64,000 nt of DNA, from the NCBI GenBank assembly GCA_017936685.1, contig JAGBFA010000009.1:124001-188000 (forward strand), read 5' to 3'. Position 1 is the first letter of the stretch. The number at the start of each line of letters is the position of its first letter. Of the stretch, positions 1 through 64,000 are shown in pieces. Source of the stretch: Alistipes sp. (lineage in GTDB: Bacteria; Bacteroidota; Bacteroidia; Bacteroidales; Rikenellaceae). Below the pieces are notes generated by a model. It did not search any database, had not been told where the DNA came from, and worked only from the letters and a program-made list of their open reading frames with translations. Both the position numbers and the translations under genes were made by a program.

Positions 1-64
1 GTCCCACTTCTCCAAGAGCTTCAAAAAGCAGTTCGGCCAAGCTCCGAGCGAGTATCACGGATAG
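1..64 (+). CDS. C-terminal end of an AraC-family transcription regulator (partial)
   Basis: Reading from base 2, the last 20 codons give SHFSKSFKKQFGQAPSEYHG followed by TAG at 62-64. This matches the second helix-turn-helix of AraC/XylS regulators, where an SxFSRxFKKxFGxxPSxYR pattern closes the DNA-binding domain. Everything upstream lies outside the window, so the sensor domain, and therefore the regulon, cannot be told. It may be the C-terminus of a hybrid two-component system regulator, which is common next to glycoside hydrolases in Bacteroidetes. The neighbouring alpha-galactosidase makes a role in sugar use possible but unproven. Confidence 0.7.
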   Translation, partial: SHFSKSFKKQFGQAPSEYHG

Positions 65-79
65 CTGCCGTGCGGATTG

Positions 80-450
80 GGTTTGCCTTTTCGAGCGCGA
101 GCGAAGATTCTGTGCAAGACTATTCCCGCAGTGCTGTCATTCTGAGTGGAATGAAATGTAGCGAACCTGCGACAAACCCACCCTGTCATGTTGAGCGGAG
201 CGAAACATGACCTGTCGGGATAGTCATTCTGAGGAGTGCGGGACGCACGACGTGAGAATCTCATTTCGGACGGCAAATGCCCGAACATCGAATCGCGCTT
301 CCGACGGCGAGACTCCCACGTCGCCTGCGGCTCCTCGGAGTGACAGTTTTTGTGCCATGTCATTTCGAGCGCGAGCGAGAAATCTGTGCGCGACTATTTC
401 CATTGTCTTGTCTTCCACAGATGTCTAGTCTTGCTCGACATGACAGGGCG
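80..450. repeat. Array of TGTCATTCTGAGGAG-type hairpin repeats
   Basis: This stretch holds several units of a dispersed family. One unit near 225-265 reads TCATTCTGAGGAG, then a small hairpin, then CGACGTGAGAATCTC. An inverted unit near 308-345 carries GACTCCCACGTCGCC and CTCCTCGGAGTGACAG. Related pieces read TCATTTCGAGCGCGAGCGAG (360-380) and CATGTTGAGCGGAGCGAAAC (188-207). Similar arrays recur in at least eight other intergenic regions of this window. Short open frames run through them on both strands but have no recognisable protein signature. No gene is supported between 65 and 578. Confidence 0.8.
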
Positions 451-479
451 ATGGAACCGTCTACAAAGAGTTATGCGCC

Positions 480-576
480 AATTTTTCATCAAAATGCCCG
501 GACAGGTTGTACTTGACGTACTACCTGTTCGGGCAGTTGAGTGCGCGGCAGTAGAATGCCGCTTTTCACGAAAAAG
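480..576. repeat. Three-hairpin palindromic element, copy 1 (left arm shortened)
   Basis: The right end CCGCTTTTCACGAAAAA and the central hairpin GCCCGGACAGG / CCTGTTCGGGC around GTACTTGACGTAC are intact. The left outer arm is reduced to TTTTTCATCAAAA directly joined to the central hairpin, so about 25 bases are missing relative to full copies. It abuts the 3' end of the alpha-galactosidase gene. Confidence 0.75.
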
Positions 577-578
577 AA

Positions 579-2204
579 TCAGTAGGTGCGGGCATGCGTA
601 TTCCCCGGCGACAAACGCACGAAGACAACACCGTGAGGAGCAACCGTCTGCTCGAAGCGATCGGTGCAGCCGACCTCGGCTACATCGGCCTGCCGCCACA
701 GGTCGCGGACGGTGATGCGTTCGCTCCACAAGCCGAGCGAGCGCGGCACGATGCCGATCTTCATGGGTTTCTCGGAGCGGTTGAACATACCCACGGCCAG
801 CGAACCGTCTTCGAGATTCTTGACGTAGGTCACATAATCGTCGCCCATATAGTAGGGTGTGGCACGCACGCCGAGCGGATCCTGCAACACGTCGTTCACC
901 TCGCAGTTGCACAACAGGCTCAGCGTAAAGTCGTCGAGCTGCGACATGTCGCCGCCGATAAGCATGGGTGAGGCCAGCAGCGTCCAGAGCGTGATGTGGG
1001 TGAACTGCTCGTCGGGCGTGAGTTTGGTCGGGTGGAGATTGGGACCCCAGCCCACCATGCCCACCACGAGCATATCGGCATCGGCCCAGTGCCCGGGCGA
1101 GTTGAAGGCCGCCCAACGATATTGCGCCTCGAAGCCTATCTTGCTGATGCTTGCCCAGTTGTCGCGTATGTCGCCCGTGGTGCGCCAGCACTCGGCCAGC
1201 GATGCCCAGTGCTGCGCGTCGGCGAAAGGTGCCGAGTTGGAGAGACTGTACACTATATCGCGGCCTGTGGCGTGCAGAGCGTCGGCCATCTCCTTGGTGT
1301 AGTAGTAGTCGTTGGGCTTCCAGTCGTATTTGAGATAGTCGACGCCCCAATCGGCCCATGTGCGGGCATCGACCTCGGCAAACGAATAGCGTCCGTGGCG
1401 ATAGTGCTCCTTGCGCACCTTGTTGCCCGTGGGATCCTCGGCCGTGACATATTTGTAGTTCTCGTTGCAGATGCCCTGCTCGATCCAGTCGTAGGTGCCG
1501 TCGGCGTTGTCGCATTGCGTACCCACATGGCCGGCGTAGGTGCCTATCCACGGGCCCGAGTAGATGCCGAACTTCAAGCCCATGGCATGTATCTCATCGG
1601 AGAGGGCCTTCATGTCGGGGAACTTGCGGTTGGGCTCGATATGACGGTCGTCGCCCTCGCGTCGACCCTGCCAGCCGTCGTCGATGTTGATATACGACCA
1701 GCCGAAGTCCACAAGACGCTTGTCGACCATGGCGCGGGCCGAGGCCAGCACCTTCTCCTGGCTCACGCTGTTGCCCCAGCAGTTCCACGAGTTCCAGCCC
1801 ATGGGCGGGGTGAGGGCTATGCGGTCGCCCACGACGATGCGCAGATCGCGCTGGTCGACACCTAACGAGTTGACGGCACGCAGCGTTATGCAATACTCGC
1901 CGCGCTCCGAGAGACGGCCGGTGATGATGCCCGTTTCGGCATCGAGCGTGATGCCCTCGGGCATGTTGTCGGCCTCGAAGCGCATGGGACGCTCGCCGCT
2001 GGCTGCAATGGTGTAGAGCACGGGCGAGCCGGGGCGTACACCGAATATGCGTGCGCTGTTGATGCGCGGTGTCGGTGCCGGTTTCGGTGTGAGGATATAT
2101 GCCGAATAGTCGGGCATATCGACCTTGACGGCATCGCCCGATTGTGCCGTAGAGCACAACGGCACGAGTGCCAGAAGCAGTAAATCGAATAGTTTGAGTC
2201 TCAT
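579..2204 (-). CDS. Secreted GH27 alpha-galactosidase with N-terminal putative Ig domain
   Basis: This 541-residue protein should release terminal alpha-galactose from oligosaccharides or glycans in the periplasm or at the surface. Residues 1-20 form a signal peptide. An Ig-like He_PIG-type module covers about 45-120 (PEGITLDAETGIITG). The GH27 barrel starts at PPMGWNSWNCWG (about 133-144). Asp294 in YLKYDW is the expected nucleophile and Asp345 in WRTTGDIRDNW the expected acid/base, by analogy with human alpha-galactosidase A. A C-terminal beta domain follows. The start at MRLKLF was chosen because it opens the signal peptide and lies about 30 bases below a good promoter; longer versions add non-coding sequence. 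The family assignment is firm, but linkage preference cannot be read from the sequence. Confidence 0.95.
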   Translation of the reverse strand: MRLKLFDLLLLALVPLCSTAQSGDAVKVDMPDYSAYILTPKPAPTPRINSARIFGVRPGSPVLYTIAASGERPMRFEADNMPEGITLDAETGIITGRLSERGEYCITLRAVNSLGVDQRDLRIVVGDRIALTPPMGWNSWNCWGNSVSQEKVLASARAMVDKRLVDFGWSYINIDDGWQGRREGDDRHIEPNRKFPDMKALSDEIHAMGLKFGIYSGPWIGTYAGHVGTQCDNADGTYDWIEQGICNENYKYVTAEDPTGNKVRKEHYRHGRYSFAEVDARTWADWGVDYLKYDWKPNDYYYTKEMADALHATGRDIVYSLSNSAPFADAQHWASLAECWRTTGDIRDNWASISKIGFEAQYRWAAFNSPGHWADADMLVVGMVGWGPNLHPTKLTPDEQFTHITLWTLLASPMLIGGDMSQLDDFTLSLLCNCEVNDVLQDPLGVRATPYYMGDDYVTYVKNLEDGSLAVGMFNRSEKPMKIGIVPRSLGLWSERITVRDLWRQADVAEVGCTDRFEQTVAPHGVVFVRLSPGNTHARTY

Positions 2205-2235
2205 TGCAGATAGTTTTAAGTCTGTTAAATCATTA

Positions 2236-2267
2236 CAAATATACGAATAAGTGAGGGCAATGCCAAA
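2236..2267 (-). promoter_or_regulatory. Bacteroidetes-type promoter of the alpha-galactosidase gene
   Basis: On the minus strand, TTTG (2267-2264) is followed after 20 bases by TATATTTG (2243-2236), a full match to the TTTG / TAnnTTTG pattern. The start codon is 32 bases downstream. The -33 element sits four bases from palindromic element copy 2. Confidence 0.8.
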
Positions 2268-2270
2268 TTT

Positions 2271-2392
2271 CTTTTCCGTGAAAAGTGGCATTCTGCTTCC
2301 GCGCATTTGCTCGCCCAAATGGGAAATACGTCAGTATGTCCCATCTGGGCGATCTTCGTTTGCGTTGCATAATACCGCTTTTGACGAAAAAA
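2271..2392. repeat. Three-hairpin palindromic element, copy 2
   Basis: The ends are TTTTCCGTGAAAAGTGGCA and ATACCGCTTTTGACGAAAAA. The central hairpin is GCCCAAATGGGA / TCCCATCTGGGC around ATACGTCAGTAT. The element lies between the divergent alpha-galactosidase and Fic genes, in the opposite orientation to copies 3 and 5. The bases after it (2393-2423) repeat a tail also found after the copies near 33 and 44 kb. Confidence 0.85.
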
Positions 2393-2535
2393 TAGGTTGT
2401 GGTTCTTTGGAGGTTTTCCGTAATAAAGCGGTCAATTGCTTCCGCGCACGCGTTTGTTCTAAAAGGCGCAGTACATATAGCTATGTTGTTAATATCCCAA
2501 TTTAACGCCGTATTAATAATTATTTCTCTTTATAA

Positions 2536-2567
2536 TTTGCCGATACCGGCAAATGTTGCTATCTTTG
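2536..2567 (+). promoter_or_regulatory. Promoter with palindromic operator upstream of the Fic gene
   Basis: TTTG (2536-2539), 20 bases, then TATCTTTG (2560-2567) is a full consensus promoter. The inverted repeat TTTGCCGATACCGGCAAA (2536-2553) overlaps the -33 element and spacer. A second half-like copy, CTTGCCGATA, lies near 2588-2597 in the untranslated leader. The arrangement suggests a repressor site; the helix-turn-helix at the N-terminus of the Fic protein is the obvious candidate to bind it (inference). Confidence 0.7.
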
Positions 2568-2607
2568 GCATCGAAATCGGAATCATACTTGCCGATAGAC
2601 GGAGTTT

Positions 2608-3495
2608 ATGGAGTATATTTCAGTAGTCGCATTCGCCGAAAAATACGGCATTTCGGAGCGCACGGCGCGGAATTATTGCGCCGAAGGTAAAATCGAGGGC
2701 GCGTTCCTCACGGGAAAAACATGGAACATTCCCGCCGATGCCGCTTTGCCCGCACGCAAACGCCGCCGCTCGAAGCTCTCGCCGCTGCTGACCGCACTGC
2801 GCGAGCAAAAGGCCATGCAGCTCAAAGGCGGTATTTACCACCGCACGCAGATCGATCTGACCTACAACTCCAACCACATCGAAGGCAGCCGACTGACGCA
2901 CGACCAGACGCGCCATATCTTCGAGACGAACACCGTCGGCATCGAGGGCGAAAGCCTCCGTGTAGACGATATTATCGAAACGACGAACCACTTCCGCTGT
3001 ATCGACCTCATTATCGACCGCGCCGAGGAACGGCTGACCGAATCGCTGATTAAGGAACTGCACGCCCTACTCAAATCGGGCACCTCCGACAGCCGCAAAG
3101 AGTGGTTCGCCGTCGGTGCCTACAAACGCCTGCCCAACGAAGTCGGCGGCAACGAAACGACCGCGCCCGAACTCGTAAGTCGGGAGATGAAAGCACTCCT
3201 TGCCGAATACAATGCCAAGCGGCAGAAATCATTGGCGGATATCCTCGATCTGCACCAGCGTTTTGAGATGATCCACCCGTTTCAGGACGGCAATGGACGT
3301 GTCGGGCGGCTCGTGATGTTCAAGGAGTGTCTGGCAAACGGCATCGTACCGTTCATCATCACGGACGATTTGAAGATGTTCTACTATCGCGGTCTGCAAC
3401 GCTGGCCGCAGGTTCGGGAGTATCTGACAGACACTTGTCTGACGGCGCAGGACAACTACAAAGCGGTACTCGACTATTTCAAGATCCGGTACTGA
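2608..3495 (+). CDS. Fic-domain protein with N-terminal helix-turn-helix
   Basis: This 295-residue protein belongs to the Fic/DOC family, which usually transfers AMP from ATP to a target hydroxyl. The motif HPFQDGNGRVGR at 223-234 supplies the catalytic His223 and the phosphate-binding loop. SNHIEG at 88-93 matches the (S/T)xxxE(G/N) inhibitory helix found N-terminal to the core in class II Fic proteins, so the enzyme should be self-inhibited. Residues 1-40 (VVAFAEKYGISERTARNYC) look like a MerR/excisionase-type helix-turn-helix. No antitoxin gene is adjacent. Together with the palindrome in its own promoter this suggests autoregulation. Its substrate is unknown. Confidence 0.9.
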   Translation: MEYISVVAFAEKYGISERTARNYCAEGKIEGAFLTGKTWNIPADAALPARKRRRSKLSPLLTALREQKAMQLKGGIYHRTQIDLTYNSNHIEGSRLTHDQTRHIFETNTVGIEGESLRVDDIIETTNHFRCIDLIIDRAEERLTESLIKELHALLKSGTSDSRKEWFAVGAYKRLPNEVGGNETTAPELVSREMKALLAEYNAKRQKSLADILDLHQRFEMIHPFQDGNGRVGRLVMFKECLANGIVPFIITDDLKMFYYRGLQRWPQVREYLTDTCLTAQDNYKAVLDYFKIRY

Positions 3496-3499
3496 TGTC

Positions 3500-3990
3500 G
3501 TGTTCTGTCATTCTGAGGAGCGGTCGTCGGCCGCGACGCGAGAATCTCTGTTTTGGCCGACATGTGCGCCGTAGGACGGACAAGTGTGTTCCCGACCGTG
3601 AGACTCCCACGTCGCCTGCGGCTCCTCGGAGTGATAGTCTTTTGCCCAAGTCTTTCCCAGATTCTTCACTCCACTGCGTTCCGTTCAGAATGACAAATAA
3701 TCTGTCAACACTCCACCTCGGGACGCGTAACTTAGCTTGCCACGCCCCACATGGAGCGCGATAAATCGCGCGACGAAAGCCCCTCCCGAGGGAGGGGTAT
3801 GGGGTGGGGTCAGAATTGTATAACGGCGTAAGCCGTAGCTTCGGTGGCCGATATTGGTTATGCGATTGTAAATCGCGACGTGAGAATCTCTCTCGGTCGG
3901 CCAATCGCACTTAGAACGGCGAGACTCCCACGGTCGGGCAAAGCCCTCCCTCGGAGTGACAGCAATGCGTCATTCTTCACTCCGCGTTGC
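3500..3990. repeat. Intergenic array of TGTCATTCTGAGGAG-type hairpin repeats
   Basis: From the Fic stop to the barrel gene (3496-4109) no gene is supported. The region holds a forward unit at 3505-3550 whose hairpin is GCGGTCGTCGGCCGC, an inverted unit at 3598-3640, a TTCACTCCACTGCGTTCCG piece, a GC-rich palindrome CCCCTCCCGAGGGAGGGG near 3780, and a further inverted unit at 3920-3962. Confidence 0.8.
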
Positions 3991-4109
3991 TTCGCTCGAC
4001 AAGCCCACCCTTTCGAGCCGATAACGCAATACGCGCAACGCCGGTGGGAAGACGTTGCGCGTATGAGGTGTAAGCGGCGGAGCTGTCGAGTGTAACAGCC
4101 GTCGGCCGA

Positions 4110-5765
4110 TCAGAAGCGGAAACCGATGGTAGCCACGGCGATATGACGGTCGATCGATGTGGTGAACGTTCGGCTCTCGATGTCCTGCGAGGCATCGTCG
4201 GCGGAGATGGCGTAGAAGAGCTTGTAGGCCGTCTGATCGGTCTTGCCGTATTGATAGGCCAGGTCGAGATAGACCGTGTCGTTGAGCTTGAAGCCCAGAC
4301 CTGCCGTGATGTATGTGCTCTTGGTGGGTATGGGCGTGGCGGCTATGATCGAGTCGTCTTTGAGCATCGACGAGTTGTAGATATAGCCCAGACGCACGGC
4401 TAACTGCGGCAGCAGATACGCCTCGGCACCCACGCGCACGGTGTTCGATCCCTTGCAGTAGTTTTTGAAGTGGTTGTAATCGAGTCCCACGGGATTGCTG
4501 CCGGTGTGTATGCCCTGGTACCAGTCGCGTTCGTAGTCGGCCGATACGATCACACGGTCTGCGATGGTATAGGCTGCGCCGAACATGAGTCGTGCCGGTG
4601 AGGAGAAGTTCCACGAATCGGGTCCGCTGTCCTCCCATGTGCCTACGCCGACGTTGTCGTAGAAGAAGCCGTCGCGGTCGAGCTGATAGCCGTCGGGATT
4701 ATTGCCTGCACTGTATGTCGACGACCACATTGCGGCATCGTAGCGCAATGATACTGAATACCATGTAGGCGTGTGGAACGCTACGCCCAAGCGCAGGTCG
4801 TCGATGGGTCGCCATGCCAGACCGAATTTGAGATTTACACCCGTGCCCGATAGTCTGAGGCTCTGCTCGTAGTTCATGTATTCGAGCTGATAGGGCATAT
4901 CCTCGCCCGAGGGATATATGTCGTCGACGTAAGTGTAGTTCTCGCCGTAGTATATGCTGCGTTTGTACTCGACGCTCTGTATGCCAAGTGTGGCACCCAC
5001 GTAGAGCCGGTCGTTGAAGTTCATGCCGAGAGTGATGGCATACTCGCCGATCGAACCGCGCGAAGAGACGGTCGTAAACTGGTCGATCTCCGGTGCCGGT
5101 GCGGCGTTGTAGGGGTTGCCTATGCGGTCGATGAACCACCCTTCGGAATCTTTGTTCGTCAGACCGTTCTTATAGGCCAGCACCGCACCCCAGTAGTAGG
5201 GGTTGTCGGGGAAGTCCATCGTGCCGTTGGCATTGGTCTGCAAGCCGTCGATGTTGGAGAGCGTGCAGAATATGTTGGCCATCGTCGAGGTGTAGGGGTT
5301 GCCGAACGATGCCAGCGACGAGGTGTGGTTGAAGTCGGCTATGCGGTTGTAGACCACGCCCACGTTGAGGTTGACCAGCGAGCCGGTGCCCTCGTAGGCC
5401 GTGAATACGCCGCCTATGCTGGCCATGCCGAAGCGGTTGTTGCGCTCGTGCTCGAATTTGTCGCCGTCGCTCTTGGCGCGTGAGAACTGCAACATGGGCG
5501 AGAGGCTGATGTCGCTCTTGATGTACATGCCGATGCCGGCAGGGTTGAGCGAGGCCGACACCATGTCGGCTCCCAGTGCCGTGAAGGCGTTGCCCATACC
5601 CATCGAGCGTGCCGTGCCGTAGTTGTGCGAGGTGTAGCTCATGGTGTATATGTCAGTCCACTGCACCACGTCGTGATTGAGTATCGAGCCTCCGAAGTCG
5701 AAGCTCTGTGCCGATAGCAGGCCGGTGCTCAGAAGCAGTGCGGCCGCTGTAATTATCTTTTTCAT
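4110..5765 (-). CDS. OmpP1/FadL-like outer-membrane beta-barrel protein
   Basis: The 551-residue product has a clear signal peptide (MKKIITAAALLLSTGLLSAQ) and the N-terminal family signature GTARSMGMGNAFTALGADM followed by SLNPAGIGMY, typical of FadL/TodX/OmpP1 transporters of hydrophobic compounds. The rest is rich in alternating aromatic strands and ends in TIGFRF, a barrel-type C-terminus with terminal Phe. Proteins of this family carry fatty acids or other hydrophobic molecules across the outer membrane; the ligand here is unknown. It stands alone between a repeat array and the lipoprotein gene, which reads in the same direction 75 bases upstream. Confidence 0.85.
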   Translation of the reverse strand: MKKIITAAALLLSTGLLSAQSFDFGGSILNHDVVQWTDIYTMSYTSHNYGTARSMGMGNAFTALGADMVSASLNPAGIGMYIKSDISLSPMLQFSRAKSDGDKFEHERNNRFGMASIGGVFTAYEGTGSLVNLNVGVVYNRIADFNHTSSLASFGNPYTSTMANIFCTLSNIDGLQTNANGTMDFPDNPYYWGAVLAYKNGLTNKDSEGWFIDRIGNPYNAAPAPEIDQFTTVSSRGSIGEYAITLGMNFNDRLYVGATLGIQSVEYKRSIYYGENYTYVDDIYPSGEDMPYQLEYMNYEQSLRLSGTGVNLKFGLAWRPIDDLRLGVAFHTPTWYSVSLRYDAAMWSSTYSAGNNPDGYQLDRDGFFYDNVGVGTWEDSGPDSWNFSSPARLMFGAAYTIADRVIVSADYERDWYQGIHTGSNPVGLDYNHFKNYCKGSNTVRVGAEAYLLPQLAVRLGYIYNSSMLKDDSIIAATPIPTKSTYITAGLGFKLNDTVYLDLAYQYGKTDQTAYKLFYAISADDASQDIESRTFTTSIDRHIAVATIGFRF

Positions 5766-5840
5766 AACCGATGATCTTTATTGTGTTGTCACTCTGTCAA
5801 AAACCGTGCAGGGCGGCCATATCGCCCTGCACTGAGATTC

Positions 5841-7208
5841 TTATCTGCGCGAACCGCCGCCACCGCCGCTGCGATAGCTGCCCGAGCCGGAACTGCCGCC
5901 GCTGCGGTATGAACTGCCCGACGAGCTGCCCGAGCTGCGGGTCGACGAGCCGCTGCTGCGATACGAGCTGCCCGAGTTCGACGACGAATTGTTCTGTCGG
6001 TACGACGACGAGGAATTGTTGCGGTTGTTCGACGAAGATCCGTTGCGGTTGTTGCCGCCCGATGACGAGCCGCGATAGGTCGATGTGTTGCCGCTGCCCG
6101 ACGAGGATCCTCTGTTATTGTTATTATAGTTCGAAGACGATCCCGAACGGGTGCCGCTGCCATTCTGACGGTAGTTGCCGCTCTGACGGTAGTTGCCGCT
6201 GCCGGCCGTGCCGCTCGACTGACCGCGGTCGGTGCGGGTGCCGCCGTTGTAGCGATTGCCGTTGCCGTTGCCTGTCGAGGTGCCGTAGCTGCCGCCGCGA
6301 TTGCTGCCCGAACCTCCCTGATATACGCCGCTGGCTGTGCTGCCGCTGCGGCGCGACGAGGTCGATCCGCCGTAGTTTACGCGCGTGGTGGGCGAGCTGT
6401 AACGCGATCCCGAGTTATAGCGGCCGCCGTTGAAATTGTGGTTGGGACGACTGTTCGACCAACTGCCGCCCGGGCGGTGCATAGGCGGACGGGGAGCCGG
6501 TCTCCAAGGACCGCCGTGCCAGCCATGCCAGCCGTGGTGCGGATAGTAGCCTCCCCACCACCAGTCGTAGTGCGGGTGGTAGCAGATGTTCCAGTTCCAG
6601 TCGTACCACGAGTAGCGAGGATAGCCCCACCACGAGTAGTAGAACGGATCTACGCGGAAGTTCCAGCCCCAGTTCCAAGGCGAAGAGTAGATTCCGAAGG
6701 TGACGTTTGTGGCACCCCACGAGCCGAACATCGAGGTGATATAGCGCGGCTCGACCCACACCTGATCGCCCGAGACCATGACATTGTAGAATGCAGGATC
6801 GTAGGCCGAGGCGTAGAAGTATGCGCGATTGGTCGAAAGGTTGTAGTAGCTCGACGGCATGCGGTATGTCGGCGAGTTGAATCCGTAGAGACGACGTGCG
6901 TAGGCACTCTCGTAGTTATCGGCCAACACGCTGTTGTAGGTCGGCTCGGCCGATGTCGAGGCATAGTATTGCTCCTCGGCGGCTGCGGCGTTGGCTTCGG
7001 CCAGCATGGCCTCCCACTTGGCCTGTCGCGCTTCGGCCTCGGCCTTCTGCAATTCGGCCTTCTCCTTGACGCGGCGCGCCACCATTGTTTTGTTGTTAGA
7101 CGTGTACAGATCGCCCATGCTGCCCGACGAGGTGCCGTATGTCGAAGCGCAACCCGATGCGCCCAAGGCCGCCATCGCCAATCCCAAGATGAAATTAAAT
7201 GCTCTCAT
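5841..7208 (-). CDS. Lipoprotein with Trp/Tyr-rich core and long Ser/Gly/Asn/Arg tail
   Basis: The 455-residue protein starts with a lipoprotein signal (GASGCAS; lipidated Cys at about 20). Residues 50-90 form a charged Ala/Glu-rich helix that could be a coiled coil. The middle, about 150-245, is packed with Trp, Tyr, Pro and Gly, for example WWGYPRYSWYDWNWN and HHGWHGWHGGPW. From about 250 to the end the chain is disordered and almost only Ser, Gly, Asn, Arg, Tyr and Thr. Related prolyl/aromatic-rich lipoproteins are common in Bacteroidales but I know of no function. It may be a surface or matrix protein. Confidence 0.75.
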   Translation of the reverse strand: MRAFNFILGLAMAALGASGCASTYGTSSGSMGDLYTSNNKTMVARRVKEKAELQKAEAEARQAKWEAMLAEANAAAAEEQYYASTSAEPTYNSVLADNYESAYARRLYGFNSPTYRMPSSYYNLSTNRAYFYASAYDPAFYNVMVSGDQVWVEPRYITSMFGSWGATNVTFGIYSSPWNWGWNFRVDPFYYSWWGYPRYSWYDWNWNICYHPHYDWWWGGYYPHHGWHGWHGGPWRPAPRPPMHRPGGSWSNSRPNHNFNGGRYNSGSRYSSPTTRVNYGGSTSSRRSGSTASGVYQGGSGSNRGGSYGTSTGNGNGNRYNGGTRTDRGQSSGTAGSGNYRQSGNYRQNGSGTRSGSSSNYNNNNRGSSSGSGNTSTYRGSSSGGNNRNGSSSNNRNNSSSSYRQNNSSSNSGSSYRSSGSSTRSSGSSSGSSYRSGGSSGSGSYRSGGGGGSRR

Positions 7209-7355
7209 AGCGTCTCAAATTTAAAATTCGTTTTCATGCACCTTCTCCGGCCTGGTCAGAGTCCGGACAAGTTGGACTCTGCTCTCGGCTTATCGAAAGA
7301 GTCAATATTTATCATAGAACGAAAATCGTACCGTTCGAAGTATATTCCCCCATTA

Positions 7356-7363
7356 CAAAGATA
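7356..7363 (-). promoter_or_regulatory. Candidate -7 element for the low-complexity lipoprotein gene
   Basis: TATCTTTG on the minus strand matches the TAnnTTTG element, about 150 bases above the start at 7208. No good TTTG sits at the usual distance. The rest of 7209-7485 has no gene. Confidence 0.4.
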
Positions 7364-7442
7364 GGCAATTTTTTCATACTACGAACTTAATTTCAACAGA
7401 ACGCCGTTTTTTGGCGGTGAACAGCCGTTTTATAGAGGTGAA

Positions 7443-7470
7443 TCGCCCGATCGGAGTGCCGGTCGGGCGA
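7443..7470 (-). terminator. Hairpin downstream of the SDR gene
   Basis: TCGCCCGATCGG and CCGGTCGGGCGA can pair around a short loop, 15 bases past the SDR stop. The T-run behind it is poor, so intrinsic termination is uncertain. Confidence 0.45.
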
Positions 7471-7485
7471 TGTTGCAGCGTAAGG

Positions 7486-8307
7486 TTATCGTTTCAAGGG
7501 CGAATCAGGCTCCTTTGCCATGACGGCATAGAAGAGTTTGTCGACCAGCGACGGACATATCTTTTTGAGAATATGCGTACCGCGTCCCTCCCACTCCATC
7601 AGGCAGAGACGCTTGCGGCGGCGTATGCCGCGCGCCACGATGCGCGCCACCTGTTCGGGTGTCATCATCTTGCCCTCGTTGCGCGGTGTGGCTCCCTGCG
7701 TGGTGCCGTCGGCCGTCAGTGCCGAGAAGCGGACGTTGGAGGCGGTGAAGCCCGGGCAGGCGACCATGACGTGCAGCCCTTTTTTGAGATTCTCCACGCG
7801 TATGGTCTCCAAGAAACCCGTCATGGCGTATTTCGAGGCCGAGTAGCCTGTGCGTCCGGGCAGTCCGTGCAGACCTGCCACCGACGATATGCCCACGAGC
7901 GAACCTTTGGAGCGTTGCAGATAGGGCAGCGCGTATTTGGTGCAGTTGACCGTGCCCCAGAAGTTGACGTCCATCAGCCGGTGCAGCACCGACAGGTCGC
8001 AGTCGTCGAACAGCGCGCGCATCGACAATCCTGCGTTGCAGATCAATACGTCGATGCCGCCGAAACTCTCCACGGCCGTCTCGATCAGATGCCGGCAGTC
8101 GTCGGCATTCACCACATCGGTGACGGCGTAGACGGCCTCTCCGCCGTTGGCGCGAATGCGTCCGACTATCTCGCGCAGCTTATCCTCCTGACGTGCGCCG
8201 AGGACGACCTTTGCGCCGTCGGCCGCATAGACCTCGGCCATGGCTGCACCTATGCCCGACGAGGCTCCGGTGATGACGACCGTTTTTCCTTTCAATCCCA
8301 TTCCCAT
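7486..8307 (-). CDS. Short-chain dehydrogenase/reductase
   Basis: The 273-residue product has the classical SDR signature: TGASSGIG for NAD(P) binding at about 13-20, NAG in the central strand, a Ser in GISSVAG, and YSASK as the catalytic Tyr/Lys pair. The C-terminus is basic and hydrophobic (KRLCLMEWEGRGTHILKK), as in membrane-associated SDRs acting on lipids or retinol-like compounds. The MBL-fold gene lies 22 bases upstream on the same strand, so the two are probably co-transcribed. The substrate cannot be told. An Arg in ARQEDKL after the second strand leans toward NADP. Confidence 0.9.
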   Translation of the reverse strand: MGMGLKGKTVVITGASSGIGAAMAEVYAADGAKVVLGARQEDKLREIVGRIRANGGEAVYAVTDVVNADDCRHLIETAVESFGGIDVLICNAGLSMRALFDDCDLSVLHRLMDVNFWGTVNCTKYALPYLQRSKGSLVGISSVAGLHGLPGRTGYSASKYAMTGFLETIRVENLKKGLHVMVACPGFTASNVRFSALTADGTTQGATPRNEGKMMTPEQVARIVARGIRRRKRLCLMEWEGRGTHILKKICPSLVDKLFYAVMAKEPDSPLKR

Positions 8308-8329
8308 TGATTGTATTTGTTTTAGATTA

Positions 8330-9106
8330 TTATATCTCTATTTGCAGTGTGTCGTATGCCGCCTCGACATTGTCGGGCAGCCGCCGGCCGATCTCTTCGT
8401 GCAAACCTATCTCGTGCGACATGTGTGTCAGATAGGCCTTGCGCGGGGCGATGTCGGCTATGAGCGCGAGTGCCTGCTCGACATTGAAGTGCGAGTCGTG
8501 TTCCGCCCAGCGCAGAGCGTTGACCACAAGAGTGTCGACTCCGCGCAGCCGTTCGATGTTTTCGGGCGGTATGTAGCTGAAATCGGTCAGATAGACGAAT
8601 CGCCCGATGCGATATCCCGTCACGCGGAAGCGCGATGAGTGCTCTCCGGCAATGGGCGTGATCTCCATGCCGCCGGCCGAAAAAGGTGTGTCGGGATCGA
8701 TCTCGTGCAGGCGGATCTCGGGCACGCCGCGGTATTTGTCACTGGCGAAAGCGTAGTCGAAATCCTTTCTGACGCACTCGGCCGTGGCGTGCGTGGCGTA
8801 GATGTCGACAGGCCGTATGGTAGGGTAGTCGACGAAGTTGAGCGCACGCACATCGTCGATGCCGCCGATGTGGTCTTTGTGCTGGTGCGTGAGCAGTATG
8901 GCATCTATCTGTCTGACGTCGGCGCGCAGCATCTGCTGCCGGAAGTCGGGCCCTGCATCGATGACGATGCGCCGATCGCCGCACTCGACCATGGCCGAGG
9001 TGCGCAGCCGGCGGTCGCGTCTGTCAGTCGAGCGGCATACGCGGCATCGGCAGCCGATGACGGGCACGCCCTGTGATGTTCCGGTACCGAGAAAAGTCAC
9101 TTTCAT
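8330..9106 (-). CDS. MBL-fold metallo-hydrolase, PhnP-like
   Basis: The 258-residue protein carries THQHKDHIGG (metal site HxHxDH) near residue 79, a second metal His in IAGEHSSRF, and DFSY in place of the usual Asp ligand segment. GCRCRVC near 18-24 is the cysteine cluster that marks PhnP-like enzymes, which cleave cyclic phosphodiesters such as ribosyl 1,2-cyclic phosphate. No phn genes are present, so a cyclic phosphodiester or nucleotide is only a guess for its substrate. The start at MKVTFLGTGTSQG fits the first beta-strand of the fold; the longer upstream frame adds unrelated residues. Confidence 0.85.
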   Translation of the reverse strand: MKVTFLGTGTSQGVPVIGCRCRVCRSTDRRDRRLRTSAMVECGDRRIVIDAGPDFRQQMLRADVRQIDAILLTHQHKDHIGGIDDVRALNFVDYPTIRPVDIYATHATAECVRKDFDYAFASDKYRGVPEIRLHEIDPDTPFSAGGMEITPIAGEHSSRFRVTGYRIGRFVYLTDFSYIPPENIERLRGVDTLVVNALRWAEHDSHFNVEQALALIADIAPRKAYLTHMSHEIGLHEEIGRRLPDNVEAAYDTLQIEI

Positions 9107-9285
9107 GAATACAAAATTACGATTTTTTTTCGGCAACGCGGTATGCGACACAAGAAAAAATCCGGACAGCACCATAAAGACACCGTCCGGAACCAACAAC
9201 TATTATGAAGGACTGAATACTGATTCTTGCGAATCGTATTGTCGTGCAGGACGGAGCGGCCGCATACATCGGCCGCTGCCTGCGA

Positions 9286-9579
9286 TTACATGCACTGCTC
9301 GATGTTCCACACGAAGGCGCGCGAACCCTGCTGCTCGGTGGTCGAGTCGATCTCCCGCAAGGCCTCCAATACGGGCTCTACCTTCGAGTCCTCGACTACG
9401 GCCAGAATAGAGGTGTTCATCGACGGCCATGCGTGGGTGCCGTAGTGCGGTTCGCCTTCGAACGAGCCGCGTCCCTCGGTCAGTGCCCAGCGCGTGAAGC
9501 CGCGTATGCCCAGATCGTCGAGCATGGAGTTTATGCGGTCGGTCAATGCCTGATTGTATGATATGAATACTGCTTTCAT
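9286..9579 (-). CDS. Small PII/GlnB-fold-like protein linked to the efflux operon
   Basis: The 97-residue product (MKAVFISYNQALTDRINSML at its start) has the alternating strand-helix pattern and length of PII-like ferredoxin-fold proteins. Its middle GTHAWPSMNTSILAVVED resembles small genes that often sit behind RND pumps in Bacteroidetes. It starts only four bases past the stop of the pump gene, so it is almost certainly in the same transcript. A role as a small regulator or sensor of pump activity is inference; the nucleotide-binding T-loop of true GlnB is not evident. Confidence 0.6.
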   Translation of the reverse strand: MKAVFISYNQALTDRINSMLDDLGIRGFTRWALTEGRGSFEGEPHYGTHAWPSMNTSILAVVEDSKVEPVLEALREIDSTTEQQGSRAFVWNIEQCM

Positions 9580-9583
9580 GGTT

Positions 9584-12500
9584 TTACTCTTTGTTGTTTT
9601 TTTTCTGCAACTGCGACTTTATGAATGCCTCCTGCTCGGCCAGACGACGCGCCTTGCGTCGTGCCTTGCGCTCCTTGCGTCCCTCGAACATGGCGTAGAA
9701 GGCCGGTACGATGAACAGCGTAAGGAACGTAGAGAACGTCAGACCTCCGGCAACGGCGATACCCATGGGCTGCCATGTCTCCGATCCCTGGCCTATACCC
9801 AATGCCATCGGCACCATACCCAAGATCGTGGTAAGCGAGGTCATAAGCACCGGACGCAGACGGCTCTTACCGCCGGCGATGACGGCATCTTTGAGATTGG
9901 CACCGCGCTCGATCAGAAGGTTCATGTAGTCGACCATCACGATACCGTTCTTTGTCACGATACCCACGAGCATGATGGCACCGATAAGGGCGATGATCGA
10001 AAGCGGGGTGTTGGTCGCCCACAACGCCACGAATACGCCGGTGAATGCGAACGGGATCGTGAACATGATGATGAAGGGGTAGATCAATGACTCGAACTGC
10101 GTGGCCATGACGATGTAGACCAGTATGATGATCAGCACGAGCAGCGTCATGATGTCGCTGAACGCATCGCCCTGATCCTCGATCGAACCGCCGATGTCGA
10201 GCGATATGCCCATCGGGGTGTCGTAGTTGGCGATCAGCTGCTGCACCTCGGCCACTACATTACCCAATGCCTCGCCGGCACCCAGCGATGCCTCGACGGT
10301 CACCACGCGCTGACGGTTCTCGCGCTCGATCTCCGGTGTGGCATACTCCTCCTCTACGGTGGCGACCTCGCTCAGACGCACCGGCCGGCCGGTAGAGGTG
10401 TAGAGCACGATATCCTCTATGTCTTTGAGAGACGTGCGGAACGGCTCGGCGTAGCGTACTATGATGTCGTACTCGTCGCCGTCCTCGCGGAACTTCGAGC
10501 ACTCGTAGCCGTTGATACGGTTGCGCACGAACTGCGAAGCCGTGGCACTCGACAGGCCGTAGTAGGCTAATTTCTCGCGGTCGAAGACGACGTTGTACTC
10601 GGGACGCAGATCGTCGCGCGAGAGCTGTACGTCGCGCGTACCCTTCAACTCCGACATCTTCTCTTTCAGGTCGTTGGCAACCATCATCGCGTCGTCCATG
10701 TTGTAGCCGAACACCTTGATTGTGACGTTGCTCGATCCGCTCATGCCGCCCGACTGTCCGCCCGGGGTCACCGTGTAGGTGACGATCTCGGGTATGCCGG
10801 CGAGATCCTTACGTATCTCGTCCGAGATCTCGTATATGGTCTTGCGCTTCATGTCGGTCTTGCGCGGCATCTTCAAGTTGTAGTTGATGATGTGCGAACC
10901 GGTGGTCTGCATAGCTGCGAATGCGTTGCCCGAAGAGTTGGCTCCGGCCGAGGCCGATACCAAATATACTTCGGGATATTTCGTATATATTATGGAGTCG
11001 ATCTCGCGTGCGATCTTCGAGGTGTACTCCACCGAGAGGTTCTGGTCGAGCTTGATCTCCATCGAAATACGGGCGTTATCCGTTGCAGGGAAGAACTCCG
11101 TCGGCACGCTCTTCAACAGTCCGAGCGATACGAAGAATACGCAGAGAAGCACGAATATGGTCGATTTTTTCCACTTCACCACGAAACGCAAAGCTCTCTC
11201 GTAGGCGTTGTCCAACCAGTTGAGTGCCTTGTCGATAGGCTTGTAGATTATGCCCAATCCCTTGTAGGTGTGGGCACCGCCGTCGATTTTCAGCATGTAG
11301 GCCGAGAGCATCGGGGTTAGCGTGATGGCCGCCGTAGTCGATACGCAGACGACGATCGTCACGATCCAGCCCAACTCGCGGAACAGAATACCCGACAGAC
11401 CCGAGATCATCGTAAGGGGCAGGAACACCGCTACGACTACCAACGTGGTGGCTATGACCGACAGCCACACCTCGTTGGTGGCATAGATGGCCGCCTCCTT
11501 GGGCTTCGATCCGCGCTCGATATGCGTGGTGATGTTCTCCAATACCACGATGGCATCGTCGACGACCATACCGATGGCGATCGAGAGTGCCGAGAGCGAT
11601 ATGATGTTCAGGGTCGATCCTGTGGCGTATAGGTATATGAACGAACATACCAGCGAGATGGGGATCGTCAGACAGATGATGAAGGTGGCGCGCCAGCGGC
11701 CGAGGAAGATCATCACTACCAAGATGACGAATATGAATGCGTACATAAGCGTCTCGGCCAGTGAACCGATGGCATCGGTAATCTCCTGCGAGCTTTCGTA
11801 GATTGTCTCCACCTCGACATCTTTGGGCAGCGTGGGGACTATCTCCTTCATCTTGTCCTGCACGGCGTGCACGATGTTCACCGTATTGGAGCCCGACTGT
11901 TTCTGTATGATGACGCGCACGCCCAAACGGCCGTTGATACGCTCGTCCATTGTGGCTTTCTCCAACGTATCGCGTATCTCGGCTACGTCCGAGAGCATGA
12001 CGGTGCGGCCTCCGGCGTTTGATACGACGATCTTCTTGATCTGGTCGCTGAAATCGAACTCGCCGTCGGCTTTGACGTTGAATGTGTTGTTGCCCACGTC
12101 GATCGTACCGCTTGGAACGTTGACGTTTTCGGCAGCAATCAGCTGTCCGAGCGACTCGATCGTGAGATTGTAGGCCTCGATCTTCTTGGGATCGACGTTG
12201 ATCTGTATCTCACGCTCGGGGGCACCGATGACCGATACCGAACCCACACCGTTGATACGGTTCAGCTCGTTGACCATCTTGTCGTCGAGAATCTTGTTCA
12301 GAGCGGCATAGCTCTCGTCGGCCGTCACCGCAAGCATCATGATCGGAATCATCGATGACGAGAACTTGAAGACGGTGGGGTAGTCCACGTCGTCGGGGAG
12401 CAGCGACTGCGTTCGGCTCACCACATCGCGCACCTCGTTGGCCGCCTCGGTAAGGTCGGATCCGTATTCGAACTCCAACGACACCATCGACACATTGTCC

Positions 12501-12754
12501 GACGAGCGGGAAGTGATCTTTTTCAGGTTGTTGACCGTGTTGAGGTTATCCTCCAACACGCGTGTTATGTTTGTCTCGATATCGGAGGCGTTGGCTCCCG
12601 GATAGGTCGTAATGACACTGATGTAGGGCACCTCGATATCGGGATACTGGTCGACGCCCAGATTGCCCAGAGAGAACAATCCGAAGACGATGACGCCTAT
12701 GAATATAAGTGCGACCGAGATCGGTTTTCGCACCGCGGTTTCGTATATTTTCAT
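9584..12754 (-). CDS. RND multidrug efflux permease (AcrB/HAE1 type)
   Basis: At 1056 residues it has the usual size for the inner-membrane pump of a tripartite RND exporter. The N-terminus (PISVALIFIGVIVFGLFSL) is the first transmembrane helix. The fourth helix carries ISLSALSIAIGMVVDDAIVVLEN, with the two adjacent Asp residues of the proton relay, and the second half repeats the pattern in LIGAIMLVGIVTKNGIVMVDYMN. Two periplasmic loops separate the helix groups. It is driven by the proton gradient and takes substrates from the periplasm or outer leaflet. The adaptor gene ends 20 bases above its start, and the PII-like gene follows after four bases. Confidence 0.97.
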   Translation of the reverse strand: MKIYETAVRKPISVALIFIGVIVFGLFSLGNLGVDQYPDIEVPYISVITTYPGANASDIETNITRVLEDNLNTVNNLKKITSRSSDNVSMVSLEFEYGSDLTEAANEVRDVVSRTQSLLPDDVDYPTVFKFSSSMIPIMMLAVTADESYAALNKILDDKMVNELNRINGVGSVSVIGAPEREIQINVDPKKIEAYNLTIESLGQLIAAENVNVPSGTIDVGNNTFNVKADGEFDFSDQIKKIVVSNAGGRTVMLSDVAEIRDTLEKATMDERINGRLGVRVIIQKQSGSNTVNIVHAVQDKMKEIVPTLPKDVEVETIYESSQEITDAIGSLAETLMYAFIFVILVVMIFLGRWRATFIICLTIPISLVCSFIYLYATGSTLNIISLSALSIAIGMVVDDAIVVLENITTHIERGSKPKEAAIYATNEVWLSVIATTLVVVAVFLPLTMISGLSGILFRELGWIVTIVVCVSTTAAITLTPMLSAYMLKIDGGAHTYKGLGIIYKPIDKALNWLDNAYERALRFVVKWKKSTIFVLLCVFFVSLGLLKSVPTEFFPATDNARISMEIKLDQNLSVEYTSKIAREIDSIIYTKYPEVYLVSASAGANSSGNAFAAMQTTGSHIINYNLKMPRKTDMKRKTIYEISDEIRKDLAGIPEIVTYTVTPGGQSGGMSGSSNVTIKVFGYNMDDAMMVANDLKEKMSELKGTRDVQLSRDDLRPEYNVVFDREKLAYYGLSSATASQFVRNRINGYECSKFREDGDEYDIIVRYAEPFRTSLKDIEDIVLYTSTGRPVRLSEVATVEEEYATPEIERENRQRVVTVEASLGAGEALGNVVAEVQQLIANYDTPMGISLDIGGSIEDQGDAFSDIMTLLVLIIILVYIVMATQFESLIYPFIIMFTIPFAFTGVFVALWATNTPLSIIALIGAIMLVGIVTKNGIVMVDYMNLLIERGANLKDAVIAGGKSRLRPVLMTSLTTILGMVPMALGIGQGSETWQPMGIAVAGGLTFSTFLTLFIVPAFYAMFEGRKERKARRKARRLAEQEAFIKSQLQKKNNKE

Positions 12755-12773
12755 CTTCTAAATATCCAAAAGG

Positions 12774-13796
12774 TTAATTGTTCTTCAACTCGATCTTGGC
12801 ACCGTCGCTGAGCTTGGTGAGAGCCGTCACTGCAACCTGCTCGCCGGCCTCTACGCCCGAGAGAATATCGATGCGGTCCTCCACCTGGCGACCCATCTTG
12901 ACCGAACGGCGAACGACAGAGTCGCCCTGGATCACATATACGTAGTGCTCGTTCGAGCCCGACTGCTTCAATATGGCCACGTCGGGTATCATCACGCCCT
13001 GCTTGCTGCCCATGTTGAATGTGGCGCGGGCATACATGCCCGGACGCAGTCTGTTATGAGTGTTGGGCACGGTAACCTCCACCTTGAAGGTGCGTGTGGC
13101 GGTGTCGAGCGCGGGGTAGATCAGCGATACGCGACCCTCGAACGTCTCGCCCGGGTAGATGTCCACTGCAATCTCTACGGGCATGCCCACCTTGACGTTG
13201 GGGAAATACTGCTCCGAGACGTTGGCCATCACTTTGAGCTTGTCGATCTGCATGATGTGCAGAATAGGCTGGTTGGAGAACAGGTCGCCCGACTCGAAGT
13301 TGCGGGCTGTGACAACGCCCGAGATGGGGGTGCGGATCTCCGAGTTGCGGCGCAGGTTGTCTACGACCTCTTTCTGCATGTTGTATTGGTTCTGGTACTG
13401 CACTAACTGCTGCTCCGATATGCCTCCGGCTTCGAATACGGGCTTCATACGGTTGTACGTATCCTCGACGATGCTCAGCTGAGCCTCCTGCTGACGCAGT
13501 GTGGTCTTGTCGAGAGTGGCTACCACCTGATTGGCCGCAACCCTGTCGCCCACGTCTACCAGAATGCGCTCTATGTGCAGACCCGATGCCGCAGGCGTGA
13601 TATCGTTCTCCTTGTAAGGCTCGATCTCCGAGGTGTAGGTCTCGGTAAGATATACGGTGGCCTCTTCGGCGGCCGTGCTCTTCGTAAGCACGCTCTTCTG
13701 TGTATCCGCCTCGGCGGTCTGTTCGCCCGATTTCGAATTCGAATTGCAGGCAACCATTGCGGCGGCCGCCATAATCAACACTAAATCTCTTTTCAT
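12774..13796 (-). CDS. RND periplasmic adaptor (AcrA/HlyD-type membrane-fusion lipoprotein)
   Basis: The 340-residue protein begins with a lipoprotein signal (MAAAAMVACNS). It shows the lipoyl-like half motifs ASGLHIERILVDVGDRVAAN and RTPISGVVTARNFESGDLF, separated by a short alpha-hairpin, then a beta-barrel domain (EISVDIYPGETF-like segment) and a C-terminal membrane-proximal domain. Such adaptors join the pump to the outer-membrane channel. It is the second structural gene in the order channel, adaptor, pump. No substrate preference can be deduced. Confidence 0.95.
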   Translation of the reverse strand: MKRDLVLIMAAAAMVACNSNSKSGEQTAEADTQKSVLTKSTAAEEATVYLTETYTSEIEPYKENDITPAASGLHIERILVDVGDRVAANQVVATLDKTTLRQQEAQLSIVEDTYNRMKPVFEAGGISEQQLVQYQNQYNMQKEVVDNLRRNSEIRTPISGVVTARNFESGDLFSNQPILHIMQIDKLKVMANVSEQYFPNVKVGMPVEIAVDIYPGETFEGRVSLIYPALDTATRTFKVEVTVPNTHNRLRPGMYARATFNMGSKQGVMIPDVAILKQSGSNEHYVYVIQGDSVVRRSVKMGRQVEDRIDILSGVEAGEQVAVTALTKLSDGAKIELKNN

Positions 13797-13841
13797 AACT
13801 GCTTCAATCTTTCTATATTTTTTTATCTTTTTCTTTCGATC

Positions 13842-15218
13842 TTATTCGCGGTTGGCATATTCGTCCGTACCGGCCACCTTGTCGTATTCGGCCTTCGACG
13901 AGAGATAGTCGTAGATCGACTGCGAGTAGTTGAGCTGAGCCTGTGTGAGCTGCAACTGCGCGCTGTTCAGTTCGAGGATCGTTCCGGCACCCGCGCCGTA
14001 ACGCGTGTACGATATGTCGTATGCCTTCTGCGCCTGCTCGACGGTCTGCTCGTTGGCGAGCATCGTCTCGCGTGCGGTCAGCAGATTGTTGATCGACTGG
14101 CGTATCTGCAAGTTCACTCCCTCGGCGGCGTATTCGCGCTGAATATCGAGCTGTCGGATCTGGTTGCGTGCCGAACGCACCTGATTGGTCTTTGAGAAGC
14201 CCGAGAATATGGGAATCGAGATCTGCAAGCCGACGTTGATCGGGTGCTGCCACCAGAAGCTGTTCGACGAGGCTTGTGCCACCGATTCGGCCGTGCCGCC
14301 TTCGGGGGTATTCGCTCCGCCGCCCATCATGCTGCCGAAGTCGAGACGCTCCATGTCGTTACCTGTATATATGGCCGAGCCGAATGCCGCGATTGTAGGC
14401 ATGCGCTGGGTCTGGATCAGCTTCACCTGATGCTCCAACAGTTCGCGCTGCAAGTCGAGTGTACGGAGCGACGAGTTCTGCGATATGTCGGTCGAGAGGT
14501 TGTCCGAGCCCAAGAGCACCTCTGTGCGCATGTCGTCGAGCGAACCGCTCACCTCTATCTCCACATCTTCGGGGATCGACAGATACATCTTCAACTGCAA
14601 TTTGCTAAGCTCTATGGCGTTCTCGGCCTGAACGACCGACGGACGCAGATTGCTCAGCTGCACCTTGGCCGTTATGTAGTCGTACTCCGAGGCCACGCCG
14701 TTGCGGTACTGCACTTCGGTGTTGTCGACCACGCGCTGCGTAGTTATGACCGACTCCTGCAATACGCTGAGCGACTGCTCGGCCAGCAGCACGTTGTAGA
14801 ATGCCGTGCGGACGTTGGCCACAAGCTCTATGCGCGAGTTGCGCGCACTCTCCACGGCCGAGGCCATCTCTGTCTTGTTCATCTTCAACTGACGGTACAC
14901 CGAGGGTACGAACAGTGCCAGCGATATGTTGCCGGTTGCCGTCAGAGTGTTGTCGGCTCCGAATGAAAGGCCCTTGGCCATCTCCTGCTTTACGATCGAG
15001 CGCGTGTATTGTCCCGACGCATCTATCTGCGGATAGAGGTTGGCCAAAGTCTGTTTGCGAACATAGTCGTAACGCTCGATCTCCAAATCGGCCACCTTTA
15101 TGGTGGGGTTTTCGCTGAGTGCCATCTCCAATGCCTCATCGAGCGTGAGTGTCAGCTGTGCGCCCGCCGTGGCGAAGGTCATGACTCCTGCGCACATCAT
15201 CATAAAAAACTTCTTCAT
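13842..15218 (-). CDS. TolC-family outer-membrane efflux channel
   Basis: The 458-residue protein has a signal peptide (about 1-22 from MKKFFMMMC) and two repeats of long amphipathic helices, with LTLDEALEMALSENPTIKVAD opening the first TolC repeat and NLLTARETMLANEQTVEQA in the second. It should form the outer-membrane tunnel of the RND exporter encoded downstream. The start at 15218 is preferred because it opens the signal peptide; a longer frame adds nine residues (MKHLDIKLG). The stop is 45 bases above the adaptor start. Confidence 0.93.
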   Translation of the reverse strand: MKKFFMMMCAGVMTFATAGAQLTLTLDEALEMALSENPTIKVADLEIERYDYVRKQTLANLYPQIDASGQYTRSIVKQEMAKGLSFGADNTLTATGNISLALFVPSVYRQLKMNKTEMASAVESARNSRIELVANVRTAFYNVLLAEQSLSVLQESVITTQRVVDNTEVQYRNGVASEYDYITAKVQLSNLRPSVVQAENAIELSKLQLKMYLSIPEDVEIEVSGSLDDMRTEVLLGSDNLSTDISQNSSLRTLDLQRELLEHQVKLIQTQRMPTIAAFGSAIYTGNDMERLDFGSMMGGGANTPEGGTAESVAQASSNSFWWQHPINVGLQISIPIFSGFSKTNQVRSARNQIRQLDIQREYAAEGVNLQIRQSINNLLTARETMLANEQTVEQAQKAYDISYTRYGAGAGTILELNSAQLQLTQAQLNYSQSIYDYLSSKAEYDKVAGTDEYANRE

Positions 15219-15265
15219 TCCTAACTTAATATCTAAATGTTTCACTTGTGTTTATTTCCCTGTGC

Positions 15266-15904
15266 CTATAACGCCATATTGTAAGGTTTATTGTTCATCT
15301 CGCGCAGGCAGAAATCGCGAATCACCTCCATGCCTGCGGGTGTGGCCATGCCGCGCAGGTAGGTTATTATGGCATATACCAATATATCCTCCTTGCGATA
15401 TGTCTCTTCCGGCAGCCAGATGCTTCGTTGTGCGAGCATGTTGTTTGCCGTATTATAGAGAATAGCCAGCGACAGGTCTATGTTTATGCTCTCCATGAAC
15501 CAGCCCTGTTGTATGCACAACTCTATCCAATGACGCATATCTTGGAGACTCTTGGACTCGAATTCATTGATGAGTTTCTCGTAGACCTTGGGGTAGAATT
15601 TGCTCATGTTCTCTCGCATACGGTTCGTGATGGCGGCGTTGTCGGACATGTCTTTCAATCCGACAAGCATCATCTCCAAATAGTTGCCGACATTCTCGAA
15701 ACGCTGTTTGCTCTCCTTTTCGTGATCCTGCATGAACTTCACGATGCATTGGTAGAGCAGCTCCTCCTTGTCGCCGAACATCTCGTACAATGTCCGCTTC
15801 GACACACTGAGCTGACGGGCTATGTCGTCCATGCGCACCGACTTGATGCCTTGCGCAATAAACATCTCCATCACTTGATTCAGTATATGGTCTCTCTGCG
15901 TCAT
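15266..15904 (-). CDS. TetR-family repressor of the efflux operon
   Basis: The 212-residue protein has a TetR helix-turn-helix at about 25-45 (VRMDDIARQLSVSKRTLYEMF) and a helical ligand-binding domain. It is the first gene of the same-strand run TetR, TolC, adaptor, pump, PII-like, with a 47-base gap to the channel gene. Repression of its own promoter and release by a pump substrate is the usual arrangement in this family. The ligand is unknown. Confidence 0.9.
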   Translation of the reverse strand: MTQRDHILNQVMEMFIAQGIKSVRMDDIARQLSVSKRTLYEMFGDKEELLYQCIVKFMQDHEKESKQRFENVGNYLEMMLVGLKDMSDNAAITNRMRENMSKFYPKVYEKLINEFESKSLQDMRHWIELCIQQGWFMESINIDLSLAILYNTANNMLAQRSIWLPEETYRKEDILVYAIITYLRGMATPAGMEVIRDFCLREMNNKPYNMAL

Positions 15905-15931
15905 AACCGATAATCTCTAATTTTGACGCTG

Positions 15932-15962
15932 CAAACATACTACATAAAACTTGAAAAACAAA
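15932..15962 (-). promoter_or_regulatory. Promoter of the TetR/efflux operon
   Basis: On the minus strand, TTTG (15962-15959), 19 bases, TATGTTTG (15939-15932) is a full Bacteroidetes promoter, 28 bases above the TetR start codon. No strong dyad was seen in it, so the operator is not located. Confidence 0.75.
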
Positions 15963-16099
15963 AAAAGTTTTGATGTTTTTCGTGTTTTTTTAACATTTTT
16001 CCATAATCGGACAGTTTTGTTTCCGGTTTTGCGAGCGGGATTACAGGCCGCAGAAACCGTCATTCTTAGCAGAGTGTAACGCCGTTAAGAATCCGGTTG

Positions 16100-16240
16100 G
16101 GGAAGACATGACCACTCTGTCACTCCGAGGGAGGGCGCATGCCCGACCGTGGGAGTCTTGCCGTCGGGAGCATCGTTTGTTTCCACAAAAAAAAGAGATT
16201 CTCACGTCGCAGTCTGCGACTGCTCCTCAGAATGACAGTA
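16100..16240. repeat. TGTCATTCTGAGGAG-type hairpin repeats
   Basis: A CTGTCACTCCGAGGGAGGG unit with GCATGCCC hairpin arms (16118-16165) faces an inverted unit GAGATTCTCACGTCG...CTCCTCAGAATGACAG (16195-16238). The intergenic stretch 15963-16396 contains no gene. Confidence 0.8.
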
Positions 16241-16274
16241 TGATGGGAATCATCTCCAAAGAACTATGCGCAGA

Positions 16275-16396
16275 TTTTTCGTCAAAAGCGGTTAGTTGCA
16301 AGCCGCACGTGAAAAATCCGCAGATGGGCTGTACCGACGTACTGCCCATTTGCGGATTTAAACGAGGCGAAGCAAATGACCGCTTTTCACGAAAAA
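16275..16396. repeat. Three-hairpin palindromic element, copy 3
   Basis: The ends are TTTTTCGTCAAAAGCGG and CCGCTTTTCACGAAAAA. The central hairpin pairs ATCCGCAGATGGGC with GCCCATTTGCGGAT around TGTACCGACGTACT. The right end touches the stop codon of prfC, so the element also supplies its 3' hairpin. Confidence 0.85.
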
Positions 16397-17980
16397 TCAG
16401 AATTCGGAGGTGAAGTGGAAACGTATATCCTTGAAGTTGTCCTGCGCCAGCGCGAGCGCGTAGCTCGTGTCGGCAAGAAATACGTCGCGGCCATGCTTGT
16501 CGATGGCCATGTTGGTGTGCTTGCGCCGCTTGAAATCTGCCAGCTGCTCGGCATTGTCGCTCTCGATCCAACAGGCCTTGTAGATGGAGATAGGCTCCCA
16601 GCGGCACATGGCACCGTACTCGTGTTCGAGACGGTACTGTATTACCTCGAACTGTAACGCACCGACGGTGCCGATTATCTTGCGGCCGTTGAGCGACGAG
16701 GTGAAGAGCTGCGCCACACCCTCGTCCATAAGCTGATCGATGCCTTTGGCCAGCTGCTTGAATTTGAGCGGATCGGCATTTTCTATATAGCGGAACAGCT
16801 CGGGAGAGAATGAGGGTATGCCGGTGAACTTCAGCTTCTCGCCCTCGGTGAACGTGTCGCCTATCTTGAAGGTTCCGGTGTCGTGCAGACCCACTATGTC
16901 GCCCGGATAGGCGAAGTCGATCACCGACTTCTTCTCGGCCATGAAGGCCGTGGGCGACGAGAATTTGAGCTGCTTGCCGCTGCGCACATGCAGATAGTTG
17001 CGGTTGCGCTCGAATACGCCCGAGCATATCTTCATGAAGGCTATTCGGTCGCGGTGGTTGGGATCCATGTTGGCGTGTATCTTGAAGACGAAGCCGGTCA
17101 TTTTCGGCTCCGACGGCTCGACGCGGCGGGTCTCGGTGGTCGAGGGGCGGGGCGAGGGGGCTATGCGTATGAAGCACTCCAACAACTCCCTCACGCCGAA
17201 GTTGTTGACCGCCGAACCGAAGAACACGGGAGCCACCTCGCCGCTCAGATAGGCTTCGCGGTCGAAGGGATCGTAGACACCCTCCACCAGATCGATGTTC
17301 TCGCGCAGCTGCGAGGCGAACTTGCCGCTGATGTAGGCATCGAGTTCCGACGACGACAGATCGTCGATCTCCACGGTCTCGGCATCGGCCGTCTGCCGCT
17401 CGTCGCTCAGGAACAGCGACAGATTGTGCTCGTAGATGTTGTAGACACCGCGGAAGGTCTCGCCGCTCGATATGGGAAATGCCAGCGGGCGCACCTTGAT
17501 CTGCAACTCGCGCTCCACCTCGTCCAGCAGATCGAACGGATCCTTGCACGGGCGGTCGAGCTTGTTGATGAACACCATCACCGGTGTGCGGCGCATGCGG
17601 CAGACATTCATCAGCTTGCGTGTCTGCGTCTCGACACCCTTCGCGCCGTCGATTACGATGATGACCGAGTCGACGGCCGTCAGCGTGCGATAGGTATCCT
17701 CGGCGAAATCCTCGTGACCGGGCGTGTCGAGGATATTGATCTTCACGCCGCTGTATTCAAATCCCATGACCGACGTGGCCACCGATATGCCTCGCTGGCG
17801 TTCGATCTCCATGAAGTCGGAGGTCGCGCCCTTCTTTATCTTGTTGCTCTTGACGGCTCCGGCCACATGTATGGCACCGCCGAAAAGCAGCAGTTTCTCG
17901 GTAAGGGTGGTCTTACCGGCATCGGGGTGGGATATGATGGCGAACGTCCTGCGCCGCTTGATTTCGTCGATTAAAGCCAT
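16397..17980 (-). CDS. prfC: Peptide chain release factor 3
   Basis: The 527-residue GTPase removes RF1/RF2 from the ribosome after peptide release. The P-loop [10 protein letters not shown] is at about 16-25, switch I contains [10 protein letters not shown], switch II is [14 protein letters not shown], and [10 protein letters not shown] is the G4 motif. Domain order and length match bacterial RF3, and [16 protein letters not shown] is characteristic of RF3 rather than EF-G. The start at [16 protein letters not shown] was chosen because it lies about 28 bases below a -7 box; the longer upstream frame runs through promoter sequence. Confidence 0.95.
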
Positions 17981-18008
17981 TTTCGCGTTTGTTAAGTAAT
18001 TCAGGTTG

Positions 18009-18089
18009 CAAAAGTACGAAAAATTTTCGGGCGGCGAAACTCTCCGGCGGCAAAGCGTGAACATTTCTCGAAAAAAATTCGTACATTTG
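18009..18089. promoter_or_regulatory. Divergent promoter region, prfC / glycosyltransferase
   Basis: On the minus strand TACTTTTG (18016-18009) can serve prfC. On the plus strand TACATTTG (18082-18089) can serve the glycosyltransferase starting at 18115. Both match TAnnTTTG; the -33 elements are weak. Confidence 0.5.
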
Positions 18090-18114
18090 CCACATTGTAA
18101 TCTTACGGACAATT

Positions 18115-19272
18115 ATGCAAACAATCGATACGATAGTCGAAAGTTACGGGTGGCAGGGAGTTGCGCTGACGTTCATCGCCCTGGTGCTGTTCGGCATACA
18201 GTTTTACTACTACGGCATAGCCTATCGACACATATACCGCTACCGCATGAACCGCCGCTTCAAGCAGCGCAGCCAGCAGCCGCCCGTGTCGGTCATAGTG
18301 GCACTCTACGGCGAGAACCGCGAGTTCGTCGAGGAGCGTCTGCCGCGTCTGTTCGAGCAGGATTATCCCGATTACGAGGTCGTTGTGGTATATGTGGGTG
18401 CCGATTGCGAGTTCTACGAGAACCTGCGTCTGATGAGCGGCAGCTATGCCAATCTGTCCACTACGCAGATCAAGGCCGACTCACGGTTCCCGATATCGGT
18501 CAAGATGGCCTTGAATCTGGGCATCAAGCTGGCGCACAACGATTCGCTGTTGTTTACCACGCCCGACGCCATGCCGCGCGACAACGAGTGGATCACCTAT
18601 ATGGCCTGCGGGTTCGAGCGTGCACAGGTGGTGCTGGCCTACTCGTCGCTCACCCGTGGAGGCAACCGTCTGGCAGACTACCTCACGCGCATGGTGGAGT
18701 TCCACCAGGCCGAAGACTGGATCGTCGGGGCCATCGATAACCGTCCATATTGCTCCGCCCGCACCAACTTCGGCTTCACGCGCAAAGTCTACGACAAGGC
18801 GCGCGGATTCAACCATCTGAACATGAACATCGGCCATAACGACCTTTTCATCGAATCCGTCACAAGAAAGCGTCGTGCCGCAGTGGTCATGTCGCCCCAT
18901 ACGATCGTCGACGAGACCCGCTGGGGAGGCATGCGCTGGTGGTGGAAACGCATGCGCTACTACGGTTCGTCGTATTCGCTCTATCCACGCGCCGCACGTA
19001 ACTTCTCGGAGTGGGAGAACGGCAGCCGCCTGCTCTTCTTCGCCGTCGTCGTCACGGCTATGGTCTGCCTGCCGCACGAGTTGAAGATCGTCGCGGCACT
19101 GCTGCTGCTGCTACGCTACGCCGTGGTGCTCTACACCACGCGCAAGGTGTCGCAGCGTTTAGGCGAGCGCGGCATACTGTCGCTCTACTGGATATACGAC
19201 ATCTTCGGCGTGTGGATACACTATGCGCTGAGACTCTCTCTGTTACGCAAAAATCCCGACGTATGGAGATAG
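18115..19272 (+). CDS. Membrane-anchored family 2 glycosyltransferase
   Basis: The 385-residue protein has one N-terminal membrane segment (about 14-34), a GT-A domain starting at PPVSVIVALYGENREFVEE, and two or three C-terminal membrane segments (about 305-350). Expected GT2 features are visible as acidic residues in VVVVYVGADC and LLFTTPDAMPRDNEW and an Ala-Glu-Asp-Trp segment near the acceptor site. It should transfer a sugar from a nucleotide-sugar at the cytoplasmic face. The acceptor is unknown. It overlaps the sigma-factor gene by 10 bases, so the two are translationally linked. Confidence 0.85.
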   Translation: MQTIDTIVESYGWQGVALTFIALVLFGIQFYYYGIAYRHIYRYRMNRRFKQRSQQPPVSVIVALYGENREFVEERLPRLFEQDYPDYEVVVVYVGADCEFYENLRLMSGSYANLSTTQIKADSRFPISVKMALNLGIKLAHNDSLLFTTPDAMPRDNEWITYMACGFERAQVVLAYSSLTRGGNRLADYLTRMVEFHQAEDWIVGAIDNRPYCSARTNFGFTRKVYDKARGFNHLNMNIGHNDLFIESVTRKRRAAVVMSPHTIVDETRWGGMRWWWKRMRYYGSSYSLYPRAARNFSEWENGSRLLFFAVVVTAMVCLPHELKIVAALLLLLRYAVVLYTTRKVSQRLGERGILSLYWIYDIFGVWIHYALRLSLLRKNPDVWR

Positions 19273-19823
19273 ACGACTACATCGTAGCCGACGACAGACG
19301 ATTGGTGGCATTGGTGCTCGAAGGCGATCAGTCGGCCTTCGAATATCTGTTCAACCGCTACCGCGAGGCCATCTACCGATTGTTCGTGCAACGCATCGAC
19401 GACGTGAACGATGCCGACGACCTGTTGCAGGAGACCTTCATCAAGGTCTATATCAATATCGACCGCTACTCGCCCGACTACACTTTCGGACAATGGGTCT
19501 ATACCATAGCTCGCAATACGCTGATCGACTACATACGCCGCCGCTCCGACGACATATCCATCGACGAGCGTTTCCTTTCGCCTGCCTCGCCTGCGCCCAC
19601 GCCCGAGGAGAGCGTCATAGCGGCACAGCGGCGCATGCAGTTCGACGCATGCCTGATGCACCTTACACCTGTCTACCGGCAGCTCATCGAGATGCGTTTT
19701 CTCGAAGAGCGTTCATACGAGGAGATCGCCGAGACGCTCGGTCGTCCGATGAATACCGTCAAGACGCAGATACGCCGTGCCAAGGAGGCTATGTGTCGGC
19801 TTATTGTCGAAAGAGAGAGCTGA
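19263..19823 (+). CDS. RNA polymerase ECF-type sigma factor
   Basis: The 186-residue protein has sigma region 2 (FEYLFNRYREAIYRLFV then DADDLLQETFIKVY and FGQWVYTIARNTLIDYIRR) and region 4 (LTPVYRQLIEMRFLEERSYE with EIAETLGRPMNTVKTQIRRA). No anti-sigma factor gene or FecR-like gene is next to it. It is placed between a glycosyltransferase gene that it overlaps and rsmG, which starts 20 bases after its stop. The regulon is unknown. The start at MEIDDYIVADDR gives the normal N-terminal length. Confidence 0.93.
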   Translation: MEIDDYIVADDRRLVALVLEGDQSAFEYLFNRYREAIYRLFVQRIDDVNDADDLLQETFIKVYINIDRYSPDYTFGQWVYTIARNTLIDYIRRRSDDISIDERFLSPASPAPTPEESVIAAQRRMQFDACLMHLTPVYRQLIEMRFLEERSYEEIAETLGRPMNTVKTQIRRAKEAMCRLIVERES

Positions 19824-19842
19824 AACACCTCAGAGTCACGAC

Positions 19843-20463
19843 ATGGAGACAATAGAAAAATACTTCCCCGAGATCACGCCGCGGCAGCGCGAACAGTTCG
19901 CCGCGCTGAAAGAGCTCTACACCGAGTGGAACGCCAAGATCAATGTCATATCGCGCAAGGATATCGACTCGCTCTATCTGCGCCACGTGCTGCATTCGCT
20001 GGCCATAGCACGCGTATGCCGCTTCGAACGCGATGCCCGCGTGCTGGACGTAGGCTGCGGCGGCGGTTTTCCGAGCGTGCCGTTAGCCATAATGTTTCCC
20101 GAGACACGATTCACGTCGGTCGACTCTATCGGCAAGAAGATAACCGTGGTGCGAGGCATCTGCTCCGGTGCCGGCATCGATAACATCGACGCGCGCCACA
20201 CACGCGTTGAGCAGCTCGACGGCAGGTTCGATTATGTCGTCTCGCGCGCCGTGACCGACATGTCGACATTCGTGGGCTGGGTGTGGGGCAAGCTGCAACG
20301 CGGACAACACGGGACGCTCCCCGCAGGCATACTCTACCTCAAAGGCGGGGATCTTGCGGAAGAGATGGCGCGCACGCACCGTAAATGGCGCGAATATGCC
20401 ATATCGGAGATGTTCGACGAAGAGTTCTTCCAGACCAAGAAAGTAGTATATATGCAGTATTGA
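19843..20463 (+). CDS. rsmG: 16S rRNA (guanine-N7) methyltransferase RsmG
   Basis: The 206-residue product methylates G527 of 16S rRNA using S-adenosylmethionine. VLDVGCGGGFPSVPLA is the SAM-binding motif I; KKITVV and VSRAV segments follow, and HVLHSLAIARV precedes it as in GidB/RsmG proteins. Length matches the family. It ends the glycosyltransferase, sigma factor, rsmG series. The start at METIEKYFPEITPRQ is the family-like N-terminus. Confidence 0.93.
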   Translation: METIEKYFPEITPRQREQFAALKELYTEWNAKINVISRKDIDSLYLRHVLHSLAIARVCRFERDARVLDVGCGGGFPSVPLAIMFPETRFTSVDSIGKKITVVRGICSGAGIDNIDARHTRVEQLDGRFDYVVSRAVTDMSTFVGWVWGKLQRGQHGTLPAGILYLKGGDLAEEMARTHRKWREYAISEMFDEEFFQTKKVVYMQY

Positions 20464-21005
20464 TGTGGCGGCGCATATCCGATCGGCAGGGGTGGCGGCC
20501 GGTGTTTTGCATAATGTCTTACTGCTCGCATTTACAGTATGTTATGAATGCGTCCGAGCGACTCGCACCGCGCGGGATACCCTGTGCGGATTGTCAATAA
20601 AAGATCACAAAATAGCATAAAAGGTTCATATTTGCCTCTATTTCGGGGCAATGTCCGAATTATTTCTTATCTTTATCGGGCGTTATCGCGGTGCAGACTG
20701 TGCGGTGATGCGAAAATGACAGTGCGTCGGATTGACTGAAAACGACACTCGGCAGAGGACTAAGCGAATGTAGGACAAGTTATTTATTTGCCGCCTCTGT
20801 CGGTGTCGTTATCGTTTCGGGTGTACGGCGGCAGCGCGTAGTGGTGCTTCGATTCCGCGGTGGCTGTCTCTCTGAAATGCACGAATCGCGCCAAATGCTC
20901 TCCGGAGGCATCTTTGCCGAATCCTCATGCGAAGATGCCGGACGGAAATACGCATGGACGGCATACATATACGCCGTCCATGCGGTCAAATAATCCTTCC
21001 GGCTA
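20464..21005. other. Intergenic region between rsmG and katA
   Basis: No convincing gene. It holds an imperfect inverted repeat (20741-20758 with 20794-20810, arms AACGACAC...GGCAGAGG) around an AT-rich loop, a possible -7 box TATCTTTA (20668-20675), and a hairpin near katA listed separately. A 69-codon minus-strand frame at 20780-20989 has no protein-like features. Confidence 0.5.
20952..20983 (-). terminator. Hairpin downstream of katA
   Basis: GCATGGACGGC and GCCGTCCATGC form a perfect 11-bp stem with a 10-base loop, 22 bases past the katA stop. It lacks a clear T-run. Confidence 0.5.
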
Positions 21006-22520
21006 TTATTTATGCCCTACGGCCGCAGGCTGCCTGGCCGAAGCCTTATCGGCAGGGTCGGCCGCCGCAAGAGCCTCTTCAAGATCGATCCCCAGAGCCG
21101 CCGCCACGCCTCGGCCGTACTCGCTGTCGGCACGATAGCAGTTGCGCACATGACGCTGCTTGATAAAGAGCTTGCAGTCGCCCATGGCGCGTGCCGTATT
21201 CTCGCATGTAGCTTTCCGGTCTTCGCCCGACATCAGCCGCCACAGCTTGCCCGGCTGCGTGTAGTAATCGTCGTCGTAGGCTCGCTCGTCGTAATTGTAG
21301 GCATCGCCGTAGAGCTTCAGCGGCGGCTCCTTGACCGACGGTGTGTCGTGCCATTCGCCGAAACTGTTGGGCTCGTAGGCCGGCGTGCGTCCGTAGTTGT
21401 CGTCGGTGCGCATCTGCCCGTCGCGATGATAGGAGTGCACAGGGCATCGCGGGCGGTTGACCGGAATAAGATTGTGGTTGACTCCCAAACGATAACGCTG
21501 CGCGTCGCCGTAGGAGAATAGCCGCCCCTGCAACATCTTGTCGGGCGAGAAGCCTATACCCTCCACTACGTTCAGCGGATTGAATGCCGCCTGCTCCACC
21601 TCGGCGAAGAAGTTTTCGGGATTGCGGTTCAGTTCCAGTATACCCACGTCGTGCAGCGGGAAGTCGCCGTGATACCACACCTTCGTCAGATCGAACGGAT
21701 TGATATGGTAGTGGCGCGCCTGCTCCTCGGTCATCAGCTGCACCTGCATCTTCCAGCGCGGGAAATCGCCGCGTTCGATAGCCTCGAACAGATCGCGCTG
21801 ATGCGACTCGCGGTCCTTTGCTATGACGGCTTCGGCCTCGGCGTCGGTCAGGTTCTTTATACCCTGCAACGTGCGGAAGTGGAACTTCACCCATGTGCGG
21901 CGGTTAGCCTTGTCGTAGAAACTGTATGTGTGGCTGCCGAAGCCGTGCATGTGACGGAACGACGCGGGTATGCCGCGCGGCGACATGGTGATGGTCACCT
22001 GATGCAGAGCCTCGGGGAGCAGTGTCCAGAAGTCCCAGTTGTTGTCGACGCTGCGCATGCCCGTGCGCGGGTCGCGCTTTATGGCATGGTTCAGATCGGG
22101 GAACTTCAACGGGTCGCGCAGGAAGAATACGGGCGTGTTGTTGCCCACTAAATCCCAGTTGCCCTCGTCGGTGTAATACTTCATGGCGAAGCCGCGTATG
22201 TCGCGCTCGGCATCGGCTGCACCCCTCTCGCCCGCGACAGTCGAGAAACGCACGAAACACGGTGTCTTCTTGCCCACGCGCGAAAAGATCGATGCCCGCG
22301 TCCACCGTGTGATGTCGTGCGTTACGGTGAATGTGCCGTATGCACCCGAGCCTTTGGCGTGCATTCTCCGCTCGGGAATCACCTCGCGGTCGAAGTGCGC
22401 CAGCTTCTCCATGTACCACGGATCCTGCATCAGCGCAGGACCGCGCTGACCGGCGGTGGCTATGTTCTGGTTGTCGGCAATAGGGCGGCCGTTCTCGGCC
22501 GTAAGTCTTTTTTTGTCCAT
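21006..22520 (-). CDS. katA: Catalase (clade of small-subunit haem catalases)
   Basis: The 504-residue enzyme breaks hydrogen peroxide into water and oxygen. His54 in [11 protein letters not shown] and Asn127 in [13 protein letters not shown] are the distal haem residues, and Tyr337 in [14 protein letters not shown] is the haem-iron ligand. Length matches the 480-510-residue monofunctional catalases. The start at [19 protein letters not shown] gives the family N-terminus. It stands as a single gene; a small barrel gene ends 76 bases upstream on the same strand. No OxyR or Fur gene is near. Confidence 0.95.
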
Positions 22521-22596
22521 AATCCGAAGAGTTTTTTGTTTGCTCTGCGGACAATCCAAAACAGTGCCACGGCCGGCAGTGCTATGCCCTTCCTGC

Positions 22597-23109
22597 TTAA
22601 AACGCGTAACCTATGCCCAATCGCACGGCACTCATCTGGAAGCCATCGATGGTCATCGATTTGAATCCGAGCGACAGATGCACCCTGCCGCCGCCGCGCA
22701 TATCGATGGCCATACCTATCGCAGGCTCGAAAAAGATGCCGCCGCACTCCTGCGCCTCGTTCGATATGGGGACGTTCGAGCCGACCTGTGCCGAGAAGAA
22801 GAGCCGCGTGCTGCTGTGCGAGTTGACGTAGGCGCGTCCCTCGACCGACAGCGGCATGAACCACATCGCATAGTTGTAGTCGTAGCCGTATTCGGATAGG
22901 CGCATGGCTCCCGCGCCCAAGCCGACGAAGAAGTTGTCGCCGATGTCGACACCGTGTACTGTTCGCAATTCGAAGCCGTGCATCTGTTCGACGCTGACGG
23001 AGATGCCGTAGCCGAAATCCACCGAGCCGCGATAACGCAGCGGCGTCTGCGCCTCGGCCGACACGAATGCCGTCAGCGCAAGGACGACGATCAAAAAAGA
23101 TTTTTTCAT
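22597..23109 (-). CDS. Small secreted outer-membrane beta-barrel-like protein
   Basis: The 170-residue product has a signal peptide ([21 protein letters not shown]). The mature part alternates polar and hydrophobic residues with many Gly and aromatic positions and ends in RLGIGYAF, a barrel-type C-terminal strand. It resembles the OmpA/porin-like small barrel proteins common in Bacteroidetes. No function can be assigned. It lies upstream of katA on the same strand but the 76-base gap leaves co-transcription open. Confidence 0.7.
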
Positions 23110-23288
23110 AATAGGACAAGTTTATCGGTTAGTCGACCATAAATATACGAAATTTTATCGGATAACCAATCATTTGCGCTAAAAAAACTCTTATGCGGCG
23201 CATCGGATTTCATGATTGGAAATTTTTTAGTATCTTTACATACGGACAGCATCTCGATTTTTGCATTTACCGCTATATATTTTTATAT

Positions 23289-23825
23289 ATGACAACAAGA
23301 TACACATATACAGCATTTGTGCTGTCGGTCATGGCACTCTTGGCTTCGGCATGTGACAAGACGTGCCGAGGCGTATTGGACAGCAACGTCGTAGATAAGA
23401 CCTACCGCTTCGAGATCGTCAATCAGAGCGGCATAGACCTCAGCCTCTCGTTCGAATCTCCGGCCATGCCTCCCGAGCAGATCGACTTCACGGCCGACGG
23501 CAGCCGCTTCGAAATAGCGATTGCAGCAGACGAAACGCTGTCATGGGTCGAAACCGTAAATATCATGATGCCGGAAGGCACTGCTGTCAACGGTTTTATG
23601 TGGTCATGGGTGCGCGACCTGCGCATAGATTATTCCGACGGAGTCTGCGTCGACGGGCAGTCTTTGCCCGAAGATCGCCGTCCGACCGAGATGCGGGCAT
23701 ATGCCATTATCGGCACATCTCGGCCTGAGAGCGGCACCGGCAGTATTGACGGCACAGCCCGATATGTCTTCACTGACAGCGACTACCGCTATGCCGCAGA
23801 ACGCGCCCGAAGAGCCTCGCGATAA
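23289..23825 (+). CDS. Small lipoprotein of unknown function
   Basis: The 178-residue protein has a lipoprotein signal with cysteine at SACDKTC. The rest reads like a single beta-sandwich domain (RFEIVNQSGIDLSLSFESP, then WVETVNIMMPEG). I do not recognise the family. A TATCTTTA box at 23231-23238 could be its promoter; the start at 23289 opens the signal peptide directly, and the longer frame upstream is promoter DNA. The ricT-like gene begins 67 bases after its stop with its own box. Confidence 0.7.
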   Translation: MTTRYTYTAFVLSVMALLASACDKTCRGVLDSNVVDKTYRFEIVNQSGIDLSLSFESPAMPPEQIDFTADGSRFEIAIAADETLSWVETVNIMMPEGTAVNGFMWSWVRDLRIDYSDGVCVDGQSLPEDRRPTEMRAYAIIGTSRPESGTGSIDGTARYVFTDSDYRYAAERARRASR

Positions 23826-23892
23826 TTAATTGCGGATGAATTGCCTTTAAATCGCAGAAAATTGCTATCTTTACGCCAAATTGTATATTGAA

Positions 23893-25452
23893 ATGAGTTG
23901 CAATAAAAAACATATGCCCGAGATGGGGCGCGGCTGCCGTTTCTGCGATTGCGGCGACGAAGTATGCGCACAGCCCGTCGAAGGGTGCTTCAAACTCCAC
24001 GAAACGGCATGGTTGGAGGATTATCCCGACAATCTGCCCAACGACATATTCGAGGTGCGCTTCAAGAATACGCGCCGCTCCTATTACCAGAACGTCAACG
24101 GATTGGATCTGCATCGCGGCGACATAGTGGCCGTCGAGGCCTCGCCCGGCCACGACATAGGCATCGTCTCGCTCACGGGTGACATGGTCGCCAGACAGAT
24201 GCGCCGCGTGGGCTTCAACCCCTTCAACGGCGAGTTCAAGAAGATCTACCGCAAGGCCAAGCCCTACGATATCGAACGCTGGCAGGAGGCCATAGCTTTG
24301 GAGCATGAGACCATGATCGCCGCACGACAGATTGCCGCCGACATGGGACTCAACATGAAGATCGGCGACGTGGAGTACCAGGGCGACAAGATCAAGGCCA
24401 TATTCTACTACATAGCCGACGAGCGCGTCGACTTCCGCGAGTTGATCAAGGTCTTCGCCGAGCGTTTCCGCATTCGCATAGAGATGAAGCAGATAGGTGC
24501 CCGACAGGAGGCCGGCCGTATAGGCGGTATCGGTGCTTGCGGGCGCGAGCTGTGCTGCGCCTCGTGGATATCGAGCTTTTCGAGCGTCACGACCAACGCC
24601 GCACGCATGCAGGAGATCTCGCTCAATCCTCAGAAATTAGCCGGACAGTGCTCCAAGTTGAAGTGCTGTCTGATGTACGAATACGACGTCTATGCCGATG
24701 CTCGCCGCGACATGCCGCGCGTGAGAGAGCCGTTGCAGACGCTCGACGGCGAGTACTACCTCATCAAGAGCGACCCGCTGGCGCACACCATGTCGTTCAG
24801 CAGCAGCCGCGATGCCATGGCCAATGTGGTGACTCTGCCCGTCGGCCGCGTGCGCGAGATACTGTCGCTCAACCGAGCCGGCAAGAAGGCCGAGACGTTG
24901 GAGGGCGAGGGTGCCTCGACTGCGGTCGAGGAGCCGACATATCGTCACGAGGAGGACAGCATCACGCGATTCGATTCGAAGAACCGCCGCAGCAAACGCA
25001 ACAAGCGCGGCCGAAACAACCGCGACACGCAGACGGGCGGCAAGGAGAGCGGCAAGGAGGGCGGCAGCGAACAGCCCATGCAATCACAGCCCAAGTCGGG
25101 CGACAACCGATCGGAACATCGTCGTCGGGAGGATAACCGCGCCGACCGACCGTCGCAGGGACGCGGGCAAGCCGACGGCGAGAGCGGTCAGCAGCAGTCG
25201 CGCCGCAGCGACCGCAATGCCAACCGCCGCAACCGCGACAATGCGGCTGCCGAGCAGAACAGAACAAGACCCGATAATAATGCCGTTTCGGCGCAGCAGG
25301 ATACAGCGAACAACGATGGCGAGCAGCGTCGGCCGCGCGGCAACCGCCGTCCGCAACGTCGTCGTCCTCAGCATGGCGATGCGCAGGGTGCACCCCGCGG
25401 CGAGAAGCAGCAGGGCGGCAGCGACAATAACGGCGGCGCACAACAATCGTAA
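23893..25452 (+). CDS. PSP1/RicT-like protein with long basic tail
   Basis: The 519-residue protein has a PSP1-type C-terminal core similar to Bacillus RicT/YaaT. The Cys-rich segments GCRFCDCGDEVC (near the N-terminus), CGRELCCASW and CSKLKCCLMYEY are conserved in this family and may hold a cofactor or metal. Residues about 1-340 form the conserved part; from about 345 on the tail is dominated by Arg, Asn, Gly, Gln and Asp (RRSKRNKRGRNNRD), which suggests disorder and RNA binding. In Bacteroidetes the gene is regularly next to gldH, as here, five bases apart. ATG at 23893 is preferred to the TTG 12 bases earlier. A TATCTTTA box lies at 23866-23873. Confidence 0.85.
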   Translation: MSCNKKHMPEMGRGCRFCDCGDEVCAQPVEGCFKLHETAWLEDYPDNLPNDIFEVRFKNTRRSYYQNVNGLDLHRGDIVAVEASPGHDIGIVSLTGDMVARQMRRVGFNPFNGEFKKIYRKAKPYDIERWQEAIALEHETMIAARQIAADMGLNMKIGDVEYQGDKIKAIFYYIADERVDFRELIKVFAERFRIRIEMKQIGARQEAGRIGGIGACGRELCCASWISSFSSVTTNAARMQEISLNPQKLAGQCSKLKCCLMYEYDVYADARRDMPRVREPLQTLDGEYYLIKSDPLAHTMSFSSSRDAMANVVTLPVGRVREILSLNRAGKKAETLEGEGASTAVEEPTYRHEEDSITRFDSKNRRSKRNKRGRNNRDTQTGGKESGKEGGSEQPMQSQPKSGDNRSEHRRREDNRADRPSQGRGQADGESGQQQSRRSDRNANRRNRDNAAAEQNRTRPDNNAVSAQQDTANNDGEQRRPRGNRRPQRRRPQHGDAQGAPRGEKQQGGSDNNGGAQQS

Positions 25453-25457
25453 AGGTC

Positions 25458-25892
25458 ATGACACTCCGTGCAGGACATATAGCCGCGGCGGCATGCGCAG
25501 TGTGGCTTGCGTCGTGCTCGTCGGGCGGCACCACCGTCGAGATGCACGACATGGACGATCTGCGGTGGAGCGAGGCGGCGCAAATCTCCGTCGACAACGA
25601 CGACACGCTGTCGATGCGCACGCTGAGTGTGGTCGTGCGCTACAACCGCCGGCTGCAACCCGATTCGGTCTGCGTAGATATCGCCACGCTGACCCCCGAT
25701 TCGCTACGCTTGGAGGAGCGTTTCACACTGCATATCCCGCCTACCGACGAGGTGCGTCCCGTGGAGCGCGTATTCCCCTACCGCCGCCATGCACGCCTTA
25801 TGCGACAAGGCACCTACCGATTCACGATCACCCCGTCCGACGAAATAGCTGGCATAGAGTCGGTGGGGCTGATGATCGACAACGCCGATTAA
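25458..25892 (+). CDS. gldH: GldH-like lipoprotein
   Basis: The 144-residue protein has a lipoprotein signal (CAVWLASCSSGG). Its pattern, with RWSEAAQISVDNDDT early and YRFTITPSDEIAGIESVGLMI at the end, matches the GldH family, named from gliding motility in Flavobacterium but also present in non-gliding Bacteroidales, where the job is unknown. It sits between the ricT-like gene (5 bases) and trmB (13 bases), so the three are likely one transcript. Confidence 0.75.
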   Translation: MTLRAGHIAAAACAVWLASCSSGGTTVEMHDMDDLRWSEAAQISVDNDDTLSMRTLSVVVRYNRRLQPDSVCVDIATLTPDSLRLEERFTLHIPPTDEVRPVERVFPYRRHARLMRQGTYRFTITPSDEIAGIESVGLMIDNAD

Positions 25893-25905
25893 ATCATATT
25901 TTCAG

Positions 25906-26655
25906 ATGGGAAAAGACAAACTGCGCAGATTTGCCGAAAACCTCACATTCGACTGCCTCATACAGCCCGAGTTCGACGAGATATTCAAGAACGATCATCG
26001 ACTCAAAGGGCACTGGCACAGCGATTTCTTCCACAACGACCGCCCCATAACGCTCGAACTCGGCTGCGGCAAGGGCGAATACACCATAGCTCTGGCCGAA
26101 CGCAACCCCGACCGTAATTATATAGGTGTCGACATCAAGGGCGCGCGCATGTGGCGCGGTGCCAAGACCGCCACCGAACGCCAGATGGGCAACGTGGGAT
26201 TCATACGCACGCGCATCGAGTTCATCACCTCGTTCTTCGCCGAGGGCGAGATCGACGAGATATGGATCACATTCCCCGATCCGCAGCTCAAAAGCCGCCG
26301 CGCCAAGAAACGCCTCACCTCGCCGCTCTTCCTCGAACGCTATGCACAGATGCTCGCGGCCGACGGCGCGATAAACCTCAAAACCGACTCGCAGCACCTG
26401 TTCCGCTACACCTCGGCCGTCATCGAACGTTTCGGCCTGCGGTGCGAAGCGGCCAACGACGACATCTACGGCTCGGGCTTCGCCGACGAGACGCTGTCGG
26501 TCAAGACGGCCTACGAGCAGATGTTCCTCTCGCGCCGGCTGCCCATCACCTACACGCGCTTCACGCTGGGCGGACGCAGCCGTTTCGAGGAGTTCGACTG
26601 GGAGGGCGACGACATTCTCGACAAGGATTGCGAGCCGCAGCGCGCAGGATTATAA
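25906..26655 (+). CDS. trmB: tRNA (guanine-N7) methyltransferase TrmB
   Basis: The 249-residue enzyme makes m7G46 in tRNA. LELGCGKGEYTIALAER is SAM-binding motif I, NYIGVDIKGARMWRGAK motif II with the family-specific Gly-Ala-Arg run, and WITFPDPQLKSRRAKKRL is the TrmB hallmark containing the catalytic Asp and the tRNA-binding basic stretch. Length is normal. It is the last gene of the ricT-like, gldH, trmB group, followed by a long hairpin. Confidence 0.95.
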   Translation: MGKDKLRRFAENLTFDCLIQPEFDEIFKNDHRLKGHWHSDFFHNDRPITLELGCGKGEYTIALAERNPDRNYIGVDIKGARMWRGAKTATERQMGNVGFIRTRIEFITSFFAEGEIDEIWITFPDPQLKSRRAKKRLTSPLFLERYAQMLAADGAINLKTDSQHLFRYTSAVIERFGLRCEAANDDIYGSGFADETLSVKTAYEQMFLSRRLPITYTRFTLGGRSRFEEFDWEGDDILDKDCEPQRAGL

Positions 26656-26682
26656 CCATTTCCGACTCAAAGTGCAAATATA

Positions 26683-26721
26683 ATACTTCCACGGTCGAGT
26701 GTTTCTCGACCGTGGAAGTAT
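26683..26721. terminator. Long perfect hairpin after trmB
   Basis: ATACTTCCACGGTCGAG pairs over 17 bases with CTCGACCGTGGAAGTAT around a five-base loop. It lies 28 bases past the trmB stop and probably ends that transcript, although the T-run behind it is short. Confidence 0.65.
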
Positions 26722-26744
26722 GCGTTTGTCAACCCGAAATGCAG

Positions 26745-27110
26745 ATTCTCACGTCGCGTGCACGGCACGCTCCTCAGAATGACACGAACGCAACAAAAGT
26801 CATTCTGAACGAAGCCGCGCGTAGTGAAGAATCTGGTTGGGGACGACATGACATGGTAGTCATGTCGAACGTCAGTGAGACATCTGTGGACGACAAGGCC
26901 TATCGTAATTATATGACTACGTAAATAATCGCGCACAGATTTCTCGCTCACGCTCGAAATGACACCTCGCTGTCACTCCGAGGGAGGGCACATGCCCGAC
27001 CGTGGGAGTCTCGCCGTCGGGAGCGTGATTGCCTCCACTAATATATATGTCAGCCAAAACAGAGATTCTCACGTCGCAGTCATTCGACTGCTCCTCAGAA
27101 TGACAGGGTG
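26745..27110. repeat. Intergenic array of TGTCATTCTGAGGAG-type hairpin repeats
   Basis: Inverted and direct units are visible at 26745-26790 (hairpin CGTGCACGGCACG), 26800-26850, 26930-27020 and 27060-27105 (hairpin GCAGTCATTCGACTGC). No gene is supported in 26656-27263. Confidence 0.8.
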
Positions 27111-27171
27111 AGCATATCAACCTCGCACATCGTTCCCAACCGGATTCTTTGCTGCGTTCAGTATGGCACAA

Positions 27172-27262
27172 TAAAAATCGGTGCGAATAGGCTGTACTCG
27201 ACGTACTGCCTGTTCGCACCAATGATTGAGGTGACGCTATTGGCGTCGTTTCATGAAAAAAG
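27172..27262. repeat. Three-hairpin palindromic element, copy 4 (degenerate)
   Basis: The central hairpin GGTGCGAATAGGC / GCCTGTTCGCACC around TGTACTCGACGTACT is intact. The outer arms are eroded (left ATAAAAATC, right GTCGTTTCATGAAAAAA). The right end touches the stop codon of the zinc-ribbon gene. Confidence 0.65.
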
Positions 27263-27263
27263 C

Positions 27264-27788
27264 CTAAAAGAAATCCGAATAATCGTGAGACTTTGCGGCT
27301 TTCTTGGCAATATTCTCAAAGTTGTCGACATTGCTTACGCCATCGGCTACGGTGTTCTTCAAGATGTTACTCATGAAGAATGCCACCACCAAGCATAATA
27401 TGCCGATAACGGCCAATGAGTTCTTCTTGCCCTCTCTCTTGTCGCAGATGATGCCGTAGGCAAGCAGCGCGATAGAGACCAGAGGCAGATGCCACAAAAC
27501 GGCTGTGGTGTAGAGCCGGTTGAGGAACGTTCCGCTGTCGGATACCAATCCGATGAAGCAGAGCAGCAACAGTCCTGCCGCTATGATCGTACCAGCTACC
27601 GTCCAGCCATTGGCATTGATCTGTATGGGCTGCGGAGCGGGCTGGGCAGCTGCCGGCTGAACAGGCTGTGCGGGTTGCACGGGCTGTGCAGGCTGGGACT
27701 GAACTGCGGCAGGCGCGGGCGCACCGCACTGCGGACAGAACGAAGCATTGTCGGCAATGGGATTGCCGCATTCGTTACATGTCTTCAT
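27264..27788 (-). CDS. Zinc-ribbon membrane protein
   Basis: The 174-residue protein opens with a zinc ribbon (CNECGNPIADNASFCPQCG), continues with a Pro/Gln/Ala repeat linker (PVQPAQPVQPA) and then three hydrophobic segments at about 60-80, 92-110 and 122-140. It is probably a cytoplasmic zinc-ribbon head on a small membrane anchor. The four-helix gene lies nine bases upstream on the same strand, so both are likely made together. No function is known for such pairs. Confidence 0.75.
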   Translation of the reverse strand: MKTCNECGNPIADNASFCPQCGAPAPAAVQSQPAQPVQPAQPVQPAAAQPAPQPIQINANGWTVAGTIIAAGLLLLCFIGLVSDSGTFLNRLYTTAVLWHLPLVSIALLAYGIICDKREGKKNSLAVIGILCLVVAFFMSNILKNTVADGVSNVDNFENIAKKAAKSHDYSDFF

Positions 27789-27797
27789 GGTCGTAAA

Positions 27798-28352
27798 TTA
27801 TTTGAGTTTCTTGCCTGTTGCGAGCATGAACGTGCATGCGGCAGTTACCAAACCCGAAAGGAAGAAAAGAATAGCTCCGATGTGATTAACAACAGCCATG
27901 CCAGCAGCAATAGCCTCCTTCATATCGGCTGAGCTTTTAGTACTGGTCTCCGTATGACCAAATACCGAAGCCGTAACGGTGCAATCGGCAAGACTAAGCC
28001 AGCCGATCAGGCCCAAGATCACGCACAAAACGGCAGCCCAGAAAGCCAAAGCATACTGCTTATAAAGCACGCCAGCAAAGGCAACAGCAGCGAAGATAAA
28101 ACCTAAAATACCGTACCACAAAGTGATACCGAGATTTGAAGAAAGGCTTCCTGACGCACCAAAAACCGAGGCTAAGCCTGACGCAACGCTAGTCATACTG
28201 TATTTGCACCACGGCAGGAATACGAAGATAACGCCCAAAACGGCTGCGCACAATGCCACAAGAGCCACGGTGTTGTTCTTGTCGACAACGGGCTTGCGAT
28301 AGTCGATGCTCTTCAAAGCGTTGAAATCGGGAGTAAGCTGATTGAAATCCAT
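27798..28352 (-). CDS. Small four-helix integral membrane protein
   Basis: The 184-residue protein has hydrophobic segments at about 29-48, 78-97, 104-123 and 154-175. It begins with a soluble stretch containing KSIDYRKPVVDKNN. I do not recognise the family. Codon use is slightly more AT-rich than in the surrounding genes. It precedes the zinc-ribbon gene by nine bases. Confidence 0.75.
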   Translation of the reverse strand: MDFNQLTPDFNALKSIDYRKPVVDKNNTVALVALCAAVLGVIFVFLPWCKYSMTSVASGLASVFGASGSLSSNLGITLWYGILGFIFAAVAFAGVLYKQYALAFWAAVLCVILGLIGWLSLADCTVTASVFGHTETSTKSSADMKEAIAAGMAVVNHIGAILFFLSGLVTAACTFMLATGKKLK

Positions 28353-28549
28353 AACTTTAAAATTTTTATGATTAATAAATTAAAAGGATTATATCCGTTA
28401 AACACATAAATCGTAACCTCTCGCTCCGGTAACGGCCGCATGTCTTGTCTGCGTCCGCCAAATATTTGAGCGGTATACATATACAAAAATATGTAATTAT
28501 TCGTGACAATGCAAATTTTCGACCTTTTTTCTTCATTTTGTCTTCAATG

Positions 28550-28760
28550 ACAGGGCGGGGTGTCACTCCGAGGAGCAACGCAGTTGCGACGTGGGAGTCT
28601 CGCGGTCGGGAGAGTGTTTGCAGGACGGAGATTTGTCGACCAAAATAGAGATTCTCACGTCGTGCGTTCCGCACTCCTCAGAATGACAGGGCGAGAGATT
28701 TTATATTCCACAACCAGATTCTTCGCTGCACTTCGCTCCGCTCAGCTCAGAATGACAGAC
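28550..28760. repeat. TGTCATTCTGAGGAG-type hairpin repeats
   Basis: An inverted unit GTCACTCCGAGGAGC (28562-28605), a second unit GAGATTCTCACGTCG...CACTCCTCAGAATGACAG (28648-28690) and a TTCTTCGCTGCACTTCGC piece (28718-28740). No gene is supported between 28353 and 28985. Confidence 0.8.
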
Positions 28761-28789
28761 AGAGGAAATTGTCTCCTAAGCACCTCCAA

Positions 28790-28911
28790 CCCACTTTTTC
28801 GTCAAAAGCGGTATTATGCAACGCGCAACGAACATTGGGCGGACGGGCTGTACTTGACGTACTGCCCGTTCGAACAATGAAGCGAGCGGACGCAGAATGC
28901 CGCTTTTCACG
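28790..28911. repeat. Three-hairpin palindromic element, copy 5
   Basis: The ends are TTTTTCGTCAAAAGCGG and CCGCTTTTCACGAAAAA in the same orientation as copy 3. The central hairpin is GGACGGGC / GCCCGTTC around TGTACTTGACGTACT, extended by CATTG / CAATG. It lies between the membrane-protein gene and the GNAT-like gene. Confidence 0.85.
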
Positions 28912-28943
28912 AAAAAGAGACGGGAAAGAAAAAATAATTTTAT

Positions 28944-28951
28944 TATCTTTG
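28944..28951 (+). promoter_or_regulatory. -7 element of the GNAT-like gene
   Basis: TATCTTTG matches TAnnTTTG and lies 34 bases above the start codon. No TTTG at the usual distance. Confidence 0.5.
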
Positions 28952-28985
28952 TACAAAGCAAACGAATTTTTTACAGGAAATAATA

Positions 28986-30200
28986 ATGAGCAATCCGAAA
29001 TACTCTTTGAAGGAGGTGAAGCGTGATGACCGGAGAATGGTCAGAGCGTTTTTGGATCTCCCCAAAAAGATCTACAAGGGCAACCCCAACTGGGTGTGCC
29101 CGTTCGACGATTCGATAGAGGCGGTGTTCGACCCCTCGCGCAACAAGCTCTTCGCCGACGGCGAGGCCATACGCTGGGTGGCATACGATGAAAAGGGCGA
29201 AGCTGTGGGACGCATAGCGGCCTTCTACGACAAGGAGCACGCATACAGTTACGAGCAGCCCACGGGCGGCTGCGGCTTCTTCGAGTCGATAGACGATCAG
29301 CAGCTGGCCGACACGATGTTCGATGCGGCACGTGAGTGGCTCAAAGAGCGCGGCATGGAGGCCATGGACGGCCCGGTGAACTTCGGCTCGCGCGATGCGT
29401 GGTGGGGACTGCTGGTACAGGGCTACGAGTTCCAGCCGCTCTACGAGAACCCGTATAACCCGCCGTACTACAAGGCGTTGTTCGAGAACTACGGCTTTCA
29501 GAACTATTTCAATCAGAATACCTATATATGGAAGGTCTACGACGACTCGATAAACGACGTGGTGTACGACCGCGTCAAGCGTCTGATGTCGACCCCGGGC
29601 TACCGGTTCGCGCCGCTGGGCAAGGGCGATCTGCGCCAGGCCGGAGAGAATCTGCGCCTGATATATAACAAGGCATGGGCACTGTTCACTGGCGTGAAAC
29701 CCATGTCGAGCGAAGATGCGCAGTCGATGGTCAAGATGCTGCGGCCGATCATCGACCGCAATCTGATCTACTTCGCCTACTTCAACGACGAGCCGATCGC
29801 CTTCTTCGTCATGGTGCCCGATCTGAACCGCATCATAGGCAAGTTCAACGGCAAGTTGAACCTTATCAACAAACTGCGGCTGATGTGGGACTTGAAGGTG
29901 CGCCACAAGAGCGACCGCATATTCGCCATCATATTCGGCATCACGCCCGAGTTCCAGGGCAAGGGCATCGAGTCGGGCATGATAAAATATATGTTGGAGG
30001 ACTACATACGCACCGATAAGAACCTCTATCGAAGCATAGAGTTCGCATGGATAGGCGATTTCAATCCGGTGATGAACCGCATGGTCGAGCGTTATATATG
30101 TGCCAAGAAGCATAAGATGCACACCACGTACCGCTATCTGTTCGACCGCACCAAGGAGTTCACGCGGTGTCCGTCGCTGGCACTCAAACGCAATCGGTGA
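28986..30200 (+). CDS. GNAT-superfamily N-acetyltransferase-like protein
   Basis: The 404-residue protein belongs to a family common in Bacteroidetes with a GNAT-like fold; AIIFGITPEFQGKGIESGMIK near residue 325 matches the acetyl-CoA-binding motif (Q/RxxGxG/A). The N-terminal half (VRAFLDLPKKIYKGNPNWVCP) is specific to this family. The substrate is unknown. A 144-base gap separates it from gcvT, so they may have separate promoters. Confidence 0.75.
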   Translation: MSNPKYSLKEVKRDDRRMVRAFLDLPKKIYKGNPNWVCPFDDSIEAVFDPSRNKLFADGEAIRWVAYDEKGEAVGRIAAFYDKEHAYSYEQPTGGCGFFESIDDQQLADTMFDAAREWLKERGMEAMDGPVNFGSRDAWWGLLVQGYEFQPLYENPYNPPYYKALFENYGFQNYFNQNTYIWKVYDDSINDVVYDRVKRLMSTPGYRFAPLGKGDLRQAGENLRLIYNKAWALFTGVKPMSSEDAQSMVKMLRPIIDRNLIYFAYFNDEPIAFFVMVPDLNRIIGKFNGKLNLINKLRLMWDLKVRHKSDRIFAIIFGITPEFQGKGIESGMIKYMLEDYIRTDKNLYRSIEFAWIGDFNPVMNRMVERYICAKKHKMHTTYRYLFDRTKEFTRCPSLALKRNR

Positions 30201-30344
30201 CGGCAATGTTATGACTGGCCGCAGGGAGGCGGGGCAGGCCGGAGCGAACCATAGCGCGACAAACCATTGCAAGCCATGCACCATGTCGCAGCAACCTTGC
30301 AAAGAATTGATACAAATAACGAAAACCTTAAAACATAGAGATTT

Positions 30345-31448
30345 ATGAAAACAACGGCATTTACCAAGTATCATATAGAGAACGGTGCCAAAATGGCCGA
30401 ATTTGCAGGCTACAACATGCCCATCGAGTTCTCGGGCATCAACGACGAACACATGACCGTGCGCGAGAAGGTCGGCGTGTTCGATGTGAGCCACATGGGC
30501 GAAATATGGGTCAAGGGTCCTCGCGCCGAGGAGTTCTTGCAGCACATCACCACCAACAACGTGGCCAAGTTATTCGACGGCAAGGTGCAGTACTCGTGCA
30601 TGCCCAACGGCCGCGGCGGCATCGTCGATGACATTCTGGTCTATCGCTTCTCGGCCGAGAAGTATATGTTGTGCGTCAACGCCGCCAACGAGCAGAAGGA
30701 CTGGGAGCATATCTGCCGCGAGGGCGAGGCTTTCGACCTGCGTGCGGGCGAGGAGTTGGAGAACGCATCGGCACGCACGGCACAGCTGGCCGTGCAGGGT
30801 CCGCTGGCGTTGAAACTTGTGCAGCAGATGTGTGAGGAGCCGATCGAGGATATGGAGTACTACACCTTCAAGATCACCAAGGTGGCCGGCTGCGAGGTGA
30901 TACTCTCTACCACGGGCTACACCGGCTCGGGCGGCTGTGAGATATATATGTATAACGAGGACGCCGATCGCATCTGGGCCGAGCTGTGGCGCATAGGTCC
31001 GGCATTCGGCTTGAAGAACATCGGTCTGGGCGCACGCGACACGCTGCGCTTGGAAGTTGGCTTCTGCCTCTACGGCAACGATATAGACGACACCACATCG
31101 CCCATAGAGGCCGGTCTGGGCTGGATCACCAAGTTCGCCGAGGGCAAGCAGTTCATCGACCGCGAGCTGATGGAACGTCAGAAGAAGGAGGGTACGACAC
31201 GCAAGTTGGTCGGCTTCAAGCTCATCGACCGCGGCGTACCCCGTCACGGGTACGATCTGACCGACGGCAGCGGCCGCAAGATAGGTCACGTGACCTCGGG
31301 CACCATGTCGCCGATGTTGAAGGTAGGCATAGGCACGGGCTACGTGGAGTCGGCATACGCCGCCGCAGGCACGCAGATCGCCGTGGAGGTACGCGGCCGC
31401 CAGCTGCGCGCCGAGGTGGTGCCGGTGCCTTTCGTGAAGATAGGATAG
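30345..31448 (+). CDS. gcvT: Aminomethyltransferase, T-protein of the glycine cleavage system
   Basis: The 367-residue enzyme transfers the aminomethyl carbon of glycine to tetrahydrofolate. The N-terminus ([15 protein letters not shown], then [16 protein letters not shown]) and the folate-binding part ([12 protein letters not shown]) are characteristic of GcvT. Length is normal. The other glycine-cleavage genes are not in the window. No glycine riboswitch was recognised in the 144-base leader. Confidence 0.95.
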
Positions 31449-31535
31449 GTAACGATCGGTCACGGCAAAACGTGCGGATATAAAAATTCGTAAGAAAATT
31501 TTTGTATTTTTATTACGATTTATAATCTTTATTGC

Positions 31536-31543
31536 TATATTTG
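31536..31543 (+). promoter_or_regulatory. -7 element of gdhA
   Basis: TATATTTG matches TAnnTTTG, 42 bases above the start codon; the surrounding 31490-31560 is AT-rich. No TTTG at 19-21 bases. Confidence 0.5.
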
Positions 31544-31585
31544 TATAGGCAAACGAAAAACCTGAAACTAAAACTTTGATAAATT

Positions 31586-32926
31586 ATGAACGTTAAGAAT
31601 TTGATGGCTGAGCTCGAGCGCAAACACCCGGGCGAAAGCGAGTACTTGCAGGCTGTGCAGGAGGTATTGGAGTCGATCGAAGAGGTGTACAACCAGCACC
31701 CCGAGTTCGAGAAGGCCAAGATCGTGGAGCGTATCGTGGAGCCCGACCGCATCTTCACCTTCCGTGTGACGTGGGTCGACGACAAGGGCGAGGTACAGAC
31801 CAACCTCGGCTACCGCGTACAGTTCAACAGCGCGATAGGTCCCTACAAGGGCGGCTTGCGCTTCCACAAGGCTGTCAACCCCTCGATGTTGAAGTTCCTC
31901 GGCTTCGAGCAGACTTTCAAGAACGCGCTCACGACGCTGCCTATGGGCGGTGCCAAGGGCGGTTCGGACTTCGATCCGGTCGGCAAGTCGGACGCTGAGA
32001 TCATGCGTTTCTGCCAGGCCTTCATGACCGAGCTGTGGAACAACATCGGTGTCGACACCGACGTTCCGGCAGGCGACGTGGGCGTGGGCGGTCGCGAGAT
32101 CGGCTTCCTCAACGGCATGTATCAGAAGCTCGCACGCAAGTACCACACCGGCGTACTCACCGGCAAGGGTATGACGTGGGGCGGCTCGGTGCTTCGTCCC
32201 GAGGCAACCGGCTTCGGTGCTCTCTACTTCGTGCAGCACATGCTCGATAAGGCCGGCAAGTCGATCAAGGGTGCGACGGTAGCCATCTCGGGCTTCGGCA
32301 ACGTGGCTTGGGGCGCAGCTACCAAGGCTACCGAGCTTGGTGCCAAGGTTATCGCCATCTCGGGTCCCGACGGCGTGATCTACAACCCCAACGGCATGAC
32401 CGACGAGAAGATAGCATATATGTTGGAGCTTCGCGCTTCGAACCGCAACATTGTGGCTCCCTTTGCAGAGCGTTTCCCCGATGCAACGTTCACGCCCGGC
32501 AAGAAGGCTTGGTCGGTTAAGTGCGACATCGCTCTGCCCTGCGCATTCCAGAACGAGCTGAACGGCGACGATGCCAAGGAGCTGATCGCCAACGGCACAT
32601 GGTGCTGCGCCGAGGTTTCGAACATGGGTTGCACCCCCGAGGCTATCCACGCATTCCAGAGCGCAGGTATCCTGTTCGCTCCGGGCAAGGCCGTAAATGC
32701 CGGCGGTGTGGCCACTTCGGGCTTGGAGATGACTCAGAACTGCATGCACATCTCATGGTCGGGCAAAGAGGTCGACGAGAAGCTGCACTACATCATGCAG
32801 AGCATTCACGAGGCTTGCGTCAAGTACGGCACGCAGGAGGACGGTACGGTCAACTACGTCAAGGGTGCTAACATCGCAGGTTTCATGAAGGTGGCTACTG
32901 CCATGTTGGAGCAGGGTATCATCTAA
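31586..32926 (+). CDS. gdhA: Glutamate dehydrogenase (NADP-type, hexameric)
   Basis: The 446-residue enzyme interconverts glutamate and 2-oxoglutarate plus ammonia. PYKGGLRFHKAVN and MGGAKGGSDFDPVGKSD with the catalytic Lys in the glutamate-binding motif are visible, and the nucleotide-binding domain starts at GATVAISGFGNVAWGAA. Length (about 445) fits the small hexameric type, and DVPAGDVGVGGREIGF is typical of NADP-dependent enzymes. Codons are strongly biased to frequent ones, as expected for an abundant protein. Element copy 6 begins two bases after its stop. Confidence 0.97.
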   Translation: MNVKNLMAELERKHPGESEYLQAVQEVLESIEEVYNQHPEFEKAKIVERIVEPDRIFTFRVTWVDDKGEVQTNLGYRVQFNSAIGPYKGGLRFHKAVNPSMLKFLGFEQTFKNALTTLPMGGAKGGSDFDPVGKSDAEIMRFCQAFMTELWNNIGVDTDVPAGDVGVGGREIGFLNGMYQKLARKYHTGVLTGKGMTWGGSVLRPEATGFGALYFVQHMLDKAGKSIKGATVAISGFGNVAWGAATKATELGAKVIAISGPDGVIYNPNGMTDEKIAYMLELRASNRNIVAPFAERFPDATFTPGKKAWSVKCDIALPCAFQNELNGDDAKELIANGTWCCAEVSNMGCTPEAIHAFQSAGILFAPGKAVNAGGVATSGLEMTQNCMHISWSGKEVDEKLHYIMQSIHEACVKYGTQEDGTVNYVKGANIAGFMKVATAMLEQGII

Positions 32927-32928
32927 TC

Positions 32929-33051
32929 TTTTTCGTTAAAAGGCGTCATTTACTTCGCCTCGTTCGAATCCGCAAATGGGCAGTACGCCAAGTACAGCCC
33001 ATCTGCGGATTTTTCACGTGCGGCTTGTAACTAACACCTTTTGACGAAAAA
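32929..33051. repeat. Three-hairpin palindromic element, copy 6
   Basis: The ends are TTTTTCGTTAAAAGGCG and CACCTTTTGACGAAAAA. The central hairpin pairs ATCCGCAAATGGGC with GCCCATCTGCGGAT around AGTACGCCAAGTACA. The first T-run follows the gdhA stop codon, so the element may act as a transcription terminator here. Confidence 0.85.
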
Positions 33052-33072
33052 GTAGGAAGTGGTGCTTTGAAG

Positions 33073-33194
33073 GTTTTCCGTGAAAAGCGGCATTCTACTG
33101 CCGCGCGCTCAACTGCCCGAACAGGTAGTACGATGAGTACAACCTGTCCGGGCACTTTTCGTTTGCGTGGTATAATACCGCTTTTGACGAAAAA
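33073..33194. repeat. Three-hairpin palindromic element, copy 7
   Basis: The ends are TTTTCCGTGAAAAGCGGCA and ATACCGCTTTTGACGAAAAA. The central hairpin pairs TGCCCGAACAGG with CCTGTCCGGGCA around TAGTACGATGAGTACAA. It follows copy 6 in the same orientation after only 21 bases, which reproduce the tail seen after other copies. Confidence 0.85.
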
Positions 33195-33224
33195 TTAGGT
33201 TGTGGTGCTTTGAAGGCTATTTCC

Positions 33225-33690
33225 ACCGTTCTGTCATTCTGAACGGAATGTAGTGGAGTGAAGAATCCGGTTGGGGACGACAAGGCGGCCGTCCTGTCAT
33301 TCTGAGGAGCAGTCATAGACTGCGACGTGAGAATCTCTCTTTTTTGCAGACAAACTTCCGGTGCGACACATACGCTTCCGCCTGCGAGACACCCGCGTCG
33401 CAACTTCGTCGCTACTCGGAGTGACATGGTGGTCTTGCCTTCCCCAACCAGATGTTTCGCTTCGCTCAACATGACATTCGTTGTGTTCTGTCATTCTGAA
33501 TGTAGCAACGCGAAATGAAGAATCCGGTTGTGGACTATGTGCGAGGACAATATGTCCACTCTGTCATTCTGAGGAGCAGTCATAGACTGCGACGTGAGAA
33601 TCTCTTTTTTTGCAGACAAACTTCCGGTGCGACAAATACGCTTCCGACGGCGAGACTCCCGCGTCGCCTGCGGCTCCTCGGAGTGACAGA
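33225..33690. repeat. Intergenic array of TGTCATTCTGAGGAG-type hairpin repeats
   Basis: Direct units at 33294-33340 and 33560-33605 share the hairpin GCAGTCATAGACTGC and the text that follows them (TTTTTTGCAGACAAACTTCC). Inverted units follow at 33390-33425 and 33650-33690. A TCATTCTGAACGGAATG piece lies at 33234-33265. The stretch 33195-33780 contains no gene. Confidence 0.8.
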
Positions 33691-33780
33691 CAGACGGATA
33701 AGTTTTCCGCCGATTTTCCTCTGCCTCTGCCTAAGATCAAGGCTGATCCCATAGAGGTCAACATGTTGAGATACAGAGAT

Positions 33781-33814
33781 AAAAGAAAGACCGCAGAACG
33801 ATTGTCCTGCGGTC
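33781..33814 (-). terminator. Terminator of tRNA-Pro
   Basis: On the minus strand GACCGCAG and CTGCGGTC form a stem (33814-33789) followed by TTTCTTTT. It lies 10 bases past the tRNA 3' end. Confidence 0.8.
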
Positions 33815-33823
33815 TGCTCGTAG

Positions 33824-33898
33824 TCGGGATGACAAGATTCGAACTTGCGACAACACGCCCCCCAGACGTGTACTCTAACCGGGCTGAGCTACATCCCG
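33824..33898 (-). tRNA. tRNA-Pro (anticodon GGG)
   Basis: The 75-base RNA has acceptor arms CGGGATG / CATCCCG with discriminator A, a D-arm GCTC / GAGT, an anticodon arm CACGT / GCGTG with loop CTGGGGG giving anticodon GGG, and a T-arm GCAAG / CTTGT around TTCGAAT. The terminal CCA is not encoded. A TATCTTTG box (minus strand, 33921-33914) lies just upstream. Confidence 0.93.
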
Positions 33899-33977
33899 AG
33901 CTTTTTTGCGATGCAAAGATAAGAAAAATATATCAAACTGGTACGGTTTAGCGAACTTTTTTTGTAATTTTGTTGTG

Positions 33978-35120
33978 ATGAGAAATGCGATATATACTTT
34001 CGTGACGCTGTTAGTAATTTTGCTATCAGTGAGTTGCAACCATAAAAATAAGATCTCGACAGAGGATTTTTCAGTCGCTCTATATACTCCCCGCTATGCC
34101 TGCGGCTTTGAAATATGCGGCGACGAGCATGGAAATTCGCTGATCCGTGTCACTCGGCCGTGGCAGGGCGAAGGCGAGATGCCCGAGCAGACACTGCTGA
34201 TCCTGCGCGACGATGCGCAGCCGCCGACCGACTATGCGGGGCAGTGGATCTCGGGTGCGGCCGAGCGGGTCGTCTGCATGTCGACGAGCCATGTGGCGAT
34301 GCTCGCTGCCGCGGGTTGCACCGAGGCTATCGTGGGAGTCTCGGGCAAGCAGTACGTGTCCGATCCGCAGGTGGCCGCAAACGATGCTGTGGCCGATGTC
34401 GGCTATGATCCCAATATCGACTTCGAACGTCTGGTAACGCTGCGTCCCGACATAGTGCTGCTCTATGGCGTATCGGGCGAGAATACTTCGACCACGGCTA
34501 AACTGCGGGAGTTGAAGATCCCGTATCTGTATATAGGCGATTACGCCGAGCAGACTCCTCTGGGCAAGGCCGAGTGGTTGGTGGCCGTGGCCGAGATCGT
34601 CGGCCGAAGAGAGTCGGCCGAAGAGGTGTTCGACGGCATAGAGAGCTGTTACGCCGCCATACGCGACAACTGTGCGCGTTTTGCCGAGCGGCCGCGCGTG
34701 ATGCTCAACACGCCCTATCAGGAGGTGTGGTACATGCCCTCGGACGACAGTTACATGATACGGCTCATAGAAGATGCCGCAGGCGAATACATATATAAAG
34801 GTGTCAACCCCACGGGCGGCTCGAAGGCCATCGGTCTGGAAGAGGCCTACATGCTCGTGACCGATGCCGACGTGTGGCTCAATACGGGCATGTGCGCTAC
34901 GCTCGACGAGTTGCTGGCACTGACACCCAAGTTCGCCGCAACGCGTCTTGTGCGCGAGGGACGCATCTACAACAATAACCGCCGTCGCACGCCTGCCGGA
35001 GGCAGCGACTTCTGGGAGTCGGCCATAGTCAATCCCGATATCGTTCTGCGCGATCTTGCGGCCATCATACATGCCGATGCCGACGACGATTCGCTGTATT
35101 ACTATCAACGTTTGAAATAG
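33978..35120 (+). CDS. ABC importer substrate-binding lipoprotein (BtuF/FecB type)
   Basis: The 380-residue protein has a lipoprotein signal (LLSVSCNH) and two lobes of the periplasmic-binding-protein family used for iron-siderophore complexes, haem or cobalamin. VVCMSTSHVAMLAAAGCTE opens the first lobe and PDIVLLYGVSG closes it; IGLEEAYMLVTDADVW lies in the second lobe. The permease start is six bases past its stop. No TonB receptor is adjacent and no cobalamin riboswitch was recognised upstream, so the ligand is undecided. A TAATTTTG box (33965-33972) is too close to the ATG to be a normal promoter for it. Confidence 0.9.
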   Translation: MRNAIYTFVTLLVILLSVSCNHKNKISTEDFSVALYTPRYACGFEICGDEHGNSLIRVTRPWQGEGEMPEQTLLILRDDAQPPTDYAGQWISGAAERVVCMSTSHVAMLAAAGCTEAIVGVSGKQYVSDPQVAANDAVADVGYDPNIDFERLVTLRPDIVLLYGVSGENTSTTAKLRELKIPYLYIGDYAEQTPLGKAEWLVAVAEIVGRRESAEEVFDGIESCYAAIRDNCARFAERPRVMLNTPYQEVWYMPSDDSYMIRLIEDAAGEYIYKGVNPTGGSKAIGLEEAYMLVTDADVWLNTGMCATLDELLALTPKFAATRLVREGRIYNNNRRRTPAGGSDFWESAIVNPDIVLRDLAAIIHADADDDSLYYYQRLK

Positions 35121-35125
35121 TGAAG

Positions 35126-36151
35126 ATGTCAGGTTCGCGTACATACATACTCTTTGCCGTGCTGATTGCAGCTGCCGCGCTTCTTTTCGTCGGCGACCTG
35201 CTGATCGGAACCACTGCCATACCCCTCGGCGACGTGTGGGCGGCACTGACCGGCGGGGCCACGAGCGAGGAGTATGCCGTCATCGTGCGCGAGCTGCGTC
35301 TGCCGAAGGTCATCGTGGCCGCCGTAGCCGGTGTGGCTCTGTCGGCGAGCGGATTGCAGATGCAGACACTGTTCCGCAACCCGCTGGCCGGGCCTTATGT
35401 TCTGGGCGTTAGCTCGGGTGCTACGCTCGGCGTGGCTCTGTTCACCATAGGTGCGCCGATCATAGGATTGTCGGGCAATACTGCTGTCATGGCAATGGGC
35501 ACGACGGGCATGGCGTGGTTAGGCTCGGCAGCCATATTGCTGCTTGTGATGATGCTGTCGCGCCGCATACGAAACATCAACGTCATACTCATCATCGGCA
35601 TGATGCTCGGCTCGACCATCAGTGCCGTGGTTGGCATATTGCAATATGTCGGTACGGAGGAGTCGCTCAAAGCCTTCGTGGTGTGGACCATGGGTTCGCT
35701 TACGAATGTTACGGGCGAGCAGCTGACGTTGATAATCCCGATCGCAGCCGTCGGGACGCTGTTGTCGGTGGCCGTGATAAAACCGCTCAACATGCTGCTG
35801 TTGGGCGAGGGTTATGCTCGCACGATGGGACTCGACGTGGGACGCACGCGCACGCTCATATTCATCTCTACGACACTGCTGGCCGCCACCGTAACGGCCT
35901 TTTGCGGGCCGATAGGCTTCATCGGGCTGGCCATGCCGCATCTGGCGCGCATGACATTCCGCACCTCGGATCACCGCATACTGATGCCTGCCTCCATTCT
36001 GTGGGGCGTGGTGGCCATGCTGCTCTGCTGTGTGGTGTGCGATCTGGTGGCGCGCGGCGGCGTGATGCTGCCCGTCAACACCGTGACCTCGCTTTTAGGC
36101 ATACCCATAATCATCATAGTGGTAATGCGTAACCGAAACTCAGCCGCATGA
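35126..36151 (+). CDS. ABC importer permease, FecCD/BtuC family
   Basis: The 341-residue permease has about ten membrane segments. The family signature RLPKVIVAAVAGVALSASGL followed by QTLFRNPLAGPYVLGVSSGA is present, and GPIGFIGLAMPHLAR forms the coupling region that contacts the ATPase. ATG 35126 is preferred over GTG 35120, which overlaps the preceding stop codon. The stop overlaps the ATPase start by four bases (ATGA). Confidence 0.95.
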   Translation: MSGSRTYILFAVLIAAAALLFVGDLLIGTTAIPLGDVWAALTGGATSEEYAVIVRELRLPKVIVAAVAGVALSASGLQMQTLFRNPLAGPYVLGVSSGATLGVALFTIGAPIIGLSGNTAVMAMGTTGMAWLGSAAILLLVMMLSRRIRNINVILIIGMMLGSTISAVVGILQYVGTEESLKAFVVWTMGSLTNVTGEQLTLIIPIAAVGTLLSVAVIKPLNMLLLGEGYARTMGLDVGRTRTLIFISTTLLAATVTAFCGPIGFIGLAMPHLARMTFRTSDHRILMPASILWGVVAMLLCCVVCDLVARGGVMLPVNTVTSLLGIPIIIIVVMRNRNSAA

Positions 36152-36921
36152 TAGAACTACGCGACATACGACTTGCATTCGGCCGTCGGGAGCTGATCGC
36201 TTCGGCCTCCGCCCGCTTCCGCGCCGGCACGATCACCGCGTTGCTGGGACGCAACGGCACGGGCAAGAGCACGCTGCTGCGCGCCATGGCTGCGCTCGGA
36301 GCCGTAAGTCATGGCGAAATACTCGTCGCAGGACGTCCCGTCGGAAGCCTCTCCGCCGCGACGCTGGCACGCAGCATAGCCTTCGTCAACACCGACCGCA
36401 TACATGCCGAGAACATGTCGGCGCGCGAACTGGTCGCCATAGGCCGCTCGCCCTACACCGACTGGATAGGGCGCATGGGCGACGACGACCGCCGCATCGT
36501 CGACGAGGCTTTGCAGACAGCCGGTATAGCCGATATGGCCGACCGCATGATCGACACGATGTCGGACGGCGAGTGTCAGCGCGTGATGATAGCGCGCGCA
36601 TTGGCGCAGGCAACGCCCGTCATACTGCTCGACGAGCCTACGGCATTTCTCGACATGCCCAACCGCTACGAGCTGTGCACGCTGCTGCGCCGGCTGGCGC
36701 ACGAGCACGGCAAGTGCATCGTATTCTCGACGCACGATCTGGACATAGCACTGTCGCTGTGCGACGATATAGCACTGATCGACTCGCCCGACCTGCATGT
36801 CATGCCTACGGCGGAGATGATCCGCAGCGGCTGCATCGAGCGTCTGTTCAGCAGCCCTTATGTGCGTTTCGATGCCGCCACGCAGAGCATTACGCTCGTC
36901 GAGCAGCCGTCCGAGAGGTAA
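36148..36921 (+). CDS. ABC importer ATPase (BtuD/FecE type)
   Basis: The 257-residue ATPase drives the importer formed with the permease and binding protein. Walker A is LLGRNGTGKSTLL; the signature motif MSDGECQRVMIARALAQ replaces the usual LSGGE with MSDGE; Walker B is VILLDEPTAFLD; the switch His is in FSTHDLDIAL. The four-base overlap with the permease gene indicates translational coupling. The three genes form one operon-like unit that ends before tRNA-Glu. Confidence 0.95.
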   Translation: MIELRDIRLAFGRRELIASASARFRAGTITALLGRNGTGKSTLLRAMAALGAVSHGEILVAGRPVGSLSAATLARSIAFVNTDRIHAENMSARELVAIGRSPYTDWIGRMGDDDRRIVDEALQTAGIADMADRMIDTMSDGECQRVMIARALAQATPVILLDEPTAFLDMPNRYELCTLLRRLAHEHGKCIVFSTHDLDIALSLCDDIALIDSPDLHVMPTAEMIRSGCIERLFSSPYVRFDAATQSITLVEQPSER

Positions 36922-36956
36922 ATTTTGGGCGTTTCGGCATTTTTTTCTGCAAACAT

Positions 36957-36987
36957 TTTGTCGAATAAAAATCTTTTCCTATCTTCG
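36957..36987 (+). promoter_or_regulatory. Promoter of tRNA-Glu
   Basis: TTTG (36957-36960), 19 bases, TATCTTCG (36980-36987) matches the Bacteroidetes pattern with one change. It lies about 45 bases above the tRNA. Confidence 0.7.
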
Positions 36988-37031
36988 CACCGCTAAACTC
37001 CTAACCATCTAATGGCGGAGAATAGCGGTAA

Positions 37032-37103
37032 GGCCCATTCGTCTATCGGTTAGGACGCAAGATTTTCATTCTTGAAAGAGCAGTTCGACTCTGCTATGGG
37101 CTA
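37032..37103 (+). tRNA. tRNA-Glu (anticodon TTC)
   Basis: The 72-base RNA has acceptor arms GGCCCAT / ATGGGCT with discriminator A, D-arm GTCT / GGAC, anticodon arm CAAGA / TCTTG with loop TTTTCAT giving anticodon TTC, and T-arm AGCAG / CTGCT around TTCGACT. CCA is not encoded. Confidence 0.95.
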
Positions 37104-37361
37104 CACTTGGCGCGTCGTTCCACCTGCGTGGAGCGGTGCGTGCGGTTTAAAAGCATCGAGGAGCGGGTCGCAAGACCTATCCGCAACCGGCCACGGCCGG
37201 CTAATACCGAGGGGGGGGGAATAAGAAAAACGGAAAATTCCGGAAACGAGGATTTCCACTCTTCGGCAAATAAAAAAGGGCGAAGAGGCCGGACAGATAT
37301 GGGCGGCACTCGGAGTCATAGAAAAGAGAAACAAAAAAGTAAAAAATAAAAACTGAGAATT
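37104..37361 (+). other. Leader region between tRNA-Glu and rpsT, with a run of nine G
   Basis: No gene is supported. A small hairpin GTTCCAC / GTGGAGC (about 37113-37131) may end the tRNA transcript. A homopolymer of nine G at 37211-37219 follows the GGCCACGGCCGG palindrome. CTCTTCGGC and GGGCGAAGAG (about 37259-37285) can pair. The last 40 bases before rpsT are A-rich. The region may be the rpsT untranslated leader. Confidence 0.45.
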
Positions 37362-37613
37362 ATGGCAAACCACAAGTCATCGAAGAAGAGAATCCGCCAG
37401 ACAGCCACCAAGCGTGCACACAACCGTCTCTATCACAAGACCGCACGCAATGCTGTGAAGGCTATGCGTAACACTACGGAGCGCAGTGCAGCTGAGGCTC
37501 TGCTGCCCAAGGTAAGCTCTATGCTGGATAAGCTCGCCAAGCAGAACATTATCCACAAGAACAAGGCGGCCAACCTTAAAAGCTCGCTTACTCTTCACGT
37601 AAACGCTCTCTAA
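37362..37613 (+). CDS. rpsT: 30S ribosomal protein S20
   Basis: The 83-residue basic protein (MANHKSSKKRIRQTATKRAH at the start) has the S20 pattern of long helices with Lys/Arg and binds 16S rRNA early in 30S assembly. KAANLKSSLTLHVNAL closes it. The length is normal. An intrinsic terminator follows after 36 bases. Confidence 0.96.
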   Translation: MANHKSSKKRIRQTATKRAHNRLYHKTARNAVKAMRNTTERSAAEALLPKVSSMLDKLAKQNIIHKNKAANLKSSLTLHVNAL

Positions 37614-37649
37614 TCGAGTGGGGTAGGGTATTCGCCCTACGGTTTATAT

Positions 37650-37683
37650 ATCGAGGCTTCCATGCGGAAGTCTCGATTTTTTT
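37650..37683 (+). terminator. Intrinsic terminator of rpsT
   Basis: ATCGAGGCTTCC and GGAAGTCTCGAT form a stem with a four-base loop, followed by TTTTTTT. A smaller hairpin GTAGGG / CCCTAC (37623-37640) precedes it. Confidence 0.88.
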
Positions 37684-37714
37684 ATGCGCAGTGCCGATTC
37701 TCAGTCTATATGCC

Positions 37715-38100
37715 TGCTCTGTCATTCTGAGCGATAGCAAAGCGAAGAATGACATATTGCATGTAGAGACTCCCACGTCGCCTGCGGCTCCTCGGAGTGA
37801 CAGGGTGGGATTGTCATTTCGAGCGAGAGCGAGAAATCTGTGCGAGGATATTTCCGCAGTCGTATTGTCTTATCTTCCACAGATTCTTCACTTCGTTCAG
37901 AATGACATACATTTCGTCCAGTCATTCTGAGGAGCGGTCATAGACCGCGACGTGAGAATCTCTTTTTTTGATTTGTCCGATAATCGCGTTCCTGACGGCG
38001 AGACTCCCACGGTCGGGCAATGCCCTCCCTCGGAGTGGCATTGCCTTGTCATTCTGAGCGATAGCGAATAATCTGGCTGGGGGCATAATGACATACTCAA
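37715..38100. repeat. Intergenic array of TGTCATTCTGAGGAG-type hairpin repeats
   Basis: Units at 37720-37750 (TCATTCTGAGCGATAGC), 37770-37802 (inverted, GACTCCCACGTCGCC), 37815-37840 (TCATTTCGAGCGAGAGC), 37920-37965 (hairpin GCGGTCATAGACCGC) and 38000-38042 (inverted). No gene is supported in 37684-38131. Confidence 0.8.
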
Positions 38101-38131
38101 TATGTCATGTCGAGCATATTCTTAAATAAAA

Positions 38132-38165
38132 TCGGTGTGCCGAAATCGATATTTCGGCACACCGA
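38132..38165 (-). terminator. Terminator of the four-lipoprotein cluster
   Basis: TCGGTGTGCCGAAAT and ATTTCGGCACACCGA form a perfect 15-bp stem with loop CGAT. On the minus strand it is followed by TTTTATTT. It lies 20 bases after the last lipoprotein stop. Confidence 0.85.
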
Positions 38166-38184
38166 CTAAAATCCTGCGACAGAA

Positions 38185-38601
38185 TCAATATCCGTAGACC
38201 TCGAAGCCCTCGCGCATGTGGTCGGGATCGACATCGAGCAGCGTGCAGAACTCCTCGAACTGTTCGTCGCTGCGCTCCGAGTATGCCTTGGCGTATGCCA
38301 CGATGCGACGGTCCAGCTCCACGACCATCTCCTGAATGGTGGGAACCATGACATCGTCGCCCGAGGTTTCGCATATCTCGATCATCGAGTCGATCTCGGC
38401 GGCCTCTTCCATAAACTGCGCCACGTCTTGGGCGGGAGTCGTCAACGTCACTTCTACAGGTTCGGCTTCAACCTCCGCAACCGTCTCTGCCGACTGCGCC
38501 GAGGCAGCGTCATCGGACTGTGTCTTGCCGCTCTTGCCGCCGCACGATACGGTAGCGAAGAGTATGGCGGCCGATGCCGCCATGAAAACCATATATTTCA
38601 T
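38185..38601 (-). CDS. Small lipoprotein, cluster member 4
   Basis: The 138-residue protein has a lipoprotein signal (ILFATVSCGGKSG), an Ala/Glu/Ser-rich linker, and a helical domain whose end EQFEEFCTLLDVDPDHMREG resembles the ends of two other members of the cluster. Its ATG overlaps the previous stop in ATGA, so translation is coupled. The start at 38601 opens the signal peptide. The function is unknown. Confidence 0.75.
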   Translation of the reverse strand: MKYMVFMAASAAILFATVSCGGKSGKTQSDDAASAQSAETVAEVEAEPVEVTLTTPAQDVAQFMEEAAEIDSMIEICETSGDDVMVPTIQEMVVELDRRIVAYAKAYSERSDEQFEEFCTLLDVDPDHMREGFEVYGY

Positions 38602-39035
38602 AATCGTTGTATAATTATTTGACAACCGGTTATTAAATATGTCTCGACATCTACACGTGCCGAGTCGATCTCTGCCTCGCGGCAAAACTCCGTGAACGAA
38701 CCGTCGCCGCGGCCGCGGTACTCCGCGGCATAGCTCCACCAGCGCGCGTCGAGTTCGCGGCTGCGCACGGCCAGTGCCGAGATCATGGAGTCGGTAGCTG
38801 CCAGACACTCGCCGCGCCGCACCTCGTCCGGCTCGGCCAAGGCTTCGCGGCGCAGGCCGCACAGAGCATCGTAATCGGCGGCAAGCGACGCATAATCGGC
38901 CGACAGCCGTCGCGCCTGCTCGGCAGGGGATACCGCTGCCGGATCAGATGTCGCAGCCGTCCTCTTGTCGCCGCCTCCGCACGCCACCGCTGCCACTGCT
39001 GCGACCACAAGCCAGAGACTACATGCAATCCTCAT
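38598..39035 (-). CDS. Small lipoprotein, cluster member 3
   Basis: The 145-residue protein has a lipoprotein signal (VAAVAAVACGGGDK) and a helical domain with SFTEFCREAEIDSARVDVE near the end, like the FEEFCTLLDVD segment of member 4. It begins inside the end of member 2 (17-base overlap) and ends inside the start of member 4. The function is unknown. Confidence 0.75.
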   Translation of the reverse strand: MRIACSLWLVVAAVAAVACGGGDKRTAATSDPAAVSPAEQARRLSADYASLAADYDALCGLRREALAEPDEVRRGECLAATDSMISALAVRSRELDARWWSYAAEYRGRGDGSFTEFCREAEIDSARVDVETYLITGCQIIIQRL

Positions 39036-39756
39036 CGCACGTCTCCGATTCGTTGTTTTCCGGCTCGGGCTCCGGTTCGGTCACAGGCGGAAACACCTCG
39101 CCGCGCTGCAACTTGTATGCCAGCCGATAGAGCGACACGCGGGTCATGATCTCCTCCAAGTCGGCCGTTACTTCGGCGTAACGTCGATCCACCTCGTCCA
39201 TCTGGTTGCCGTAGCGTTCCAGCAGCTCGTCGGCATTGTCGTCGTCATAACCCACGGCATCGAGTGCCTCGGTGATGCGTGTGCGCTCGGCTGCCAGTGC
39301 TGCGAGCTGGCTCTCGGCCTCGGCCGCTTCGGCTGCGATCTGCTCCAATTTGCGGCTGTCCTGCTCGGGTGTGGTCAGTTCCAACTGCCATACACGGTCT
39401 AAAAATGCGAGTTTGTCGTCGATCTCAGCACGCAGTTCCTGGTCGGTTTGCTGTTGCTGCTGATATTGCTGCATGACGTTTGCCGCATCGGCCAGAACGT
39501 CTGCCGTAAGCTCTTTGAAACGCTCGGCTGCGGCACCGTTGATGTGCCGGCGATAGGCGAGTTCGTATTCGTTGGCCAAACGCTCCAAATCGCGCAGTTC
39601 GGCTTCGGTTTCGACAGTGCGGCTACGGTCGATGATGATCTGTGCATCGATCGAGGGCTTGGTGATCTTCACCTCGCTGCCGCAGGCGGTGCACAATGCC
39701 ACGCCGGCTGCCACGGCGGCCAAAGCGGGGATAATACTCTTGATATTGGTTTTCAT
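39019..39756 (-). CDS. Coiled-coil lipoprotein, cluster member 2
   Basis: The 245-residue protein has a lipoprotein signal (AAGVALCTACGSE). Most of the mature chain is a long charged coiled coil (about 45-215), with the Gln-run QQYQQQQQTD near 95. The end is acidic (PEPEPENNESETCDEDC) and includes two cysteines. It is probably a periplasmic or surface rod; no family is recognised. Confidence 0.75.
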   Translation of the reverse strand: MKTNIKSIIPALAAVAAGVALCTACGSEVKITKPSIDAQIIIDRSRTVETEAELRDLERLANEYELAYRRHINGAAAERFKELTADVLADAANVMQQYQQQQQTDQELRAEIDDKLAFLDRVWQLELTTPEQDSRKLEQIAAEAAEAESQLAALAAERTRITEALDAVGYDDDNADELLERYGNQMDEVDRRYAEVTADLEEIMTRVSLYRLAYKLQRGEVFPPVTEPEPEPENNESETCDEDCM

Positions 39757-39768
39757 GTCGGCAGTGGA

Positions 39769-40041
39769 TTAAAATGTAAGACCTTCGTTGCAGATTTCTA
39801 AAAATTCGGTATAGACATCGCCGCCCAGCTGCGTGCGATAGGCCTCGCAGTACTCTGTCAAACGCTCGCGTGCCGACTTGAACTCCTCGTAGCTGCCTGC
39901 GCATATCGCCTCTTCGCAGAGCGTGGCGGCATTGTCATACATCTCTCCGACGGCGAACTCGTCCAATACGATGCCCTCCTTGTCGCGGCTGCATGCCATT
40001 GACAGTGCTGCCGCCGTTAACAGTATTACGACTCTTTTCAT
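39769..40041 (-). CDS. Small lipoprotein, cluster member 1
   Basis: The 90-residue protein has a lipoprotein signal (AAALSMACSRDKEG) and a helical domain ending YTEFLEICNEGLTF, similar to the EFC-type ends of members 3 and 4. It lies 22 bases after the methyltransferase gene and 12 bases before member 2. The function is unknown. Confidence 0.7.
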   Translation of the reverse strand: MKRVVILLTAAALSMACSRDKEGIVLDEFAVGEMYDNAATLCEEAICAGSYEEFKSARERLTEYCEAYRTQLGGDVYTEFLEICNEGLTF

Positions 40042-40063
40042 CTCTATAAATATTGTTTTTACT

Positions 40064-41278
40064 CTATTCTACATACAGCACAAGGCCTTTGAGATACTCT
40101 CCTTCGGGGTGGTATATGTTCACAGGGTGGTCGGCCGGCTGTGTCAGCTGGTGCAGTATGCGCACCCGGCGGCCGGCGATGGCTGCGGCCGAAAAGACCG
40201 TGGTGCGGAACAGGTCGCGGCTGACGGCCTGCGAACACGAGAAGGTGAAGAGTATGCCTCCGGGGCGTATCTGCGACAAGGCGCGGGCATTGATCCGCTT
40301 ATATCCCTGCAAGGCATTGCCCAATACTTTGTGGTGCTTGGCGAAGGCCGGCGGGTCGAGTATGATCATGTCGTAGCGGTCGCCGATCGATTTGAGGTAC
40401 TCCACCGCATCGCACGCAAGTGCCGTATGGCGCACCTCGTCGCCGAAATTGAGCCGCACATTCTCTGCCGCTAACTGCACGGCACGCTCCGAAGCGTCGA
40501 TCGAGCACACCTCCGCGGCCCCGCCGGCAAAGGCGTTGACCGAGAAACCGCCCGTATAACAGAACGTGTTGAGCACCGTGCGCCCCTGGGCATAACGCCG
40601 CACCAAATCGCGGTTGACTCTCTGATCCAGAAAGAAGCCTGTCTTCTGCCCGTGCTCCCAGTCGACGTTATAAAGCAATCCGTTCTCTCTGACCACATTG
40701 CTTTTGCCGGTCGAATGACCGAACAGATAGCCGTCGACCGCCCCCAGATCGGCCTTGAAAGGCAACGTCTGCGAACTCTTGTCGTAGATGGCCGTGATCT
40801 GCTCGCCGTAGCACTCGCGTATGGCGGCGGCAATAGCTGCGCGCGAACGGTACATGCCCACCGAGTGGCACTGCATGACGGCCGTCCGGCCGTAGATATC
40901 CACCACTAACCCGGGCAGCGAATCCCCCTCGCCGTGTACCAGACGATAGCAGTCGGTGTCGGCGTTGTCCGTGAGCGACAGCGTGCGGCGCACCTCGCGT
41001 GCTACGGCTATGCGCTCCGCCCACCAGCGGTCGTCGATCGGCTCCTGCTCGAACGACAACACACGCACGGCGATCGAGCCTATCTGATAGTGTCCGCGGG
41101 CGATGAAATCGCCGCGCGAGGTGAATACATCTACTAAAGCACCCTCCTCGATGCCCTCTATCGAGCAGTCGACGCGTTCGATGGCACCCGAGAAGATCCA
41201 CGGGTGGCGTCTTAGCAGCGACTCCTCCTTCCCTCGGCGAAGATATATGCGGGGCATATCCATAATCCTATTGTTCAT
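40064..41278 (-). CDS. rlmI: RlmI-like 23S rRNA (cytosine-C5) methyltransferase
   Basis: The 404-residue protein has an N-terminal PUA-like domain (LRRGKEESLLRRHPWIFSGA) and a Rossmann methyltransferase domain with motif I VLNTFCYTGGFSVNAFAGGA, motif II VCSIDASERAV and motif IV DMIILDPPAFAKHH. RlmI makes m5C1962 in E. coli 23S rRNA; the same specificity here is inferred. Its ATG overlaps the exonuclease stop (ATGA), so the two are coupled. Four lipoprotein genes follow on the same strand. Confidence 0.85.
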   Translation of the reverse strand: MNNRIMDMPRIYLRRGKEESLLRRHPWIFSGAIERVDCSIEGIEEGALVDVFTSRGDFIARGHYQIGSIAVRVLSFEQEPIDDRWWAERIAVAREVRRTLSLTDNADTDCYRLVHGEGDSLPGLVVDIYGRTAVMQCHSVGMYRSRAAIAAAIRECYGEQITAIYDKSSQTLPFKADLGAVDGYLFGHSTGKSNVVRENGLLYNVDWEHGQKTGFFLDQRVNRDLVRRYAQGRTVLNTFCYTGGFSVNAFAGGAAEVCSIDASERAVQLAAENVRLNFGDEVRHTALACDAVEYLKSIGDRYDMIILDPPAFAKHHKVLGNALQGYKRINARALSQIRPGGILFTFSCSQAVSRDLFRTTVFSAAAIAGRRVRILHQLTQPADHPVNIYHPEGEYLKGLVLYVE

Positions 41279-41886
41279 AATGCACTCATTTCAGGTTTGT
41301 CGGCCGAGCTTTGCGCCCGACGTATGCGATCGAGTATCTCGATGCAGATCCACGCATCTATGGCGGCGTACATCTTTTGCTGTCCGGTGAGCTCGGCAGC
41401 CTCCCAGTTGCTCAGCCGCTGCGCCTTCGACACCCTCACGCCCAACGTGATGGCTGCTATCTTGCGAAGGCTCTTCTCCTCTATGCCGCACGTTCCGGCT
41501 TCGGCTTGAAGATCGACGAAGCCCTGTGCGTCGAAATCTCTCAATACGTGCAGCGAGCGCATGTCGCCCGCCACGTCGGCACCGACTTTGATTATGCGTT
41601 TCGAACAGAGTATCTTCAATATGCGGTTGTCGAGACGTATGCGACACAATCTGAAAAGATAGCATGTCTTGGGTGTCGACAGCTGTAACAGTGCCACGCG
41701 ATTGGTGACACCTGCGCGAAACGACGGGCGCGTCTCCGTGTCGAAGCCTATGACAGGCCACCTCGACAGATCCCTGCACGCCGCCTCTATCTGCGACTCT
41801 TTGTCGACAATGACTATGCGGCCGTTGAAGCGAGCCGTGGGCATCGCCGTTATATCGTCGTTGGATATCGTAGCTGCAAATGACAT
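41275..41886 (-). CDS. 3'-5' exonuclease, RNase D/DnaQ-like
   Basis: The 203-residue protein has the DEDD exonuclease motifs: WPVIGFDTETRPSF (Exo I, Asp-Glu), the IIKVGADVAGDMRSLHVLRD region (Exo II), and a YAAIDAWICIEI Exo III of the RNase D/Werner type. It has no extra HRDC domain. It is placed between recQ and rlmI; a RecQ helicase next to a Werner-like exonuclease recalls the two activities of the WRN protein (inference). Confidence 0.85.
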   Translation of the reverse strand: MSFAATISNDDITAMPTARFNGRIVIVDKESQIEAACRDLSRWPVIGFDTETRPSFRAGVTNRVALLQLSTPKTCYLFRLCRIRLDNRILKILCSKRIIKVGADVAGDMRSLHVLRDFDAQGFVDLQAEAGTCGIEEKSLRKIAAITLGVRVSKAQRLSNWEAAELTGQQKMYAAIDAWICIEILDRIRRAQSSADKPEMSAL

Positions 41887-41912
41887 TCAGGTAAAATTAA
41901 CAATTTGCAAAT

Positions 41913-43829
41913 TTACTCAATTATTGCGAGTTTTCCATCGGCTGCGACCGAAATTTTGCCCTCGGCGATCAACTTGTCGACGGCCGCCACCGCCGCGGTC
42001 TCGTTGCCGCCGACGGCAGCGATCAGCTCGCGTACCGGCATGGGATTGTTTTTCAACGTGTTGACGATCTTGCCTTTGACGACTGCCGATGTCGAATCTT
42101 TGCGTCGGGCAAGACACACGTCGCACACGCCGCACGGGCGGGCATCGGTCGCGCCGAAATAACGCTCCAACATTACGCTGCGACACTCGTCGTCGCTGCC
42201 GACATAGCGCAGCATGCTGTCGAACCGCTCGCGCATCATGTCGAAGCGGCGGCGATAGGTCTCCGGGGCGATATAGAGATCGGCGGTCGGCAGACGCTCC
42301 GTATCGAAAAATATCATCGGCGAGCGCGCCGAGGGGATATAGCGTATGACGTGCATCTGCCACAGCGACTTGAACATCTCTCTGACACGGTATATGTCGT
42401 AGCCTGCCGCTGCCGCTATGCGTTGCTCGTCGATGGGGCGGAAACCCGTGAACACGCCGTTGCAGAGCCGCAGCACCACGCGTATGAAGTGGTCGTACTC
42501 CTCGCGGTCGATGCGCAGACGGTAGAGATCGTCGCGGCCTACGCAGAACATTATGCGTGCCGGATTGTCCGTCTCGTCGGTCAGAGTCATGTAACCGTTC
42601 TGCTGCAACAGTTTCAGCGCGCTTACGACCTTGCCCGCATAGAGCCGTTCGCGGCGGCAGAAGTCGTGTATGTTGAATACGAACGATGCCATCTGACCGT
42701 CGCCCACAGCCACTTGCAGATAGTTGCAGATGCGTTCGTAGATGTGCTTTATCTCGTCGATGGGCGGAAACTCCGACTCGAAGCGTTTGACTATGCGGCT
42801 CTCGTCGTCGGGTGCCGCCAGCAGCACGGCATAGCTGCGGCGCGAGTCACGCCCGGCACGTCCCGCCTCCTGATAGTAGGCCTCCAACGAGTCGCACATG
42901 GAGTAGTGCACCACCAGACGCACGTCGGCCTTGTCGATACCCATGCCGAAGGCGTTGGTCGCCACCATGATGCGCACCTTGCCCGAGAACCACTCGTCCT
43001 GACGTATGGCGCGCTCCTCGTGCGGCAGTCCGGCGTGATAGAACGACACCGAGTGAGAGTCGGCACGCAGACGCTCGGCAAGCTGCTCTACACCCTCGCG
43101 GGTGCGCATATAGACTATGGCCGATCCCTCGACGCTCGACAGTATGCGCGTCAGCTGCCCGTATTTGTCTTCGGTGTGCCGCACCACATACGACAGATTG
43201 GGGCGCGCGAAGCTGCTGCGCAGCACATGCGGCTCGTCAAAGGAGAGCGACTCCATGATGTCGCGGGCAACGATATCGGTGGCCGAGGCCGTCAGAGCCA
43301 ATACCGTAGCCTGCGGAACGAGCCGCCGCACCTCGGCTATGCGCCTGTACGACGGCCGGAAGTCGTAGCCCCACTGAGAGATGCAGTGCGCCTCGTCGAC
43401 GGCCAGAAACGCCACGTTCATGCGTTGCAGACGTAGACGGAACGTATCGGTCGCCAGACGCTCCGGTGCGATATATAAAAACTTCACGTCGCCGTAAGCA
43501 CAGTTATCCAGCGCAATGTCGATGCGGCGGGCGTCCATGCCCGAGTGCACCGCCACAGCCGATATGCCCAATCGCCGGAGCCTGTCGACCTGATCCTTCA
43601 TCAGCGCGATAAGCGGCGTAATGACTATGCACAACCCCTCGACAGCCATCGTCGGCACCTGATATGTCAGCGACTTGCCGCCGCCTGTGGGCATCAATGC
43701 CAGAGTATCGCGCCCCTCGACGATCGACTCTATGATCTCTCGCTGCATCGGGCGGAACGACGTGTAGCCCCACCATTGCTTCAAGACCTCTTCGAGCGGT
43801 GCCGTCAATTTATGTTGTGGCGATTCCAT
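41913..43829 (-). CDS. recQ: RecQ-family ATP-dependent DNA helicase
   Basis: The 638-residue protein has the helicase motifs MPTGGGKSLTYQVP (I), TPLIALMKDQV (Ia), DEAHCISQWGYDFRPSY (II and the RecQ loop), and QEAGRAGRD (VI). A zinc-binding segment with CRSV, PCGVCDVC follows the second RecA domain, then a winged helix, and the end (VRELIAAVGGNETAAVAAVDKL) looks like a short extra winged helix in place of HRDC. A TATTTTTG box (43841-43834) is only five bases above the ATG. Confidence 0.95.
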   Translation of the reverse strand: MESPQHKLTAPLEEVLKQWWGYTSFRPMQREIIESIVEGRDTLALMPTGGGKSLTYQVPTMAVEGLCIVITPLIALMKDQVDRLRRLGISAVAVHSGMDARRIDIALDNCAYGDVKFLYIAPERLATDTFRLRLQRMNVAFLAVDEAHCISQWGYDFRPSYRRIAEVRRLVPQATVLALTASATDIVARDIMESLSFDEPHVLRSSFARPNLSYVVRHTEDKYGQLTRILSSVEGSAIVYMRTREGVEQLAERLRADSHSVSFYHAGLPHEERAIRQDEWFSGKVRIMVATNAFGMGIDKADVRLVVHYSMCDSLEAYYQEAGRAGRDSRRSYAVLLAAPDDESRIVKRFESEFPPIDEIKHIYERICNYLQVAVGDGQMASFVFNIHDFCRRERLYAGKVVSALKLLQQNGYMTLTDETDNPARIMFCVGRDDLYRLRIDREEYDHFIRVVLRLCNGVFTGFRPIDEQRIAAAAGYDIYRVREMFKSLWQMHVIRYIPSARSPMIFFDTERLPTADLYIAPETYRRRFDMMRERFDSMLRYVGSDDECRSVMLERYFGATDARPCGVCDVCLARRKDSTSAVVKGKIVNTLKNNPMPVRELIAAVGGNETAAVAAVDKLIAEGKISVAADGKLAIIE

Positions 43830-43845
43830 ATTGCAAAAATACTAA

Positions 43846-43967
43846 TTTTTCCGTGAAAAGCGGCATTCTACTGCCGCTCCTCGTCGTTCGACAATGGGCA
43901 GTACACCAGTACAGCCCATCGTCTCACTCTGTCGTCGCGTGGTATAATACCGCTTTTGACGAAAAAA
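43846..43967. repeat. Three-hairpin palindromic element, copy 8
   Basis: The ends are TTTTTCCGTGAAAAGCGG and CCGCTTTTGACGAAAAA. The central hairpin pairs CGACAATGGGC with GCCCATCGTCTC (ends partly mismatched) around AGTACACCAGTACA. It directly abuts copy 9 in the same orientation. Confidence 0.85.
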
Positions 43968-44088
43968 TTTTCCGTGAAAAGGCGTCATTTGCTTCCGCGC
44001 GCTCGTTCGTCCGAATAGGCAGTACGTCAGTACAGCCTATCCGTCCTCACATCGTTTGCGTGGCAACTAACCGCTTTTGACGAAAAAA
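43968..44088. repeat. Three-hairpin palindromic element, copy 9
   Basis: The ends are TTTTCCGTGAAAAGGCGTCA and ACCGCTTTTGACGAAAAA. The central hairpin pairs CGTCCGAATAGGC with GCCTATCCGTCC around AGTACGTCAGTACA. Head-to-tail with copy 8. Confidence 0.85.
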
Positions 44089-44114
44089 TGGTAGTGGTTC
44101 TTGGGAGGCTATTT

Positions 44115-44410
44115 CCACCCGTCTGTCATTCTGAGGAGCGGCCGACGGCCGCGACGTGAGAATCTCTTTTCGGAAAGACAACCGTGCTTTCATACGGCGA
44201 GACTCCCACGTCGCCTGCGGCTCCTCGGAGTGACAGGGCGAGCGGCCAGACTCCCACGGTCGGGCATATGCCCTCCCTCGGAGTGACAGGTTGTGTGTGA
44301 AGAGACTCTTACGTCGCAACTGCGTTACTCCTCGGAGTGACAGAGTAGTCCTGTCGTTCCCAACCGGATTCCTCACTTCCGCTCGGAATGACAAGGTATA
44401 AAATGTCATT
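44115..44410. repeat. Intergenic array of TGTCATTCTGAGGAG-type hairpin repeats
   Basis: Units at 44122-44168 (hairpin GCGGCCGACGGCCGC), 44200-44237, 44248-44290 and 44305-44342 (inverted forms with three different hairpins), then a TTCCTCACTTCCGCTCGG piece. No gene is supported in 44089-44455. Confidence 0.8.
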
Positions 44411-44455
44411 TCGAGCCAAGTGAAGAATGTGAGTGCGAAGCATGATGCGGAAAAA

Positions 44456-44487
44456 TTTGTCGTGTTCGCAGATTTTTATTATTTTTG
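44456..44487 (+). promoter_or_regulatory. Promoter of the PqqD-like gene
   Basis: TTTG (44456-44459), 20 bases, TATTTTTG (44480-44487) is a full consensus. The expected transcript start near 44493-44496 lies after the ATG at 44490, which decides for the ATG at 44514 as translation start. Confidence 0.75.
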
Positions 44488-44513
44488 CCATGACTAAACG
44501 GTCTCTTAAAGAC

Positions 44514-44783
44514 ATGAAACTGAAAAACGGATATAAAGTACGCGAGATGGCCGGCGAGCATGTGGTGATCATGCAGGGTCGCTTGGGCAGTGACCTGACG
44601 CGCATAATATCGCTCAACGAATCGTCGCTGTATCTGTGGCAGGCCATCGACGGCAAGGATTTCGATACGGAGTCGCTGGCCGATCTTCTCGTCGGGCGTT
44701 ACGACATCGATCGCCAGACGGCATTGGCCGATGCCGGCCGCTGGGTCGAGAAGCTCGCCGAGTGCGGTCTTGTGGAGATGTAG
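44514..44783 (+). CDS. PqqD-like peptide-binding protein
   Basis: The 89-residue protein (MKLKNGYKVREMAGEHVVIM) has the PqqD fold signature: an N-terminal beta-hairpin, the ISLNESSLYLWQAI helix start and C-terminal helices. Such domains bind leader peptides of modified peptides and present them to radical SAM enzymes, but single PqqD-like genes without such enzymes are common in Bacteroidales, and no radical SAM gene or precursor peptide is near. It has its own promoter and is followed after 26 bases by the His-rich gene. Confidence 0.75.
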   Translation: MKLKNGYKVREMAGEHVVIMQGRLGSDLTRIISLNESSLYLWQAIDGKDFDTESLADLLVGRYDIDRQTALADAGRWVEKLAECGLVEM

Positions 44784-44809
44784 TCGATTGCAGGAAAACG
44801 GATACGAAG

Positions 44810-45223
44810 ATGAAACGGACGGAGAGGATATTGGCATTGCTGCTGCTTCTGATCTACATGACGGCGAGCACGGGCTCGTCCGCCGCGGCTCTTCTGTGTC
44901 CTCTTCATCACGGACATTGTCATCACGAACATGTGCACCACTCCGAGGAGTGCGTATGCCACGGACTCTCGTTCGAGGATTCGTGCCACGGTCACATGCA
45001 CGTGCAATATACGGGCGCATATGCCGATCGTATGGACGATTTGCGTCAGACGTTCCTCTCGTCGCTTCTGTTGCATGCAGCCATAGTATGCAGCGTTGTC
45101 GATGAAATATGTCCGCCCGATACCGACTTCGTCGACGGATATCCTTTCGTCGGTACGCCGCCGCCATTGAGCGAGGCTCATGCGCGGGTGGCGTCGCTTC
45201 GCGCCCCGCCCGCTGCGGTTTAA
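44810..45223 (+). CDS. Small secreted His-rich protein
   Basis: The 137-residue protein has an N-terminal hydrophobic segment or signal peptide (ILALLLLLIYMTASTGSSAA) and a metal-binding cluster CPLHHGHCHHEHVHHSEECV and CHGLSFEDSCHGHMH. A second hydrophobic stretch, SSLLLHAAIVCSVV, lies near 95. It precedes a TonB receptor (65 bases) and an HMA protein, so it may bind or sense copper, zinc or nickel (inference). I recognise the type as frequent in Bacteroidales but know no proven function. Confidence 0.7.
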   Translation: MKRTERILALLLLLIYMTASTGSSAAALLCPLHHGHCHHEHVHHSEECVCHGLSFEDSCHGHMHVQYTGAYADRMDDLRQTFLSSLLLHAAIVCSVVDEICPPDTDFVDGYPFVGTPPPLSEAHARVASLRAPPAAV

Positions 45224-45288
45224 GTTGTACCGGAGGCGATAGCGACATCGCCCCCTGTTGGTCATATCTTAAACTCAAAGCGGATAAT

Positions 45289-47634
45289 ATGAAAAAATCA
45301 ACACTTATCTTATTTATATTGTTCTGTCCCATCGTAGTTTGGGCGCAGAACATCGGCGGCCGCATAGTAGCGGCCGATACGGGCGAAGCACTGCCCGGAG
45401 CCTCTATCTTCTGGCAGGGCACCACAAGCGGCACCACAAGCGGCACCGACGGCCGTTTCACGCTGCCGCGCACGGCAGAGACCTCTCTTCTGACGGTGGA
45501 GTTCCTGGACTATGCCACGCAGCAGATCGACGTTGCGGCCGACATGAACGACATCACGGTGGAGATGGCCCCCGGCGACGAGATATCGATCGATGCCGTG
45601 ATGGTGGAGACGCGCCAGCGCGGCAACTACTCCAAGCAGAGCGGCATCACGCGCAACGAGCAGATATCGTTCGCCGGTCTGTGCAAGATGGCGTGCTGCA
45701 ATCTGGCCGAGTCGTTCGAGAACTCGGCATCGGTTACGGTGGGTTACAGCGATGCCATATCGGGTGCGCGACAGATCAAGATGTTGGGTCTGGCCGGCAC
45801 CTACACGCAGATACTCGACGAGAACCGTCCCGTGATGCAGGGCTCGGGCGCATCTTACGGCCTGAGCTACACGCCCGGCATGTGGCTCAACTCGATACAG
45901 GTATCGAAGGGCGTGGCTTCGGTCACGGCCGGACACGAGGCCATCACCGGACAGATCAACCTCGAACACCGCAAGCCCACCGACGACGAGCGTCTGTTTC
46001 TCAACCTCTATTTCGACAGCGAGCTGCGTCCCGAGATCAACCTTTCGACGGCCTTCCCGCTGACGGCCGACAAACGCCTGTCGACCGTTATACTGGCTCA
46101 CGGCTCGATGGATACGCGCCGCTACGACCACAATCACGACGGTTTTGTCGACATGCCCAAGGCCAACCAGATCAATGTGGCCAACAAGTGGTTATACCAG
46201 ACCGCGGGCGGCACGCAGATACGCTGGGGCTGGAAAGTGGTCAACGAGGAGCGCACGGGCGGTCAGATGGATTATCGCAACTCCATGCGCGAGCAGATGT
46301 GGCAGAGTGTCGCCACCGACGCACCGATCTACGGCTCGAAGATCCATAACCGCGACATCAACGCCTACCTCAAAGTGGGAATACCCATAGGCGAGGAGCA
46401 GGCATTCGGCGGCGACGAGGCAGATGCCGTGCAGAACAATCTGGCGATGATATTCGACTACGACAACTACTCGACCGACTCCTACTTCGGTATCAACGAC
46501 GCCAAGGTCGGCGAGAATGCGCTGTCGTTCAATATTATGTATGCCCACTATTTCTCGAAACGCTCGTCGCTCAACGTCGGTGCTTCGGCGCATGTGCGCA
46601 TGCTCGACAACGACTATTTCACCCGCACGGTCACAGACGGTGCAATCGCCGACGCATGGTCGCTCACGGGCAGCAGCACGCTGTCCGAGCCGGGCGTATA
46701 TGCCGAATACACCTATTCGATCAAAGACAAGTTCTCGCTCGTGGTGGGCATGCGCGCCGACTACTCGACCGTCGGCGGCCAATACTATATCAAGAACATG
46801 GACGACCGTGTGCTGTTCACACCGCGCTCGCACCTGCGTTGGAGCATCACGCCGCGCACGACGCTGCGTGCCTCGGCCGGTATGGGCTATCGCCGTGTCA
46901 ACCTCATCACGGACAATATCTGGGTGATGACCACCTCGCGCACGATACGTCTGGCGGACGATCTGCTCGACGGCGGCGACGACATGGAGTCGGCCATAAC
47001 CTTCGGCGGCAGCCTGTCGCAGACGTTCCGTTTGGCGGGCGACGACCAGGCCACGATCAGCTTCGACTACTTCCGTTCGCAGTTCTTCAACACTATGGTG
47101 TTCGATCAGGAGAATGCCGCGAATGAGATCGTCATATACAACTCGAAGGATCGCGCCTACACCGATAACTACCAGATCGATTTCAACTGGACGCCCGTGC
47201 GCGGACTCGACATATTCGCCACGTTCCGCTACACCAACTCCCGCATAACGCTCGACCGCGGCGGCGAGAAGATCGGCGTGGAGCGTCCGCTGACCTCGCG
47301 CTACAAGGGACTGCTGAACGTGCAGTATTCGGTGCGCCGCTGGACCTTCGATGCCACGGCACAGTACAACGGCCCGATGCGCCTGCCCTCGCTCGACGGC
47401 AACCTTTCCGAGGAGCGTCTCTCGCCCTCTTACCCGATGTTCTACGCGCAGGTGAGCTACCGCGCAAGCAACCTCACGCTCTATGCCGGTTGCGAGAACA
47501 TAGGCAACTACATGCAGATGGATCCCATTCTCGGTGCTTCGGCACCATATTCGCCGGGCTTCAACTCGTCGGTGGTATGGGGCCCGCTGATGGGACGCAA
47601 GTTTTATATAGGATTGAGACTGAACATATATTAA
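45289..47634 (+). CDS. TonB-dependent outer-membrane receptor, probably for metal
   Basis: The 781-residue receptor has a signal peptide (1-19), a carboxypeptidase-regulatory-like domain (about 20-100, IGGRIVAADTGEALPGASIF), a plug with the unusual Cys pair LCKMACCNLAESFENSASV, and a 22-strand barrel ending KFYIGLRLNIY. In the N-terminal domain a 12-base unit encoding GTTS is repeated. It is smaller than SusC proteins (about 1000) and has no SusD partner. The flanking His-rich and HMA genes support metal uptake, most likely copper or a metal complex (inference). Confidence 0.9.
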   Translation: MKKSTLILFILFCPIVVWAQNIGGRIVAADTGEALPGASIFWQGTTSGTTSGTDGRFTLPRTAETSLLTVEFLDYATQQIDVAADMNDITVEMAPGDEISIDAVMVETRQRGNYSKQSGITRNEQISFAGLCKMACCNLAESFENSASVTVGYSDAISGARQIKMLGLAGTYTQILDENRPVMQGSGASYGLSYTPGMWLNSIQVSKGVASVTAGHEAITGQINLEHRKPTDDERLFLNLYFDSELRPEINLSTAFPLTADKRLSTVILAHGSMDTRRYDHNHDGFVDMPKANQINVANKWLYQTAGGTQIRWGWKVVNEERTGGQMDYRNSMREQMWQSVATDAPIYGSKIHNRDINAYLKVGIPIGEEQAFGGDEADAVQNNLAMIFDYDNYSTDSYFGINDAKVGENALSFNIMYAHYFSKRSSLNVGASAHVRMLDNDYFTRTVTDGAIADAWSLTGSSTLSEPGVYAEYTYSIKDKFSLVVGMRADYSTVGGQYYIKNMDDRVLFTPRSHLRWSITPRTTLRASAGMGYRRVNLITDNIWVMTTSRTIRLADDLLDGGDDMESAITFGGSLSQTFRLAGDDQATISFDYFRSQFFNTMVFDQENAANEIVIYNSKDRAYTDNYQIDFNWTPVRGLDIFATFRYTNSRITLDRGGEKIGVERPLTSRYKGLLNVQYSVRRWTFDATAQYNGPMRLPSLDGNLSEERLSPSYPMFYAQVSYRASNLTLYAGCENIGNYMQMDPILGASAPYSPGFNSSVVWGPLMGRKFYIGLRLNIY

Positions 47635-47646
47635 AACCAAAATAGA

Positions 47647-47943
47647 ATGAAAAAGATCATCACACTGTGCCTTGTGGCACTCATGACCGTGGGCATAGCC
47701 TCGGCACAACAGAAAAAGACGGATAAGAAGACAGTAACCACCGAGTTCCTGACCGACATCGACTGCCCTCACTGCGCAAAGAAGATCGACAACACGATCC
47801 CCTACGAAAAGGGCGTCAAGGAGGTCAAGGTGGACGTGCCGACCAAGACGGTCACCATCACCTACGACCCCTCGAAGACCGACGATGCCACCCTTATCAA
47901 GGCTCTGGCCAAGCTGAAAGTCAAGGCTGAGGTGAAGAGATAG
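47647..47943 (+). CDS. Secreted heavy-metal-associated (HMA) domain protein
   Basis: The 98-residue protein has a signal peptide (MKKIITLCLVALMTVGIASA) and one HMA domain with the CxxC site in TDIDCPHCAKKIDNTI. It binds a soft metal ion, copper by family analogy, in the periplasm. It lies 12 bases after the TonB receptor and belongs to the same transcript, which ends at the following hairpin. Confidence 0.9.
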   Translation: MKKIITLCLVALMTVGIASAQQKKTDKKTVTTEFLTDIDCPHCAKKIDNTIPYEKGVKEVKVDVPTKTVTITYDPSKTDDATLIKALAKLKVKAEVKR

Positions 47944-47966
47944 AACTCACGTTCCGGCTATAATGA

Positions 47967-47995
47967 ATACGGGCACCTGTTGCAGGTGCCCGTAT
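47967..47995 (+). terminator. Terminator of the metal cluster
   Basis: ATACGGGCACCTG and CAGGTGCCCGTAT form a perfect 13-bp stem with a three-base loop, followed by CTGTTATTT. It may also stop the convergent gene at 48019. Confidence 0.8.
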
Positions 47996-48018
47996 CTGTT
48001 ATTTACGCTTGTGCAGGA

Positions 48019-48687
48019 TTAGTTGGTCCACATCGTGTATTGATTGTAGACACTGCCGCGATTGACTATCTTTATGGTGAACACCGTCGTATAGTATGGA
48101 ATAAATGCCACATAGCAATCGTCGGTATAATCGTCGTCCTTGGTTATCAGATTTCCGTTGGCATCATATACATATACATCGAGATCGGTATCGCCGTCAC
48201 CCGATACGAATACTTCGGCAGTCGAACCTGCATAGAACTTTATACAATAAGTATCCGTAGAGTGAGCCAAAACTCTTTCAACGGTTTTTGATGGTCCGTT
48301 GACGCGGCCGCGGCTTACGCCGTTATCGACCTTCACCTGATCGGCCAGTGCCAGCAATGTGGCATCGCCGTCGGCATACTTGCGGGCATCTTTGAGCAGC
48401 TGCTCGACCGAAAGCTCCGCCTTTTGTGCCTTGTCGTCGGCCGTGCCCTCGCCCTTGTCGAACGACTCGGGGGCAAGCTCGTGAGTGGGTACGCCGCTGA
48501 GAATGCGTGCCGCCTCGATCAGAGCCGATGCCGAGTAGGTCTCGTAGCCGTATCTGGCCAGATCCGATGCTAAACGCAGCTGCGTCATCTGTTCGCTTGC
48601 GGGTTGCTGTGCCTCGCCCGTCTTCTCCTGAGAGAACGAGATTTGTGCCGTGGCAATGAATGCCAATGTCAAAAAGATTTTTTTCAT
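48019..48687 (-). CDS. Secreted protein with PPC-like beta domain, partner of the CHAT gene
   Basis: The 222-residue protein has a signal peptide (MKKIFLTLAFIATAQISFSQ), a helical middle (about 30-130) and a C-terminal beta domain (about 135-222) whose VFVSGDGDTDLDVYVYDANG motif matches the pre-peptidase C-terminal (PPC) type. It starts 31 bases after the stop of the large CHAT gene. It could be a substrate or a regulator of it; this is inference from position only. No catalytic motif is visible. Confidence 0.75.
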   Translation of the reverse strand: MKKIFLTLAFIATAQISFSQEKTGEAQQPASEQMTQLRLASDLARYGYETYSASALIEAARILSGVPTHELAPESFDKGEGTADDKAQKAELSVEQLLKDARKYADGDATLLALADQVKVDNGVSRGRVNGPSKTVERVLAHSTDTYCIKFYAGSTAEVFVSGDGDTDLDVYVYDANGNLITKDDDYTDDCYVAFIPYYTTVFTIKIVNRGSVYNQYTMWTN

Positions 48688-48718
48688 GGTAAAATTTATT
48701 TAAGTTAAACAAAAAAGG

Positions 48719-51700
48719 TTAATCCAACATGATAAATGCCGCCCAGTCCAGATCGGGATACTCGGCTTTGGTGCTTTCTTGTGCTGCACGGAATGCTTCG
48801 TGACGCTCCATGCCGCCGGTCAGATTGCGGTAAAACTCTGTCATCATATATTGCGTCATATCGCTGTGCACCTCCCAAAGAGTCATGATGATGGTACCGA
48901 CACCGGCCTGTTTGAAACCTCGCTGCAATCCGAAAACACCGTCGCCCGTCACCTCGCCCTGTGCGGTCTGACATGCCGACAGTACGACCATATCGACCGA
49001 CGAGAGATCCATATCGGCTATCTCGCGCGCAAACAGCAACCCGTCTTCGCGATCGTCGGGGGCAGGATTGCGCTTGCCCGACATTACCAATCCCGACCGC
49101 AACATGGGCGACAACTCTTCGTCGGTAGACTGGTAATCCGCTTTGCCTTCCATGTAAAAACCGTGTGTGCCTATATGCAGCAGTTCGAACTTCCGGCCCG
49201 ACAATGCCTTGAACGACTCCTCCACGCCTTTGTCGCCGACAATCAGTTCGGGACGTATGCCGCGATTATCCAGCATGGCTGCAATGTCGACCGCCTCACG
49301 ATAGGTTTGCGGCAATTCGCTGCGCGGCACCTCGTTGCCCGATGACGAGCCGCGCGATACTCCCAGATCGACATCTCGATATGCCCTTGTCGCCTCCGAC
49401 AAGGCCTCGTCGCCCATTTCGTAATTCAATCCACCGTATAATACGGCATTGCTCCATTTCGTTTCGGTGCGATCGTGGCATAGCTCACGAGTCGACGACA
49501 ATCTACGCAGCGTATATCGGTCGTCGGCTGTTCGTCGGTCTTCACCCGAGGGCCTGACGGCACCTATATTCATCATATTCATAACTCCGTCGGCCGAGAA
49601 ATAGACAGTCTCGCCTTCGGCTATATATGCTTGCAGCGGCTGCCATATCAACGACCATAATTCGGTTATTTTAAAGCTATTATACAGCCGCCGGTTTTGC
49701 ATCTGATCGAGACTTACATATTTTCGTAGCACCGACTCGCGGCATAGCTCCACCATGCGGGGTGTCTCCCAGCCGCGGCGCAATACGACGGCCACATACA
49801 ACGGATCGGACTGTGCGTCTTCGCCGTTGGCCAGTCGCATGAACTCTATGGCTGCTTCGTGCTCGCCGAGCCGACTCTGCACCTCGCGCCAGCCTACCGT
49901 ATGCTCGCCGGTCATGTCGCTGTCGATGCCCATGCGGCGCACGGCCGTGTTTATGTCGCGTTGGGCAGCCGTCATAGCCTCGCGCAGAAACTGCATCTGC
50001 GTGGGATCGCCGCCTCGCATCGACATGTTGTCGAGCCGCGCCGACAACTCTTTCATCTGGGCATAACGCTCGCGCACGATAGAATCGGGGTGCTCGGTCA
50101 GCATGCGGTCTATGCGGTTGCCCGCGCTCAGCAACAGCCCTTTCATCATCAGACTGTAATCGTAGGCGCACGAGGCAAGTATCGATTGCCGCTCCTCGTC
50201 GCCGCGTGCCGCCTCCCATATCTCCTTAAAGAGGTTCTGCTCCGCTATCGTGCTCCAAAAACGTTCGCGCTCCTCCGACGACAGATTGTAGAGTTTGTTG
50301 TCTATCTCGGCCTTGATGTTCTCTATATAATTGTCGGCCGTGGAGCGCATGCACTCCATGTCGCCGATATGTGCCGCGCACGACATCATCTCGCAATAGA
50401 ATGCCGGAGTGCACATCGGTGCGTATTGCTCCGAATAATAATTATTATAGGTATCGACAGCCTGCTGCCAATCCTTTGTTTTGTAATATAGTTCCGACTT
50501 GCCGAGTTCGAGCCAAGCCCGATCTTCTTTCAGCATGTCGTATTGCAGAGCGAGATTTGATGTCTCCAAAGACTTTTCGTAATTCTCCTGCGTATAGTAT
50601 GAGTCGCTGATCAATCCCAATACCCATACTTTCTCCTCGTCGCTTTGCAGCCGGTCGACCATCGACATCACCCTGTCGGCCAGCGTGGCGGCAAACTCTT
50701 GGTGGTGACACGCTGCCAGTATTGCCGCGCATTTGGCTGTACAGATCAGATCGGGAGACAAAGATTCATCGTTATATTCGCATGTCTCGATATAGTGTAA
50801 AATGTAATTATAGAGTATCTCGTATGCCTTGTCGAAATTGCCCAAGGTGTAATATATCAAGGCGATATCGGCAATATCATACGGGACGATGTTTTTTATA
50901 GGAATACCGTTATAGTAATTCAATGCCGGTTCTATTATGTCGAGAGCCAGTGCGGTATCTCCGTCATAGCAGAATGCCTGATTGGCAAGCATCATAGATG
51001 CCAATACGAATATCTCTTCGTCGCACTGAAATTCGGTAAGTAGCGGGTTGAGGGGGCGACCGACGCTTAGGTCTCCCGGGTGTATTTGTTTCCAAACTTC
51101 ACGAAGCATCTTCGTAAATTCAGAGCAGTATTGTGCGTATATTTCGTTGCAGTTATCGTCTGTAAACTCATAGGGAACACACCCGGGCAAATAGTCGGCG
51201 AATCGATATCCTGCCTCGCGCAATTCGTTGCGATATGTCAGAAAATCTGCTACGGTCTGTAAATCGGTATTTGCATTTTGTGTCTCTATGGAGGAGAATA
51301 TGTTATCGCAAACTATCGATCCATATCTATTCGTGTACTCCTCTTTTGCAATATTAAGAAGTTCGCTGTGTTTGCCGATTGCTTGAGATGACGTAACTAA
51401 TATACTACCTAACCATACTTCCGTATAAGGAGGTAATGTATATATTGTCAGTTTTATCAGATCGTGGGCGTTATTCGTGATAAGTTCATATTGCTCGGCA
51501 TTAAAGGCATTTGCCACAGCATCGCATATCTCGAACTCCAATCGTTTGGGTACATTGCTTGAATAGCTGCGGAAATTACTGTACAGTCTTATATACAATC
51601 CCTCCGGAGCGGGATCGATGTTTTTCATATATGTATCGTCGCCATACAGCATATATTCTATGTAGTGCAGATAGTTATAACACCAATTTTTTACTCCTAA

Positions 51701-52198
51701 TGTTTTTAACTCTTCTGCATTCATAGCATAATTGGACATACAGTAGGCCAGTGTGCAGAACTCGTTTAGCAGTCCTCCGACGGCTTCGCTGGGTGTGCCT
51801 TGCGACAGATATTGATCCACCAGCATCTCACGCCCCATGGCCATGCGGCGGAACATCTCCTCCTCCGAGGCCAGACGCTTCACTGCGGCGTTCATGCACG
51901 GCAGGTAGTGACTGCGTATGGTTGCAAGCGATATTTTGTCGATATGGGCGGGCAGCAGGGTAGTGATGCGCGACACGAAATCGAGCAGGTGCGTCCGGTC
52001 GAGTCCGGCGACGAACTCCGGCAAATCCATCTGCACGGCTGCATCGGGATCGAGGTTCAGCCGACCGAGACAGTCGTTGATTTGCGCACACTTCTCGCAC
52101 GTCGGGGAATCCGAATCCCCTGCGGGGTGTTGCGCCGAAGCCGTAGTGGCGATCGATAACACCGATGCGACAACGAGTATCGTACGTATGAATTTCAT
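48719..52198 (-). CDS. Secreted TPR-CHAT caspase-like protease
   Basis: The 1159-residue protein has a signal peptide (ILVVASVLSIATTASAQ), a long helical region with TPR-like repeats (about 400-700, for example YYTLGNFDKAYEILYNYILH and NYEKSLETSNLALQYD), and a C-terminal CHAT domain (about 880-1159). The catalytic pair appears complete: His1012 in LLHIGTHGFY and Cys1076 in VVLSACQTAQGE. CHAT domains are caspase-like cysteine proteases; here the signal peptide puts it in the periplasm or outside. The middle third is more AT-rich than both ends. It is followed by a PPC-like gene and preceded by a structured RNA. Confidence 0.88.
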   Translation of the reverse strand: MKFIRTILVVASVLSIATTASAQHPAGDSDSPTCEKCAQINDCLGRLNLDPDAAVQMDLPEFVAGLDRTHLLDFVSRITTLLPAHIDKISLATIRSHYLPCMNAAVKRLASEEEMFRRMAMGREMLVDQYLSQGTPSEAVGGLLNEFCTLAYCMSNYAMNAEELKTLGVKNWCYNYLHYIEYMLYGDDTYMKNIDPAPEGLYIRLYSNFRSYSSNVPKRLEFEICDAVANAFNAEQYELITNNAHDLIKLTIYTLPPYTEVWLGSILVTSSQAIGKHSELLNIAKEEYTNRYGSIVCDNIFSSIETQNANTDLQTVADFLTYRNELREAGYRFADYLPGCVPYEFTDDNCNEIYAQYCSEFTKMLREVWKQIHPGDLSVGRPLNPLLTEFQCDEEIFVLASMMLANQAFCYDGDTALALDIIEPALNYYNGIPIKNIVPYDIADIALIYYTLGNFDKAYEILYNYILHYIETCEYNDESLSPDLICTAKCAAILAACHHQEFAATLADRVMSMVDRLQSDEEKVWVLGLISDSYYTQENYEKSLETSNLALQYDMLKEDRAWLELGKSELYYKTKDWQQAVDTYNNYYSEQYAPMCTPAFYCEMMSCAAHIGDMECMRSTADNYIENIKAEIDNKLYNLSSEERERFWSTIAEQNLFKEIWEAARGDEERQSILASCAYDYSLMMKGLLLSAGNRIDRMLTEHPDSIVRERYAQMKELSARLDNMSMRGGDPTQMQFLREAMTAAQRDINTAVRRMGIDSDMTGEHTVGWREVQSRLGEHEAAIEFMRLANGEDAQSDPLYVAVVLRRGWETPRMVELCRESVLRKYVSLDQMQNRRLYNSFKITELWSLIWQPLQAYIAEGETVYFSADGVMNMMNIGAVRPSGEDRRTADDRYTLRRLSSTRELCHDRTETKWSNAVLYGGLNYEMGDEALSEATRAYRDVDLGVSRGSSSGNEVPRSELPQTYREAVDIAAMLDNRGIRPELIVGDKGVEESFKALSGRKFELLHIGTHGFYMEGKADYQSTDEELSPMLRSGLVMSGKRNPAPDDREDGLLFAREIADMDLSSVDMVVLSACQTAQGEVTGDGVFGLQRGFKQAGVGTIIMTLWEVHSDMTQYMMTEFYRNLTGGMERHEAFRAAQESTKAEYPDLDWAAFIMLD

Positions 52199-52227
52199 TG
52201 TTGTTATGTTGGCGGCACCGGGGTTAG

Positions 52228-52430
52228 TCTACAAACAGAAAGCGTGGTGCCGATGGCTTATTTCAGTCAAGCAGGCCTTAGGAAACCTCAGAGTATAAAA
52301 TAAGCAACAGCCCACGCCTATACCCCGAAAGGTACGACGCGGTAAGATGTCGGCCTGTTCTCTACTCTGATCGAAGTTCCTAAGTTCGCTTGACGAGAAT
52401 GCCTTACACTTCCGTGTTTGTTAAAATGTC
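52228..52430 (-). ncRNA. ssrS: Candidate 6S RNA
   Basis: On the minus strand a roughly 200-base RNA can fold into one long broken rod. The ends pair (ACAAACA near 52421 with TGTTTGT near 52231, then GGAAG with CTTTC). An internal bubble follows. Then GTCAAGC (52394-52388) pairs with GCTTGAC (52272-52266), CTTAGGAA with TTTCCTAAG, and CAGAGTA with TACTCTG. The apical part pairs AACAG with CTGTT and CCGCG with CGTGG. Closing stem, central bubble and terminal stem recall 6S RNA, which binds RNA polymerase. TATATTTG at 52442-52435 gives a promoter element at the right distance. The identification is from shape, not from sequence match. Confidence 0.5.
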
Positions 52431-52569
52431 GATACAAATATAACAAACATTTTCCGGAAATGCTCGTTAGGTCGGAGATCTTTTGCTGTTGCCAGTACAA
52501 AATTCTGCAAAACTCTGCAAAAAAGCAATATTGCGACTCTTTTTTATTCTCTTTGCGTGAGATATTGTG

Positions 52570-52985
52570 CCCTGTCATTCTGAGGAGTGCGGAACGCACG
52601 ACGTGAGAATCTCTTTTTGCGCGGCAATAGCACTACCGGCGGCGGGACTCCCGCGTCGCAACGTTGTTGCTCCTCGGAGTGACAGTATCGCAGACCTTGC
52701 CGTCCCCAACCAGATGTTTTGCTCCGCTCAACATGACATACCGCGTGTGTCATTCTGAACAAAGCAACGCGCAGTGAAGAATCTGGTTGGGGTAGACTTG
52801 CGAGGACGATTTGGCCGCCTTGTCATTCTGAGGAGTGCGGAACGCACGACGTGAGAATCTCTTTTTGCGCGGCAATAGCACTACCGCCGGCGAGACTCCC
52901 GCGTCGTCTGCGGCTCCTCGGAGTGACAGTAGTGAGTGAAGTGACTCCCACGGTCGGGCATACGCCCTTCCTCGGAGTGACAATT
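52570..52985. repeat. Intergenic array of TGTCATTCTGAGGAG-type hairpin repeats
   Basis: Two nearly identical direct units (52572-52625 and 52819-52870) share the hairpin GTGCGGAACGCAC and the text TCTTTTTGCGCGGCAATAGC. Inverted units follow each one (52645-52685 and 52892-52930), and a third inverted unit lies at 52943-52982. Between them is TCATTCTGAACAAAGC. No gene is supported in 52443-53120. Confidence 0.8.
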
Positions 52986-53120
52986 CGGGCGGAGAGACCC
53001 CTGCGGTCACCATATCCTCAAAAACGGACTTGGCGGACAAGCGGCCGATGAGTCGTAAATTCGGACGCGTGCGGCCAAAATATTTTGAGGCAAGTAGTGA
53101 CTACGTTTGTAAAAAATGTG

Positions 53121-53128
53121 TATCTTTG
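53121..53128 (+). promoter_or_regulatory. -7 element of metK
   Basis: TATCTTTG is a full match to TAnnTTTG. Transcription from it should begin near 53134-53137, just before the SAM-II-like aptamer. No -33 TTTG at the standard spacing (one is 11 bases away). Confidence 0.6.
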
Positions 53129-53142
53129 CCGCCGAAACATGA

Positions 53143-53196
53143 TGTGGAAGGATTTGGACTGATTGCAAACCACAATAAAAAATTGCTAAAACAGCA
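53143..53196 (+). promoter_or_regulatory. SAM-II-like riboswitch upstream of metK
   Basis: TGTGG (53143-53147) pairs with CCACA (53170-53174) around the loop GATTTGGACTGATTGCAAA, and this is followed by AATAAAAAATTGCTAAAACAG. The known SAM-II aptamer has a short stem closing a loop GATTT..ACCG..TTGCA, then ATAAA..GCTAAAA, with a pseudoknot between loop and tail. Here CTG in the loop (53159-53161) can pair with CAG (53192-53194) as the pseudoknot. SAM binding in front of the SAM synthetase gene would be feedback control. I compared it from memory only. Confidence 0.65.
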
Positions 53197-53258
53197 TCTT
53201 TTATTCGACAATCTCCCACTTCCATACGTTTAACTGTTTAATTTAAAACTTTTAAAGT

Positions 53259-54551
53259 ATGGCTTTTTTATTTACATCGGAGTCGGTCTCTGAGGGACAC
53301 CCCGATAAGGTGGCGGATCAGGTATCCGACGCCATTCTCGACGAATTTCTGCGTCACGATCCCGAGTCGAAGGTGGCGTGCGAGACGCTCTGCACCACGG
53401 GTCTTGTGGTCGTGTCGGGCGAGGTGCGCTCGCAGGCATACGTCGACATACAGGGCACGGCGCGGCGCGTCATCGACCGTATAGGTTACAATCGCAGCGA
53501 GTATCAGTTCGATGCGGCGTCGTGCGGCATCATGTCGGCCATTCACGAGCAGTCGTCGGACATCAACCGCGGCGTGGTGCGCGAAAACAGCGACGATCAG
53601 GGTGCGGGCGACCAGGGCATAATGTTCGGTTACGCCGTGGCCGAGACGCGCGAGTATATGCCCGCCACGCTGATTCTCTCGCATGTGATACTCAAAGAGT
53701 TGGCTGCTATCCGCCGTCAGGGCGAGGTGATGACCTATCTGCGTCCCGATGCCAAGAGCCAGGTGACGATCGAGTATGACGATCTGCGTCGTCCGGTGCG
53801 CGTACACACCATCGTGGTGTCGACCCAGCACGACGAGTTCATCACGGCCGGTGCCGGTCTTAGCGAGGCTCAGGCCGAGGAGGCCATGCAGCAGCGCATA
53901 CGCGAAGATGTACGTACCATACTCATTCCGCGCGTCAAGGCGCGTTTGGAGCGTGCCGGCGACAAGCTGGCCGACTTGATCGGCGACGACTATATACTCC
54001 ATGTCAATCCCACGGGCAAGTTCGTCATCGGCGGCCCTCACGGCGATACGGGCCTGACGGGACGCAAGATCATCGTCGATACTTACGGCGGCCGCGGAGC
54101 GCACGGCGGCGGCGCATTCTCGGGCAAGGACTCGTCGAAGGTCGACCGCTCGGCAGCCTACGCCGCACGTCACATTGCCAAGAACCTCGTTGCGGCAGGC
54201 GTCGCCGACGAGATGCTGGTGCAGTTGAGCTACGCCATCGGCATAGCGCAGCCGCTGTCGATCTATGTCGACACATACGGAACGAACCATCTGCCGATCA
54301 GCGACGGCGAGATCGCCGAGCGCATAGGCAGCCTGTTCGATCTGCGTCCGGCAGCCATCGTGCGCCGCTTTGGTTTGAAGAATCCCATCTTCGAGGCCAC
54401 GGCATCTTACGGACACTTCGGCAACCGCCCCTACACCGAGCGCGTCACCTTGTGGCGCGAGGGAGTCGAGGAGCAGCGCGAGATCGAGTTCTTCGGCTGG
54501 GAGCGTCTGGACGAAGTCGACCGTCTGCGCAAGGAGTTCGGATTGGAGTAG
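53259..54551 (+). CDS. metK: S-adenosylmethionine synthetase
   Basis: The 430-residue enzyme makes S-adenosylmethionine from methionine and [23 protein letters not shown] is the N-terminal ATP/methionine motif, [12 protein letters not shown] the family hexa/nona-peptide, and [21 protein letters not shown] the phosphate-binding loop. Length is in the 390-430 range with small insertions typical of Bacteroidetes. A SAM-II-like element lies 63-116 bases upstream and a strong terminator follows. Confidence 0.97.
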
Positions 54552-54576
54552 AGGCCGAACGCAACGACAAGACAAG

Positions 54577-54609
54577 TCCGGCAGCGAGATGCAACATCTC
54601 GCTGCCGGA
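54577..54609 (+). terminator. Intrinsic terminator of metK
   Basis: TCCGGCAGCGAGAT and ATCTCGCTGCCGGA form a 14-bp perfect stem with a five-base loop, followed by TTGTTTT. Confidence 0.85.
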
Positions 54610-54644
54610 TTGTTTTGCGTATCGCGCCGCCAGAAAGGTCGTTT

Positions 54645-55265
54645 CTATATCTGCCGCACGACAGAGGCGACCTTGTATTGTCGTCGGTCGGACAACAGTT
54701 CGTCGAGCTGTTCGCTGAGACTGTCCTTGCAGCAGACATCGTCTATGACATCTATGACGACATTTTCGCCGTCGCAGGACCTGTATGTCAGACGATGGCA
54801 CCCTACACCCTTTCTTAATATTATGGTATTGTAGTCGTTGCTCTCGATGAGTTTCAGTCTGCCGTCGCCGCTCTCTCCGCCCTCCTGCTCGAAGATCTGC
54901 ATCAGATATGAGTAGTCGTCATTGTTGCATATCCAGTCCCAATAGAAATAGATATCCGTGTCGTGTTCGCTCTTATCGATCAGCTCCCAGTCGTCGAACG
55001 ACAGATCTGTATCGAAATAAGTGTCGCGGTCGTATCCTTTCTCGCCGCCGGATAGATGCCTTAACGCAAGGTCGTGATCGTGGTATGCACCGGAAAAGAC
55101 ATCTTCTCCGGCATGCGCCAGCCCTATCTCATCGAAACGGCCGGTGCCGATGATTTCGAGTGCCTGCTGCGCGACGCTCTCGGGAGAGTCGGTCTCCGCT
55201 TCATTGTTGTTGTTGCCGCATGATACTGCGCCCAGCAATATCGACATTGCAATCAGCTTCTTCAT
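54645..55265 (-). CDS. Lipoprotein of unknown function
   Basis: The 206-residue protein has a lipoprotein signal (LLGAVSCGNNNNEAE). The mature part begins with a helix (SPESVAQQALEIIGTGRFDEI) and continues as an acidic domain rich in Asp and aromatic residues (DTDIYFYWDWICNNDDYSY). It resembles DUF4878-like or nuclear-transport-factor-like lipoproteins only in the helix-then-beta layout. It lies 57 bases after the C11 protease gene on the same strand and may be co-transcribed. Confidence 0.7.
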   Translation of the reverse strand: MKKLIAMSILLGAVSCGNNNNEAETDSPESVAQQALEIIGTGRFDEIGLAHAGEDVFSGAYHDHDLALRHLSGGEKGYDRDTYFDTDLSFDDWELIDKSEHDTDIYFYWDWICNNDDYSYLMQIFEQEGGESGDGRLKLIESNDYNTIILRKGVGCHRLTYRSCDGENVVIDVIDDVCCKDSLSEQLDELLSDRRQYKVASVVRQI

Positions 55266-55322
55266 CTATCTTGGGGGTTATTGTCGCGGTTTTCAATTAT
55301 TTATACCTGTATGCGCTGAACG

Positions 55323-56510
55323 CTACCTGCCGACGGCCTTTGCCCATGCCGTTTCGAGGTATGCGGCGTGGGTCTGCGGATATGAGTCGTGCGGAACGTG
55401 GCACGTGACACCGCAGCTGCGCGGAAGAGCTATCGTGCCCCTCGATCCGTAGTCGCTGTAAAACGTCGGCGTGTTGTCGTGCCATATAACCGCTGCCGAG
55501 AGACTCTTGCGGAAGTCGGCGAGCAGTTGCGCCCCGACGTTCATCGACTCGACATACTGTTCGAGATCGAAATAGAGATGGGGGTCGAATCCCTCGTAAC
55601 CCTGTATCGACGACACGTCGGCCGGCGAGTGTCCGACGGCCATCACGCTCTTCATGCTCTGCGCCAGTGCCTCCAACTTCGAGCAGTCGAACAGCGATAT
55701 GGTGCCCGAGTCGTTGCGGTAAAGCGACATGAACGTCTGGCATACCTCGGGCAGCGAGTGGTCGGGGGTGAAGAGCAGCGGTATGATCTCCTTATAGGGA
55801 AATCCCGAGCCCATCACCTCGGCGGGCGAGGCTATGATGCGGTCGGCCGTCTTGCGTAGGTCGTATAGAGCCTCGACAGATGCCATGAAACATGCGTCGA
55901 AGAGTATGTAGTCGAAGTGCATGCCCGACAGTGCCTTCACCAGATCGGGAATCTCCATGCAGTCGTAGCCGTCCTGCCCGAAAAACCGCGGCGCGGGACG
56001 CGGAGCCGCCGATGTGCTCGGGCTTTGGTTGAGGTAGAGATCGAATATGTCGGAAGGCACCCACCCTCCGCCGTGCGACGAAAGGACGAGTCCGTAACTC
56101 TCGGCGGGCATCGTCTGGCGTATCTTGTCGAGAACGCCGGCCATGAACTGCGGATCGACGGTCGACTGCGAGATGTTGTACTCCTCGATGACGCGCTGTT
56201 TGGGAATGCCGTTGTCGACGATGAGTTCGGTCAGGCGGGTGTAGTTGCCGCGGTCGTAGAATATGGCGATATGTCCGTCGTCGGGAATGGCATCGGCCGC
56301 CGACATTATCTTTCCGAGGTTATTGTCCATGAATGTCTCCAAACCGTTGTCGCCGCCCATCATGTAGACGATAAGCGTGTGGCTGCGCTCCGGCTGCGGA
56401 TCGGGATCCGGATCGGGCGAAGGGGTCGTGGGATCGTCGCCGCCGCACGATATGGCCAGCGAACCGGCCAGAAGAGCCGCGGCAAGGAGAATGAATCGTC
56501 GTCTTTTCAT
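55323..56510 (-). CDS. Clostripain-family (C11) cysteine protease lipoprotein
   Basis: The 395-residue protein has a lipoprotein signal (LAGSLAISCGGDDP), a Pro/Asp linker (PSPDPDPDPQPE), and a C11 domain. His146 in LSSHGGGWVP and Cys207 in LFDACFMASVEAL form the catalytic dyad expected for clostripain-like enzymes. C11 proteases cleave after Arg or Lys and are often self-activated. The start at 56510 opens the lipoprotein signal; a longer frame would run over the leader of the divergent lipoprotein gene. Targets may include surface proteins encoded nearby (inference). Confidence 0.88.
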   Translation of the reverse strand: MKRRRFILLAAALLAGSLAISCGGDDPTTPSPDPDPDPQPERSHTLIVYMMGGDNGLETFMDNNLGKIMSAADAIPDDGHIAIFYDRGNYTRLTELIVDNGIPKQRVIEEYNISQSTVDPQFMAGVLDKIRQTMPAESYGLVLSSHGGGWVPSDIFDLYLNQSPSTSAAPRPAPRFFGQDGYDCMEIPDLVKALSGMHFDYILFDACFMASVEALYDLRKTADRIIASPAEVMGSGFPYKEIIPLLFTPDHSLPEVCQTFMSLYRNDSGTISLFDCSKLEALAQSMKSVMAVGHSPADVSSIQGYEGFDPHLYFDLEQYVESMNVGAQLLADFRKSLSAAVIWHDNTPTFYSDYGSRGTIALPRSCGVTCHVPHDSYPQTHAAYLETAWAKAVGR

Positions 56511-56691
56511 AACAGTATATAAATTTATGTACTTGCAATCTATTACAAATATAAATATAATTATCGGACTCGCCGGCATTTCCGAAAAAAAATGCGTCGC
56601 ACCGCAGTTTTTTTTACCATGAAATATCGAAATTCCCAAAAAATTGTTATCTTGCAAAACAATAATGACAACTTTAAATTTCAAATGCTTT

Positions 56692-58569
56692 ATGAAAGGA
56701 CTCAGACTATTTTTCTCTGTCGCATGTGCGACACTTCTGTCGGCTTCGTTCGTCTCATGTTCGGACGATGAAGAGCCGATAACCCCGCCCCCCCCCGTTA
56801 AGGATCCGAGCGTAACCGTTACGGCCGGTGTCGCTGCCGAAACGACGTTATCGTTCACCATAACTCCCGAAAATGCAGAACAGTGTGCATACATCTGCGT
56901 AGAGAAGACGCAGACCGTACCTGCCGCCGAAGAGATACTGGCGAGTGCAGGCACTCAGGTGTCGGCCGCCGAGGCTACCACGGTAGAGGTCGCCGACCTT
57001 GCGCCCGAGACCGAATATGTGATCGTTGCGGCTGCGAGCGACGGCAAGAAGGCCGTTCTGTCGGAGAGTATCACCATGACCACACTCGAAAAGGGTGCGG
57101 TGGCGATAGCATTCGACACGGCTTCGGCCGGAGTCTACACCGGCAATGCCACCCTCGTTTTTACCGAGGCGACGGATACCTACCAGCTCTCGCTCGACTT
57201 CTACTACGACAGCAGTTCAAGAGTCCTGCCCGCAGGCACCTACACCATCGGCAGCGGCTCTGCCCCCGGCATGATCGACAATAACCCTCGCTACACCTTT
57301 TTATGGCTGAAAAAAGAGGGTGAGACCCCTCTGCCGATCGCATCGGGTACGGTGACAGTGGCCATCGATGAGAACAATGCCTATGACATTGCGGCCGAGC
57401 TTGTGACCGATCAGGGCGAGTTCACCGTAACCTATAAGGGCGACATCGAGGGCATCTCGTTCACCTACGACATCACCTCTGCGGCCGCCAAGCGCATCGA
57501 ACCCAACAACGAGCTCCCCGGCGAGTACTATCTCAAACTCAACGATGCCGACTGGAAGTTCGAGATGGTTCTCGACCTCTATGCCGACCCCACGTCGACG
57601 ACGCTTCCCGCAGGCACCTACACCGTCGGTGCCGACAAGACCCCGGGTACGGTAGGTCCGGCCAGCTGCATCGACATCTACTCGCCGTACAGCAATGACC
57701 GCTTCTCGGAGGGTACGGTGGTGGTTACCAAAGAGGGCAACACCTATACGCTCGACATGAACCTCGTAGGTGAAAGCGGATTGGAATTTTCGGGTACGTT
57801 TACGGGCGAGATAGCCGACATGGAGCGTGCTCCGAAAGCTACCGAGATAGTGATGGACAAGGCCGTGGCCGGAGTCTATACGGGCAATGCCACCATCACC
57901 TTCACCGAGCAGACCAATGCCTACCAGCTCTCGCTCGACTTCTACTACGACAGCAGTTCGAGAGTCCTGCCCGCAGGCACCTACACCATCGGCAGCGGCT
58001 CTGCCCCCGGCATGATCGACAACACCCTCAGCTACACCTATCTGTGGCTGAGAAACGAGTCGCAGACTCCTCTGGCACTTTCGGGTACGGTGACCGTGGC
58101 CATCGTTAACGACGCTTATGACATCGTGGCCGAACTGACTACCGATCAGGGCGATTTCAAAGTTACCTACAAGGGCGATGTCGAGGGCCTCTCGTTCACA
58201 TACGACATCACCTCGTCGGCCGCCAAGCGTATCGAGCCCAACAACGAGCTCCCCGGCGAGTATTATCTCAAACTCAACGATGCCGACTGGAAGTTCGAGA
58301 TGGTTCTCGACCTCTATGCCGCCACGGATTCGACCACTCTGCCCGAGGGCACCTACACCGTCAGTGCCGACAAGACCCCGGGTACGATAGGTCCGGCCAG
58401 CGGTATCGACATCTATTCGCCGTATAGCAACGATCGCTTCTCGGAGGGTACGGTAGTGGTTACCAAGGCAGGCAACGTCTACACGCTCGACATGAACCTC
58501 GTCGGCGAAAGCGGATTGAAGTTGTCGGGTACGTTCACTGGCGAGATAGCCGACATGGCGCGTAACTAA
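56692..58569 (+). CDS. Large lipoprotein with Fn3-like domain and tandem duplicated domain
   Basis: The 625-residue protein has a lipoprotein signal (SASFVSCSDDEEP). After a Pro-rich linker comes a Fn3-like domain (about 38-130, VTVTAGVAAETTLSFTITPE and VADLAPETEYVIVAAAS). Two copies of a roughly 235-residue beta-rich unit follow at about 147-378 and 394-623; each contains LSLDFYYDSSSRVLPAGTYT and FEMVLDLYA. The two copies are almost identical in places at DNA level. Start at MKGLRLFF opens the signal. The protein family is one of repeated surface lipoproteins in Bacteroidales; no enzyme motif is seen. Confidence 0.85.
   Translation: MKGLRLFFSVACATLLSASFVSCSDDEEPITPPPPVKDPSVTVTAGVAAETTLSFTITPENAEQCAYICVEKTQTVPAAEEILASAGTQVSAAEATTVEVADLAPETEYVIVAAASDGKKAVLSESITMTTLEKGAVAIAFDTASAGVYTGNATLVFTEATDTYQLSLDFYYDSSSRVLPAGTYTIGSGSAPGMIDNNPRYTFLWLKKEGETPLPIASGTVTVAIDENNAYDIAAELVTDQGEFTVTYKGDIEGISFTYDITSAAAKRIEPNNELPGEYYLKLNDADWKFEMVLDLYADPTSTTLPAGTYTVGADKTPGTVGPASCIDIYSPYSNDRFSEGTVVVTKEGNTYTLDMNLVGESGLEFSGTFTGEIADMERAPKATEIVMDKAVAGVYTGNATITFTEQTNAYQLSLDFYYDSSSRVLPAGTYTIGSGSAPGMIDNTLSYTYLWLRNESQTPLALSGTVTVAIVNDAYDIVAELTTDQGDFKVTYKGDVEGLSFTYDITSSAAKRIEPNNELPGEYYLKLNDADWKFEMVLDLYAATDSTTLPEGTYTVSADKTPGTIGPASGIDIYSPYSNDRFSEGTVVVTKAGNVYTLDMNLVGESGLKLSGTFTGEIADMARN
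57130..58560 (+). repeat. Internal tandem duplication inside the lipoprotein gene
   Basis: Unit 1 (57130-57825) and unit 2 (57871-58560) align along their length, offset by 735-741 bases. Long stretches are identical, for instance the part coding YQLSLDFYYDSSSRVLPAGT and the part coding RIEPNNELPGEYYLKLNDA. The differences are clustered, as after gene conversion. Confidence 0.85.
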
Positions 58570-58676
58570 AAAATATGCAGATCAGGCATGGGCGACTGCC
58601 GCATGTGCAACTCGGAATGCGGCAGCCGTCGATGTCGATAATAGTAATAGGATACTTAAAGAATCGATAGACAATT

Positions 58677-60569
58677 ATGAAGAAAATGTTTTTCAGATAT
58701 ACGGCGGCGATGCTCTCTATGGTCGCTGTGCTGTTCGCCGTATCATGTTCCGACGATGGCGATGAGAACGAGCCGGCAGATAATCTGTCGGTGACGCTGA
58801 CGGCCGGAACGGCTGCGACCAATTCGCTTACGTTCAACGTTAGCCCCTCGGGTGCAAAGCAGTGCGCATGGGTGTGCGTCGAGAAGGGCAAACCGGTGCC
58901 CGCTGCCGCCGAGATCCTTGCGTCGGGCAATTCGGCACCTGCCGACAGGGCCTCATCTCAGGCTGTCGCCGACCTCGCTCCCGCAACGACATACGTCATT
59001 GCCGCGGCCGTGGCTGACGGCAACGGCAAGACCGCTGCCTCGCAACCCCTCGAAATGACCACCGCAGCCGAGGAGTTCGACGGATATGCCGCCGATGTTC
59101 TTATCGAGGCGGTATATCGCACCGACAACGCCGCAGCCGCAGGCAACTATTTCATTGTGATCTCCAACGCACAGCCCGCAGCCGACAACATGCCGGCCGA
59201 GGTGGGCGATTTCCAGATGGCTCTCGACCTCTACAACGTTGCCGACGACGATGCCGTGAATGCGGCTCTGCCCGTGGGTACATACGAGATAGAGACCAAC
59301 CTGTCGGCATTCACATGGAACCCGCAGTATTCGGCACTCTACATTCGCACGGCCGAGGGCGGTGACGGCGTGACCACGTCGCCTATGGTTGCCGGCAGCG
59401 TCACTGTAACGCGTGCGGGCATGAACTACACGATAACGGCCGATATGACCCTTTATTCGGGCGAACAGCTGAAAGTGCGCTATGTCGGTGCAATTCCGTT
59501 CGTCCAGGGCGGAACGTCGGCATCTGACCGTTTCCAGACCCCGCAGGATATCACATTTGACTACTTGCAGGGACGTTTCTATGCCAACTGGTTCTATCCC
59601 CATGCCGACGATATGAACGTCGAGATGTTCAGCGGCACGTTCGACGACAACAACAATCTTGTCGACGGCTATTATATGACCTTGCCCGTATATATGACAA
59701 AGGCCGAAAATCCCGAGACGGCACAGCCTCGCTTCGTCGAGGGTACCTATCGGATCGTGACCACCCCGGGTGCCAGCGTCGACAATATCCCCTATACGAT
59801 CACCTACGGACAGTATGTCGAGGTGTTCGGTCAGATGGTCGAGGTGGGTGCATATCTGACCCATGTGGACTCTAAGACCGGCAAGCGCACGCTCGGATTG
59901 ATAACCGCCGGTACGGTCGATGTGAAACTCGCCGGCAATACCTATACGATCGCCATCGATGTCACTACCGAGGAGGGCGTATCGATAAAGGGTTCTTACG
60001 AAGGTGCAATGGCATCTCGCAACTTCTGCGACAATACGAGCATGCCCGCACGTCCGTGGAGCACGCTTACGGCCGATTACTCACTCGTGCTGCCCGCGAC
60101 CACTATCGCAGGCGCGTTCTATATGGGCGAATATCTTGTGCCGGGGCAAGAGTCGTGGATCGTCAACGTGATGAACGACGGCGGCGACATGATAACCGCC
60201 GAGATTATGGTTCCGGCCGGCAACGGCTTGACGATGCCCGTGGGTACGTTCGACGTTTCGTCGTCGCTGGGTGCCAATACCGCAATCCCGGGATTCCAGA
60301 CTTACGGCGGCAATATCGTCTATACGTGGTATGGCGATCTTGGCAGCAACGACTCGGAGGGTTACACGACGCGTCTGGCTCCGATATCGGGCGGTACGAT
60401 GAAGATCTCGAAGGTGGGCGATCAGCATAAGTTTGAGTTCGCACTTATCGACGATGCCGGACACAATATCACCGGCGAGTGGACGGGAGCGGTCGAAATT
60501 ATGGACGCGACACAAGATATGGGTACGTCGGCAAAACGCTGCCAGCTCAAAGCCCCTGCACTCAGATAA
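58677..60569 (+). CDS. Large lipoprotein with N-terminal Fn3-like domain
   Basis: The 630-residue protein has a lipoprotein signal (VLFAVSCSDDGDE) and a Fn3-like domain (about 30-130) closely related to that of the preceding gene: VCVEKGKPVPAAAEILASG against the neighbour's CVEKTQTVPAAEEILASAG. The rest comprises three or more beta-rich units without the perfect duplication seen upstream; FDYLQGRFYANWFYPHADD and AGAFYMGEYLVPGQESW mark similar DUF-like surface domains. It starts 107 bases after the neighbour and ends at a strong terminator. Confidence 0.82.
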   Translation: MKKMFFRYTAAMLSMVAVLFAVSCSDDGDENEPADNLSVTLTAGTAATNSLTFNVSPSGAKQCAWVCVEKGKPVPAAAEILASGNSAPADRASSQAVADLAPATTYVIAAAVADGNGKTAASQPLEMTTAAEEFDGYAADVLIEAVYRTDNAAAAGNYFIVISNAQPAADNMPAEVGDFQMALDLYNVADDDAVNAALPVGTYEIETNLSAFTWNPQYSALYIRTAEGGDGVTTSPMVAGSVTVTRAGMNYTITADMTLYSGEQLKVRYVGAIPFVQGGTSASDRFQTPQDITFDYLQGRFYANWFYPHADDMNVEMFSGTFDDNNNLVDGYYMTLPVYMTKAENPETAQPRFVEGTYRIVTTPGASVDNIPYTITYGQYVEVFGQMVEVGAYLTHVDSKTGKRTLGLITAGTVDVKLAGNTYTIAIDVTTEEGVSIKGSYEGAMASRNFCDNTSMPARPWSTLTADYSLVLPATTIAGAFYMGEYLVPGQESWIVNVMNDGGDMITAEIMVPAGNGLTMPVGTFDVSSSLGANTAIPGFQTYGGNIVYTWYGDLGSNDSEGYTTRLAPISGGTMKISKVGDQHKFEFALIDDAGHNITGEWTGAVEIMDATQDMGTSAKRCQLKAPALR

Positions 60570-60621
60570 TCCTGCCTCCGACAGACCGATAGGCGCATAT
60601 CGCCGCAAAGGTCGACCAATA

Positions 60622-60667
60622 CGCAAATCGCCTCCTCCCTTATTGGGAGGAGGCGATTCGCATTTTT
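60622..60667 (+). terminator. Intrinsic terminator after the lipoprotein genes
   Basis: CGCAAATCGCCTCCTCCC (60622-60639) pairs with GGGAGGAGGCGATTCGC (60645-60661) around TTATT, followed by ATTTTTA. It separates the lipoprotein genes from the CRISPR-Cas start. Confidence 0.9.
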
Positions 60668-60691
60668 AGGGAGCATTCCCCTCTGTAAAAT

Positions 60692-60730
60692 AAAAAAGCG
60701 AGACTGCCTCCGCATAGGAGATAGCCCCGC
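60692..60730 (-). terminator. Intrinsic terminator of the tracrRNA
   Basis: On the minus strand a stem of about 14 pairs, with several G-T pairs and one mismatch, a TATGC loop and then TTTTTT. It forms the 3' hairpin of the tracrRNA. Confidence 0.85.
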
Positions 60731-60783
60731 ATTAAATGTTTTCACAACGGAATGAATCCTTATTGTGATTTGCTTTTAAATCT
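60692..60783 (-). ncRNA. tracrRNA of the type II-C CRISPR system
   Basis: The RNA, about 92 bases on the minus strand, begins with an anti-repeat AGATTTAAAAGCAAATCACA (60783-60764), continues with AAGGATTCATTCCGTTGTG and AAAACATTTAATGCGGGG, and ends in the hairpin GCGGGGCTATCTCC / GGAGGCAGTCTCGC (60730-60698) followed by six T. The anti-repeat is the complement of a repeat start TTGTGATTTGCTTTTAAAT, which fits the long repeats that I recall for Bacteroidales type II-C arrays. Promoter and start site lie at the right distance. It runs away from cas9. Confidence 0.88.
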
Positions 60784-60789
60784 GTACTG

Positions 60790-60820
60790 CAAATATAATA
60801 TAAAGTCAGCAATATTCAAA
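60790..60820 (-). promoter_or_regulatory. Promoter of the tracrRNA
   Basis: On the minus strand TTTG (60820-60817), 19 bases, TATATTTG (60797-60790) is a full consensus. Transcription should start at about 60783-60785, exactly at the anti-repeat. Confidence 0.85.
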
Positions 60821-60829
60821 ACTTTTTTG

Positions 60830-60837
60830 TATATTTA
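60830..60837 (+). promoter_or_regulatory. Possible -7 element of cas9
   Basis: TATATTTA, one base off the TAnnTTTG element, 25 bases above the cas9 ATG. No TTTG is present at the standard distance, so cas9 may be weakly transcribed or use another start. Confidence 0.4.
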
Positions 60838-60862
60838 CATACACTTTTAAATCTATGATATA

Positions 60863-63800
60863 ATGAAGAAACGTATTCTCGGACTGGACTTGGGTTCTGC
60901 CAGCATCGGGTGGGCTGTAATAGAGGAGCAAAGCGAAGAGGTCGTTGATGAGAACGAATCCCTAAGCAACCCCCAACCATCGGATAAGATACTCGGAATG
61001 GGCAGTCGCATAATTCCTTTGAATCCAGATGAAAGCACACAATTCTCCAAAGGTCAGGCGTTGACGAAGAACGCCGACCGCACGAAAGCTCGTGCGCTGC
61101 GCAAAGGTTATGACCGCTATCAATTGCGTCGGGCATTATTGCTGAAAGAGTTGAGTCGGCTTGGTATGTATGACGGACATACGTTGAGACTCTCCAAACT
61201 CGACTTGTGGGGATTACGGGCCAGGGCTGTCGATGGGCAGGTTTCGCTGCCGGAGCTTGGACGGGTGTTGTGCCATCTGAACCAGAAACGCGGATACCGT
61301 TCCGTTAAATCGGATTTTGCGGATAAGGCCCAGACCGATTATGTCCGTAAGATCATGGAGAATTATGAAGCGTTGCAAACGCAAAGCATAACCATCGGCC
61401 GATATTTTTATGACAAGTTGGCCTCTGATCCGGCATATCGTTGCAAAGAGCAAGTCTTTCCGCGCGTGGCATACGAAGAGGAGTTCGATAAAATCATATC
61501 GTGCCAGCGTCAATTCTATCCTCAGATTTTAACTGCTGACGAGATAAATCGTTTGCGCAATCACATCATATTCTATCAGCGGCCTCTCAAATCGTGCAAA
61601 CATTTGGTCGCGCGATGTGAACTCGAACGGTACGATGAGGAGAAAAACGGTCGTATATATAATCGTGGTCCACGAGTGGCTCCGCGTAGTTCGCCGTTGT
61701 TTCAGGTATGCAAGATATGGGAGAGCATCAACAATCTGAATATTCAGAACAAGACGAATGTGACTTTGCCGGTATCGATAGAGCAGAAACGTGCGATATT
61801 TGACTTTATGAATACGCATGACAAGTTGAAGACTGCCGATCTGAAATCCATTCTCGGCATTAAATCCAAAGAGTGGCTGTTTGGTAAAGCCGTAGGTACG
61901 GGCTTGCAGGGCAATATTACTTATTGCAATATTGCCAAAGCCCTCGGCGGAGAACATAGGGAGTTGCTTGCGTTCGAACTGAAAACTGCCGACGGCAATG
62001 TGGTAGATACCGAGACGGGAGAGTTGAGCAGGATAATAGACGATTCGTTCGAGCGCGAGCCTTTGTACCGATTGTGGCATGCGTTGTATTCGATAGATAT
62101 AGACAGCCTTCGTTCTACGCTTGTAAAGCAGTTCGGAATATCGGACGAGGATACGCTTGATAAGTTGTGCAAACTCGATTTCGTCAAGAGTGGATACGGT
62201 AATAAGTCGGCTCGCGCCATACGCAAGATATTGCCGTATCTGCAAGAGGGTAAGTCGTACTACGAGGCGAAGATGGCTGCCGGATACGACGACACCCCGC
62301 TTACTAAAGAGGAGAATGAAGAACGTCCGCTTGCCGACGATTTACGGCAAATATCCAAGGGTGAGTTGCGACAGCCTGTCGTAGAGAAGATTCTCAATCA
62401 GATGGTCAATGTCGTCAACTCGCTTATGTCGGAGTACGGCCGTTTCGATGAGATTCGCGTGGAACTTTCGCGCGATCTGAAACAGACTCGCGAAGAACGC
62501 GAATCGGCATACAAAGCCATGAACAAGGCTCAGAATAAAAACAAGGAGGTTGCAGACATAATAAATAAAGAGTATGACGGCATTACTGTTACACGTTCGC
62601 GCATATTGAAATACAAGTTGTGGGAAGAATCCAAGCACTGTTGCATATATTGCGGACAGCCTGTCAACGTGAAAGAGTTCTTACGCGGTTTCAATGTCGA
62701 GATTGAACACATCATTCCCCGAACGATGCGGTTCGACGATAGCTTTTCTAACAACGCTTGTGCATGTCGCAAGTGTAATAAAGAGAAGAATAACCGTACG
62801 GCATACGACTATATGCAAAGCCGTGGCGAGAGCGAGTTCAATGCTTATGTCGAACGTGTGAATGCGATGGAGATATCGAAAACCAAACGTCGGAATCTGC
62901 TGACTCCTGCCAGTGAACTAACTGATGATTTCATTGATCGTCAGTTGCGCGAAAGTCAATATATTGCAAAGAAAGCCAAAGAGATGTTGCAGTCGGTATG
63001 CCGTAACGTATATTCGACCAGCGGTAGTATAACCGATCTTATACGCCGTGTTTGGGGGTGGGACAACATACTTCACGATCTCAACGTTGAAAGCTATCGC
63101 AATGCAGGACTGACGGAGGTAGTCGAACGTGAAATAGACGGTCAAAAAAGTATGCAGGAGCGTATATCGGGCTGGAGTAAGCGTATGGATCATCGCCATC
63201 ATGCCATCGATGCCTTGACTATTGCCGCGACTAAGCAGGGATATATCCAACGTATAAGTCATCTCAATACTTTACGCGATGTCGCATTTAGGTCGTGGAA
63301 AGACCAGGGTGAGCAGCAGATCGAAAAACTCCGGCAGTTGGAGCATTATATCAAGATCCAACCCCATTTCTCTACGGCAGAGGTTACGAAAGCCGTAGAC
63401 GAGATCGCCGTATCGTTCAAGGCCGGCAAGCGTGTTGCTTGCCCGGGAAGGAATATCTACCGCACGGGTCATGGCAAATATACCCAGAAAGGTATTATCG
63501 TGCCGAGAGGTGCACTTTGTGAAGAGAGTGTCTACGGACGGATATGCGATAGCCAAACGGGAAAAGATGAGATAGTTGTTAAATACAAATTGTCCAATAT
63601 TAAGGCCAAAGATGTCGATTCCGTTGTCGATATCGCTATTCGGGAGATTTTGCGCAAACGGTTGGAACAATATGGCAATGATCCTAAAAAGGCATTTGCC
63701 GAACCGGTGCTCGATCATCAGGGGCGAGTTATCAAATCTGTAAGATGCCGCACGGGATTGTCTGCTGTGGTTCCGTTGCGATACGATGCAGAGGGCAACC

Positions 63801-64000
63801 CGATAGCTTTCGTCAAACCGGGCAACAACCACCATGTGGCTATCTATGAAGATGAAAACGGAGTATTGCAGGAGCATATCTCTACATTCTGGCATGCAGT
63901 TGAACGTAAAAAGTACGGCTTGCCTGTGATTATTACTCGTCCGCATGAGGTTTGGGAGCATATCACCGACGATATGCCGCAATCGTTCATCGATATGCTG
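60863..64000 (+). CDS. cas9: Cas9 endonuclease, type II-C (3' end cut by the window)
   Basis: 1046 residues are visible without a stop, so about 70 percent of a typical long Bacteroidetes Cas9 (about 1400 residues). RuvC-I is ILGLDLGSASIGWAVI with catalytic Asp9. The Arg-rich bridge helix lies at about 70-90 (ADRTKARALRKGYDRYQLRR). RuvC-II is RFDEIRVELSRDLK with Glu534. The HNH domain has VEIEHIIPRTM with His616 and two CxxC pairs (C594/C597 and C635/C638) that could hold zinc. RuvC-III is RMDHRHHAIDALT with His780 and Asp783. All catalytic residues needed for cutting both strands are present up to the edge. The PAM-interacting part is mostly outside. Base use is more AT-rich than in the genes to the left, which fits transfer. 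Confidence 0.96.
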   Translation, partial: MKKRILGLDLGSASIGWAVIEEQSEEVVDENESLSNPQPSDKILGMGSRIIPLNPDESTQFSKGQALTKNADRTKARALRKGYDRYQLRRALLLKELSRLGMYDGHTLRLSKLDLWGLRARAVDGQVSLPELGRVLCHLNQKRGYRSVKSDFADKAQTDYVRKIMENYEALQTQSITIGRYFYDKLASDPAYRCKEQVFPRVAYEEEFDKIISCQRQFYPQILTADEINRLRNHIIFYQRPLKSCKHLVARCELERYDEEKNGRIYNRGPRVAPRSSPLFQVCKIWESINNLNIQNKTNVTLPVSIEQKRAIFDFMNTHDKLKTADLKSILGIKSKEWLFGKAVGTGLQGNITYCNIAKALGGEHRELLAFELKTADGNVVDTETGELSRIIDDSFEREPLYRLWHALYSIDIDSLRSTLVKQFGISDEDTLDKLCKLDFVKSGYGNKSARAIRKILPYLQEGKSYYEAKMAAGYDDTPLTKEENEERPLADDLRQISKGELRQPVVEKILNQMVNVVNSLMSEYGRFDEIRVELSRDLKQTREERESAYKAMNKAQNKNKEVADIINKEYDGITVTRSRILKYKLWEESKHCCIYCGQPVNVKEFLRGFNVEIEHIIPRTMRFDDSFSNNACACRKCNKEKNNRTAYDYMQSRGESEFNAYVERVNAMEISKTKRRNLLTPASELTDDFIDRQLRESQYIAKKAKEMLQSVCRNVYSTSGSITDLIRRVWGWDNILHDLNVESYRNAGLTEVVEREIDGQKSMQERISGWSKRMDHRHHAIDALTIAATKQGYIQRISHLNTLRDVAFRSWKDQGEQQIEKLRQLEHYIKIQPHFSTAEVTKAVDEIAVSFKAGKRVACPGRNIYRTGHGKYTQKGIIVPRGALCEESVYGRICDSQTGKDEIVVKYKLSNIKAKDVDSVVDIAIREILRKRLEQYGNDPKKAFAEPVLDHQGRVIKSVRCRTGLSAVVPLRYDAEGNPIAFVKPGNNHHVAIYEDENGVLQEHISTFWHAVERKKYGLPVIITRPHEVWEHITDDMPQSFIDML

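Follow-up and report, generated by a model that had tools for sequence, protein, structure and literature searches.

Introduction

Integron attC sites are imperfect palindromes that lie behind a stop codon, act preferentially as the folded bottom strand, are recognised by structure over sequence and exist in species-specific versions. These sites, especially superintegron repeats, are among the closest known systems to the repeat described here (PMC6393395). REPs are palindromes of 20–40 bp with an unpaired tag, and those with a CGTC tag are without a known transposase according to PMC3733652. ERIC/RU-1 elements are imperfect palindromes of about 127 bp that form a stable stem loop and lie between genes in many copies; PMC2759123 gives their transfer mechanism as not known and reports TA duplications at target sites of the ERIC type. 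Palindromic candidate structured RNAs of about 100–130 nt with covariation, such as HMP2_4205 and HMP2_1032, are described from Bacteroidetes in PMC8040213, whose authors predicted intrinsic terminators for 230 of 250 palindromic candidates.

The present element is a hairpin repeat that is abundant in a gut bacterium, Alistipes sp., and in many of its sister species, and its sequence evolves quickly with the folded shape preserved. Strand A denotes its rod-forming strand, antisense to the abutting gene, and strand B the mRNA strand of that gene; the two ends are called L and R. As an intergenic imperfect palindrome of about 120 nt in many copies it resembles ERIC/RU-1 (PMC2759123), but it differs from ERIC in lacking a general target duplication, in having one end that abuts stop codons, in the covariation of its stems from species to species and in its preference for one strand. 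REP/BIME palindromes likewise lie behind genes in many copies (PMC3733652). CGTC occurs near the L end in 136 of 150 own copies, as in the CGTC-tagged REPs, but in only 20 of 110 sister copies, and the tag is largely paired within the rod. Unlike REP/RAYT elements, the repeat is about 120 nt long and GTAG is absent from the first 12 nt of strand A (0/150 own, 0/110 sister copies). It may be likened to attC in position and fold only, the better-folding strand sitting directly behind a stop codon; the attC core RYYYAAC/GTTRRRY was found in 0/150 own and 0/110 sister copies and, unlike attC sites, the copies are not arrayed but scattered on both strands, also behind conserved genes. By their description, HMP2_4205 and HMP2_1032 are similar in being Bacteroidetes palindromes of comparable size with covariation (PMC8040213).

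Results

The analysed window comprises 64,000 nt of the Alistipes genome. The nine copies given in the preliminary description were all present at their positions, seven complete and two damaged according to model R1. The copies and their adjoining modules are as follows, with the strand of the element.

457..575, plus strand: damaged copy, matched by model R1 at 457-571; a minus-strand gene (579-2318, alpha-galactosidase-like) has its stop 3 nt from the R end
2272..2391, minus strand: complete copy (L026); central arms GCCCAGATGGGA/TCCCATTTGGGC, apex ATAC/GTAT
2412..2470, minus strand: half-copy remnant (family D17) adjoining the 2272..2391 copy, identified by eye and by repeat family
16275..16396, plus strand: complete copy; R end touches the stop of the release factor 3 (RF3) gene (16397-18112, minus strand)
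27142..27260, plus strand: copy whose left arm is damaged; a minus-strand ORF (27264-27788) has its 3' end 3 nt from the R end
28795..28916, plus strand: complete copy; 54 nt off on the R side is the end of the neighbouring gene (28971-30545, minus strand)
32929..33051, minus strand: complete copy; the R end follows the stop of a glutamate-dehydrogenase-type (GDH) gene (31586-32926, plus strand) at a distance of 2 nt
33052..33073, minus strand: tail module by the L end, reading CCTTCAAAGCACCACTTCCTA... on the element strand; many own L ends are flanked by similar letters
33074..33194, minus strand: complete copy, in tandem with the 32929..33051 copy (model R1)
43847..43966, minus strand: complete copy, member 1 of a tandem pair (model R1)
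43968..44087, minus strand: complete copy, member 2 of the tandem pair (model R1)

At least 150 scored copies were collected from the 2.28 Mb genome, and these occupy 14 of the 16 contigs on both strands. A 14-mer end motif, allowing at most one mismatch, occurs 91 + 91 times in the genome vs 1 + 1 for a reversed control. The sister set consists of 110 distinct copies drawn from 193 rows on the better strand, with cut or partial matches excluded. Alignment A1 is drawn from a set that excluded joins of 230 nt or more and comprises 93 of the 94 short own copies, L079:1543-1663 having been excluded for its ambiguous orientation, and none of the 12 insert-bearing copies; alignments A2 and A3 were kept out of the counts. 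When 198 genomes of the order (151 genera) were searched with model R1 under strict filters, with no more than 18 candidates scored in each genome, only the own genome matched, a search in which distant versions could be missed. Above the gathering score, Rfam gave 3 matches in the window and 0 at the elements. Viral contigs, tried as a lead, yielded 0, and a literature search conducted mostly without subscription journals returned no title on this hairpin repeat family.

The complementary ends, the central arms that differ between copies yet remain complementary within each, the GTAC...GTAC apex and the T-T mismatch (A-A on the other strand) were borne out. The overall shape was not three hairpins as first proposed, since pairing within the small outer hairpins is seen in 82.3% of cells vs 97.3% for a rod in which arm pairs with arm. 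Rod pairing holds in 97.2% of 3720 cells across the 93 aligned own copies, and the rod was the minimum-energy fold in all four copies folded, whose 8 strands lie 8.5–11 SD below their shuffles. In layout, the rod has long stems in which certain mismatches are fixed, a central stem of roughly 16 bp and an apical loop clamped by GTAC. The apex reads GTAC/GTAC or ATAC/GTAT in 256 of 260 copies, is mixed in 2 and was not found in 2. A mismatch beside it is present in 252 of 258 own and sister copies, that is in 148 of 150 own copies (TT 116, CT 31, AG 1) and 104 of the 108 sister copies with an apex (TT 45, CT 45, AA 8, AG 6). In sister species the same rod is built from other stems, with 33 distinct outer 7-mers in 110 copies that are nevertheless paired in 735 of 770 cells; the outer ends vary between subfamilies as well as between species. 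The apical loop is hypervariable, at 0.25 differences per site vs 0.016 elsewhere in near-identical pairs. Comparison of the loop with the flanks gave 3-mer sharing equal to shuffles, the best single positions reaching about 4 SD in 400 tests.

Paired change without loss of pairing had been put forward as a sign of selection on the fold. This was supported, more strongly across species, because the stems turn over while pairing, particular mismatches and a wobble persist. Among the 93 own copies, 465 cells were changed on both sides vs 145 in shuffles, and the covariation score was 0.353, compared with 0.123 for shuffles and no more than 0.066 after sliding. Two within-genome measures were weaker: further pair types were not in excess (46 vs 46.8 in shuffles), and pairs changed on both sides were in slight excess (19 vs 16.6). 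Among sporadic one-copy changes in the own genome, G-U did not by eye appear favoured over A-C. Arm-templated correction of quasi-palindromes is an established process, and the arms might be complementary merely through one arm templating the correction of the other at replication, which would make the repeats passive palindromes. Copy L071, in which an otherwise fixed wobble is lost and pairing is better, is what such correction would produce. Plain arm-to-arm correction would, however, erase the mismatches and the wobble, and their persistence speaks for a selected fold: a G-U wobble at columns 50-78 is kept in 92 of 93 own copies, the apex mismatch is nearly constant, and a C-C at the ninth pair stands in 136 of 150 own copies, but in only 61 of 110 sister copies. 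We consider passive palindromes very improbable.

The repeats had been described as sitting between genes and often touching stop codons. This is correct and is moreover specific to one end. At the R end, 45 of the 150 own copies and 60 of the 110 sister copies have a stop codon between −13 and +10 nt; at the L end, no copy of either set has one in that range. Neighbouring ORFs were defined by a simple longest-ORF rule in place of a gene caller. When each copy was oriented solely by its stop codon, the better fold belonged to the strand antisense to the adjoining gene in 40/45 own and 59/60 sister copies; that strand also carries more G-U pairs per copy than the other one (own 2.8 vs 1.5; sister 4.7 vs 0.4). 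The exceptions, with the better fold on the mRNA strand, are five own copies, one sister copy and also the GDH-site copy of genome G065. Folding of 59 of 101 rows on the better strand gave a more stable strand A in 56, although several of these rows are not full rods (for example L195, L107 at 1950, L086 at 1626 and two of L091).

The element also occurs behind conserved genes (RF3 and GDH), and at the species level orthologous sites are occupied in some species and unoccupied in others. The site was read in 30 of the 58 (RF3) and 30 of the 55 (GDH) genomes with a match, carriers being recognised by eye. In a GDH tree, the genomes with an element at this stop codon occupy three separate positions. 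Between G065 and G083 similarity is 95% in the final 300 nt of the GDH gene and 57% across the 135 nt counted from its stop codon. Model R1 independently recognises 8 of the 9 elements at the GDH site, among them the own one; G064 was missed, and G062 and G068 were matched weakly. The GDH-site elements of G064 and G062 show no full rod within 135 nt.

Searches for a mover covered Y1 transposases, integron integrases, reverse transcriptases and IS110, in genomes many of which are incomplete, and supplied none. A linked REP-type (Y1) transposase had been suggested; PF01797 was found in 0 of 23 genus genomes, which sets the repeat apart from REP/RAYT, and in 12 of the 14 genomes taken from the order's other families. 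TIGR02249, for integron integrases, scored above its cut-off in 0 of 61 genomes and in 0 of 14 controls either, with weaker tyrosine-recombinase matches below the cut-off in all 61. IS110 gave one weak match in 23 genomes. Reverse transcriptases are present in 21 of 61 genomes, two of them in the own genome, yet are missing from several element-rich ones (G011, G017, G021, G022, G027, G028 and G035). ORFs near copies formed 18 clusters of similar ORFs, and the longest members of 10 were scanned against Pfam, matching Lcl_C, Beta_elim_lyase, Ribosomal_L31 and DUF4890. No transposase family was seen among these 10 representatives, nor were copies seen to be part of a known insertion sequence. 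The largest cluster probably represents translated repeats, since 62 of its 113 ORFs overlap copies.

Discussion

The reading that we tentatively prefer, at somewhat less than even confidence, is that of a mobile hairpin conserved in shape, which an enzyme acting in trans would move in the form of folded single-stranded DNA; the families searched supplied no such enzyme. The working form would be one folded strand, strand A, of a non-coding mobile repeat of about 120 nt. This strand would be recognised by its shape as single-stranded DNA, and the stems would therefore be free to drift while pairing holds. Insertion would take place into DNA just behind a stop codon, without general target duplication and with the enzyme supplied in trans, and each species would amplify its own version. 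Mobility is here something that we infer from comparison at the species level. A point against the reading is that for co-directional genes strand A would be the leading-strand template, unlike the usual target of Y1 elements. A further and rather doubtful possibility is that of a new mobility system, in which a hairpin read by shape in one DNA strand would be placed right after stops in the template strand. The enzyme would then belong to none of the Y1, integron-integrase, reverse-transcriptase and IS110 families, and the hypervariable apical loop might be rewritten at each move.

The strand preference could also arise at the level of RNA, as an RNA fold of strand A would yield the same wobble bias. 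An antisense or read-through RNA of strand A might shield or regulate the 3' end of the abutting gene and the repeats be retained for that, as the strand-specific G-U bias, the stop-codon abutment on the antisense side and the gene 3' ends that face both element ends in 51 of 150 own copies would suggest. The Bacteroidetes promoter consensus TAnnTTTG is, however, not enriched within 60 nt upstream of L (0/145 own, 3/100 sister; 0 and 3 likewise on the other strand). In 38 own copies out of 150 and 46 sister copies out of 110, moreover, both neighbours are read opposite to strand A, so that neither would transcribe it. We regard this explanation as fairly unlikely. Strand B RNA might instead act as a portable terminator of transcription for the abutting gene or stabilise the 3' end of its mRNA. 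Many element-free sister species carry, by eye, an ordinary-looking terminator hairpin behind the same genes, and runs of at least four T lie near the 3' end of own copies on both strands (149/150 A, 150/150 B). An intrinsic terminator consists of a GC stem followed by a T tract, and in the last 25 nt of most sister copies the longest T run is at most 3 (89/110 A, 90/110 B); the mRNA strand, moreover, usually folds worse. A terminator role is considered unlikely.

If the repeat were an ERIC-like MITE that a DDE transposase moves in double-stranded form, this would account for the size, imperfect palindrome, high copy number and intergenic sites. Own flanks show a small excess of short duplications (for example length 8, 2 vs 0.5; length 4 with shift, 18 vs 12.3 of 149), but sister flanks equal shuffles at lengths 2–9, and 80 L-side offsets revealed no common duplication of lengths 4–6. 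The outer ends are unlike fixed terminal inverted repeats in differing between species and subfamilies, and the 10 ORF-cluster representatives contained no transposase family; we regard such a MITE as improbable. For the proposed mobile hairpin of the preferred reading, a benefit to the host, for example through 3'-end insulation, is conceivable.

How short bacterial palindromes spread without a dedicated enzyme is an open question, as the sources on CGTC-tagged REPs (PMC3733652) and enterobacterial repeat units (PMC2759123) indicate. The present family offers several handles on it, namely a fast-evolving rod conserved in shape, a strand preference, a precise landing site, recurrent occupation and a genus in which no Y1 was found. 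Genomes rich in the element include G003, G011, G017, G021, G025 and G035, and R1-negative ones, where R1 could overlook distant versions, include G001, G007, G014, G019 and G023. Setting species of the genus that are rich in the element against those that are poor in it could lead to the enzyme.

Copy number and fold

In the source genome of the window (2.28 Mb in 16 contigs, 88.8% complete) the end motif of the hairpin element occurs 91 + 91 times at a tolerance of at most one mismatch, as against 1 + 1 times for the reversed control. A covariance model of the element (R1), trained on 93 of the genome's own copies, detected at least 150 copies there, the best 150 of 1150 candidates being scored, and recovered in place the nine window copies of the preliminary description, seven complete and two damaged.

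On strand A, the strand taken as the folded form, the element starts at its L end (TTTTTCGTCAAAAGCGG in this species) and finishes at its R end (CCGCTTTTCACGAAAAA). Folding of four copies (eight strands) resulted in a single rod every time, 8.5–11 SD below shuffles. From the outside inward, a 7-bp outer stem is separated by a C-C mismatch from a second stem, of about 10 bp; beyond a loose middle the central stem extends for about 16 bp, and a further mismatch separates it from GTAC/GTAC and the short loop at the tip. The whole rod was paired in 97.2% of cells. The two small outer hairpins proposed earlier gave way to this arrangement, as 82.3% of cells paired in that form and 97.3% arm to arm. 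The covariation claimed for the arms was upheld by two measures, namely cells with two-sided changes (465 vs 145 in shuffles) and covariation score (0.353 vs 0.123), and less so by pairs with a two-sided change (19 vs 16.6) and further pair types (46 vs 46.8), all against shuffles that ignore the kinship of copies. Two features resisted change: a G-U pair at columns 50–78 of A1, the alignment of the 93 own copies (kept in 92/93), and the mismatch adjoining the apex (148/150 own copies; 104/108 sister copies, from other species of the genus).

In 12 of 106 copies, of differing arm types and subfamilies (L001, L003, L005, L022, L025, L038, L054, L055, L071, L076, L078 and L080), the left arm holds, always at the same place, an additional module of about 77 bp that by eye resembles a hairpin. 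By eye, a few copies seem chimaeric, with two subfamilies meeting at the apex; this reading is weak because each of the 93 aligned copies has fewer than four central mismatches. Outside the L end lies a short tail that is CTCCAAAGAACCACAACCCAA-like in own copies and, more weakly, CAGCACNACCCAA-like in sisters. Partial extra R-end units (TTTTTCGTGA-like) were seen just beyond the R end in L050, L061, L062, L064, L075 and L081, as if the end had been added more than once.

Many hairpins are flanked, often just past the L-end tail, by dense mosaics of short repeats of other kinds (such as GTCATTCTGAGGAG...GAGAATCTC), which make up several families of their own. Further features of the window are:

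218–380, 3487–3961, 16049–16251, 26789–27119, 33223–33722, 37756–38040, 44105–44379 and 52569–52982: short-repeat mosaics
53138–53199: SAM-II riboswitch, above gathering score, upstream of an ORF at 53259–54551
57105–58407: a pair of long direct repeats (229 and 300 nt, 84–87% alike, 735–741 nt apart) within one reading frame, 56644–58569

Apical loop

Copies were compared in 101 near-identical pairs, which had at most three differences beyond the loop and were not independent of one another. The apical loop (A1 columns 62–66) showed 0.25 differences per site compared to 0.016 elsewhere, roughly 15-fold more. Where the central arms of a pair were identical, the values were 0.28 for the loop, 0.013 for unpaired columns 32–42, 0.065 for columns 86–94 and 0.057 for the outer stems. 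The loop is non-random, following T-N-R...Y with a third-place purine in 147/149 own and 91/106 sister copies. Damage or rewriting at the tip of an extruded DNA hairpin would explain this hot spot; a tolerant RNA loop could do so too.

Position and strand preference

A stop codon was found at −13 to +10 nt of the R end in 45/150 own and 60/110 sister copies, and at the same distance from the L end in none of either. The remaining stop distances include 113–156 nt, matching the expectation for a place behind a tandem copy. When the stop codon was the only guide to orientation, the strand antisense to the abutting gene's mRNA folded better in 40/45 own copies (mean −63.4 vs −57.8 kcal/mol) and 59/60 sister copies (−66.3 vs −51.1 kcal/mol). 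G-U pairs per copy on the better and the other strand numbered 2.8 vs 1.5 in own and 4.7 vs 0.4 in sister copies. As it is the antisense strand that folds better, the selected fold is probably not the 3' structure of the mRNA itself. By eye, sporadic single-copy changes in the own genome lacked strand bias.

Distribution and turnover

R1 matched 22 of 61 genomes, all within one genus (22/37), and none of the 24 from other families of the order; under strict filters, a search of 198 genomes of the order matched the own genome only. The central-hairpin pattern was found in at least 114 stretches of named genomes, and of the 80 listed, 79 carried the label Alistipes sp. or Rikenellaceae and one that of a Bacteroidales bacterium. 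No element was found in viral contigs. Strand A was the more stable in 56 of 59 folded sister copies, several of which were not full rods. The outer stem of sisters comprised 33 distinct 7-mers among 110 copies, yet 735/770 cells were paired; own copies had six, one of them in 138/150 copies, with 1029/1050 cells paired. The apex was either GTAC/GTAC or ATAC/GTAT, mixed in only 2/260 copies.

By eye, an element follows the stop codon of the glutamate-dehydrogenase-type gene (GDH) at 9/30 genus loci, many others having an ordinary-looking terminator hairpin instead, and that of the release factor 3 gene at 4/30. R1 matched eight of the nine GDH-site elements. Seven formed clear rods if G065 is included, where the folded mRNA strand carries side hairpins; those of G064 and G062 gave no clear rod within 135 nt. 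In a single-gene GDH tree carriers fell at three places, namely genome G000 (sister to non-carrier G019, support 0.996), genome G003 and a seven-member clade (1.000), a pattern that may reflect several losses instead of gains. Inside this clade, genomes G065 and G083 are 95% alike over the last 300 coding letters and 57% over the first 135 nt counted from the stop codon, the values between non-carriers and carriers being 41–53%; thus, one site holds very different versions of the element in close species. For G068 and G083 the values were 95% and 82%.

Candidate mechanisms

Target duplication was not found as a general feature, own flanks showing small excesses, which speaks against a double-stranded-DNA MITE. 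The fold might otherwise belong to an antisense RNA gene or an intrinsic terminator; the former is spoken against by the failure to find a promoter motif at L, and the latter by the absence of a T tract from most sister copies. Single-strand DNA systems such as IS200/IS605, REP and attC have one favoured folded strand, depend on shape over sequence and are not known to leave a duplication (in part after PMC6393395). The element is like these systems in its one favoured folded strand, in shape over sequence and in lacking general target duplication.

Within the limits set by genome incompleteness, the REP-type (Y1) transposase suggested as a partner was found in 0/23 genus genomes compared to 12/14 from other families of the order, IS110-type enzymes gave one weak match among the 23, and no integron integrase scored above cut-off in 61 genomes, all 61 having weaker tyrosine-recombinase matches. 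Under the same limits, reverse transcriptase occurs in 21/61 genomes, the own included, but was not found in element-rich G011, G017, G021, G022, G027, G028 and G035.

No description of the family was found in the literature surveyed. By kind it sits with short interspersed palindromes, from which it is set apart by its landing at stop codons, its strand bias, the turnover of its stems and the failure to find a known enzyme for it. Our preferred reading, at somewhat short of an even chance, is that the element is a mobile hairpin that would be handled as folded single-stranded DNA by a putative enzyme.
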